This document shows, in pieces, positions 1-64,000 of a stretch of 64,000 bases of DNA. Made by a program: the position numbers and the translations under genes. The stretch lies in the NCBI GenBank assembly GCA_964035545.1, contig OZ037767.1, positions 30,804,128 through 30,868,127 on the forward strand, in the 5' to 3' direction. The number at the start of each line of letters is the position of its first letter. Position 1 is the first letter of the stretch. The notes under the pieces are model-generated. The model did no database searches and had not been told where the DNA came from. It saw only the letters and a program-made list of their open reading frames with translations. Source of the DNA: Bugula neritina. Taxonomy: Eukaryota > Bryozoa > Gymnolaemata > Cheilostomatida > Bugulidae.

Positions 1-567
1 CATTGTGCATTTTTACCTGTGCCATTTTTTACCTAAAATCGTAACAGGTTCTTCTTCTGTAAAATTTCATTGAGTGGGGAAAAACACCATGTTTTTAATA
101 AACGCCACCACTTTAGTGTAACTTTAAAAACATTGATGCTGCTATGAAAAGCAATGATATGAAGATGCACTCTTGCATTTTTAGGTTTAGACTATTCAGT
201 GTAGCAAATATATTCACTAGGTATGTAGTATACAGTTTATAGAGATTGACTTGCATGGCTGCTAAAAGTTGACCTGTTGGTTTTTGCATCTTTTTGACCT
301 TCATTCGAAGTAGCACAGGGAAGAGTTATGGTAGAGTAATTATTAAACACATTCATGTAGAAGTAAACCAAGATTGCAGAATATATGGTTTGGTTAAATA
401 AATGAACTAAAATGAAGGTTTATAGATATACATATACATGTAACTTGCAAGAGTTCAAAAACCGTCAACAAAGGGCGTAAATTTTTCAAAGTCCAAATTC
501 CCCCCTAAAATATCCAAATTCTCCCCTAAGGGAGAATCAGCCCAGGTTGGGAACCACTGCACTAGTG
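1..567. mobile_element. hAT DNA transposon, right end, in intron 5 of gene A (cut by window edge)
   Basis: This is the right-hand part of the element seen complete at 17088-18812; the first base here aligns with about 18252. It ends at 559 with the terminal inverted repeat GGTTGGGAACCACTG and is followed by CACTAGTG (560-567), the 8-bp duplication that also flanks the complete copy. Minus-strand codons at 113-316 read like a fragment of a hAT transposase (motif YLVNIFATLNSLNLKMQ). Genes B and D-H have a single uninterrupted ACTAGTGACTAAAG or a close variant at this site, so this is an insertion. Confidence 0.8.
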
Positions 568-922
568 ACTAAAGTACAAGTATATTTCATAGCTAGATGC
601 TAAAGGGATGACTTCTGAACTCTTGTTTGTTTTTATATTCCAAAATGCGGTTCTAAAAAAGAAGCTTAAAAAGGTTTATGTTGATATTCATTCTCTTTAT
701 TAAAAATTCGACGATTGGAGAAGTTTTATTAAGATTTTTTAATCGAATTTAGAAGCTGGTTTGTAAAAGCGCTTTGCATGTTTTTATTAGATAACAGTGA
801 GTCAGTGACATTTATTGAGTATTTATTAAGTTTTTATTCTGCATCAAACAAGAAGGAATCAGCTTTAATTTCACATTATTGTTGCTAATCTTCCTTTAAT
901 TATAGTTGATCTCTATTCACAG

Positions 923-2969
923 GTGGATCTAGTTGAAGGATATGCAGAGATTAAGGATAGAATACAGAGACTTGTATCTGTTGAGATACCTGAACTAGAA
1001 CTGTGTGATGTCATGACTCTAGAGGTCAAAGGTTAGTTGGTACAAGCTGACTATTGTATATTCATGTGGTACTGTGTTATTGAATATGTTGTATTTATGT
1101 TTACTATCTACATCATAGTTTAGCTATACTCTCTTATATTAATTACTAGATTTAATTGTATAGGAAAGATAGAACATTACAACTCATGTGTAGAATACAA
1201 TAACCATACACACCAGTTTATCAACATTACTTCTACTTGTCATATAATACAGTGTAGAGATCTTTGTATAAACTCACTATACTTTTATACTCTTTGAAAC
1301 CCCATGTTGATCTATCATTATACTTGCTACTATTATATAATATATTCACTACTATTATATAATGTTATGTTAACTGCTATTATATAATAGATTTTCTACA
1401 AACTCACCCTATTTCTATATTCTTTATCACTCCATGTTGAACTATAATGTTATCTTTCCTATTATATACCATTATCTTCACTACTGTTACATTATATTAT
1501 ATTCTCTACTGTTTTATAATATATTATTTCCATCACTAACATATAGTATTATTTTCACCATTATTATATAATGTTATATTCTCTGCTATTATATAATGTT
1601 ATATTCCCTACAAATAGTATAGTATAATATATTTAAATAGTATATCAAGTACTATTTTATAATATGTTTACTTTATGCTATTATTTGCTTTACTATATTT
1701 ATATATACTTTACAGGAGAGAAGAGAGACATAGAAGTAGATTTAGTTTCTGCAGCAGGCGTATCTACTAGTTTGGATCAAGGAGTGACAACTTCTACTAC
1801 TCCTAATTCTCTCAAACTCTTTCAGTCTGTTGATGTTTCTAATTCTTGTTGGTCGGTCTGTAGCTATGAGGGTAACACTTATGTAGGACTACATAGTGGT
1901 AGAGTAGACAGAGTAGACGAGAACTATAATGTTACTCAGTCATTTGTTACAGTCAGTGGTTCCGTGTTTGGTCTTACAGCATATAAAGATCAGCTGTATA
2001 GTTTAGTGCTTGATGGCAGTAATAATTGCAAGGTAGAAGTGTATGACTTTAGTGGGAATCAGGTGACCAGTTGGACCCATAGTGATATTAGTAGTGGGTA
2101 TAGCAATGCACTTGTTATAGTTGATGATCAGGTCGTAGTCCCCGATAGACCAAGTAGAAGACTCACAATCTACTCTCTTACTGGGGAGGTAATTAAACAT
2201 GTGCCCTGCTCTCTACTTAGTAACAGTAATGTAGCTATATGTGCAGCAGACAGACACTGTGTAGTAGTTACTGATTACTATTCCTCTCAAGTATTTAAGT
2301 TGGACCTGACAACAGAGAAAGTCATCTGGACATGTAAGGATGTGACTAACCCACAAGGTGTGACCTGCTATGGAAGTAAATATATTCTTGTGACTAACTG
2401 CAGCAGTAAAACTACTATCTGGATACTGGATGTGAAGACAGGTTAGTTGGTGTTTCTTCTACCATATGGGAAGCTCTTGTACACACACTATAGTTGGTTT
2501 GCGTGTATGCTCTCAGTCTAACCTTTAGATGAAAGCTATTACATGTTATATCATCATATATTATTACTACCAATGTATATGGTACCTAGAAAGTATAGGA
2601 AACCTTTGCCATATATAATGCAGTATAACCCTGTATAGTCATTACCTATAATATTCTCATATAATATAATATAGTTTCTTATTAACAGAGTATACAGTAG
2701 CTAGAGAGTATAGAAATCCTTTGTCTTATATAATGTAGTATAACCAGGTTCTTTATTGGTATATAATATAAAATAATTTGATATTTGAGAACATAATATA
2801 CTAAGCATAGGATATTGCATCATATCCTGTTGCAGGCACACAGCTGGCTAAGATAGAAGATCCAACTATTAGAGAGAATAGTATTGTATTTGATCTCCAT
2901 GTGTATAGAGACACTCTGATTGTACCCAGATATAATGAGAAGAAAGTTCTGTTCTACCAGCTCAAATGA
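923..2969 (+). CDS. Gene A (partial): TRIM-NHL-like protein, exons 6-8
   Basis: The 3' part of a TRIM-like gene; exons 1-5 lie before the window. Exons are 923-1031 (end of the coiled coil), 1716-2441 (five propeller blades) and 2836-2969 (sixth blade, stop TGA at 2967). All junctions are GT-AG and the phases (0, 1, 1) match the seven other copies. Exon 7 has NHL-like blades: a strand, a short turn (YEGNT, YKDQL, VDDQV, AADRH, YGSKY), a second strand, a variable loop, then a third strand and a Gly-type turn. The domain should bind protein or nucleic acid ligands for the N-terminal RING ligase, by analogy with TRIM-NHL proteins. At 726 bases its exon 7 is the longest of the eight, two codons more than most. 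No stop or frameshift is seen in these exons. Confidence 0.82.
1322..1391. repeat. 22-bp minisatellite remnant in intron 6 of gene A
   Basis: About three units of the AT-rich repeat TATTCACTACTATTATATAA (plus TA) that is much longer in genes C, D and E. The rest of intron 6 (1392-1715) is low-complexity AT-rich sequence with degenerate relatives of the unit. Confidence 0.7.
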
Positions 2970-4603
2970 ACAGGTATTATATAATACTGTATTTTATAGT
3001 CAAAGGGGATCTCTTGTATTATTTAATATAATATATTGATAAATATATTTCATGCTGAGGCTTTAAACCTGTAAATTACTGAATTTACTCCTTGTTTTCA
3101 TTTGCTCATATAATATTATCCTCTAATGTTTTCACTGCTGTCAATCTTTATCTCAGTAAATGAAGGTTTATAATCTTTGACAATATTATTCTATATGATA
3201 GTGTAATGTACTTCCTGTTATGTTGATACTCACATCTGATTGGTGTATGTTGTAGGTCATGTGGAGATAACCCTTACACTGTGTCAAAATGCTTGCTAGT
3301 TCTTGGGTACACCTGAGAATATCTTAGTAGTTGTCTTCTTACTCTTAGAATGTCTCAGTCAGTACCAACTGTTTATATTAAATATTGTTTAGTAAATTGC
3401 AGCAACTCCTAATATTTGTCTTTTACTTATCTCTTTGTTCTTTGATATTGAAAACAATCTTTTACAATAATAATATTGTTTACTGATGGTGAAATGATAA
3501 TTGCACTTTGTTCTGGTAAATACATGTAGGTTTGCATGCAGTGGCTGGGTTTATTATACAATATTATATTGTTTGTATTTTGCTAAACAAAAACTTTTAA
3601 TATTATTCTTTTTTTTCATATTTCACTTTATTATTTTTTACTTTCAAAACTACTTTTAGCTATTATTGTGGTGATTATGGTTGCTTGTAACGAATTTTAG
3701 TTGCAACATTTAATGTTTTATGTAAAGTTTATGATTGAGATTTCTTCAAATGCAATATAACTATAATTATTTTGTTCCTGTTTCCCTCCTTCTTGATGTG
3801 CACTAGTTCCACCCTAAATCTAATTGTAGGCAAAATTATTGAGTTGGTTATATATTGAACAATATGATTCTTCAGCAGTTTAAAAACTGATGTTTTTAAT
3901 TCCTTTTTATTAGTAAGATTTCGAAGCACAAATCACTTGAATGCTGCAACTAATGAGAACTCATGAATTCACTGACAATTCTCATGTAACTCACATATCC
4001 ATATTCATGTATGATTCACATTGTAGCAGGTATATGCAGTGTACAGCAGGTGTGCACAATTTATCAGAAGTTCACTCTAGTAGATGTACATACTGTAGCA
4101 AACATACAGTTTATATCTTATAAATTTTGTGGTTGTAAAAAACTTTAACCACTGGTTTTTCTTTCAACTGTTACAACATTCCTACATATTTTTTAATATA
4201 CAAATACAGCTTATAACGAAGACAAGTCTAAAAGGTTGATAGCTAGACTATCAATAAGTTAGTTGAAATTGGCGATTAGCATCAGTTGTCAATATGAGAT
4301 AGTAAATGTGAACTTGTTTTGTGCACTACTGCTGTAGCAAGTAAATGCTATTGACTTTTACTATTGTGATATTTTCCGAATGTACTTATATATGCGGCAA
4401 AGATATTATTTATATTATAGTATATACACACACGCATCAAACTTATAACCATTCAGACTTTAAAGAATTAAATATTATTGCATTGTGCAAGGCAAAAAGC
4501 AAGAGAGTTGTCCTGCCTTCGTGAGCATAAAACAATTTTCGAGACTTCAAGCTGCGAAAACGGCATTGCTATTTCTGGTGGGGAATACCCAAATGAAATT
4601 CTC

Positions 4604-6862
<2,259 letters not shown>

Positions 6863-7370
6863 TTTGGTGGAAAAGTAGGTAAGTTGAATATTGGCAAATA
6901 CTGAAAGTTGTTATATCAATTTATGCTTGTACCTTTGGCCTCAAAATATGGTAATATTTTTGAACCCGCATTGAAGTTTTTTTGTGATTAAATTTATATC
7001 AATAGATGTGAACTCGACATTGGGCTTGGCCTTGGGACTGAGGTTCGCTGCACAATTTCAGCAACAACTTCAAGTTGAAGTTGTACTACAGTTTTAAGTC
7101 TAAGATCAAAGTTCAGTTTCATTTTGATTGTAAAATGATCAGTATAAATAATAAATATAATATGATTATTGCTAATTCGTTGTCCTAATACTAACGTCGT
7201 TTGATTTTTACTTTGATAGTGATTGTCTACAGGCCTCAGATTCCTATACTATAGTTATAATTTTATCTTTCAACAATTCAGTAAATTGACCTAAACTTAA
7301 AATTGATAGATGTTTATTACTCAAATATACAAGTGATTTTAATTTGACAAGCATTAGATTAAGAATTAGC

Positions 7371-7571
7371 ATGAAAGCTAGTTTTGTTCTGAGTTTAATA
7401 TTGACAATTGTAATGGATAGTATTTGCGCTTCCATATTTTTACAGTTTCTTTGCATGAAAAGTACCATATTTTGTGAAAAGAAGTGCTCTTCAGTTAATA
7501 GAGTTTTCAGTCAGCATGTTGGCAAAGAACGTTGCCTGCTGCATTGTGCAACTCTTTTTTTAGTCAGATAA
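7371..7571 (+). CDS. Possible small cysteine-containing secreted peptide (uncertain)
   Basis: A 66-codon frame begins MKASFVLSLILTIVMDSICA, which resembles a signal peptide, and contains Cys at 19, 28, 35, 39, 55 and 59. The same frame is open at 23776-23976 and 38830-39030 (type 1 spacers). In type 2 and 3 spacers a TAA follows the codons for KST. It lies about 0.6 kb upstream of gene B. Since the whole spacer is conserved by duplication, conservation of the frame is weak evidence. It may be non-coding. Confidence 0.18.
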   Translation: MKASFVLSLILTIVMDSICASIFLQFLCMKSTIFCEKKCSSVNRVFSQHVGKERCLLHCATLFLVR

Positions 7572-8090
7572 ATGATACATGTATGAATTTTACTTAAACA
7601 AAGTATAACTTCTTACTTTCCAACTGATGGTTAAGCATCATCTATCATTATTACTGCATTTCTATCTTTGCACCTTAAATATTTACATAAATATGTAATA
7701 AGTAGAAGATTCTATTTCCCTGAAATGATTTGGAACAGCAGATAGTGTCTCATGTCTTAAAAAGTATGGTTTTTGTGCCATTCAGCTAGAGTTTGAAGCA
7801 CTAAATTCGTTCCTGTTTTGTGATACTATCTACTCTACATCTTTTGGAAATAATTTGGCAAGCTTTATATTAGGTTGATTTTATACCCTAAGTCCACAGG
7901 TACTCAACATAGAAATAATCTCAATATATCTTATAATTAGTTTATTTAGTCTTTTTTGCTTTCTAAATACCCACTTCACATGAACTAACCATGTATTTCC
8001 GTGATAACTAAGTAAACACACCTATAGTTGTGACTACTAGTTAATCTAATATATACACATAGTCTTGTAAACATTCTTCAGTTTCTTTTC

Positions 8091-8097
8091 TATAAAA
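8091..8097 (+). promoter_or_regulatory. TATA-like box upstream of gene B (tentative)
   Basis: TATAAAA lies 53 bases before the start codon, inside a segment conserved upstream of all copies. Genes C and H keep the same sequence; D, E, F and G have TTAAAGATT or TGTAAAGATT here. An alternative reading is that TTATTTTAG at 8114-8122 is a splice acceptor for a 5'-UTR exon. Confidence 0.25.
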
Positions 8098-8149
8098 ATT
8101 ACCTATTGTATATTTATTTTAGGTATTCTGACGCATTTATTGAAACAAG

Positions 8150-11100
8150 ATGGCTGAAGCAGAACCCAGGGAGATAGAGTGTGGGTTTTGTTTGTTAAAG
8201 GAAGGTCTTGAGAACCCAAAGTCTCTACCCTGTGGTCATATACATTGTTTAGTTTGTCTAACTAGAAATGTTGATGTGAATGACCTGATCAGATGTCCCT
8301 GGTGCAGGTAAATTATATTACATACTATGTTATTCTCAGACTACAAGTGTATCTATTTAACTTCATAGTGTGACCCTGATGCATGTTGAGTGTACTTTCT
8401 ATTATATTCTGCATTATATGTGTTACAGAGAAGTGTTTGATGTGAGTATAGAGACTCTGCCTTCTGCTGATGTAGAGGACAACTTCACATCATGCACTGT
8501 CTGTACTAAGAAGGGGATAAAGAATATCCCAGCTGTGATATACTGTACTGTGTGCAGTAAACTCTTTTGTGGAAAACATAGAGAGGTACTTTAATGTTGA
8601 TTATCTTGTTTGAACAATTGAAACTGTGTAGAGAATGAAACCAGACAAAAACACCTGCCTTCCTGACATTCAATATCTTCTTTAGGCCCATGACATTGTT
8701 AATGATGATCACCAGCAGTTGACCATATCAGAATACAGAATACAAGCTAAGAGACTGGAAAGAAGAGTTTGTTCTAAACACACAGACTACCAAATATCTC
8801 AGGGATGTAAACTCTGTGCTCAACTGTTTTGTGTGCAGTGTTTATCCCAGGCCGACTCTTGTGTTGGAGGTGAAATTTTTATATTGCTCCTAATACTATT
8901 TATTCACATTTAGTGTGCATGATAATTGGGAAAAAATATTTACTATACTCTATAATGACTACAACATTCTTGTCTGTTGGCTGGAATTAGTTACTAGAGT
9001 TGCCTCACACCTAGTAAATGGGATTTTATATATACAAATTATAGTAAATTGATAGCAATATTTGTGGTCGTCTAACTGAAATGACACCCAAATCATTGTG
9101 GATTCTGTTAATGCTTTATCCTGTAAAATTAACTGTAGCTTAGTAATACATTTCCAGGTTCAGATCATAAAATGCTCAGTCTGGATGACCTCATCAAGGA
9201 ACTGGTGAATGTAGAAGAACTGATTACTACAGAAGACAAAGTATCTTCTCTATTCAAACGACTTTCTAAAACTATATCTGACTTTGATACTGAAACAGGA
9301 GAGTTACTAGACATTCTCCATACACAGCGTGATGAACAGGTGTGATTGTTATCACTTTTTCTAGAATGTGTTTGTTTCCTGTCACACCATGTAAAGGTTT
9401 TAATGGTTTACTCGTATGTTTTAGTTGGCTGAGGTGAGACTAAAGTATGAAAAACTTGAAGAGGAGTTCTTAGCTAGTAGAAAGAAAACTAAAGATGCAC
9501 TGGATTCATACATGGAGAGAGAAGTTGGAACTGTTTTGTCTGAACTGAGTAAAAGTAGAATGAAGATAGAAGCTCAACTGAGACAAAACAATCAGGTGTG
9601 TAGAGTTGAGATACAAATAACTTGTGTTGAATAATTGATTCCAAAAAACACAGTGTTGTTGTGAATTTATGCTTCACTGCAATCAACGGGTTTATTTATT
9701 GAAAGCCACTTCACCAGGTTTGTAATGAATAAGAGTTTATTTATGGCTAATTATACACGAATATAATATACAACAACTAACACAACTGTTACATAATAGA
9801 GAGCTATTAACACACGACTTTACATTAGTACAATTCAGTCCTCTCTGCCGGCTAATTTATCAGGCAAGCTTCCACTATACATACGCAGCTCCGCTTACTA
9901 CTAATTATTGTCTACATCCCATTGGTTGTCACGGTGGTGCCATCGTACTGAAGAATGACATGATGTCTACTGCATTATGTTTCAGGTGGAAGAGTTATCC
10001 TTTCGATATAATACCAAATATTTACAGTATTGTACAAGTTGTGCAAAATTACTCAAGTTGTTAAGAGTTTCATTTTATTTTTCAACAGTTTCTGGGTTTG
10101 CTTGTAAAGCATTGTTTGAACTGGTCTTAGACATACAGGATAATTGCATCGCATGATTATCTGTTGTACATGAAAATAATTTTGCCTTTGTGAATAAATG
10201 TGAATTGTTGAATTGATAGGATAGTTTTTTAAAGAGGGAGATATTTTCAAGATTTTGAGAAACCTCTTGAGTGAACTCATGTCCCACTAAATTTCATAGT
10301 TAGATGCCAAAGGCATGATTTTTAAACTCATGTTTGTTTTTGTATTCCAAAATGTGGTTTTAAAAAGAAGCTTAAAAAGGTTGATGTTGATATTTATTCT
10401 CTCTATTCAAAATGTTCTGATTATTGGAGAAGTTTTATTAAAATTTTCTAATCAAATTTAGAAGCTGGTTTGTAAAGGCACATATTGCATGTTTTTATTA
10501 AATAGCAGTGAGTCAGTGACATTTATTGAGTAGATTTATTAAGTTTTTATTCTGCATCAACCAAGAAAGAATCAGCTTTAATTTCACATTATTGTTGCTA
10601 ATCTTCCTGTAATTATAGTTGATCTCTATTCACAGGTGGATCTAGTTGAAGGATATGCAGAGATTAAGGATAGAATACAGAGACTTGTATCTGTTGAGAT
10701 ACCTGAACTAGAACTGTGTGATGTCATGACTCTAGAGGTCAAAGGTTAGTTGGTATAAGCTGACTATTGTATATTCATGTGGTACTGTGTGGTATACATT
10801 GTATTCATGTCATATGATACAGTGTAGAGATCTTTGTACATACTCACTTTACTTCTATACTCTTTATTAATATATGTTGAACTATCATTATATTCACTAC
10901 TATTATATAATATATTCACTATTATTATATAATATATTCACTATTATTATATAATAATATATTCACTACTATTATATAATATATTCACTACTATTATATA
11001 ATATATTCACTACTATTATATACTATATTAACTACTATTATATAATATAGTCACTGCTACTATATGAATATTCAACAAAAAATCCAATATTGTTTCTACC

Positions 11101-12420
11101 ATTTAATAATTTGATTTTACATACACATAATAATATAAATTTATGTATTCTTTACAGAAGAGAAGAGAGACATGGAAGTAGATTTAGTTTCTACAGCAGA
11201 CGTATCTATTAGTTTGGATCAAGGAGTGACAACTTCTACTCTTCCTAATTCTCTCAAACTCTTGCAGTCTGTTGATGTTTCTAATGCTTGTTGGTCAGTC
11301 TGTAGATATGAGGGTAACACTTATGTAGGGCGGTATGGTGGAGTAGCCAGAGTAGATGAGAACTATAATGTTACTCAGTCATTTGTTACAGACAGTGGTT
11401 TTGTGTTTGGTCTTACAGCATATAAAGATCAGCTGTACACTTTAGCTTGTGAGGGCAGTAATTGGAAGGTAGAAGTGTATGACTTTAGTGGGAATCAGGT
11501 GACCAGCTGGTCTCACAGTGATACTAGTATGGGGTGTATCAATAAACTTGTTATAGTTGATGATCAGGTTGTAGTCCCTGATAGACCAAGTAAAAGAGTC
11601 ACAATTTACTCTCTTACTGGGGAGGTAATTAAACAGGTGCCCTGCTCTCTACTTAGTGACAGCTGTGTAGCTATATGTGCAGCAGACAGACATTGTGTAG
11701 TAGTTTCTGATTACAATTCCTCTCAAGTATTTAAGTTGGACCTGACAACAGAGAAAGTCATCTGGACATGTAAGGATGTGACTAACCCACAAGGTGTGAC
11801 CTGCTATAGAAGTAAATATATTCTTGTGACTATTTACAGCAGTAAAACTACTATCTGGATACTGGATGTGAAGACAGGTGAGTTGGTGTTTATTCTACCA
11901 TATGGGAAGCTCCTGTACACACACACTATTGTTGGTTTGCATGTATGCTCTCAGTCTAACCTTTAGATGAAAACTATTACATGCTATATCATCATATATT
12001 ATTATTAACAATGTATGTGGTAGCTAAAAAGTATACACAACATTTGCCATATATAATGCAGTATAATAATTAATATTACAGTCATTACATATAATATTAT
12101 ATATAATATAGTTTCTTATTAACAGAGTATACAGTAGCTAGAAAATATAGAAAACCTTTGTCTTATATAATGTAGTATAACCCTGTAATCAAGTTCTTTA
12201 TTGATATATAATACTCGTATAATAAAATTTGATATTTGAGAACAGAATGTGTTAAACAGAGGTTGTTACATCATTTCCTGTTACAGGCACACAGCTGGCT
12301 AAGATAGGAGATCCAACTGTTAGAGAGAATAGTCATGTACTTGATCTCCATGTGTATAGAGATACTCTGGTTGTACCCAGACATGATGAGAAGAAAGTTC
12401 TGTTCTACCAGCTCAAATAA
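8150..12420 (+). CDS. Gene B: complete TRIM-NHL-like RING/B-box/coiled-coil/propeller protein, 604 aa
   Basis: Eight exons: 8150-8307, 8429-8585, 8686-8869, 9158-9339, 9425-9595, 10636-10744, 11158-11877, 12287-12420; all introns are GT-AG and the frame is open to TAA. The start ATG follows ACAAG and precedes a complete RING. RING ligands are C11, C14, C28, H30, C33, C36, C49 and C52 (CGFC, CGHIHCLVC, CPWC), a C3HC4 pattern expected to bind an E2 ubiquitin-conjugating enzyme. A B-box1-like module has C75, C78, C92, C95, C100, H103 and H107/H114. A B-box2-like module has C134, H137, C146, C149, C154 and C157, with C164 and H170 as likely last ligands. Residues about 170-320 are charged and heptad-like (coiled coil, dimerisation). 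Residues about 355-604 form six NHL-like blades. Likely a cytosolic E3 ligase; substrate unknown. Intron 5 holds a 369-bp insertion. Confidence 0.87.
9650..10028. mobile_element. 369-bp insertion in intron 5 of gene B, unknown family
   Basis: Positions 9655-10023 are absent from intron 5 of the other copies, which read ACAGTATTGTG. The insertion is bounded by the direct repeat ACAGT (9650-9654 and 10024-10028), consistent with a 5-bp target duplication. It is less AT-rich than its surroundings. It has no long frame and no clear terminal inverted repeats. A solo LTR or other retroelement remnant is possible, but clean TG..CA ends do not coincide with the duplication. Confidence 0.55.
10891..11062. 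repeat. 22-bp minisatellite in intron 6 of gene B
   Basis: About eight units of TATTCACTACTATTATATAA(TA), some with ATTATTAT variants. It lies about 100 bases upstream of the propeller exon 7. Confidence 0.85.
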
Positions 12421-15324
12421 ACAGGTATTATATAATACTGTATTTTATAGTCAAAGGGGATCTCTTATTATATTTAATATAATATATTGATAAATATATT
12501 TCATGCTGAGGCTTTAAACCTGTAAATTACTGAATTTACTCCTTGTTTTCACTTGCTCATATAATATTATCCTCTAATCTTTTCACTGCTGTCAATCTTT
12601 ATCTCAGTAAATGAAGGTTTATAATCTTTGACAATATAATTCTATATGATAGTGTGATGTACTTCCTGTTATGTTGATACTCACATCTGATTGGTGTATG
12701 TTGTAGGTCATGTGGAGATAACCCTTACACTGTGTCAAAATGCTTGCTAGTTCTTGAGTACACCTGAGAATATCTGAGAAGTTGTCTTCTTACTCTTAGA
12801 ATATCTCAGTCAGTGCCAACTGTTTATATTAAATATTGTTTAGTACATTGTAGCAATTTCCTAATATTTGTCTTTTATTTATCTCTTTGTTCTTTGATAT
12901 TGAAAACAATCTTTTACAATAATAATATCGTTTACTGATGGTGAAATGATAATTGCATTTTGTTCTGGTACATGTAGGTTTGCATGCAGTGGCTGGTTTT
13001 ATTATTTAATATTATATCGTTTGTATTTTGCTAAACAAAAACTTTTAATATTATTCTTTTTTTTCATATTTCACTTTATTATTTTTTACTTTCAAAACTA
13101 CTTTTATGTATTATTGTGGTGATTATGGTTGCTTGTAACGAATTTTAGTTGCAACATTTAATGTTTTATGGAAAGTTTATGATTGAGATTTCTTCAAATG
13201 CAATATATATGATTATAATAATTTTTTTCCTGTTTCCCTCCTTTTTGATGTGCACTAGTTACACCATAAATCAAATTGTAAGCAAAATTATTGAATTGAT
13301 TATATGTTGAACAATATGATCCGTCAGCAGTTTAAAATTTGATGTTTTAAATTCCTTTTTATTAGTAATATTTTGGGGCAGAAATCATCTGAATGCTGCA
13401 ACTAATGAGAACTCATGAATTCACTGACAGTTCTCATGTAACTCACATATCCATATTCATGCATAATTCACATTGTAGCAGGTATATGCAGTGTACAGCA
13501 AATTTGCACAATTAATCAGAAATGCACTCTAGTAGATGTGCATATTGTAGCAAGTTTATATCTTACAAATGATGTTTTTTGGCTGTGAAAAACATCAACC
13601 ACGATATTTCCTTTCAACTGTTACAACATTCCTTCAGCTGTAGGAAGTAAATGCTATTGACTTTTAATCAACAAACTCTTTTGGTACTTTATTTACCGAG
13701 TGCACATATATATTCGGCAAAAATATATATAGTTATATACCGTTACCCGAACTTTGATAGGTGAGAATATATTATATTTATAATAATATTATAGTATAAT
13801 TATATACGCACAAACGCATCAAACTTATAACCATTTAGATTTTAGACCGTAGAGAATTATATAATAATATTGAATTGTGCGGAGCGAAAAGCAAGAGAGT
13901 TGTCTTTTCACGGTGACCATAAGCTGATTTTCGGGGCTGCAAGCTGCGAAAACATCTTTGATACTTCCGGTGGGGAATCCCCAAATGAAATTCTCAGTTG
14001 GAGTTTGGTGGAGATGTAGGTAAGTTGAATATTGGCAAATACTGAAAGTTGTTATACCAATTTATGCTTGTACTTTTGGCCTTAAAATCTCGTAATATTT
14101 TTGTACCCGAATTGAAGTTTTTTTGGGATTAAATTTATATCACTAGATGTGAACTCGACATGGGCCTTGGGACTGAGGTTTGCTGCACAATTTCAACTTC
14201 AAGTTGTACTACAGTTATAAGTCTAAGACCAAAGTTCAGTTTCATTTTGATTGTAAAATGATTAATATTAATATTGAATATAATATTAATAATGCTAATT
14301 CGTTGTCCTAATACTAACCTTGTTTGTGTTTTACTCTGATGGTGATTGTCTTCAGGCCTTAGATTCTTATAGATATACTAATACTTATAGTTATAGTCAT
14401 ACTTATAGTTATACTCTTATAGTATAACTGTTATAGTTATATTTTTCAAAAATTCAGTAAATTGACTTAAACTTAAAATTTATAGATGTTTTTACTCAAA
14501 TATACAGGTCATTTTTATTTAGATGAGCATTAATGTAATGATTAGCATGAACGCTAGTTTTGTTTTGAGTTTAATATTGACAATTGTAATATATAGTATT
14601 TGTGCTTCCATATTTTTACAGTTTCTTGGCATAAAAAGTACCTAATCTTGTGAAAAAAAGTGCTCTTCAGTTAATAAAGTTTTCAGTCAGCATGTTGGCA
14701 AAGAACGTTGCCTGCTGCATTGTGCAACTCTTTTTTTAGTCAGATGAATGAGAAACGTATGAATTTTACCTCAACAAAGTATAACTTCTTACTTTCTAGC
14801 TGATGGTTAATCATCTATCATTAATAATGCATTTCTATCTTTGCACCTCAAATATTTACATAAACATGTAGCCTAATAAGTAGATGATTCTATTTTCCTG
14901 AAATGAGTTGGAACAGCAGATAGTGTCTTAAAACGTATGGTTTTTGTTCCATTCAGCTAGAGTTTGAAGCACTATTTTTTGTTCCTCTTATGTGATAGCC
15001 TACTATCTACTCTACTCCTTTTGGAAATAATTTGACAAGCTTTATATTAAGTTGATTTTATACCCGTAAGTCCACAGGTACTCAACATAAAATATTCTCA
15101 ATATATCAAATAATTAGTTCTTTTAGTCTTTTGTTTTCTAAATACTCACTTCACATGAACTAACCATGTAGCTCCATGATAATTACGTGAACACAGCTAT
15201 AGTTATGACTGCTAGTTAATCTAATATATACACATAGTCTTGTAAACATTGTTCAGTTTCTTTTCTATAAAAATTATCTAATGTATATTTATTTTAGGTA
15301 TTTTGACACATTTATTGAAACAAG
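12421..15324. other. B-C intergenic spacer, type 2
   Basis: No convincing gene. It starts with a possible 3'-UTR intron (GT at 12425, AG at 12705-12706). Type 2 markers, shared with the G-H spacer, are CGTTACCCGAACTTTGATAG near 13741 and a run of ATACTTATAGTTATA repeats at about 14375-14430. The small cysteine frame of type 1 spacers is interrupted here by TAA. The upstream dyad is shortened to CAACTTCAAGTTG. Confidence 0.7.
15266..15272 (+). promoter_or_regulatory. TATA-like box upstream of gene C (tentative)
   Basis: TATAAAA lies 53 bases before the start codon, aligned with the same sequence upstream of B and H. Confidence 0.22.
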
Positions 15325-17180
15325 ATGGCTGAAGCAGAACCCAGGGAGATAGAGTGTGGGTTTTGTTTGTTAAAGGAAGGTCTTGAGAACCCAAAGTCTC
15401 TACCCTGTGGTCACATACATTGTTTACTTTGTCTAACTAGGAATGTTGATGTGAATGATCTGATCAGATGTCCTTGGTGCAGGTAAATTATATTACAAAC
15501 TATACTATTCTCAGACTACAAATATATCTATTTAACTTCATAGTGTGACTCTGATGCATGTTGAGTGTACTTTCTATTATATTCTGCATTATATATGTTA
15601 CAGAGAAGTGTTTGATGTGAGTATAGAGACTCTGCCTTCTGCTGATGTAGAGGACAACTTCACATCATGCACTGTCTGCACTAAGAAGGGGATAAAGAAT
15701 ATCCCAGCTGTTATATACTGTACTGTGTGCAGTAAACTCTTCTGTGGGAAACATAGAGAGGTACTTTAATGTTGATTATTCTTTCTGCGGAATTTAGCTG
15801 TGTAAAAATGAATAAAGAAAAAAATAACATAGTGATTTCTGACATGCAATATATTCCATAGTCACATGATGATACCAATGATGATCACCAGCAGATGACC
15901 ATCTCTGAATACAGAGTACAAGCTAAGAGACTGGAAAGAAGAGTTTGTTCTAAACATACAGACTACCAAATATCTCTGGGATGTAAACTCTGTGCTCAAC
16001 TGTTTTGTGTGCAGTGTTTATCTCGGACTGACTCTTGTGTTTGAGGTGAAATTTTTATATTGCTCCTAATATAATTTATTCACATTTAGTGTACATGATA
16101 ATTTGAAAGAAAAAAGTTTACTATACTCTTTAATGACTACACCATTGGCTTGAATTAGTTACTAGGGTTGCCTCACACCTAGTAAATGGGATTTTATATA
16201 TATAAATTATAGCAAATTGATAGCAATATCTGTGGCCATCTAACTGAAATGACACCCAAATCATTGTGGATTCTGTGACTGTTTTATCCTGTAAAATTAA
16301 CTGTAGTTTAGTAATACATTTTCAGGTTCACTACATGACATGGCTGGGTTGGATGACCTCATCAAGGAACTGGTGAATGTAGAAGAATTGATTACTACAG
16401 AAGACAAAGTATCTTCTCTATTCAAACTACTTTCTAAAACTATATCTGACTTTGATACTGAAACAGGAGAGTTACTAGACATTCTCCATACACAGCGTGA
16501 TGAACAGGTGTGATTGATATCACATTTTCTAGAATGTGTTTGTTTCCTGTCACACCGTGTAAAGGTTTTAATGGTTTACTCGTACGTTTTAGTTGACTGA
16601 GGTGCGACTAAAGTATGAGAAACTTGAAGAGGAGTTCTTAGCTAGTAGAAAGAAAACTAAAGATGCACTGGATGCATACATGGAGAGAGAAGTTGGAACT
16701 GTTTTGTCTGAACTGAGTAAAAGTAGAATGAAGATAGAAGCTCAACTTAGACAAAACAATCAGGTGTGTAGAGTTGAATACAAATAACTTGTGCTGAATA
16801 ATTGAGTCTAAAGAACACAGTATTGTGCAAATGGCGCAACATTACTCAAGTTGTTAGAGTTTTATATTATATTTTCAAAACAGTCTCTAGGTTTGCTTGT
16901 AAAACATTGTTTGAACTGGTTTTAAAATTATATGATAATTGTATCAAATGCTTATATGCTGTACTTGAAAACAATTTTGTTTAGGTGAATAAATGTAATT
17001 TCTTGAATTGATAGGATAGTTTGAAAAACGTGGGAAATATTTTCAAGATTTTGAGAAACCCTTATGTGAACTAATGTCCCACTAGTGCAGTGGTTCCCAA
17101 CTTTTTTCCTACTATTCCCCCTTTCATAATTATTTACTATTATTTTCCCGCCTTTAAAAAAGCGAAAATATTTTATGACT

Positions 17181-17242
<62 letters not shown>
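17181..17242. repeat. (TA)n microsatellite inside the hAT element
   Basis: About 30 uninterrupted TA dinucleotides, near the left end of the transposon. Confidence 0.9.
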
Positions 17243-17245
<3 letters not shown>

Positions 17246-17451
17246 GCAATATATTTTGTTATATTATATTTGCATATCCTATGATTAAGATAACATTATT
17301 ATTATCGTTATGAAACACAGAGCAGTTCAGTTATTAATGTTATGGCTGCAGCTGATAATATTGTGCCAGCTTGCTTACGTCTGGCTCTGTGTTTGATCAG
17401 GCCCATCTTAGGTCACCTTGCAGGTTGAGGCAGTTTCTCTTCTCTTTGAAT

Positions 17452-18568
17452 TGATGAGAATCCTACCTCAGACAGATAGGTGGTGCTGGATGGCACCAAA
17501 AATCTGCTTTGTCAGTTATGTGTGGGAAGAGTTTGCTTGTTGAAACTCACGATTATTTTAGGTAAAACTGGTGCATGTAAAAGTGGCACAGGTCATAATG
17601 GCACAAATAAAAAATTAAGTAGAAACGGCACACCGATGTTATATTATTACAAACTCAAACCCCAAACCCTCCTCTCTAAGCCCCCAACCCTTGAACATCT
17701 ACCCTACACTTCAGAACTCCAAGTACAAACCCTAAATCCTCACCTCAAAACCTTCTTTCAAACTCCAAACCCCCACCCCAAAATTGAAAACATATGCCAT
17801 TTTTTCCTACTTTTCCATTTGTGCTATTATTACCTGTACCATTTCTACTGGACGCTAACCCACAATACATCAACTTGAGAAAATTTCCTGTCACCCTTCA
17901 TTGCTGAATTGTGAACCAACTCAATAAAATCCTCCTGTAACACCTCTGAAAACTTGTCAACAAACCGTTGCAATGGGTCACATGTCAAGTTGAGAATCTA
18001 GCTCTTTCTTTGTCAGAGGTAACGCAGAGAAATGCCGTTAAAAGTCGATTAAAATTTCAGAGAAATGCCTAGAAAGATTTTTAGAAAACGATCTGGAACA
18101 GTTGGTGTCCGGGGAGAAAAAATGGCAGATAGTAATGGCACAAATGAAAAATTAAGTAAAAATGGCACATTTTCAATATTAGCATTGTAGATTTGAGTTG
18201 GGGGGTCAGGCATTCAGGATGGCGGGTTTGGGTTTGGCAAATTCTAACACCATTGTGCATTTTTACCTGTGCCATTTTTTATCTAAAATCGTAACAGGTT
18301 CTTCTCCTGTAAAATTTCATCGAGTGTGGGGAAAAACACCATGTTTTTAATAGACGCCACCACTTTAGTGTAACTTTAAAAACATTGATGCTGCTATGAA
18401 AAGCAATGATATGAAGATGCACTCCTGCATTTTTAGGCTTAGACTATTCAGTGTAGCAAATATATTCATTAGGTATGTAGTATACAGTTTATAGAGATTG
18501 ACTTGCATGGCTGCTAAAAGTTGACCTGTTGGTTTTTGCATCTTTTTGGCCTTCATTCGAAGTAGCAC
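17452..18568 (-). pseudogene. hAT transposase remnant (ZBED5/GTF2IRD2-like lineage, broken)
   Basis: Minus-strand fragments appear in the order expected of a hAT transposase. YLMNIFATLNSLSLKMQE lies within 18365-18568 and resembles the conserved YLxDIFxxLNxLN segment. A segment containing FIELVHNSAMKGD lies near 17880-17980. STTYLSEVGFSS (17452-17487) matches the STTYLCExGFS motif of the C-terminal dimerisation domain. The fragments are in different frames with stops between them, and there is no room for the N-terminal part. The element therefore encodes no active enzyme. The family assignment rests on remembered motifs, not on a search. Confidence 0.65.
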
Positions 18569-19577
18569 AGAGAAGAGTTATGGTAGAGTAATTATTAAAC
18601 ACATTTATGTAGAAGTAAACCAAAATTGCAAAATATATGGTTTGGTTAAATAAATGAACTAAAATGAAGGTTTATAGATATACATATACATGTAACTTGC
18701 AAGAGTTCAAAAACCGTCAACAAAGTGCGTAAATTTTTCAAAGTCCAAATTCCCCCCCTAAAATATCCAAATTCTTCCCTAGGGGAGAATTACCCCAGGT
18801 TGGGAACCACTGCACTAGTGACTAAAGTACAAGCAAATTTCATAGTTAGATGCTAAAGGGATGATTTCTGAACTCCTGTTTGTTTTTATATTCCAAAATG
18901 CGGTTCTAAAAAAGAAGCTTAAAAAGGTTTATGTTGATATTCATTCTCTTTATTAAAAATTCGACGATTGGAGAAGTTTTATTAAGATTTTTTTAATCGA
19001 ATTTAGAAGCTGGCTTGTAAAGGCACTTAGCATGTTTTTATTAGATAACAGTGAGTCAGTGACATTTATTGAGTATTTATTAAGTTTTTATTCTGCATCA
19101 ACCAAGAAAGAATCAGCTTTAATTTCACATTATTGTTGCTAATCTTCCTGTAATTGTAGTTGATCTCTATTCACAGGTGGATCTAGTTGAAGGATATGCA
19201 GAGATTAAGGATAGAATACAGAGACTTGTATCTGTTGAGATACCTGAACTAGAACTGTGTGATGTCAGGACTCTAGAGGTCAAAGGTTAGTTGGTATAAG
19301 CTGACTATTGTATATTCATGTAGTACTGTGTTACTGAATATGTTGTATTTATGTTTCCTATCTACATCACAGTATAGCTCTACTCTCTTATATTAATTAC
19401 TAGATTTAATTGTATAGGAAAGATAGAACATTACAACTCATGTATAGAATACAATAACCATACATACCAGTTTATCAACATTACTTCTACTTGTCATATG
19501 ATACAGTGTAGGATCTTTGTATATACTCACTATACTTTTATACTCTTTGAAACCCCATTTTGATCTATCGTTATACT

Positions 19578-20072
19578 TGCTACTATTATATCATATATTC
19601 ACTACTATTTTATAATATATTCACTACTATTATATAATATATTCACTACTATTATTTAATATATTCACTACTATTATATAATATATTTACTACTATTATA
19701 TAATATATTCACTGCTATTATATAATATATTCACTATTATTATATAATATATTCACTGCTATTATATAATATATTCACTATTATTATATAATATACTCAC
19801 TGCTATTATATAATATATTCACTACTATTATATAATATATTCACTGCTATTATATAATATATTCACTGCTATTATATAATATATTCACTGCTATTATATA
19901 ATATATTCACTGCTATTATATAATATATTCACTACTATTATATAATATATTCACTACTATTATATAATATATTTACTACTATTATATAATATATTCACTA
20001 CTATTATATCATATATTCACTACTATTTTATAATGTTATGTTAACAGCTATTATATAATATATTTCCTACAA
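19578..20072. repeat. 22-bp minisatellite in intron 6 of gene C
   Basis: About 22 tandem units of TATTCACTACTATTATATAA(TA) with CTGC/CTAC and TTCACT/TTTACT variants, ending about 320 bases before exon 7. Confidence 0.92.
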
Positions 20073-21629
20073 ACTCAGTATATTTCTATATTCTTTATCA
20101 CTCCATGTTGAACTATAATGTTATCTTCACTATTATATAACATTATCTTCACTACTGTTACATTATATTATATTCTCTACTGATTTATGATATATTATTT
20201 CCATCACTAACATATAGTACTATCTTCACTATTATTATATAATGTTATATTCTCTGCTATTATATAATGTTATATTCCCTACAAATAGTATAATATAATA
20301 ATTGTGTTTAAGTAGTAGATTCAGTACTATTTTATAATATATTTACTTTATGCTATTATTTACTTTACTACATGTATATATACTTTACAGGAGAGAAGAG
20401 AGACATAGAAGTAGATTTAGTTTTTACAGCAGACGCATCTATTAGTTTGGATCAAGGAGTGACAACTTCTACTCTTCCTAATTCTCTCCAACTCTTGCAG
20501 TCTGTTGATGTTTCTAATGCTTGTTGGCCAGTTTGTAGATATGAGGGTAACACTTATGTAGGATTAACTGGTAGAGTAGACAGAGTAGATGAGAACTATA
20601 ATGTTACTCAGTCATTTGTTAGAGTCAGGGGTGTTGTGTTTGGTCTTACAGCATATAAAGATCAGCTGTACACTTTAGTGCGTGATGAAAGTAATAGTTG
20701 GAAGGTAGAAGTGTATGACTTTAGTGGGAATCAGGTGACCAGCTGGACCCATAGTGATAATGTTGCGTGGACCAATAAACTTGTTATAGTTGATGATCAG
20801 GTTGTAGTCCCTGATAGGCAAAGTAGTAGACTCACAATCTACTCTTTTACTGGGGAGGTAATTAAACAAGTGCCCTGCTCTCTACTTAGTAACAATTGGG
20901 TAGCTATATGTGCAGCAGACAGACATTGTGTAGTAGTTTCTGATTGCAATTCCTCTCAAGCATTTAAGTTAGACCTGACAACAGAGAAAGTCATCTGGAC
21001 ATGCAAGGATGTGACTAAACCACAAAGTGTGACCTGCTATAGAAGTAAATATATTCTTGTGACTAACCTCAGCAGTAAAACCACTATCTGGATACTGGAT
21101 GTGAAGACAGGTTAGTTGGTGTTTATTCTACCATATGGGAAGCTCTTGTACACAAACACACATTATAGTTGGTTGGCATGTATGCTCTCAGTCTAACCTT
21201 TAGATGGAAGCTATTACACGCTATATCATCATATATTATTATTAACAAAGTATATGGTAGCTAAAAAGTATACAAAACATTTGCCATATACAATGCAGCA
21301 TAAATTTATACTCATTACAGATAATATTATCATATACAATATAGTTTCTTATTAACAGAGTATACAGTAGCTAGCAAGTATAAAAATCCTCTGTCTTATA
21401 TAATGTAGTATGACCCTGTAGTGGGGTTTTTGTTGACATAACAATAGAGAAAGTAATATGTTAAATAAAGAATATTACATCATATCCTGTTACAGGCACA
21501 CAGCTGGCTAAGATAGAAGATCCAACTGTTAGAGAGAATAGCCATGTACTTGATCTCCATGTGTATAGAGACACTCTGATTGTCCCCAGACATAATGAAA
21601 AGAAAGTTCTGTTCTACCAGCTCAAATGA

Positions 21630-24568
21630 ACAGGTATTATGTAATATTGTGTTTTATATTCAAAGGGGATCTCTTGTTTTTTTTAATCTATATTGATAAA
21701 TATATTTCATGCTGAGACTTTAAACCTGTAAATTACTGAATTCACGATTTGTTTTCATTTGCTCATGTATTATCCTCTAATCTTTTCACTGCTGTCAATC
21801 TTTATCTCAGTAAATGAAGTTTTATAATCTTTGACAATATTATTCTATATGATAGTGTAATGTACTTCCTGTTATGTTGATACTCACATCTGATTGGTGT
21901 ATATTTTAGGTCATGTGGAGATAACCCTTACACTGTGTCAAAATGCTTGCTAGTTCTTGAGTACACCTGAAAATATCTGAGGAGTTGCCTTCTTATTCTT
22001 AGAATGTCCCAGTCAGTGCCAACTGTTTATATTGAATATTGTTTAGTAAATTGTAGCAACTTCTTAGTATTTGTCTTTTACTTACCACTTGGTTCTTTGA
22101 TAATGAAAACAATCTTTTACAATAATAGCCATTATATACTGATAGTGAAATGATAATTGCATTTTGTTCGGGTAAATACATGTAGGTTTGCATGCAGTTA
22201 CTGGCTTTATTATACATTATAATATCATTTGTGATTTGCTGAACAAAAACTTATAATATAATTGTTTTTTTTCCATATTTAACTTTATTGTTTTTTACTT
22301 CCAAAAATTCTTTTGACAACTGTTCTAGTGATTGTGGTTGCTTGTAACAAATTTTGGTTGCAGCACCTAACGTTTTATGGAAAGCTTGTGATTGAGATTT
22401 TTTCAAATGCAATATAAATAATTATTATGTTCCTGTTTTCCTCCTTCTTGATGTGCACTAGTTCCACCCTAAATCAAACTGTAGGCAAAATTATTGAGTT
22501 GATTATATGTTGAACAATATGATTCTTCAGCAGTTTGAAAATTGTTGTTTTAAATTCATTTTTATTAGTAAGATTTCGAAGCACAAATCACTTGAATGCT
22601 GCAACTAATGAGAACTCATGAATTCACTGACAATTCTCATGTAACTCACATATCCATATTCATGTATAATTTACATTGTAGCAGGTATATGCAGTGTACA
22701 GCAGGTGTGCACAATTTATCAGAAGTTCACTCTGGTAGATGTACATACTGTAGCAAACATACAGTTTATATCTTACAAATTTTGTGGTTGTAAAAAACTT
22801 TAACCACTGGTTTTTCTTTCAACTGTTACAACATTCCTACATATTTTTTAATATACAAATACAGCTTATAACGAAGACAAGTCTAAAAGGTTGATAGCTA
22901 GACTATCAATAAGTTAGTTGAAATTGGCGATTAGCATCAGTTGTGAATATGAAATAGTAAATGTGAACTTGTTTTGTGCACTACTGCTGTAGCAAGTAAA
23001 TGCTATTGACTTTTACTATTGTGATATTTTCCGAATGTACTTATATATGCGGCAAAGATATTATTTATATTATAGTATATACACACACGCATCAAACTTA
23101 TAACCATTCAGACTTTAAAGAGTTAGATATTATTGCATTGTGCAAGGCAAAAAAGCAAGAGAGTTGTCCTGCCTTCGTGAGCATAAAATAATTTTCGAGA
23201 CTTCAAGCTGCGAAAACGGCATTGCTATTTCCGGTGGGGAGTACCCAAATGAAATTCTCAGTTAGTATTTGGTGGAAAAGTAGGTAAGTTGAATATTGGC
23301 AAATACTGAAAGTTGTTATGTCAATTTATGCTTGTACCTTTGGCCTCAAAATATGGTAATATTTTTGAACCCGCATTGAAGTTTTTTTGTGATTAAATTT
23401 ATATCAATAGATGTGAACTCGACATTGGGCTTGGCCTTGGGACTGAGGTTCGCTGCACAATTTCAGCAACAACTTCAAGTTGAAGTTGTACTACAGTTTT
23501 AAGTCTAAGATCAAAGTTCAGTTTCATTTTGATTGTAAAATGATCAGTATAAATAATAAATATAATATGATTATTGCTAATTCGTTCTCCTAATACTAAC
23601 GTCGTTTGATTTTTACTTTGATAGTTATTGTCTACAGGCCTCAGATTCCTATACTATAGTTATAATTTTATCTTTCAACAATTCAGTAAATTGACCTAAA
23701 CTTAAAATTGATAGATGTTTATTACTCAAATATACAAGTGATTTTAATTTGACAAGCATTAGATTAAGAATTAGCATGAAAGCTAGTTTTGTTCTGAGTT
23801 TAATATTGACAATTGTAATGGATAGTATTTGCGCTTCCATATTTTTACAGTTTCTTTGCATGAAAAGTACCATATTTTGTGAAAAGAAGTGCTTTTCAGT
23901 TAATAGAGTTTTCAGCCAGCGTGTTGGCAGTAAATGTTGCCTGCTGCATTGTGCAAGTCTTTTTTTAGTCAGATGAATAAGACATGTATGAATGTTACTT
24001 AAACAAAGTATAACTTCTTACTTTCTAACTGATAGTTAAGCATCATCTATCATTAATACTGCATTTCTATCTTTGCACCTCAAATATTTACATAAATATG
24101 TAATAAGTAGAGGAATCTATTTCCCTGAAATGAATTGGAACAGCAGAGAGTGTCTCATACTTAAGTGTCCTAAATAGTATGATTTTAGTACCATTCTGCT
24201 AAAATGGTACTAAAAGCACTAAATTTGTTCCTGTTATGTGATACTATCTACTCTACACCTTTTGGAAATAATTTGGCAAGTTTTATATTAGGTTGATTTT
24301 TTACCCCTAAGTCCACAGGTACTCAACATAGAAATAATCTCAATATATCTTATAATTAGTTTATTTAGTCTTTTTTGCTTTCTAAATACTCACTTCACAT
24401 GAACTAACCATGTATTTTCGTGATAACTAAGTGAACACAGCTATAATTATGACTACTAGTTAATATAATATATACACATAGTCTTGTAAACACTCTTCAG
24501 TTTCTTTTCCTTAAAGATTAACTAATGCATATTTATTTTAGGTATTTTGACACATTTATTGAAACAAG
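21630..24568. other. C-D intergenic spacer, type 1
   Basis: Closely matches the A-B spacer but without the foldback element; AGTTAGTA at 23261-23268 is the empty target site. It contains the dyad AACTTCAAGTTGAAGTT near 23475 and the small cysteine frame at 23776-23976. A 65-codon frame at 22596-22793 recurs in other spacers but has no recognised domain. No other gene seen. Confidence 0.72.
23776..23976 (+). CDS. Possible small cysteine-containing secreted peptide, second copy (uncertain)
   Basis: Same 66-codon frame as 7371-7571, with an extra Cys pair near the end (SKCCLLHC). Same caveats: it lies in duplicated spacer DNA and there is no expression evidence. Confidence 0.17.
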   Translation: MKASFVLSLILTIVMDSICASIFLQFLCMKSTIFCEKKCFSVNRVFSQRVGSKCCLLHCASLFLVR

Positions 24569-27500
24569 ATGGCTGAAGCAAAACCCAGGGAGATAGAATG
24601 TGGGTTTTGTTTGTTAAAGGAAGGTCTTGAGACCCCAAAGTCTCTACCCTGTGGTCACATACATTGTTTACTTTGTCTAACTAAAAATGTTGATGTGAAT
24701 GACCTGATCAGATGTCCTTGGTGCAGGTAAATTATATTACATACTATATGCTATTCTCAGACTACAAGTGTATCTATTTAACTTCATAGTGTGACTCTGA
24801 TGCATGTTGAGTGTACTTTCTATTATATTCGGCATTATATGTGTTACAGAGAAGTGTTTGATGTGAGTATAGAGACTCTGCCTTCTGCTGATGTAGAGGA
24901 CAACTCCACATCATGCTTTGTCTGTACTAAGAAGGGGATAAAGAATATCCCAGCTGTGATATACTGTACTGTGTGCAGTAAACTCTTCTGTGGGAAACAT
25001 AGAGAGGTACTTTAATGTTGATTATTCTTTCTGCGGAATTTAGCTGTGTAAAAATTAATAAAGAAAAAAACAACATAGTGATTTCTGACATGAAATATAT
25101 TTTATAGTCACATGATGATACCAATGATGATCACCAGCAGTTGATCATATCAGAATACAGAGTACAAGCTAAGAGACTGGAGAGAAAAGTTTGTTCTAAA
25201 CACACAGACTACCAAATATCTCTGGGATGTAAACTCTGTGCTCAACTGTTTTGTGTGCAGTGTTTATCTCGGACTGACTCTTGTGTTGGAGGTGAAATTT
25301 TTATATTGCTCCTATTACTATTTATTCACATTTAATGTACATGATAATTGTGAAAAAATATTTACTATATTCTATAATGACTACAACATTCTTGTCTGTT
25401 GGCTTGAATTAGTTACTCACACCTAGTAAATGGGATTTTATATATACAAATTATAGCAACCTGGTAGCAGTATTTGTGGTCGTCTAACTGAAAGTCGTCT
25501 AACTGAAAGTCTTACACCCAAATCATTGTGGATTCTGTTAATGTTTTATCCTGTAAAATTAACTGTAGTTTAGTAATACATTTCCAGGTTCAGCCCATCC
25601 CATGCTCAGTCTGGATGACCTCATCAAGGAACTGGTAAATGTAGAAGAACTGACTACTACAGAAGACAAAGTATCTTCTCTATTCAAACAACTTTCTAAA
25701 ACTATATCTGACTTTGATACTGAAACAGGAGAGTTACTAGACATTCTCCATACACAGCGTGATGAACAGGTGTGATTGATGTCACATTTTCTAGAATGTG
25801 TTTGTTTCCTGTCACACCATGTAAAGGTTTTAATGGTTTACTCGTATGTTTTAGTTGGCTGAGGTGAGACTTAAGTATGAGAAACTTGAAGAGGAGTTCT
25901 TAGCTAGTAGAAAGAAAACTAAAGATGCACTGGATGCATACATGGAGAGAGAAGTTGGAGCTGTTTTGTCTGAACTGAGTAAAAGTAGAATGAAGATAGA
26001 TGCTCAACTCAGACAAAACAATCAGGTGTGTAGAGTTGAGATACAAGTAACTTGTGTTGAATTATTGAGTCTGGTTTAAAATTATATGCTAATTGTATCG
26101 CATGATTTTCTGTTGTACATGAAAACAGTTTTGTTTTGGTGAATAAATGTAAATTGTTGAATCGATAGGATAGTGTGAAGAATCTGGGAAGTATTTTCAA
26201 GATTTTGAGAAACCCTTGAGTGAAGTAATGTTCCACTAGTGACTAAAGTACAAGTATATTTCATAGTTAGATGTTAAAGGGATATTTTCTGAACTCTTGT
26301 TTGTTTTTATATTCAAAAAAGTGGTTTTTAAATGTAGCTTAAAAAGATCTAAGTTAATATTTATTCTCTCTATTCAAAATGTTCTGGTTATTGGAGAAGT
26401 TGTATTAAAATTTTCAAATCAAATTTAGAAGCTGGTTTAGCTATGTGGCCTTTTTGATTTGCTAAAGCACTTTTTATTAACTATCAGTGGGTCAGTGATA
26501 ATCATCGAGTATTTATGAAATTTTTATATTGCACAAACAAGAAAGAATCAGCTTTAATTTCACATTATTTTTGCTAATCTTCCTTTAATTACAGTTGACC
26601 TCTATTCACAGGTGGATCTAGTTGAAGGATATGCAGAGATTAAGGATAGAATACAGAGACTTGTATCTGTTGAGATATCTGAACTAGAACTGTGTGATGT
26701 CATGACTCTAGAGGTCAAAGGTTAGTTGGTATAAGCTGACTATTGTATATTCATGTAATACTGTGTTACTGAATATGTTGTATTTATGTTTACTATCTAC
26801 ATCATAGTCATTCTATACTCTCTTATATTAATTACTAGATTTAATTGTATAGGAAAGATAGAACAATACAACTCATGTATAAAATACAATACCATGCATA
26901 CCAGTTTACAAACATTACTTCTACTTGTCATATGATACGGTGTAGAGATCTTTGTATATACTCACTATACTTTTATACTCTTCATTAATCCATGTTGAAC
27001 TAGCATTATATTTACTATTCTATAATATATTCACTACTTTTATATAATATATTCACTACTATTATATAATATATTTACTACTATTATATAATATATTCAC
27101 TACTATTATATAATATATTCACTACTATTATATAATATACTCACTACTATTATATAATATATTCACTACTATCATATAATATATTTACTATTCTATAATA
27201 TATTCACTACTTTTATATAATATATTCACTACTATTATATAATATATTTACTACTATTATATAATATACTCACTGCTATTATATAATATATTCACTACTA
27301 TTATATAATATATTCACTACTATTATATAATATATTCACTGATATTATATAATATATTCACTACTATTATATAATATACTCACTGCTATTATATAATGTA
27401 TTCACTACTATTATATAATATATTCACTACTATTATATAATATATTCACTACTATTATATATTATATTCACTGCTATTATATAATATATTCACTACTATT

Positions 27501-29281
27501 ATATAATATATTCACTACTATTATATAATATATTCACTACTATTCTATAATATATTCACTACTTTTATATAATATATTCACTGCTATTATATAATATATT
27601 CACTACTATTATATAATATATTCACTACTATTATATAATATATTCACTACTATTATATAATATATTCACTACTATTCTATAATATATTCACTGCTATTAT
27701 ATAATATATTCACTGCTATTATATAATATATTCACTGCTATTATTTAATAGACTTCCTACAAACTCACTTCATTTGTTGTATTCACTATTATATACCATT
27801 ATCTTCACTACTGTTACATTACATTATATTCTCTGTTGTTTTATGATATATTATTTCCATCACTAACATGTAGTACTATTTTTACTATTAATATATAATG
27901 TTATATTCACTGCTATTATATAATGTTATATTCCCTACAAATAGTATAGTATAATATATTTAAGTAGTATATTAAGTACTATTTTATAATATGTTTACTT
28001 TATGCTATTATTTACTTTACTACATTTATATATACTTTACAGGAGAGAAGAGAGACATAGAAGTAGATTTAGTTTCTGCAGCAGACGTTTCTATTAGTTT
28101 GGATCAAGGAGTGACAACTTCTACTCTTCCTAATTCCCTCGAACTCTTTCAGTCTGTTGATGTTTCTGATTATTGTTACTCAGTCTGTAGATATGAGGGT
28201 AACACTTATGTAGGACTGCCTGGTAGAGTAGACAGAGTAGATGAGAACTATAATGTTACTCAGTCATTTGTTACAGTCAGTGGTTCTGTGTTTGGTCTTA
28301 CAGCATATAAAGATCAGCTGTATAGTTTAGTGCGAGGTGGCCTTAATAATTGGAAAGTAAATGTGTATGACTTTAGTGGTCATCAGGTGACCAGCTGGTC
28401 TCACAGCGACAATGTTGGGTATAGCAATACTTTTGTTATAGTGGATGATCAGGTTGTAGTCCCTGATAGACAAAGTAAAAGACTCACAATCTACTCTCTT
28501 ACTGGGGAGGTAATTAAACAAGTGCCCTGCTCTCTACTTAGTAGCAGTTATACGGCTATATGTGCAGCAGACAGACATTGTGTAGTAGTTTCTAATTACA
28601 TTTCCTCTCAAGTATTTAAGTTGGACCTGACAACAGAGAAAGTCATCTGGACATGTAAGGATGTGACTGACCCACAAGGTATGACCAGCTATAGAAGTAA
28701 ATATATCCTTGTGACTAACCAAAGCAGTAAAACCACTATCTGGATACTGGATGTGAAGACAGGTTAGTTGGTGTTTATTCTACCATATGGGAAGCTCTTG
28801 TACACAAACACACATTATAGTTGGTTGGCATGTATGCTCTCAGTCTAACCTTTAGATGAAAGCTATTACATGCTATATCATCATATATTATTATTAACAA
28901 TGTATATGGTAGCTATAAAGTATAGAAAACCTTTGCCATATATAATGCAGTATAATATTATAGTCATTACATATAATATTATCATATATAATATAGTTTC
29001 TTATTAACAGAGTATACTGTAGCTAGAGAGTATAAAAATCCTTTGTCTTATATAATGTAGTATGACCCTGTAGTGGGGTCTTTGTTGACATAACAATAGA
29101 GAAAGTAATATGTTAAATAAAGAATATTACATCATTTCCTGTTACAGGCACACAGCTGGCTAAGATAGAAGATCCAACTGTTAGAGAGAATAGTAATGTA
29201 TTTGATCTCCATGTGTATAGAGACACTCTGATTGTACCCAGATGTGATGAGAAGAAAGTTCTGTTCTACCAGCTCAAATGA
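24569..29281 (+). CDS. Gene D: complete TRIM-NHL-like protein, 604 aa
   Basis: Exons: 24569-24726, 24850-25006, 25108-25291, 25588-25769, 25855-26025, 26612-26720, 28043-28762, 29148-29281 (stop TGA). All zinc ligands of the RING and B-boxes are kept. It differs from B in exon 1 by MAEAKP, LETPKS and LTKNVD, and exon 3 begins SHDDTNDDHQQLI. The exon 4 junction reads GSAHPML, so the histidine after the split glycine, the likely last B-box2 ligand, is conserved. Propeller loops are distinctive: DYCYS, GLPGRVDR, RGGLNNWKVN, SDNVGYSNTF, SSSYTAI, TDPQGM. Intron 6 is 1.3 kb because of the longest minisatellite in the window. No lesion seen; expected to be a functional E3 ligase with an unknown ligand. 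Confidence 0.87.
27008..27750. repeat. 22-bp minisatellite in intron 6 of gene D (largest in the window)
   Basis: About 34 units of TATTCACTACTATTATATAA(TA), with higher-order structure: variants such as TTCTATAATATATTCACTAC and TTCACTACTTTTATATAA recur at intervals. It ends about 290 bases before exon 7. Confidence 0.93.
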
Positions 29282-32200
29282 ACAGGTATTATTGTAATAT
29301 TGTGTTTTATAGTCAAAGGGGATCTCTTATATTTTTTAATATAATATATTGATAAATATATTTCATGCTGAGGCTTTAAACCTGTAAATTACTGAATTTA
29401 CTCCTTGTTTTCATTTGCTCATATAATATCCTCTAATCTTTTCGCTGCTGTCTTTATCTGAACAAATGAAGTTTTATAATCTTTGGCAATATTATTCCAT
29501 ATGATAGTGTGATGTACTTCCTGTTATGTTGATACTCACATCTGATTGGTGTATGTTTTAGGTCATGTGGAGATAACCCTTACACTGTGTCAAAATGCTT
29601 GCTAGTTCTTGAGTACACTTGAGAATATCTTAGTAGTTGTCTTCTTACTCTTACAATGTCCCAGTCAGTGCCAACTGTTTATATTGAGTATTGTTTAGTA
29701 AGTTGTAGCAATTTCCTAATATTTGTCTTTTACTTATCTCTTGGTTCTTTGATATTGAAAACAATCTTTCACGAAAAAGATATTATTTACTGATGGTGAA
29801 ATGATAATTGCATTTTGTTCTAGTAAATACGTGTAGGTTTGCATGCAGTGGCTGGTTTTATTATACAATTTGTATTTTGCTGAACAAAATCTTTTAATAT
29901 TATTCTTTCTTTTCCATATTTCACTTTGTTGTTTTTTACTTTAAAGATTCTTTTGAGTTTTGACAATTATTGTGGTGATTATGGTTGCTTGTAACGAATT
30001 TTAGTTGCAACATTTAATGTTTTATGGAAAGCTTATGATTGAGATTTCTTCAAATGCAATATATATGATTATAATTATTATGTTCCTGTTTCCCTCCTTT
30101 TTGACGTGCACTAGTTACACCCTAAATCCAAATGTAGGCAAAATTATTGAATTGATTATATGTTGAACAATATTATGATTCTTGAGTAGTTTGAAAATTG
30201 TTGTTTTCAATTCAGTTTTATTAGTAAGATTTCGAAGCACAAATCACTTGAATGCTGCAACTAATGAGAACTCATGAATTCACTGACAATTCTCATGTAA
30301 CTCACATATCCATATTCATATATAATCCACATTGTAGCAGACATATGCAATGTACAGCAGGTGTGCGCAATTTATCAGAAGTTCACTCTAGTAGATGTAC
30401 ATACTGTAGCAAACGTACAGTTTATATCTTACAAATTTTGTGGTTGTGAAAAACTTTAACCACAAGTTTTCCTTTCAACTGTTACAACATCTTACATATT
30501 TTTTAATATACAAATACAGTTTATAAAGAAGACAAGTCTAAAAGGGTGATAGCTAGACTATCAATTAGTTAGTTGAAATTGGTGATTAGCATCAGTTGTG
30601 AACATGAATTAGTTAATGTGAACTTGTTTTGTGTACTACTGCTGTAGCAAGTAAATGCTATTGACTTTTACTCAACAGACTCTTTTGATCGATACTTTAT
30701 ATGCAGAATGTACTTATATTCTGCAAATATATAATTTATATTATAGTATATACGCACACGCATCAAACTTATAACCATTTAGAGTTTAGAAAATTAGATA
30801 TTATTGCAGTGTGTAGGACAAAAAAACCCAGAGAGTTGTCATTCTCTAGTGACCATAAATCAATTTTCGCGACTTCAAGATGCGAAAACGGCATTGATAT
30901 TTCCGGTGGGAAATCCCCAAATAAAATTCTCAGTTAGAGTTTGGTGGAAAACTGGGTAAGTTGAATATTGGCAAATACTAAAAGTTGTTATATCAATCTC
31001 GTAATATTTTTGTACCCGAATTAAAAGTTTTTTTGTGAATAAATTTATATCAATAGATGTGAACTCGACATTGGCCTTGGGACTGAGGTTCGCTGCACAA
31101 TTTCAACAACAACTTCAAGTTGAAGTTGTACTACAGTTATAGGTCTAAGACCAAAGTTCAGTTTCATTTTGATTGTAAAATGATCAGTATTAATATTAAA
31201 TATAATATGATTATTGCTAATTCGTTGTCTTAATACAAACCTCGTTTGTGTTTTACTGAGAAAGTGATTGTCTTCAGGCTGTTATAACTATTTTAAGTAA
31301 TTTTTGTTATACCTAAAATAATTATCTACTCGCTTGGCTCTGCCTTTATGATAATAAATGTAAAGCATCAATAGATTACCTTATTTTTGTGTAAGTTTCT
31401 GCAGGAGCAGGTATTTTGGGGTTGTGTAGTTTGGAAGTCTGCGTCTCACTTTTCAGCTGCTCTCTTCTACGGCTATCTCTGTGATTATTCATTTATTGCT
31501 AATTCGTTTTCTTAATACTAACATCGTTTGATTTTTACTTTGATAGTGATTGTCTACAGGCCTTGGATTCCTATACTATAGTTATACTTATATCTTTCAA
31601 CAATTCAGTAAATTGACCTAATTTTAAAATTGATAGATGTTGATTTTCAAATATACAGGCAATTTTAATTCCACAAGCATTAGCTTAAGAATCAGTATGA
31701 AAGCTAGTTTTGTTCTGAGTTTAATATTGACAATTGTAATGGATAGTATTTGCGCTTCCAAGTTTTTACAGTTTCTTTGCATGAAAAGTACCTAATTATG
31801 TGAAATGAAGTGCTCTTCAGTTAATAAAGTTTTCAGCCAGCATGTTGGCGATGAATTTTGCCTGCTGCATTGTGCAATTCTTTTTTTAGTCCGATGAATG
31901 AGATATGTATGAATTTTACTTAAACAAAGTATAACTTCTTACTTTCTAACTGATGGTTAAGCATCACAAGCCTAATCCATCTTTGCACATCAAATATTTA
32001 CATAAACATGTAATAAGTAGACAATTCTATTTCCCTGAAATGAATTGGAACAGCAGATAGTGTCTCATACTTTAGTGTCTTAAAAAGTATGGTTTTTGTG
32101 CCATTCAGCTAGAGTTTGAAGCACAAAATTCGTTCCTGTCATGTGATACTATCTACTCTACTCCTTTTGGAAATAATTTGGCAAGTTTTATATTAGGTTG

Positions 32201-32451
32201 ATTTTATACCCCTTAATCCACAGCTACTCAACATAGAAATAATCTCAATATATCTTATAATTAGTTCTTTTAGTCTTTTGTTTTCTAAATACTCACTTCA
32301 CATGAACTAACCAGATATTTTCGTGATAACTAAGTGAACTAGTTAGTCTGATATATACACATAGTCTTGTAAACACTCTTCAGTTTCTGTTCTGTAAAGA
32401 TTAACTAATGCATATTTATTTTAGGTATTTTGACACAGTTATTGAAACAAG
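29282..32451. other. D-E intergenic spacer, type 3
   Basis: No convincing gene. Type 3 is marked by an extra block at about 31277-31500 (GCTGTTATAACTATTTTAAG onward) followed by a second copy of ATTGCTAATTCGTT..CTTAATAC. The same arrangement occurs in the F-G spacer. The small cysteine frame is interrupted by TAA. A 65-codon frame at 30252-30449 has no recognised domain. Confidence 0.7.
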
Positions 32452-34901
32452 ATGGCTGAAGCAGAACCCAGAGAGATAGAGTGTGGGTTTTGTTTGTTAA
32501 AGGAAGGTCTTGAGAACCCAAAGTCTCTACCCTGTGGTCACATACATTGTTTACTTTGTCTAACTAGAAATGTTGATGTGAATGACCTGATCAGATGTCC
32601 CTGGTGCAGGTAAATTATATTACAAACTATGCTATTCTCAGACTACAAGTGTATCTATTTAACTTCATAGTGTGACTCTGATGCATGTTGAGTGTACTTT
32701 CTATTATATTCTGCATTATATGTGTTACAGAGAAGTGTTTGATGTGAGTATAGAGACTCTGCCTTCTGCTGATGTAGAGGACAACTCCACATCATGCTTT
32801 GTCTGTACTAAGAAGGGGATGAAGAATATCCCAGCTGTGATATACTGTACTGTGTGCAGTAAACTCTTTTGTGAGAAACATCGAGAGGTACTTTAATGTT
32901 GATTATTCTTTCTGCGGAATTTAGATGTGTAAAAATTAATAAAGAAAAAAACAACATAGTGATTTCTGACATGAAATATATTTCATAGTCACATGATGAT
33001 ACCAATGATGACCACCAGCAGTTGACCATATCAGAATACAGAGTACAAGCTAAGAGACTGGAAAAAAGAGTTTGTTCTAAACATACAGACTACCAAATAT
33101 CTCAGGGATGTAAACTCTGTGCTCAACTGTTTTGTGTGCAGTGTTTATCTCAGGCCGACTCTTGTGCTGGAGGTGAAATTTTTATCTTGCTCCTAATATA
33201 ATTTATTCACATTTAGTGTGCATGATAATTGGGAAAAAATATTTACTATACTCTATAATGACTACAACATTCTTGTCTGTTGGCTTGAATTAGTTACTAG
33301 CTTGTACTCACACCTAGTAAATGGGATTTATATATACAAATTATAGTAAATTGATAACAATATTTGTGGTCGTCTAACTGAAATGACACCCAAATCATTG
33401 TGGATTCTGTTTATGCTTTATTCTGTAAAATTAACTGTAGTTTAGTAATACATTTCCAGGTTCACTGCATGACATGGCTGGGTTAGATGACCTCATCAAG
33501 AAACTGGGGAATGTAGAAGAACTGATTACTACAGAAGACAAAGTATCTTCTCTCTTCAAACAACTTTCTAAAACTATATCTGACTTTGATACTGAAACAG
33601 GAGAGTTACTAGACATTCTCCATACACAGCGTGATGAACAGGTGTGATTGATATCACATTTTCTAGAATGTGTTTGTTTCCTGTCACACCTTGTAAAGGT
33701 TTTAATGGTTTACTCGTATGTTTTAGTTGGCTGAGGTGGGACTAAAGTATGAGAAACTTGAAGAGGAGTTCTTAGCTAGTAGAAAGAAAACTAAAGATGC
33801 ACTGGATGCATACATGGAGAGAGAAGTTGGAACTGTTTTGTCTGAACTGAGTAAAAGTAGAATGAAGATAGAAGCTCAACTCAGACAAAACAATCAGGTG
33901 TGTAGAGTTGAGATACAAATAACTTGTGCTGAATAATTGAGTCTGAAGAACACATTATTGTGTAAGTTGTGCAACATTACTTAAGTTGTTAGAATTTTAT
34001 TTTATATCTTTCAAAAGTCTCTAGGTTTGCTTCCAAAATATTGTTTGAACTGGTCTTAAACATACAGGATAATTGCATCGCATGATTATCTGCTGTACTT
34101 GAAAATAATTTTGCCTTTGTGAATAAATGTAAATTGTTGAATTGATAGGATAGTTTTTTAAAGAGGGAAATATTTTCAAGATTTTGAGAAACCCCTGAGT
34201 GAACTCATGGTCCACTAGTGACTAAAGTACAAGTATATTTCATAGTCAGATGTTAAAGGGATAATTTCTGAACTCTTGTTTGTTTTTATATTCAAAAACT
34301 TTCAAATCAAATTTAGACGCGGGTTTAGCTGTATGGCCTTTTAGGTTTGTAAAAACACATATTGCATGTTTTTATTAAATAGCAGTGAGTGAGTGACATT
34401 TATTGAGTGGTATTAATCAAGTAAGAAATAGCATGAATTTCATATTATTGTTACTATTGGTATGTTAATCTTCCTTTAATTATAGTTGATCTCTATTCAC
34501 AGGTGGATCTAGTTGAAGGATATGCAGAGATTAAGGATAGAATACAGAGACTTGTATCTGTTGAGATACCTGAACTAGAACTGTATGATGTCATGACTCT
34601 AGAGGTCAAAGGTTAGTTGGTATAAGCTGACTATTATATATTCATGTAGTACTGTGTTACTGAATATGTTGTATTTATGTTTACTATCTACATCATAGTC
34701 AATCTATACTCTATTATATTAATTACTAGATTTAGTTGTATAAGAAAGATAGAACATTACAACTCATGTATAGAATACAATAACCATACATACCAGTTTA
34801 CAAACATTACTTCTATTTGTCATATAATACAGTGTAGAGATCATTGTATAAACTCACTTTACTTTTATACTCTTTTAAACCCCATGTTGATCTATCATTA
34901 T

Positions 34902-35278
34902 ACTTGCTACCATTATATAATATATTTACTACTATTATATATTATATTCACTGCTATTATACAATATATTTACTGCTATTATATAATATATTCACTACTA
35001 TTATATAATATATTTACTACTATGATATAATATATTCACTACTATGATATAATATATTCACTACTATTATATAATATATTCACTACTATTATATAATATA
35101 TTCACTACTATTATATAATGTATTCACTACTATTATATAATATATTCACTACTATTATATAATATATTTACCATTATCATATAATATATTCACTACTATT
35201 ATATAATATATTCACTACTATTATATAATATATTTACTACTATTATATAATATATTCACTACTATTATATAATATAGT
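34902..35278. repeat. 22-bp minisatellite in intron 6 of gene E
   Basis: About 17 units of the TATTCACTACTATTATATAA(TA) repeat, with CTACTATGATATAA variants near 35021-35060. Confidence 0.9.
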
Positions 35279-35356
35279 CCCACTAATATACAAATGTTCA
35301 ACTATAAACAGATATTGTTTCTACCATTTAATAATTTGATTTTACATAACATAATA

Positions 35357-35362
<6 letters not shown>

Positions 35363-35406
<44 letters not shown>
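35363..35406. repeat. (TA)n tract next to the exon 7 acceptor of gene E
   Basis: A pure TA run ends only 9 bases before the exon 7 acceptor; other copies have TTTATATATACTTTACAG there. The acceptor CTTTACAG itself is kept. Confidence 0.85.
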
Positions 35407-35408
<2 letters not shown>

Positions 35409-36654
35409 TTTACAGGAGAGAAGAGAGACATAGAAGTAGATTTAGTTTTTACAGCAGACGTATCTATTAGTTTGGATCAAGGAGTGACAACTTCTACTCT
35501 TCCTAATTCTCTCAAACTCTTGCAGTCTGTTGATGTTTCTAGAGGTTGTTACTCAGTTTGTAGCTATGAGGGTAACACTTATGTAGGACTGTATGGTGAT
35601 GGAGTAGATAGAGTAGATGAGAACTATAATGTTACTCAGTCATTTGTTACTGTCAGTGGTTCCGTGTGTGGTCTTACAGCATATAAAGATCAGCTGTACA
35701 CTTTAGTGCGAGGTGGCAGTAATAATTGGAAGGTAAAAGTGTATGACTTTAGTGGGAATCAGGTGACCAGCTGGACCCATAGTGATAATACTTGGTCTAC
35801 CAATACACTTGCTATAGTTAATGATCACGTTGTAGTCCCTGATAGACTAAATAGAAGACTCACAATCTACTCTCTTACTGGAGAGGTAATTAAACACATA
35901 CCCTGCCCTGTGCTTAGTAACCATCGTGTAGCTATATGTGCAGCAGACAGACATTGTGTAGTAGTTTCTGATTACAATTCTTCTCGAGTATTTAAGTTGG
36001 ACCTGACAACCGAGAAAGTCATCTGGACATGCAAGGATGTGACTAACCCACAAGGTGACCTGCTATAGAAGTAAATATATTCTTGTGACTAACTACAGCA
36101 GTAAAACCACTATCTGGATACTGGATGTGGAGACAGGTTAGTTGGTGTTTATTCTACCATATGGGAAGCTCTTGTACACAAACACACATTATAGTTGGTT
36201 GGCATGTATGCTCTCAGTCTAACCTTTAGATGGAAGCTATTACACGCTATATCATCATATATTATTACTAACAAGGTATGTGGTAGCTGCAAAGTATAGA
36301 AAACCTTTGCTATATAAAATGCAGTATAGATTTGTAGTCATTACATATTATATTATCATATGCAATATAGTTTTTTATTAACAGAGTATACAGTAGCTAG
36401 AGAGTATAAAAATCTTTTGTCTTATATAATGTAGTATGACCCTGTAGTGGGGTCTTTGTTGACATAACAATAGAGAAAGTAATATGTTAAATAAAGAATA
36501 TTACATTATATCCTGTTACAGGCACACAGCTGGCTAAGATAGAAGATCCAACTGTTAGAGAGAATAGTAGTGTATTTGATTTTCATGTGTATAGAGACAC
36601 TCTGATTGTACCCAGACGTGATGACAAGAAAGTTCTGTTTACCAGCTGAAATGA

Positions 36655-39628
36655 ACAGGTATTATATAATGCTGTGTTTTTTTAGTCAAAAGGGATCTCC
36701 CATTTTATTTAATATATATTGACAAATATATTTCATGTAGATACTTTAAACCTGTAAATTACAGAATTTACTCCTTGTTTTCATTTGCTCATATATTATC
36801 CTCTAATCTTTTCACTGCTGTCAATCTTTCTCTCAGCAAATTATGAAGTTTCATAATCTTTGACAATATAATTCCATATGATAGTGTGATGTACTTCCTG
36901 TTATGTTGATACTCACATCTGATTGGTGTATGTTGTAGTTCATGTGGAGATAACCCTTACACTGTGTCAAAATGCTTGCTAGTTCTTGAGTACACCTGAG
37001 AATGTCTTAGTAGTTGCCTTCTTACTCTTAGAATGTCTCAGTCAGTGCCAACTGTTTATATTAAATATTGTTTAGTAAATTGTAGCAATTTCCTAATATT
37101 TGTCCTTTACTTATCTCTTTGTTCTTTGATATTGAAAACAATATTTCACAATATTAATATTATTTACTGATAGTGAAATGATAATTGCACTTTGTTCTGG
37201 TAAATACGTGTAGGTTTGCATGCAGTTGCTGATTTTATTATACAATCTTATATCGTTTGTATTTTGCTGAAAAAACCTTTTAATGTCATTGTTTCTTTTC
37301 CATATTTCACTTTATTGTTTTTTTACTTTCAAAGCTAATTTTGAGTTTTGACAATTATTGTGGTGATTATGGTTGCTTGTAACGAGTTTAGTTGCAACAT
37401 TTAATGTTTTATGGAAAGTTTATGATTGAGATTTCTTCAAATACAATATATATAATTATAATTATTTTGTTCCTGTTTCCCTCCTTTTTGACAGGCACTA
37501 GTTACACCCTAAATCAAAATGTAGGCAAAATTATTGAATTGATTATATGTTGAACAATATGATTCTTGAATAGTTTGAAAATTGTTGTTTTAAATTCAAA
37601 TTTATTAGTAAGATTTCGAAGCACAAATCATCTGAATGCTGCAACTAACGAGAACTCAAGAACTCACTGACAGTTATCATGTAACTCACATATCTATATT
37701 CATGCATAATCCACATTGTAGCAGGTATATGCAGTGTACAGCTGGTGTGCACAATTTATCATAAGTGCATTTTAGTAGATGTACATACTGTAGCAAACGT
37801 ACAGTTTATATCTTACAAATTTTGTGGTTGTGAAAAACTTTAACCACTGGTTTTTCTTTCAACTGTTACAACATTCCTACATATTTTTTTAATATACAAA
37901 TACATCTTATAAAGAAGACAAGTCTAAAAGAGTGATAGCTAGAGTATCAATAAGTTAGTTGAAATTGGTGATTAGTATCAGTTGTCAATATGAAATAGTA
38001 AATGTAAACTTGTTGGGTGCACTACTGCTGTAGGAAGTAAATGCTATTGACTTTTACTCAACAAACTCTTTTGATCGATACTATGTTTTCCGAATGTTCT
38101 TATATATGCGGCAAAGATATTATTTATATTATAGTATATACGCACACGCATCAAACTTATAACCATATTTTAGACTTTAAAGAATTAGATATTATTGCAT
38201 TGTGCAAGGCAAAAAACAATAGAGTTGTCCTGCCTTCGTGAGCATAAAATAATTTTTGAGACTTCAAGCCGCGAAAACGGCATTGCTATTTCCGGTGGGG
38301 AATCCCCAAATAAAATTCTCAGTTAGAGTTTGGTAGAAAAGTAGGTAAGTTGAATATTGGCATATACTGAAAGTTGTTATATCAATTTATGCTTGTACCT
38401 TTGGCCTCAAAATATGGTAATATTTTTGAACCCGCATTGAAGGTTTTTTTGTGATTAAATTTATATCAATAGATGTGAACTCGACATTGGCCTTGGGACT
38501 GAGGTTCGCTGCACAATTTCAGCAACAACTTCAAGTTGAAGTTGTACTACAGTTATAAGTCTAAGACCAAAGTTCAGTTTCATTTTGATTGTAAAATGAT
38601 CAGTATAAATAATAAATATAATATGATTATTGCTAATTCGTTGTCCTAATACTAACGTCGTTTGATTTTTACTTTGATAGTGATTGTCTACAGGCCTCAG
38701 ATTCCTATACTATAGTTATAATTTTATCTTTCAACAATTCAGTAAATTGACCTAAACTTAAAATTGATAGATGTTATTACTCAAATATACAAGTGATTTT
38801 TACTTGACAAGCATTAGATTAAAATTAGCATGAAAGCTTGTTTTGTTCTGAGTTTAATATTGACAATTGTAATGGATGGTATTTGCGCTTCCATATTTTT
38901 ACAGTTTCTTTGCATAAAAAGTACCATATTTTGTGAAAAGAAGTGCTCTTCAGTTAATAGAGTTTTCAGCCAGCGTGTTGGCAGTGAATGTTGCCTGCTG
39001 CATTGTGCAAGTCTTTTTTTAGTCAGATGAATGAGACATGTATAAATGTTACTTAAACAAAGTATAACTTCTTACTTTCTAACTGATAGTTAAGCATCAT
39101 CTATCATTAATACTGCATTTCTGTCTTTGCACCTCAAATATTTACATAAACATATAATAAGTAGAAGAATCTATTTCCCTGAAATGAATTGGAACAGCAG
39201 AGAGTGTCTCAAACTTTAGCGTCTTAAAGAGTATGATTTTAGTACCATTCTGCTAAAATGGTACTAAAAGCACTAAATTTGTTCCTGTTTTGTGATGCTA
39301 TCTACTCTACACCTTTTGGAAATAATTTGACAAGCTTTATATTAGGTTGAATTTATACCCTAAGTCCACAGGTATTCAACATAGAAATAATCTCAATATA
39401 TCTTATAATTAGTTCTTTTAGTCTTTTTTGCATTCTAAATACTAAATACTCACTTCACATGAACTAACCTTGTATTTTTGTGATAACTAAGTGAACACAG
39501 CTATAGTTATGACTACTAGTTAATCTAATATATACACATAGTCTTGTAAACACTCTTCAGTTTCTTTTCTGTAAAGATTAAGTAATGCATATTTATTTTA
39601 GGTATTTTGACACATTTATTGAAACAAG
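36655..39628. other. E-F intergenic spacer, type 1
   Basis: Aligns with the A-B and C-D spacers. It contains the dyad near 38530 and an open copy of the small cysteine frame (38830-39030). No other gene seen. Confidence 0.7.
38830..39030 (+). CDS. Possible small cysteine-containing secreted peptide, third copy (uncertain)
   Basis: Same 66-codon frame as 7371-7571 and 23776-23976, with MKACFVLSLI at the start and SECCLLHCAS near the end. Unproven. Confidence 0.17.
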   Translation: MKACFVLSLILTIVMDGICASIFLQFLCIKSTIFCEKKCSSVNRVFSQRVGSECCLLHCASLFLVR

Positions 39629-42600
39629 ATGGCTGAAGCAGAACCCAGGGAGATAGAGTGTGGGTTTTGTTTGTTAAAGGAAGGTCTTGAGAACCCAAAG
39701 TCTCTACCCTGTGGTCACATACATTGTTTACTTTGTCTAACTAAAAATGTTGATGTGAATGATCTGATCAGATGTCCTTGGTGCAGGTAAATTATATTAC
39801 ATACTATGCTATTCTTAGACTACAAATATATCTATTTAACTTCATAGTGTGACTCTGATGCATGTTGAGTGCACTTTACATTATATATAGCAATTCCACA
39901 TGAGCTAGCTTTGCCGATCAATATTTTACTCAACTGTTGTACTGTTCTTATCCACTGAGTTTGTATCTTTATATGTTACAGAGAAGTGTTTGATGTGAGT
40001 ATAGAGACTCTGCCTTCTGCTGATGTAGAGGACAACTCCACATCATGCACTGTCTGTACTAAGAAGGAGATGAAGAATATCCCAGCTGTGATATACTGTA
40101 CTGTGTGCAGTAAACTCTTTTGTGGGAAACATAGAGAGGTACTTTAGTGTTGACTCTCTTGTTTGAATAGTTGAAACTGCGTAGAGAATGAAACCAGACA
40201 AAAACACCTGTCTTTCTGACAATCAATATCTCCTGTAGGCCCATGACATCGTTAATGATGACCACCAGCAGTTGACCATATCTGAATACAGAATACAAGC
40301 TAAGAGACTGGAAAGAAGAGTTTGTTCTAAACATACAGACTACCAAATATCTCTGGGATGTAAACTCTGTGCTCAACTGTTTTGTGTGCCGTGTTTATCA
40401 CAGGCCGACTCTTGTGTTGGAGGTAAAATTTTTATATTGTTCCTAATATTATTTATTCACATTTAGTGTGCATGATAATTCGGAAAAGTTTACTATACTC
40501 TATAATGACTACAACATTCTTGTCTGTTGGCTTGAATTAGTTACTAACGTGTACTCACACCTAGTAAATGGGATTTTATACATACAAATTATAGCAAATT
40601 GATAGCAATATTTGTGGTCGTCTAACTGAAAGTCGTCTAACTGAAAGTCTGACACCCAAATCATTGTGGATTCTGTTAGTGTTTTATCCTGTAAAATTAA
40701 CTGTAGTTTAGTAATACATTTCCAGGTTCAGATCATAAAATGCTCAGTCTGGATGACCTCATCAAGAAACTGGTGAATGTAGAAGAACTGCTTACTACAG
40801 AAGACAAAGTATCTTCTCTTTTCAAACAACTTTCTAAAACTATATCTGACTTTGATACTGAAACAGGAGAGTTACTAGACATTCTCCATACACAGCGTGA
40901 TGAACAGGTGTGATTGATATCACATTTTCTAGAATGTGTTTGTTTCCTGTCACACCATGTAAAGGTTTTAATGGTTTACTCGTATGTTTTAGTTGGCTGA
41001 GGTGCGACTAAAGTATGAGAAAGTTGAAGAGGAGTTCTTAGCTAGTAGAAAGACAACTAAAGATGCACTGGATGCATACATGGAGAGAGAAGTTGGAACT
41101 GTTTTGTCTGAACTGAGTAAAAGTAGAATGAAAATAGAAGCTCAACTCAGACAAAACAATCAGGTGTGTAGAGTTGAATTACAAGTAACTTGTGTTGAAT
41201 AATTGAGTCTAAAGAACACAGTATTGTGTAAGTTGTACAACATTACTCAAATTGTTAGAGTTTTTCTTTTTTGCCAGTCTCTAGGTTTTCTTGTTGTTTG
41301 AACTGGTCTTTAAATTATATGATAATTGTATCGCATGATTATCTGAACAGGACAGAGCGGAAATAGGTGAGGCTCGGTGAGGATTACATGATTATCTGCT
41401 GTACATGAAATCAATTTTGTTTTGGTGAATAAATGTAAATTGTTGAATTGATAGGATAGTGTGAAGAACGTGGGAAGTATTTTCAAGATTTTGAGAAACC
41501 TCTTGAGTGAACTCATGTTCCACTAGTGACTAAAGTACAAGTATATTTCATAGTCAGATGCTAAAGGGATAATTTCTGGACTTTTGTTTGTTTTTATATT
41601 ACTAAAAAATGTGGTTTTAAAAAAGAAGCTTAAACAGGTTTATGTTGATATTCATTCTCTCTATTCAAACTGTTCTGATTATTAAAACTTTTAAATCAAA
41701 TTTAGAAGCTGGTTTAGCTGTGTGGCCTTTTTGACTTGCTAAAGTTCTTGGCATGGTTTTATTAACTATCCGTGAGTCAGTGATATTCATTGAGTATTTA
41801 TTAAGTTTTTATTCTGCATCAACCTAAAAAGAATCTGCTTTAATTTCACATTATTTTTGCTAATCTTCATGTAATTATAGTTGATCTCTATTCACAGGTG
41901 GATCTAGTTGAAGGATATGCAGAGATTAAGGATAGAATACAGAGACTTGTATCTGTTGAGATATCTGAACTAGAACTGTGTGATGTCAGGACTCTAGAGG
42001 TCAAAGGTTAGTTAATATAAGCTGACTATTGTATATTCATGTAGTACTGTGTTACTGAATATGTTGTATTTATGTTTACTATTTACATCATAGTATAGCT
42101 CTACTCTCTTATATTAATTACTAGATTTAATTGTATAGGAAAGATAAAACATTACAACTCTTCTGTAGAATCCAATAACCATACATACCAGTTTATCAAC
42201 ATTACTTCTACTTGTCATATGATACAGTGTAGGGATCTTTGTATAAACTCACTCTACTTTTATACTCTTTGAAACCCCATGTTGATCTATCATTATACTT
42301 GCTACTATTATATAATATATTCACTACTATTATATAATATTTTCTGCTACTATATAATATATTCACTACTATTATATAATATATTCACTGCTATTATATA
42401 ATATACTCACTGCTATTATATAATGTACTTCCTACAAACTCACTATATTTCTATATTCTTTATCACTCCATGTTGAACTATAATGTTATCTTTCCTATTA
42501 TATAACATTATCTTCACTACTGTTACATTACATTATATTCTCTGTTGTTTTATAATATATTATTTCCATCACTAACATATAGTACTATCTTCACTATTAT

Positions 42601-44008
42601 TATATAATGTTATATTTTCTGCTATTGTATAGTGTTATATTTCCTACAAATAGTATAATATAATAATTATGTTTAAGTAGTAGATTCAGTACTATTTTAT
42701 AATATATTTGATTTATACTGTTATTTACTTTAGTACATTTATATATACTTTACAGGAGAGAAGAGAGACATAGAAGTAGATATAGTTTCTACAGCAGACG
42801 TATCTATTAGTCTGGATCAAGGAGTGACAACTTCTACTCTTCCTAATTCTCTCAAACTCTTGCAGTCTGTTGATGTTTCTAATGCTTGTTGGTCAGTGTG
42901 TAGATATGAGGGTAACACTTATGTAGGGCTGAGTGGTGGTAGAGTAGACAGAGTAGATGAGAACTATAATGTAACTCAGTCATTTGTTACAGTCAGTGGT
43001 TATGTGTTAGGTCTTACAGCATATAAAGATCAGCTGTACACTTTAGTGCGTGATGAAAGTAATAGTTGGAAGGTAGAAGTGTACGACTTTAGTGGGAATC
43101 AGGTGACCAGCTGGACCCATAGTGGTATTAGTGGGTATAGCAATGCACTTGTTATAGTTGATGATCAGGTTGTAGTCCCTGATAGACAAAGTAAAAGACT
43201 CACAATCTACTCTCTTACTGGGAAGGTAATTAAACACGTGCCCTGCTCTCTACTTAGTAACAGTAATGTAGCTATATGTGCAGCAGACAGACATTGTGTA
43301 GTAGTTTCTGATTGCAATTCCTCTCAAGTATTTAAGTTAGACCTGACAATAGAGAAAGTCATCTGGACATGTAAGGATGTGACTAAGCCACAAGGTGTGA
43401 CGTGTTATAGAAGTAAATATATTCTTGTGACTAACCACAGCAGTAAAACTACTATCTGGATACTGGATGTGAAGACAGGTTAGTTGGTGTTTCTTCTACA
43501 GCATGGGAAGCTCTTGTACACACACTATAGTTGGTTTGCATGTATGCTCTCAGTCTAACCTTTAGATGGAAGCTATTACATGCTATATCATCATATATTG
43601 TTATTACCAATGTATATGGTACCTAGAAAGTATAGAAAACCTTTGCCATATATAATGCAGTATAATATTATAGTCATTACATATAATATTATCATATATA
43701 ATATAGTTTCTTATTAACAGAGTATACAGTAGCTAGAGAGTATAGAATTTCTCTGTCTTATATAATGTAGTATAATCCTGTAGTGGGGTCTTTATTGATA
43801 TGTAATATAATATAATTTGATATTTGAGCAAGTAACATGTTAAGCATAGGATATTGCATCATTTCCTGTTACAGGCACACAGCTGGCTAAGATAGAAGAT
43901 CCAACTGTTAGAGAGAATAGTCATGTATTTGATCTCCATGTGTATAGAGACACTCTGATTGTACCCAGATGTAATGAGAAGAAAGTTCTGTTCTACCAGC
44001 TCAAATGA
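39629..44008 (+). CDS. Gene F: complete TRIM-NHL-like protein, 605 aa
   Basis: Exons: 39629-39786, 39982-40138, 40239-40422, 40726-40907, 40993-41163, 41898-42006, 42756-43478, 43875-44008 (stop TGA). RING and B-box ligands are complete; exon 3 begins AHDIVNDDHQQL and exon 4 GSDHKML, both as in B. Exon 7 is one codon longer than in B (GLSGGRVDR). Propeller loops match several other copies: RDESNSWKVE as in C, SGYSNAL and SNSNVAI as in A. Intron 1 carries an extra segment (about 39885-39965) missing from most copies. Intron 5 has a small insertion with a 12-bp duplication (41334-41398). No lesion seen. Confidence 0.87.
42295..42425. repeat. 22-bp minisatellite in intron 6 of gene F
   Basis: About six units of the TATTCACTACTATTATATAA(TA) repeat, one degenerate. 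Confidence 0.85.
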
Positions 44009-47000
44009 ACAGGTATTATATAATACTGTTTTTTTATAGTCAAAGGGGATCTCTTATTATATTTAATATAATATATTGATAAATATATTTCATGCTGAGG
44101 CTTTAAACCTGTAAATTACTGAATTTACTCCTTGTTTTCATTTGCTCATATAATATTATCCTCTAATCTTTTCACTGCTGTCAATCTTTATCTGAGCAAA
44201 TGAAGGTTTATAATCTTTGACAATATAATTCTATATGATAGTGTGATGTACTTCCTGTTATGTTGATACTCACATCTGATTGGTGTATGTTGTAGGTCAT
44301 GTGGAGATAACCCTTACACTGTGTCAAAATGCTTGCTAGTTCTTGAGTACACCTGAGAATATCTTAGGAGTTGTCTTCTTACTCTTAGAATGTCTCAGTC
44401 AGTACCAACTGTTTATATTGAGTATTGTTTAGTAAGTTGTAGCAATTTCCTAATATTTGTCTTTTACTTATCTCTTTGTTCTTTGATATTGAAAACAATA
44501 TTTTACAATAATAGCCATTATATACTGGTAGTGAAATGATAATTGCATTTTGTTCGGGTAAATACATGTAGGTTTGCATGCAGTTACTGGCTTTATTATA
44601 CATTATTATATCATTTGTAATTTTCTGAACAAAAAATATAATATAATTGTTTTTTTTCCATATTTAACTTTATTGTTTTTTACTTTCAAAAATTCTTTTG
44701 ACAACTGTTCTAGTGATTGAGGTTGCTTGTAAAAAATTTTGGTTGCAGCACCTAACGTTTTATGGAAAGCTTGTGATTGAGATTTCTTCAAATGCAATAT
44801 AAATAATTATTATGTTCCTGTTTGCTTACTTCTTGACGTGCACTAGTTCCACCCTAAATCTAGTTGTAGGCAAAATTATTGAGTTGATTATATGTTGAAC
44901 AATATGATTCTTCAGCAGTTTAAAATTTGATGTTTTCAATTCCTTTTTATTAGTAAGATTTCGAAGCACATATCACTTGAATGCTGCAACTAATGAGAAC
45001 TCATGAATTCACTGACAATTCTCATGTAATTCACGTATCCATATTCATGTGTAATTCACATTGTAGCAGGTATATGCAGTGTACAGCAGGTGTGCACAAT
45101 TAATCAGAAGTGCACTCTAGTAGATGTACATACTGTAGCAAACGTACAGTTTATATCTTACAAATTTTGTGGTTGTGAAAAACTTTAACCACGAGTTTTC
45201 TTTTCACCTGTTACAACATTCCTAAATATTTTTTTAATATACAAATACAGTTTATAAAGAAGACAGGTCTAAAAGGGTGATAGCTAGACTATCAATAAGT
45301 TAGTTGAAATTGGTGATTCGCATCAGTTGTGACTTGTGAACATGAATTAGTAAATGTGAACTTGTTTTGTGTACTACTGCTGTAGCAAGTAAATGCTATT
45401 GACTTTTACTCAACAAACTCTTTTGATCGATACTTTATTTGCAGAATGTACTTATATTCTGCAAATCTATAATTTATATTATAGTATATACGCACACGCA
45501 TCAAACTTATAACCATTTAGAGTTTAGAGAATTCGATATTATTGCAGTGTGTAGGACAAAAACCCAGAGAGTTGTCATTCTTTAGAGACCATAAATCAAT
45601 TTTCGCGACTGCAAGATGCGAAAACGGCATTGATATTTCCGGTGGGAAATCCCCTAATAAAATTCTCAGTTAGAGTTTGGTGGAAAAGTGGGTAAGTTGA
45701 ATATTGGCAAATACTAAAAGTTGTTATATCAATCTCGTAATATTTTTGTACCCGAATTAAAAGTTTTTTTTGTGAATAAATTTATATCAATAGATGTGAA
45801 CTCGACATTGGCCTTGGGACTGAGGTTCGCTGCACAATTTCAACAACAACTTCAAGTTGAAGTTGTACTACAGTTATACTTATAGTTATAGGTCTAAGAC
45901 CAAAGTTCAGTTTCATTTTGATTGTAAAATGATCAGTATTAATATTAAATATAATATGATTATTGCTAATTCGTTGTCTTAATACAAACCTCGTTTGTGT
46001 TTTACTGAGATAGTGATTGTCTTCAGGCTGTTATAACTATTTTAAGTAATTTTTGTTATACCTAAAATAATTATCTACTCGCTTGGCTTTGCCTTTATGA
46101 TAATAAATGTAAAGCATCAATATATTACCTTATTTTTGTGTAAGTTTCTGCAGGAGCAGGTATTTTGGGGTTGTGTAGTTTTGAAGTCTGCGTCTCACTT
46201 TTCAGCTGCTCTCTTCTACGGCTATCTCTGTGATTATTCATTGATTGCTAATTCGTTTTCTTAATACTAACGTCGTTTGATTTTTACTTTGATAGTGATT
46301 GTCTACAGGCCTTGGATTCCTATACTATAGTTATACTTATATCTTTCAACAATTCAGTAAATTGACCTAATTTTAAAATTGATAGATGTTGATTTTCAAA
46401 TATACAAGTGATTTTAATTCGACAAGCATTAGCTTAAAAATCAGCATGAAAGCTTGTTTTGTTCTGAGTTTAATATTGACAATTGTAATGGATAGTATTT
46501 GCGCTTCCATGTTTTTGCAGTTTCTTTGCATGAAAAGTACCTAATTATGTGAAATGAAGTGCTCTTCAGTTAATAAAGTTTTCAGCCAGCATGTTGGCGA
46601 TGAATTTTGCCTGCTGCATTGTGCAATTCTTTTTTTAGCCCGATGAATGAGACACGTATGAATTTTACTTAAACAAAGTATAACTTCTTACTTTCTAACT
46701 GATGGTTAAGCATCACAAGCCTAATCCATCTTTGCACATCAAATATTTACATAAACATGTAATAAGTAGACAATTCTATTTCCCTGAAATGAATTGGAAC
46801 AGCAGATAGTGTCTCATACTTTAGTGTCTTAAAAAAGTATGGTTTTTGTGCTATTCAGCTAGAGTTTGAAGCACTAAATATGTTCCTGTTATGTGATACT
46901 ATCCACTCTACTCCTTTTGGAAACAATTTGGCAAGTTTTATATTAGGTTGATTTTATACCCCTTAATCCACAGGTACTCAACATAGAAATAATCTTAATA

Positions 47001-47199
47001 TATCTTATTAAGTTCTTTTAGTCTTTTGTTTTCTAAATACTCACTTCACATGAACTAACCATATATTTTCGTGATAACTAAGTGAACTAGTTAATCTAAT
47101 ATATACACATAGTCTTGTAAACATCCTTCAGTTTCTTTTCTGTAAAGATTAATTAGTGCATATTTATTTTAGTTATTCTGACACAGTTATTGAAACAAG
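44009..47199. other. F-G intergenic spacer, type 3
   Basis: Closely matches the D-E spacer, including the extra block (about 46029-46250) and the second copy of the TTGCTAATTCGTT segment. The small cysteine frame is interrupted by TAA. No gene recognised. Confidence 0.7.
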
Positions 47200-50095
47200 A
47201 TGGCTGAAGCAGAACCCAGGGAGATAGAATGTGGGTTTTGTTTGTTAAAGGAAGGTCTTGAGAACCCAAAGTCTCTACCATGTGGTCACATACATTGTTT
47301 ACTTTGTCTAACTGGAAATTATGACGCTAATGACCTGATCAGATGTCCCTGGTGCAGGTAAGTTTTATTATAAACTATGTTATTCTCAGACTACAAGTGT
47401 ATCTATTTAACTTCATAGTGTGACTCTAATTCATGTTGAGTGCACTTTCTATTATATTCGGCATTATATATGTTACAGAGAAGTGTTTGATGTGAGTATA
47501 GAGACTCTGCCTTCTGCTGATGTAGAGGACAACTCCACATCATGCACTGTCTGCACTAAGAAGGAGATGAAGAATATCCCAGCAGTGATATACTGTACTG
47601 TGTGCAGTAAACTCTTTTGCAGAAAACATAGAGAGGTAACACGATCTAGATTATGTTGTTGTATATACTAAACTTGTATAAAAACGAAACATTTTCTTAT
47701 CATCAATACTTTTGTAGTCACATGATAACTTGAGTTGTGACCACCAGCAGATGACTATCTCCCAATATCGGATACAAGCTAAGAGACTGGAGAGAAGAGT
47801 TTGTTCTAAACATACAGATTACCAAATATCTATGGGATGTAAACTCTGTGCTCAACTGTTTTGTGTCCAGTGTTTGTCCCCGACTGATTCTTGTGCTGGA
47901 GGTAAATTTGTTGTAAATGTCATGTTTTAAAAATTTTAAAATTATTTGTTCAAAATCACTATCAACATGTATGATAATCTAGCAGGAGAATACTTACTAT
48001 ACTATAAAATAACTAGAATATTCTCGTCTGCTGACTTAAATTTGTTGTTGTTGGTTGGTGATTCATGCCTGGTTAAAGGGATTTATCTCATTTATTATTG
48101 TTTAGATTATTATTCAAAGTATTTTTTCCAGGTTCAGCCCATCTCATGCTCAGTCTGGATGACCTCATCAAGGAGCTGGTGAATGTAGAAGAACTGATTA
48201 CTACAGAAGACAAAGTATATTCTCTCTTCAAACAACTTTCTAAAACTATATCTGACTTTGATACTGAAACAGGAGAGTTACTAGACATTCTCCATACACA
48301 GCGTGATGAACAGGTGTGATTGATATCAAATTTTCTAGAATGTGTTTGTTTCCTGTCACACCGTGTAAAGGTTTTAATGGTTTACTCGTATGTTTTAGTT
48401 GGCTGAGGTGAGACTTAAGTATGAGAAACTTAAAGAGGAGTTCTTAGCTAGTAGAAAGAAAACTAAAGATGCACTGGATGCATACATGGAGAGAGAAGTT
48501 GGAACTGCTTTGTCTGAACTGAGTAAAAGTAGAATGAAGATAGAAGCTCAACTTAGACAAAACAATCAGGTATGTTGAGTTGAGTGTTTCTGGAGAGAAT
48601 ATTTGTTGGTCTAATTGTTGTGTAGTTGATACTGTTTAGAAGCTACTTTGTTATTCTGATAATAATTGACACGTTACACAGGTGGATCTAGTTGAAGGTT
48701 ATGCAGAGATTAAGGATAGAATACAGAGACTTGTATCTGTTGAGATACCTGAACTAGAACTGTGTGATGTCATGACTCTAAAGGTCAAAGGTTAGTTTGT
48801 CTAGTAAACTATGACTATTTTGTATAGCGGGATTATACATAGACTAGATTGTCCTACAGTTTCTCAATCATAACTTCTACACTGTATTATTACACACAAT
48901 ATCATTATTAACTTCACTCTATAACTTATCTTTACAGGAGAGAAGAGAGACATAGAAGTAGACTTAGTTTCTGCAGCAGACGTATTTATCAGTTTGGATC
49001 AAGGAGTGACAACTTCTACTCTTCCTAATTCTCTCAAACTCCTGCAGTCTGTTGATGTTTCTAATCCTTGTTGGCCAGTTTGTAGATATGAGGGTAACAC
49101 TTATGTAGGATTAACTGGTAGAGTAGACAGAGTAGATGAGAACTATAATGTTACTCAGTCATTTGTTACAGTCAATGATTACGTGTGTGGTCTTGCAGCA
49201 TATAAAGATCAGCTGTATAGTTTAGTGCGAGTTGGCAATACTAGTTGGAAGGTAAATGTGTATGACTTTAGTGGGAATCAGGTGACCAGCTGGACCCATA
49301 GTGATAATACTTGGTGTACCAATACTCTTGCTTTAGTTAATGATCAGGTTGTAGTCCCTGATAGGCAAAGTAAAAGACTCACAATCTACTCTCTTACTGG
49401 GGAGGTAATTAAACAAATGCCCTGCTCTCTACTTAGTAACAGTCATGCAGCTATATGTGCAGCAGACAGACACTGTGTAGTAGTTTCTGATTACAATTCC
49501 TCTCAAGTATTTAAGTTAGACCTGACAACAGAGAAAGTCATCTGGACATGTAAGGATTTGACTAAACCAGAGGGCGTGACGTGCTATAGAAGTAAATATA
49601 TTCTTGCGACTGAACCCAGCCGTAGAACTATTATCTGGATACTGGATTTGAAGACAGGTTAGTTGGTGTTTATTCTAGTATATTCTACTACTTTCTGTAA
49701 AAAGTTTGTTCAATACATGAGTTCACATATATTATAGTTGAGTTGCATAATTTCTCTCCCAGTCAAAATGACAAATGGAAAGTATTTTTATAATGGTATA
49801 ACATATAATAGAGTTAGATGCAGTAGCTAGAAAGTATAAAAGCTCTGTCATATATGATCTAGTGTAAAACTGAAGGTTCTTTGTTGGTAATAATTTAACA
49901 GTTTCTGATATTTCGAAACGGTAATATGTTAAAAAAGTCATTACATCATTTTCTGTTACAGGCGCACAGTTGACTAAAATAGAAGATCCAACTGTTAGAG
50001 TGAATAGTCATGTATTTGATCTCTATGTGTATAGAGACACTCTGATTGTACCCAGAAGTGGTGACAGGAAAGTTCTGTTCTACCAGCTGAAATAA
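47200..50095 (+). CDS. Gene G: complete, compact and most divergent TRIM-NHL-like protein, 604 aa
   Basis: Exons: 47200-47357, 47479-47635, 47718-47901, 48132-48313, 48399-48569, 48682-48790, 48938-49657, 49962-50095 (stop TAA). Zinc ligands are complete (TGNYDANDLIRCPWC in the RING; exon 3 begins SHDNLSCDHQQM; exon 4 GSAHLML). The gene spans only 2.9 kb. Intron 5 is 112 bp and intron 6 is 147 bp, with no minisatellite, and introns 2, 3, 5, 6 and 7 are poorly alignable to the other copies. Flanking spacers do align, so the gene body differs within homogenised surroundings. Propeller loops include NPCWP, VNDYVCG, RVGNTSWKVN, DNTWCTNTLA, SNSHAAI, EPSRRTI and PRSGDRK. No lesion seen. Confidence 0.87.
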
Positions 50096-51121
50096 ACAGG
50101 TATTACATAATATTGTATTTTATAGTAAGACGGGATCTCTTATTTTATTTAATATACCGTATATTGATAAATATATTTCATGTAAATATTTTAAACCTGT
50201 AAATTACAGAATTTACTCCTTGTTTTCATTTGCTCATATAATATTATCCTCTAATCTTTTCACTGCTGTCAATCTTTATCTCAGCAAATGAAGTTTTATA
50301 ATCTTTGGCAATATTATTCCATATGATAGTGTAATGAACTTCCTGTTATGTTGATACTCACATCTGATTGGTGTATGTTGTAGGTCATGTGGAGATAACC
50401 CTTACACTGTGTCAAAATGCTTGCTAGTTCTTGAGTACACCTGAGAATATCTTAGGAGTTGTCTTCTTACTCTTAGAATGTCTCAGTCAGTGCCAACTGT
50501 TTATATTAAATATTGTTTAGTAAATTGTAGCAATTTCCTAATATTTATCTTTTACTTATCTCTTTGTTCTTTGATATTGAAAACAATCTTTTACAATAAT
50601 AATATTATTTACTGATGGTGAAATGATAATTGCATTTTGTTCAGGTAAATAAATGTAGGTTTGCATGCAGTGGCTGGGTTTATTATATAATATTATATCG
50701 TGTGTATTTTGCTAAACAAAAACTTTTAATATTATTCTTTCTTTTCCATATTTCACTTTATTGTTTTTTACTTTAAAGATTCTTTTGAGTTTTGACAATT
50801 ATTGTAGTTATTATGGTTGCTTGTAACGAATTTTATTTGCAGCATTTAACGTTTTATGGAAAGTTTATGATTGAGATTTCTTCAAATGCAATATATATGA
50901 TTATAATTATTTTGTTCCTGCTTCCCTCCTTCTTGATGTGCACTAGTTACACCCTAAATCAAATTGTAAGCAAAATTATTGAATTGATTATATGTTGAGC
51001 AATATGATTCTTTAGTAGTTTGAAAATTGTTGTTTTAAATTCAAATTTATTAGTAATATTTTGAGGCAGAAATCATCTGAATGCTGCAACTAACGAGAAC
51101 TCGTGAATTTACTGACAGTTC

Positions 51122-52101
51122 ATATAATATAACTTGAAGAGGAAGCTACAGCTGTTAACAACATATTGTCTATACCTCACATCGAGTCAAAATAAAGAAA
51201 TCGAGGAGGTAACTCCCAAATAGGAAGATATGTGAAATCAAGATCGATATGTAAATGTAGGAGTTGTACTACTATGTGCCATTAAAAGAAAACTTGCCTT
51301 CTCATGATAAAAAGTCAAGAAAAATAAGAACCGCTGCTCGAACAAGTCAGTTGTTGGAGTGGTTTTGAGACTGACAGATATAATTGTTGTTTTTGGCGCT
51401 ATCGCCATCTTTCGGATTTCTAAGATTATTATATTTTGCAATTAGCCCTCAGCCGTTATAATATTATACTTACTAAAGGAAAATTCTACATTTTTTTATT
51501 ACTGTTAGTTTTATCGTTCTGTCTTTTTGTCTGAATCAACTGCGCAGTTAATTTTTGGTGTTACAATAATATATTAATATAGTGAATATTATTCAATTTG
51601 TTCATATTCTATTGTATATTATTATTAACTTCTCTCTTTGTTTGTGATTGCACCAATCGGTGTACAAAACGTAATCAATTCTAGTATTTCAATTGTTAGT
51701 AGAAAGTAAGTCGTATATTTGTCTCAAAGTTATTAAAAAGTAATTCCTGTGTTGATACCCATCTGATCTTAAAATAGTAATAGTTTTAGATAACATAAAA
51801 ATCTGACATTTACATTCGCATAACCACAGCTGAGCAGTAGTAGACCATAATATTTTTAGTCTCACTGAACACTTTCCTTTATCATACTCCGACATAATAG
51901 TTATAGTAGATATTAATATAGAGATTCGAACTATACTACTCAGTTCCACTACCCGATCCAACATCGCGGCTACAAACAAACATCTTAACCTTGGCTTTGC
52001 TTTGCGCTACTCTACATCAGCACGTCATACATTACATCTAAAAGAACATTACAATAATTGAGTGGGCCTAAGTGACAACTATAACAATAATTGACTCTTC
52101 A
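51122..52101. other. Unrelated ~1-kb block inserted in the G-H spacer
   Basis: The spacer is colinear with B-C up to CTGACAGTTC and resumes at AACTCACATATCC; in B-C these are six bases apart. The block between them has no counterpart elsewhere in the window. TTGAAGAG near 51134 and CTCTTCAA near 52095 are inverse to each other but only 8 bp long. No target duplication is clear. A minus-strand frame at 51689-51979 (96 codons, starting MFVAAMLDRVVEL) and another at 51238-51441 match no family I recognise. It may be a mobile element or a fragment of another gene. Confidence 0.5.
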
Positions 52102-53921
52102 AACTCACATATCCATATTCATGTATAATCCACATTGTAGCAGTCATATGCAATGTACAGCAAATGTGCACAATTTATCAGAAGTTCACTCTAGTAGATG
52201 TGCATGTTGTAGCAAGCATACAGTTTATATCTTACAAATAACATTTTTTGGCTGTGAAAAACATCAACCACGATTTTTCCTTTCAACTGTTACAACATTC
52301 CTACAGCTGTAGGAAGTAAATGCTATTGACTTTTAATCAACAAACTCTTTTGATACTTTATTTACCGAATGTACTTACATATTAGGCAAATATATATACT
52401 TATATACCGCTACCCGAACTTTGATAGTTGAGAATATATTATATTTATAGTATAGTATATATACGCACAAACGCATCAAACTTATAACCATTTAGATTTT
52501 AGACTAGAGAATTATATATTATTGAATTGTGCGGAACAAAAAGCAAGAGAGTTGTCTTTTGGTGACCATAAGCTGATTTTCTGGGCTGCAAGCTGCGAAA
52601 ACGTCTTTGATACTTCCGGTCGGGAATCCCCAAATAAAATTCTCAGTTGGAGTTTGGTGGAAAAGTAGGTAAGTGGGCAAATACTGAAAGATGTTATATC
52701 AATTTGAATTTATGCGTGTACTTTTGATCTTAAAATCTCGTAATAGTTTTGTACCCGAATTGAAGGTTTTTTTGGTGATTAAATTTATATCACTAGATGT
52801 GAGCTCGACATGGGCCTTGGGACCGAGGTTTGCTGCACAATTTCAACTTCAAGTTGTACTACACTCTACAGTTATAAGTCTAAGACCAAAGTTCAGTTTC
52901 ATTTTGATTGTAAAATGATCAATATTAATATTAAATATAATATTAATAATGCTAATTCGTTGTCCTAATACCAACCTTGTTTGTGTTTTACTCTGATAGT
53001 GATTGTCTTCAGGCCTTAGATTCTTATAGATATACTTATAGTTATAGTTATACTTATACTCTTACAGTTATAGTATAACTGTTATAGTTATATTTTTCAA
53101 AAATTCAGTAAATTGACTTAAACTTAAAATTTATAGATGTTTTTACTCAAATATACAAGTGTTTTTTATTTAGATGAGCATTAACGTAATGATTAGCATG
53201 AAAGCTAGTTTTGTTTTGAGTTTAATATTGACAATTGTAATATATAGTATTTGTGCTTCCATATTTTTACAGTTTCTTGGCATAAAACGTACCTAATCTT
53301 GTGGAAAAAAATGCTCTTCAGTTAATAAAGTTTTCGGTCAGCATGTTGGCAAAGAACGTTGCCTGCTGCATTGTGCAACTCTTTTTTTAGTCAGATGAAT
53401 GAGAAACGTATGAATTTTACCTTAACAAAGTATAACTTCTTACTTTCTAACTGATGGTTAATCATCTATCATTAATAATGCATTTCTATCTTTGCACCTC
53501 AAATATTTACATAAACATGTCATAAGTTGAAGATTCTATTCTCCTGAAATGAGTTGGAACAGCAGATAGTGTCTCATACTTTAGTGTCTTAAAGAGTATG
53601 GTTTTTGTTCCATTCAGCTAGAGTTTGAAGCACTAAATTCGTTCCTGTTATGTGATACTATCTACTCTACTCCTTTTGGAATAAATTTGGCAAGTTTTAT
53701 ATTAGGTTGATTTAAACCCCTAAGCCCACAGGTACTCAACATAGAAATAATCTCATATATCTTATAATTAGTTCATTTAGTCTTTTTTGTTTTCTAAATA
53801 CTCACTTCACATGAACTAACCATGTATTTTCGTGATAACTAAGTGAACACAGCTATAGTTATGACTACTAGTTAATCTAATATATACACATAGTCTTGTA
53901 AATATTGTTCAGTTTTTTTTC

Positions 53922-53928
53922 TATAAAA
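53922..53928 (+). promoter_or_regulatory. TATA-like box upstream of gene H (tentative)
   Basis: TATAAAA lies 53 bases before the start codon, as in B and C. Confidence 0.22.
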
Positions 53929-53980
53929 ATTATCTAATGTATATTTATTTTAGGTATTTTGACACATTTATTGAAACAAG

Positions 53981-56900
53981 ATGGCTGAAGCAGAACCCAG
54001 GGAGATAGAATGTGGGTTTTGTTTGTTAAAGGAAGGTCTTGAGAACCCAAAGTCTCTACCCTGTGGTCACATACATTGTTTAGTTTGTCTAACTAGAAAT
54101 GTTGATGTGAATGATCTGATCAGATGTCCTTGGTGCAGGTAAATTATATTTCATACTATGCTATTCTCAGACTACAAGTGTATCTATTTAACTTCATAGT
54201 GTGACTCTGATTCATGTTGAGTGTACTTTCTATTATATTCGGCATTATAATAGTTTGTATCTTTATGTGTTACAGAGAAGTGTTTGATGTGAGTATAGAG
54301 ACTCTGCCTTCTGCTGATGTAGAGGACAACTCCACATCATGCACTGTCTGTACTAAGAAGGGGATAAAGAATATCCCAGCTGTGATATACTGTACTGTGT
54401 GCAGTAAACTCTTTTGTGAGAAACATAGAGAGGTACTTTAATGTTGATTATCTTGTTTGAACAATTGAAACTGTGTAGAGAATGAAACCAGACAAAAACA
54501 CCTGCCTTCCTGACATTCGATATATGTGACCTGGCACCACAAAACAAGGGATGTATATAAAATGTTGAAAACCTAGTTATTACTATGGAGTGATAGAGCA
54601 GACTTTTTCAAACATTTTGCACTTTATTTGAAGTCTCTAGCATAAATAGAACTCGAGATATTAATATTTAAAAACCTTAACGTTTTTAGAATTTCTAAAT
54701 TACTGTTTCGAGAAAATCGCATTTAAAGTTGGCAACTCTAGAATAAGTTGAGAATTATTTGTTTACAATTTACAAGCCTTAGCAACGGGTCTTTGTATAA
54801 TAGGAATGGTGACAAATTTGGTACCAAAATAATTGTGAAAATTTGGGCTTTCTGTTAAACTAAATTTTATGCTGCCTCAATTTAAAATTAGGTCAAATAT
54901 GGCCGCCAAACTTTTTGTCTAATTCATTTGTCAATTTGCTTTTTATTTTGTTTATTTAATGAAAGGTTTAACAATTCCAGCAAAGAAGAGGATGTTTCAG
55001 CAAGTTTGTGTGTTGAGATATTTAAATTAGGCATCCAAGTCAGCAGGAAGTCATATAAAACAAAATGGCAGCTGCTTCCTGTTATACATTGAATATCTTC
55101 CTCTCCTCTAATATATTGTGTAATATATCAAACTGCAGCTATTGAGCTGTGCTGTTTCATAGTTATTGCTTAATGAGTAGAACACTTATGAGAAAATTAT
55201 TTGACTATTATGAGATCATTCGAGATTCATTCATAAATATCTTTATAATCTCTAACGGCAACTAAATTTAGCAATTGATGTTGAAAATATAAACATAAAA
55301 TCAGCTATTAGAACGTTTGAGTTTTATTAGGCATTAATATTCACATTTAAAACATCAAACACATTATTTTAAAAAATTAATTAAATGCAGTAAAAAATCC
55401 AGCCTGGATACAACCATTGTGCTTGAATTAACTCTAATCAAGAGAAGAAAATTAGGTAGCTTCTACGGTTTTTGCAAAAAAGGCACTTTTCATCTTTCTA
55501 CTTCCTTGGTCTTCATAATATGAGTTTACGGAGTATGAACACATAACATCATGTGTGTGGCAAAAGCTTCATCACTATCATCAGCTGATTTTCTAACAAT
55601 TATAGATGCTGCTACTTGACATCCATCCTGCCAATCTACCCATCTATTGTCTATTCCAGAGCTGCAAGTACAATGTTGACTTTTTTAAATAACAAAAGAA
55701 AACGGTAGCTTGATGAGAAACTATACGCAGTTATATTATAAAAATTTAGTTGGTTAAACACTCTTGTGGTACTACTATAGCAGCAGTTAATTGTCATCCT
55801 GCATTTTATCAACATTTAAATTTATTGAATTAAACAGAACAATTTAAATTAAAAAAATTGTTGAAAATTTTCAAGCACATCATTAAAAGACTGCAAACCT
55901 TTTTATGAATGAAATAAGCAGAAGCCATAACCTTGCAAGCCAAAATTCAGAGTGTCTACATTAGAAGTATTAGATTGATAGGTAGTAGAGTTGTGTAGGT
56001 TTAAGTCTTCACTCTAATGCTCTCATAAGTCCACTTTCTAAAATGTACAGAATATCGGATTATTCTATATTAACATAGTATTATCAGTAAAATTACACAT
56101 TATGCACTTGAATATCTAGCATATCTGCAATTGGCAATTTTGAAGCAATGTCTATTAACCACTCAAGCATTTAATTGAGTAAAAAAGCTAGCTAAGTGCA
56201 ACTGAATCTATTACAGACATTTACTATAAAATCAATTTGAATTCAATAAATTACTTTAAAATATGAATAAATTTTTGCTCATCCTTTATAATAAAATTAA
56301 AAAGTTTAGACTATTTATGCATTCAGTTAGTGTTACTACTCACTAAATAAGACTAAAAGTAACTTACTGAAGAACTAAGTCAGTCAACTATAGAATTACC
56401 ATGAACTCGCATTAATATTTCATCATTATACTCATTTACATTTAATCACATTTACCATTTCAATTTGGTTAGAGGTGATGCTTTTATCAATATAAATAGG
56501 GTTATCAATTGAGCTTTGACAGTAACTGTAAGCCTGCATAATGTGATAAATATTTTATCATTATGTTTTAAATAAAACTTTAAGCTAATTTAAAAATCAC
56601 AAAAGGAACCGTTAATCGTAACAGTAATCAGTAACTGTATTGACAAAATCTAAGACAGAGGCTAAAAGTTACTAAGAGTAATTCTAATGTAAATTTAAAT
56701 ATCAACTATAAAATAAATCAATAAATATAATACTATCAGTATGAGTATCAAGTGCTTACGCTAATCTAGTGGTCTAACGTGATTGCATCTTCAAGTAAAT
56801 CAAGTAAGTAAGGCGAAACTCAGAGTCAGACTCAAATAGTGAATTTAATTATTAATCATTACTTAAGTTATGCTATTAATATTAATGAGCTACATTTGGT

Positions 56901-59900
56901 TTTACTGCCAAATACCAGTATCAGCAAATCATGAATGATATTCATTATGATTATCATTATGAGTAACCGTACCTCAAACTGTGAGTCATAGTGAGTCATT
57001 TAAATAGTTACTAATATAGAATAGACATACTCCTAGTGATATTCATATTATCAGTATGAATATTAATAAGAAAATAACTACAAATAATCCTAGCAACAAT
57101 TCTAAGTTAGTAGCGTAAATGATGGTTTTGAGTATAATTACCTGCATTGTTGTGATTTTCAAGCTTGAACGCTAAAGATAAAGATTAAGTTTAGCATTTA
57201 TCACCAAAGGGCAAAACAGCTCAGTAACTTAAAAGCTAACTTCGGATGGAGCACGATGAAAAACTAAAACTAGCCTTCGATTTTAAATACGATGCTTCTG
57301 ACAATGCGAAGAAAGAGGTGTAAGCTAAATTCATTTGATAAAAAATAAATTTGCAAGATCTCATGCTATGAAAATGACTAAAATTGTCTTCTTTCTTTAC
57401 TTGATAACTTCGCAATTTTTTCATCATTTAAAAAATTGAATGCCTTAGTTACCAACTTTAAATGCAATTTTAGAGCTGAAGGAATCATCAAATGCTTACG
57501 AAAGTATGATTTTTGAAATCCTTGGATTTTTTTGTATTAGAAAAGTTCAAAACCTAAAAACTGGAAATTAATTTCAAATTTAAGTATTTCCAAATTAAAC
57601 CTTCATTTACTACACTTTATAAACGCCGCCACATCCCCGGTTTTGTCGCGACTGGTCACATATTTTCTAGGCCCATGATGACTTAAATGATGATCACCAG
57701 CAGTTGACCATATCAGAATACAGAATACAAGCTAAGAGACTGGAAAGAAAAGTTTGTTCTAAACATACAGATTACCAAATATCTCAGGGATGTAAACTCT
57801 GTGCTCAACTGTTTTGTGTGCAGTGTTTATCTCAGGCCGACTCTTGTGTTGGAGGTGAAATTTTTATATTGCTCCTAATACTATTTATTCACATTTAGTG
57901 TGCATTATAATTTGAAAAAAAAATTAAATGTACTCTATTATGACTACAACATTCTTGTCTGTTGGCTGGAATTAGTTACTCACACCTAGTAAATGAGATT
58001 TTATATATACAAATTATAGCAAATTGGTAGCAAAATTTTGGGTCGTCTCACTGGAAGTCGTCTAACTGAAATGACACCCAAATCATTGTGGATTCTGTGA
58101 CTGTTTTATCCTGTAACATTAACTGTAGTTTAGTAATACATTTCCAGGTTCACTACATGACATGGCTGGGTTAGATGACCTCATCAAGGAACTGGTGAAT
58201 GTAGAAGAACTGATTACTACAGAAGACAAAGTATCTTCTCTATTCAAACAACTTTCTAAAACTATATCTGACTTTGATACTGAAACAGGAGAGTTACTAG
58301 ACATTCTCCATACACAGCGTGATGAACAGGTGTGATTGATATCACATTTTCTAGAATGTGTTTGTTTCCTGTCACACCGTGTAAAGGTTTTAATGGTTTA
58401 CTCGTATGTTTTAGTTGGCTGAGGTGAGACTAAAGTATGAGAAACTTGAAGAGGAGTTCTTAGCTAGTAGAAAGAAAACTAAAGATGCACTGGATGCACA
58501 CATGGAGAGAGAAGTTGGAACTGTTTTGTCTGAACTGAGTAAAAGTAGAATGAAGATAGAAGCTCACCTCAGACAAAACAATCAGGTGTGTAGAGTTGAA
58601 TTACAAGTAACTTGTGTTGAATCATTGAGTCTGGGTTAAAATTATGTGATGATTGTATCGCATGATTATCTGCTGTACATGAAAACAATTTTGTTTTGGT
58701 GAATAAATGTAAATTGTTGAATTGATAGGATAGTGTGAAGAATCTGGAAATATTTTCAAGATTTTGAGAAAACCCCTGAGTGAACTGATGTTCCACTAAT
58801 GACTAAAGTACAAGTATATTTCATAGTTAGATGTTAAAGGGATGATTTCTGAACTCCTGTTTGGTTTTATATTCCAAAAAGCAGTTTCAAAAAAGAAGCT
58901 TAAAAATGTTTATGTTGATATTTATTCTCTCTATTGAATATTTTCTGATTGCTGGAGAAGTTTTATTAAAATTTTCCAATCAAATTTAGAAGCTGGTTTA
59001 GCTGTGTGGCTATTTTAGGTCTGTAAAGGCACATATTGCATGTTTTTATTAACTATCAGTGAGTCAGTGATATTCACTGAGTAGATTTTTTAAAGTTTTT
59101 ATTCTGCATTAAACAAGAAAGAATCAGTTTTAATTTCACATTATTGTTGCTAATCTTCATGTAATTATAGTTGATCTCTACTCACAGGTGGATCTAGTTG
59201 AAGGATATGCAGAGATTAAGGATAGAATACAGAGACTTGTATCTGTTGAAATACCTGAACTAGAACTGTGTGATGTCATGACTCTAGAAGTCAAAGGTTA
59301 GTTGGTACAAGCTGACTATTATATGTTCATGTGGTACTGTGTTACTGAATCACCGGCTTTCCATGTACCGATCTCAGATCGATCTTAGCGAGATCGATCC
59401 ATGGAAAGACGCCAAAGATCCATCTCCGTTGATCTGAGCTGGTCGGTCTGTGGAGCTCGAACTCAGATCGATCTCATGTCAATAAGACCATGGAAAGACG
59501 CCAGATCGATCTGAGAAGTAGAAAAAGACTGCGCGCTACAATGTTGTCTGCTAATAAAAATGACAACTTATTGATAATTACTAAGCAAAGTATTAAATAA
59601 TTATGATAGCCACCTTTTCAGATGCCAAAACTTTGACTTTCAGTATAATGATTAAGAAAACTCAATTATATGCAGTAAAAGGTAAAAAAATGCGAGAATT
59701 TAAATTGAATTTAAATGACTATTAAAACTTAGTTTCATTATAGCTATTTTCTTTGCAATTTTAAGCCTAACAGTCCTGTAAGTTTATTAATAATCTGCAA
59801 GACAGCCATTAATTTTATATAAGCTGTCAAGCTAAAAACTTAAAATTAATTATTTTAAATTGGCCAAATTACCATACACTGAAAGCTTTGCTGCGTATAG

Positions 59901-62064
59901 TTTATAGCTGGGATTAAATTTTAGCTTACTACCATCTTGTTTTCAACAGTAGTAGCTTTAATCACTCAAATAGGTGGACAAATTATACTTTTAAAGTATC
60001 CTTCACTTAAGAGGAGGCAACTTCGCGAGTTCGATCTGACACTCTCATGGAAAAACGATCGATCTGAGATCGGTACATGGAAAGCCCGTGAATATGTTGT
60101 ATTTATGTTTACTATCTACATCATAGTCAATCTATACTCTCTTATATTAATTACTAGATTTAATTGTATAGGAAAGATAGAACGTTACAACTCTTGTGTA
60201 GAATACAATAACCATACATACCAGTTTACTAACATTACTTCTACTTGTCATATGATACAGTGTAGAGATCTTTGTATATACTTCCTATAATTTTATACAA
60301 GTTTGTGTATTCTTTGAAACCCCAGCGTTGAACTGTCATAATATTTTCTGCTACTATATAATATATTCACTGCTATTATATAATATATTTACTACTATTA
60401 TATAATATATTCACTACTATTATATAATATATTCACTACTATTATATAATATATTCACTACTATTTTATAATGTTATGTTAACTGCTATTATATAATAGA
60501 TTTCCTACAAACGCATCCTATTTCTATATTCTTTATCACTCCATGTTGAACTATAATGTTATCTTTCTTATTATATAACATTATCTTCACTACTGTTACA
60601 TTACATTATATTCTCTGTTCTTTTATGATATATTATTTCCATCACTAACATATAGTACTATCTTCACTATTATTATATAATGTTATATTTTCTGCTATTA
60701 TATAATGTTATATTCCCTACAAATAGTATAGTATAATAATTGTGTTTAAGTAGTAGATTCAGTACTATTTTATAATATATTTGATTTATGCTATTATTTA
60801 ATTTAGTACATTTATATATACTTTACAGAGGAGAAGAGAGACATAGAAGTAGATATAGTTTCTACAGCAGACGTATCTATTAGTTTGGGTCAAGGAGTGC
60901 CAACTTCAACTCTTCCTAATTCTCTCAAACTCCTACAGTCTGTTGATGTTTCTACAAATTGTTGGCCAGTTTGTAGATATGAGGGTAACACTTATGTAGG
61001 ACTGCCTGATAGACTAGACAGAATAGATGAGAACTATAATGTTACTCAGTCATTTGTTACAGTCAGGGGTGTTGTGTTTGGTCTTACAGCATATAAAGAT
61101 CAGCTGTATAGTTTAGTACGAGTTGGCAATACTAGTTGGAAGGTAAATGTGTATGACTTTAGTGGGAATCAGGTGACCAGCTGGTCTCATAGTGATAATA
61201 TTGGGATTAGCAATAAACTTGTTATAGTTGATGATCAGGTTGTAGTCCCTGATAGACCAAGTAAAAGACTCACAATCTACTCTCTTACTGGGGAGGTAAT
61301 TAAACAAGTGCCCTGCTCTCTACTTGGTAACAATTGGGTAGCTATATGTGCAGCAGACAGACATTGTGTAGTAGTTACTGATAACAATTCCTCTCAAGTA
61401 TTTAAGTTAGACCTGACAACAGAGAAAGTCATCTGGACATGTAAAGATGTGACTAGACCACAAGGTGTGACCTGCTATAGAAGTAAATATATTCTTGTGA
61501 CTAACTACAGCAGGAGAACCACTATCTGGATACTGGATGTGAAGACAGGTTAGTTGGTGTTTATTCTACCACATGGGAAGCTCTTGTACACATACTATAG
61601 TTGGTTGGCATGTATGCTCTCAGTTTAACCTTTAGATGGAAGCTATTACATGCTATATTATCACATTATATTATTACTAACAATGTATATGGTAGCTATG
61701 AAGTATAAAAAACCTTTGTTAAATATAATGCAGTATAACTTTATACTCATTACATATAATATTATCATATATAATATAGTATCTTATTAACAGAGTATAC
61801 AGTAGCTAGAGAGTATTGAAATCCTCTGTCTCATATAATATAGTATAATCCTGTAGTGGGGTCTTTGTTGACATAACAATAGAGAAAGTAATATGTTAAA
61901 TAAAGAATATTACATCATTTCCTGTTACAGGCACACAGTTGACTAACATAGAAGACGCAACTGTTAGAGAGAATAGTTATGTACTTGATCTCCATGTATA
62001 TAGAGACACTCTGATTGTACCCAGATGTAATGAGAAGAAAATTCTGTTTTACCAGCTGAAATAA
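53981..62064 (+). CDS. Gene H: complete TRIM-NHL-like protein, 604 aa, with two transposons in introns
   Basis: Exons: 53981-54138, 54276-54432, 57671-57854, 58148-58329, 58415-58585, 59188-59296, 60829-61548, 61931-62064 (stop TAA). Coding exons are open and zinc ligands complete; exon 3 begins AHDDLNDDHQQL and exon 4 GSLHDMAGL. Intron 2 is expanded to 3.2 kb by an inverted-repeat element ending 11 bases before the exon 3 acceptor (TATTTTCTAG). Intron 6 contains a 740-bp element. Exon 7 starts AG-GAG-AAG instead of GA-GAG-AAG, giving EEKRD. Propeller loops include TNCWP, GLPDRLDR, VRGVVFG, RVGNTSWKVN, SDNIGISNKL, GNNWVAI, TRPQGV and NYSRRTT. Whether exon 3 is spliced efficiently with the new upstream context is uncertain. 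Confidence 0.83.
54526..57659. mobile_element. 3.1-kb inverted-repeat element in intron 2 of gene H
   Basis: The left end reads GTGACCTGGCACCACAAAAC and the right end, inverted, GTGACCAGTCGCGACAAAAC. Imperfect inverted arms extend about 200 bp, to GCATTTAAAGTTGGCAACT (about 54720) and its inverse near 57450. Flanking ATAT on both sides may be a target duplication, but AT-richness makes this ambiguous. Other copies have a 100-bp intron here. No long frame is present. A short minus-strand segment near 55540-55660 (VDWQDGCQVAASIIVRKS) is open but unrecognised. Probably a non-autonomous DNA transposon; the superfamily is not assigned. Confidence 0.75.
59348..60093. mobile_element. 740-bp non-autonomous DNA transposon in intron 6 of gene H
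   Basis: The element is 59351-60090, with 34-bp terminal inverted repeats (59351-59384 against 60057-60090) that differ at one position. It starts CACCGGCTTTCCATGTACCG. AAT flanks it on both sides (59348-59350 and 60091-60093); other copies read CTGAATATG once, so the duplication is 3 bp. Subterminal CAGATCGATCT and CATGGAAAGACGCC motifs repeat several times in the first 170 bp. A CAC start with a 3-bp duplication would fit a CACTA-like element; PIF/Harbinger is an alternative. No transposase. Confidence 0.82.
60343..60500. repeat. 22-bp minisatellite in intron 6 of gene H
   Basis: About six units of the TATTCACTACTATTATATAA(TA) repeat. Confidence 0.85.
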
Positions 62065-64000
62065 ACAGGTATTATATAACACTGTATTTTTATAGTCAAA
62101 GGGGATCTCTTATTATATTCAATATAATATATTGATAAATATATTTCATGCTGAGGCTTTAAACCTGTAAATTACAGAATTTACTCCTTGTTTTCATTTG
62201 CTCATATAATGTTATCCTCTAATCTTTTCACTGCTGTCAATCTTTATCTCAGCAAATGAAGTTTTATAATCTACGACAATATTATTCCATATGATAGTGT
62301 AATGTACTTCCTGTTATGTTGATACTCACATCTGATTGGTGTATGTTGTAGGTCATGTGGAGATAACCCTTACACTGTGTCAAAATGCTTGCTAGTTCTC
62401 GAGTACACTTGAGAATATCTTAGGAGTTGTCTTCTTACTCTTAGAATGTCTCAGTCAGTGCCAACTGTTTATATTAAATATTGTTTAGTAAATTGTAGCA
62501 ATTTCCTAATATTTGTCTTTTACTTACCACTTGGTTCTTTGATATTGAAAACAATATTTTACAATACTAGCCATTATATACTGATAGTGAAATGATAATT
62601 GCATTTTGTTCGGGTAAATACATGTAGGTTTGCATGCAGTTACTGGCTTTATTATACATTATTATATCATTTGTAATTTGCTGAACAAAAATTTATAATA
62701 TAATTGTTTCTTTTCCATTTTTAACTTTATTGTTTTTTACTTTCAAAAATTCTTTTGACAACTGTTCTAGTGATTGAGGTTGCTTGTAACAAATTTTGGT
62801 TGCAGCACCTAACGTTTTATGGAAAGCTTGTGATTGAGATTTCTTCAAATGCAATATAAATAATTATTATGTTCCTGTTTGCTTACTTCTTGACGTGCAC
62901 TAGTTCCACCCTAAATCTAATTGTAGGCAAAATTATTGAGTTGGTTGTATATTGAACAATATGATTCTTCAGCAGTTTAAAAATTGATGTTTTCAATTCC
63001 TTTTTATTAGTAAGATTTCGAAGCACAAATCACTTGAATGCTGCAACTAATGAGAACTCATGAACTCACTGACAATTATCATGTAACTCACACATCCATA
63101 TTCATGTATGATTCACATTGTAGCAGGTATATGCAGTGTACAGCAGGTGTGCACAATTTATCAGAAGTGCACTCTAGTAGATGTACATACTGTAGCAAAC
63201 GTACAGTTTATATCTTACAAATTTTGTGGTTGTGAAAAACTTTAACCACGAGTTTTCCTTTCAACTGTTACAACATTCCTACATATTTTTTAATATACAA
63301 ATACAGCTTATAAAGAAGACAAGTCTAAAAGAGTGATAGCTAGACTATCAATAAGTTAGTTGAAATTGGTGATTAGCATCAGTTGTGAACATGAAATAGT
63401 AAATATGAACTTGTTTTGTGCACTACTGCTGTAGCAAGTAAATGCTATCGACTTTTACTCAACAAACTCTTTTGATCAATACTATATTTGCAGAATGTAC
63501 TTACATGTTTAGCAAATATATATTTATACGATAGTACACGCACACGCACACACACACAAACACACATCAAACTTATAACCATCAGACTTTAGAGAATTAG
63601 ATATTGCATTGTGCTGGGCAAAAAAGACTAGAGTTGTCATCCCTTAGTGACCATAAATTAATTTTCGCGACTGCAAGCTGCGAAAACACCGTTGTTACTT
63701 CCGGTGGGGAATCCCCAAATAAAATTCTCAGTTGAAGTTTGATGGAGAAATAGGGAAGTTGAATATTGGCAAATACTGTAAGTTGTTATATCAATTTATG
63801 CTTGTACCTTTGGCCTTAAAATCTCGTAATATTTTTATACCCGAATTGAAGGTTTTTTGTGACTAAATTATTATCAATAGATGTGAACTCGACATTGGCC
63901 TTGGGACTGAGGTTCGCTGCACAATTTCAACTTCAAGTTGTACTACAGTTATGAGTTAATGTTATAAGTCTAAGACCGAAGTTTAGTTTTATTTTGATTG
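62065..64000. other. Spacer downstream of gene H (cut by window edge)
   Basis: Aligns with the other spacers from their 3' ends up to about 0.9-1 kb before the next expected start codon. It has a CACACGCACACACACA microsatellite near 63538-63565. A 65-codon frame at 63038-63235 recurs in other spacers but has no recognised domain. The next array member would be expected beyond the window. Confidence 0.65.

Follow-up and report, generated by a model that had tools for sequence, protein, structure and literature searches.

We identified eight paralogs (A–H) in a 64-kb window of DNA, the whole stretch that was analysed, on chromosome 3 of Bugula neritina. The encoded proteins combine RING, B-box-like and coiled-coil regions with a predicted six-bladed propeller, and sites with dN/dS >1 are concentrated on one face of this propeller in four paralog sets. 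Judged from sequence, the genes are best read as a TRIM-NHL-like family of putative ubiquitin ligases. It is likely that this face is a diversified target-binding surface directed against fast-changing intracellular non-self, and that bound targets would be ubiquitinated or restricted. The genes were located as follows; genes A and C–H were found by blastn using the gene B exons.

923..2970, plus strand: gene A, exons 6–8 (~923–1033, 1717–2441, and 2836–2970), with a single ORF across exon 7; exons 1–5 lie upstream of the window (L023)
8150..12421, plus strand: gene B, exons 1–8 (8150–8307, 8429–8585, 8686–8869, 9158–9339, 9425–9595, 10636–10744, ~11158–11877, and ~12287–12421), from the sequence, exon junctions, and translation of exons 1–6
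15326..21630, plus strand: gene C, exons 1–8
24570..29282, plus strand: gene D, exons 1–8
32453..36655, plus strand: gene E, exons 1–8
39630..44009, plus strand: gene F, exons 1–8
47201..50096, plus strand: gene G, exons 1–8
53982..62065, plus strand: gene H, exons 1–8

Exon 7 runs uninterrupted as one open frame in every copy but gene E, which has 2 bases fewer than the other copies near position 36056 and is therefore frameshifted; gene C carries an in-frame TGA at 16042–16044, at the end of exon 3. These two genes look broken, either in reality or through assembly error. The loop 10 residues that the earlier note quoted for gene E lie beyond the frameshift. At least 151 exon-7 matches were found for the family. 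Protein searches that needed shared 5-residue words, one of which scored only the 7996 best candidates, gave 4 and 1 matches, all from Watersipora subatra, and no relatives beyond bryozoans. Rfam gave nothing at gathering thresholds in the window, and no published report of the family was found among the open-licence papers listed, in one search 20 of 621.

The gene B product (604 aa) contains a RING, two B-box-like zinc clusters, a coiled coil, and the propeller. All eight ligands of a C3HC4 RING (C11, C14, C28, H30, C33, C36, C49, and C52) were invariant in the five proteins compared, and the region gave profile matches to TRIM28, TRIM56, TRIM23, and TRIM2, with Pfam RING matches below the cut-off. 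C-terminal to the RING are two conserved Cys/His clusters; a Pfam B-box was matched in two of five proteins (best E 0.001), and gene B gave a weak B-box-like match. The coiled coil that follows is a single predicted helix (185–296 in protein P0002), and a TRIM28 RBCC construct aligned over 13–220 (E 1.9e-5). The propeller was modelled for gene F exon 7 and for P0002, and the P0002 model has six blades. Among solved structures, TRIM-NHL propellers ranked best and some WD40 propellers followed closely: NHL domains filled the first 14 VIA rows, and WD40 rows came next within ~1.5 Z. A profile match to the Brat NHL domain had an E of ~1e-6. We use the name TRIM-NHL-like and assign no TRIM-NHL membership, because Pfam found no NHL repeat in the proteins searched; the commonest match was PQQ_2 (4/5 proteins). 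Neither a B30.2 (PRY/SPRY) domain, in place of which a propeller is predicted, nor a NACHT domain was matched by Pfam. The NHL-type propeller suggested in the earlier note is consistent with this predicted fold and its best-ranked relatives.

The twelve top loops of gene A (plus strand; residues counted from the first full codon of exon 7) were defined from AF2 strands and codon models.

1835..1846, plus strand: loop d6-a1, VSNS, residues 40–43
1892..1900, plus strand: loop b1-c1, HSG, residues 59–61
1952..1960, plus strand: loop d1-a2, VSG, residues 79–81
2012..2026, plus strand: loop b2-c2, DGSNN, residues 99–103
2081..2113, plus strand: loop d2-a3, SDISSGYSNAL, residues 122–132
2147..2158, plus strand: loop b3-c3, RPSR, residues 144–147
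2207..2230, plus strand: loop d3-a4, CSLLSNSN, residues 164–171
2276..2287, plus strand: loop b4-c4, YYSS, residues 187–190
2336..2350, plus strand: loop d4-a5, KDVTN, residues 207–211
2399..2416, plus strand: loop b5-c5, CSSKTT, residues 228–233
2859..2885, plus strand: loop d5-a6, in exon 8
2931..2942, plus strand: loop b6-c6, in exon 8

The variable clusters overlap or touch each of the 12 predicted d-a and b-c loops in gene A, which bears out the proposal of one variable face with two loops per blade. The turns between clusters are near-constant, as had been described: each bottom turn showed 1–5 distinct haplotypes versus 7–13 for each top loop among 13 paralogs (A–D, F–H, and six outside the window; E was excluded). 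Loop d2-a3, which aligned with the HPRGV stretch of Brat, was the most variable (13 haplotypes in 13 paralogs). Across the four sets, the sites with a posterior >0.95 for dN/dS >1 comprised 55 of 251 in the face loops, 27 of 573 in strands, and 1 of 149 in the opposite turns, the last being in set C6a; 3 of 121 sites were selected in the N-terminal linker. The variation is thus concentrated on the top loops rather than confined to them, as the earlier note had it. The nearest labelled loop was a top loop for the selected strand sites in C3, C6a, and C6b (n = 22), and those in C8 (n = 5) were all on 'a' strands. One of the 22 is mid-strand (distance 4), and two are on strand d6, five residues off the top loop, with no labelled bottom turn at that end. 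Trp, Tyr, Asn, and Arg were enriched at selected sites, and Lys was depleted.

The one-sided pattern recurred in four paralog sets (C3, C6a, C6b, and C8), delimited by place, which represent three expansions. In the joint tree, C8 and C6a were clades and C3 was a clade with one extra gene inside (N, L029). C6b was not a clade; C6a nested within it (low support, 0.58), and these two sets are therefore not independent expansions. Two rows were excluded from C6b: L052, which has an in-frame stop, and L057, whose protein does not differ from that of L056. The C8 sample consisted of 16 members, exon 7 only, all within 10.12–10.35 Mb. Segment trees, simple counts, and PHI covered C3, C6a, and C6b; the simulation covered C3, and introns were compared in C3 (9 genes). 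Gene E was left out of the PHI, run tests, simple counts, gap-free, and exon 1–6 analyses, and K, for which no exons 1–5 were found, was left out of the simple counts and exon 1–6 analyses.

Four artefactual or neutral origins of the pattern were considered: relaxed constraint, locally raised mutation, gap misalignment, and gene conversion. In the top loops, dN exceeded dS in C3, C6a, and C6b, and in C3 it exceeded the intron divergence as well, which rules out relaxed constraint. The ratio of loop dS to strand dS was 1.0 in C3, 1.15 in C6a, and 1.4 in C6b; a mutation hot spot is no explanation, because this rise is far below the dN excess. Removal of columns within 3 of a gap left test values of 141, 211, 212, and 150 in the four sets, ruling out gap misalignment. 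In regards to recombination, PHI gave a signal in C6a and C6b (0/1000 permutations each) and a marginal one in C3 (48/1000), and the simulated C3 mosaic inflated the test, each run yielding between 1 and 38 false sites. A run test on silent sites gave no convincing signal (16, 64, 139, and 141 of 300 permutations in C3, C6a, C6b, and C8, respectively). Loop haplotypes within sets assorted near-independently (mean sharing correlation −0.02 to 0.05 for neighbours and −0.02 to 0.02 for distant loops), which fits fast independent change and shuffling alike. Gene conversion in the family is only partly supported by these results. Conversion alone is ruled out by the gap-free analysis, by separate trees for six segments, which retained values of 84, 106, and 122 in the three sets and placed selected sites at 40 of 200 top-loop versus 0 of 114 opposite-turn positions, and by the C3 mosaic null, in which the observed 171 compared with a maximum of 47 in 40 runs. 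The selected sites were one-sided under every control. These results indicate that dN/dS exceeds 1 at the variable codons with recombination allowed for, and we regard an artefact or neutral process as extremely improbable. Neither result that the earlier note named as refuting its proposal was obtained: the predicted structure is a propeller with the variable sites on one face, and dN/dS at these codons is above 1. For exons 1–6, M8 versus M8a gave 8.1 and one site, below the mosaic-null mean of 16.3 (a null built for exons 7–8), and dN/dS was 0.25. The ligase part, described earlier as constant, is so by rate; the description does not strictly hold for every one of the eight genes, given the apparent damage to C and E.

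We propose that the cytosolic protein would use its N-terminal part as a common effector, a putative ubiquitin ligase oligomerising via the coiled coil, and its propeller as a sensor, in which the d-a and b-c loops would form one target-binding face. Diversifying selection would drive this top face in many paralogs and leave the strands, opposite face, and ligase constant. The face probably serves intracellular non-self recognition; candidate ligands are proteins (or glycans) of, for example, viruses or bacteria, and bound targets might be ubiquitinated or restricted. We give about even chances to a stronger form, a germline repertoire of well above 100 cytosolic sensors on one ligase scaffold, with the 12 loops as independent specificity elements of antibody-like chemistry (Tyr, Trp, Asn, and Arg).

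Alternatively, the ligand of the face could be RNA, which Brat, Lin41, and Mei-P26 bind with their top surface, and the repertoire would then be aimed at RNA of viruses or transposons; we consider this unlikely. In its favour, RNA-binding NHL domains are among the best-ranked folds, selected sites are enriched in Arg, the top-loop net charge in C6b was 0 to +6, and our own residue reckoning places R875, required for RNA binding according to PMC9070667, in the Brat stretch aligned with d2-a3. Against it, the same source describes the top patch of RNA-binding NHL domains as highly positive, whereas the top-loop net charge, counted from loop letters and not from a surface, was −4 to +6 over three sets, and Lys is depleted at selected sites. 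We consider it quite unlikely that the propellers serve as adaptors to numerous substrates, endogenous or symbiont-related, with divergence reflecting substrate specialisation and not conflict. F-box and similar ligase families can expand for many reasons. Bugula hosts symbionts (PMC7576161); however, an amino acid excess at the same loops in four sets is, in our own generalisation, more typical of conflict. A role in telling self from non-self between colonies or gametes appears very unlikely. Bryozoans are colonial animals, but cytosols stay separate when animal colonies fuse, and no signal peptide or membrane segment was evident by eye at the protein start. The selection on equivalent loops in Podospora allorecognition genes (PMC1805685) agrees with such a role.

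This family of putative propeller ligases comes from a phylum that has received little study. Its signature is that of a repertoire for recognition, and it falls on exactly those loops that fungal allorecognition propellers use. With its loop residues named, the family is a concrete, testable candidate for a bryozoan innate immune repertoire. If the stronger form of the reading is true, it is an animal counterpart to plant and fungal receptor repertoires. Immune diversification of TRIM proteins is known for the B30.2 domain, and we know of no animal report of such a propeller diversified for immunity.

The TRIM-NHL proteins (Brat, Mei-P26, TRIM2, TRIM3, TRIM71, TRIM32, and Thin) have the domain order RING, B-boxes, coiled coil, and C-terminal six-bladed propeller, which the Bugula family shares with B-box-like zinc clusters at the B-box position. 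They rank best among the structural matches, and profiles link them to both protein halves. Known members are conserved developmental and RNA regulators. The class table of PMC3503706 lists them as single named genes. In contrast, the Bugula family is large and has a fast-changing top face, and its propellers have no Pfam NHL repeat match and no clear positive-charge excess in the top loops. Among B30.2 TRIMs, fish finTRIMs and TRIM5alpha are likewise expanded TRIM ligases with ligand-domain loops under strong positive selection (M7–M8 of 231.62 for finTRIMs in PMC2657112), although their ligand domain is a B30.2 beta-sandwich and not a propeller with 12 loops. The Podospora het-d/het-e WD-repeat genes have selected sites on the propeller d-a and b-c loops and exchange among family members (PMC1805685), the latter only partly supported in Bugula. 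They encode fungal NACHT proteins with near-identical repeats, whereas the Bugula proteins are animal RBCC proteins with non-identical blades. The gene logic of the Bugula family matches that of fish finTRIMs, and its loop logic is like that of het-d/het-e in a different protein family.

The window lies at C3:30804128-30868127 on chromosome 3 (C3) in an assembly of 216 Mb. Genes B to H, seven in number, have all eight exons inside the window, and gene A has exons 6-8 inside and the remainder upstream. The gene B protein, spliced manually, has 604 amino acids and consists of a RING, two B-box-like zinc clusters, a long coiled coil and a propeller. The eight RING ligand positions were invariant in all five proteins of an alignment that takes in three proteins of the bryozoan Watersipora subatra (36-37% identity). 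The best PDB match of the five-protein profile was the surface-layer propeller 1l0q (E 3.7e-8), followed by Brat NHL (E about 1e-6) and TRIM28 RBCC (E 1.9e-5); TRIM56 and further TRIM RINGs were also matched. Pfam matches were weak and the NHL repeat model gave no match to the family proteins in the Pfam search; the family is therefore called TRIM-NHL-like.

Gene A exon 7 gave at least 151 genomic matches, on all nine chromosomes (150 of 222 candidates scored); among the 150 matches listed, 119 span 90% or more of the exon, and one of these contains an internal stop. A C8 member as the query also gave at least 151 matches (150 of 190 candidates scored). Family clusters were located on C3, C4, C5, C6, C7 and C8. 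In the joint exon 7 tree, C8, C6a, and C6a plus C6b formed clades, and C3 formed a clade with one additional gene inside. Since C6a was nested in C6b (support 0.58), we count the separate expansions as three rather than four. A search with the RING exon also picked up, at 3.4-9.4 Mb on C8, numerous RING exons of weak similarity (about 31-47% identity), possibly another expanded ligase family. Two C6 copies about 56 kb apart (L056 and L057; 11.48 and 11.54 Mb) encode identical exon 7 and exon 8 protein and are probably a very recent duplication.

We fitted codon site models in our own implementation (M0, M7, M8, M8a, and a grid model that treats dS and dN separately) to C3 (n=14; the eight window genes, five further C3 genes and a single C4 gene), C6a (n=12), C6b (n=15 of 17 fetched) and C8 (n=16, exon 7 only). 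The comparison of M8 with M8a gave 171, 206, 211 and 246, respectively. Sites were assigned to the top loops (the d-a and b-c loops on one face of the predicted six-bladed propeller), the bottom turns of the opposite face, the strands and the N-terminal linker.

Sites with posterior >0.95 in each region of the propeller
C3: top loops 17/66, bottom turns 0/38, strands 7/151, linker 1/30
C6a: top loops 15/68, bottom turns 1/38, strands 7/150, linker 1/30
C6b: top loops 12/66, bottom turns 0/38, strands 8/150, linker 1/30
C8 (exon 7 only): top loops 11/51, bottom turns 0/35, strands 5/122, linker 0/31

Fisher tests of top against bottom gave p values of 0.0002 (C3), 0.009 (C6a), 0.003 (C6b) and 0.002 (C8). 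These results bear out the one-sided loop diversification that the earlier note had described in the window paralogs, and extend it to C6 and C8 genes, which that note had not covered. With gap-flanking columns removed, M8 against M8a gave 141 (C3 without gene E), 211 (C6a), 212 (C6b) and 150 (C8).

The PHI test gave 48 (C3 without gene E), 0 (C6a) and 0 (C6b) of 1000 permutations, a signal of recombination that is significant in C6a and C6b and marginal in C3. With the alignment divided into six segments, each on its own tree, the comparison of M8 with M8a still gave 84 (C3), 106 (C6a) and 122 (C6b) with omega of 3.8 to 5.2; dN/dS above 1 at loop codons persists when recombination is allowed for at the scale of these six segments. 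The selected sites of the three sets were then top 40/200, bottom 0/114, strand 14/451 and linker 1/90. We also simulated C3 without positive selection on the segment trees and fitted one tree; the 40 runs averaged 16.3, with 47.3 as the highest value. Recombination thus inflates the M8 test, yet not up to the observed 171. Each run gave 1 to 38 false sites, and single selected sites therefore need caution; the one-sided distribution is stronger evidence than any individual site.

Rates were also counted without a tree, for C3 in 12 genes (A-D, F-I, Z, J, Lg and M). The C3 ratio was 1.79 in top loops (dN 0.232, dS 0.130), 0.79 in bottom turns, resting on few silent changes (dS 0.056), 0.42 in strands (dS 0.130) and 0.69 in the linker. 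The ratios for top, bottom, strands and linker were 1.34, 0.49, 0.59 and 0.90 in C6a and 1.30, 0.51, 0.58 and 1.00 in C6b. Loop dS exceeded strand dS in C6a (0.171 vs 0.149) and C6b (0.154 vs 0.109). In the grid model, mean relative dS of loops vs strands was 1.23 vs 1.18 (C3), 1.10 vs 0.96 (C6a), 1.33 vs 1.07 (C6b) and 1.11 vs 1.11 (C8), and dN was 2.2 to 2.7 in top loops vs 0.8 to 1.0 in strands. The one-sided pattern is unaffected by the number of expansions (three), by loop dS of up to 1.4 times strand dS, or by WD40 folds ranking shortly after NHL among the structural matches. C3 exons 1-6, the ligase part, had dN/dS of 0.25 and gave 8.1 for M8 against M8a, with one site. Their dS in the 12 genes was uneven, varying about six-fold from exon to exon: it was 0.04 in exons 4 and 6, 0.06 in exon 5 and 0.23-0.25 in exons 1 and 3, the outcome that patchy homogenisation would leave. 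Intron 7 divergence averaged 0.154 (0.04 to 0.34; nine genes).

The selected sites of C3, C6a and C6b showed an excess of Trp, Tyr, Asn, Arg and Cys and a deficit of Lys, Val, Asp, Thr and Ile. Net charge ranged in the top loops from -2 to +4 (C3), -4 to +3 (C6a) and 0 to +6 (C6b), and in the bottom turns of these sets from 0 to -6. This chemistry is closer to that of antibody binding loops than to a strongly basic RNA-binding patch. Codons for Tyr, Cys, Trp, Asn and His are neighbours by single changes, and a share of the enrichment may be mutational.

Some copies look broken or odd, and one intergenic region carries repeats.

Window 36041-36066: gene E exon 7; two bases present in other copies are absent, and the frame shifts before the propeller end
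Window 16036-16052: end of gene C exon 3; in-frame TGA where gene B has GGA
C3:31262800-31272700: gene K (L025); exons 6 (partial), 7 and 8
Window 4750-5038 and 6411-6699: inverted repeat of 289 bases (93%) between genes A and B
Window 4655-4734 and 6717-6796: outer arm pair of 80 bases, outside the 289-base repeat

The gene E loss marks a pseudogene, a truncated form or an assembly error. In gene C, exon 7 keeps an open frame and remains diversified. Gene K had no match to exons 1-5 up to the next gene, J; it could be a defective copy, or a spare cassette for the propeller that is reached from J via alternative splicing. The inverted arms enclose an AT-rich repeat of about 1.4 kb, and the structure at window 4655-6796 resembles a mobile element of palindromic form or a fragile site.

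Three W. subatra paralogs differed at 31/62 top, 11/36 bottom and 36/152 strand positions, and at 158/368 remaining, mostly N-terminal, positions. Top loops exceeded strands (p 0.0003) but showed no clear excess over bottom turns (p 0.09), and the ligase part was variable as well.

The simplest account of the Bugula family is a repertoire of cytosolic putative ligases whose target-binding face has been diversified. Excerpts of the draft-genome paper on B. neritina mention, as candidates for allorecognition, weak similarities to Alr1, and they contain no mention of NHL genes (PMC7576161). Pathogen recognition is the role that we favour, because no export signals were evident in the proteins by eye and because the pattern of the family parallels that of the finTRIMs, as excerpts of that work present it (PMC2657112). 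The loop geometry of the Bugula propellers is that described for het-d/het-e in the corresponding excerpt (PMC1805685).
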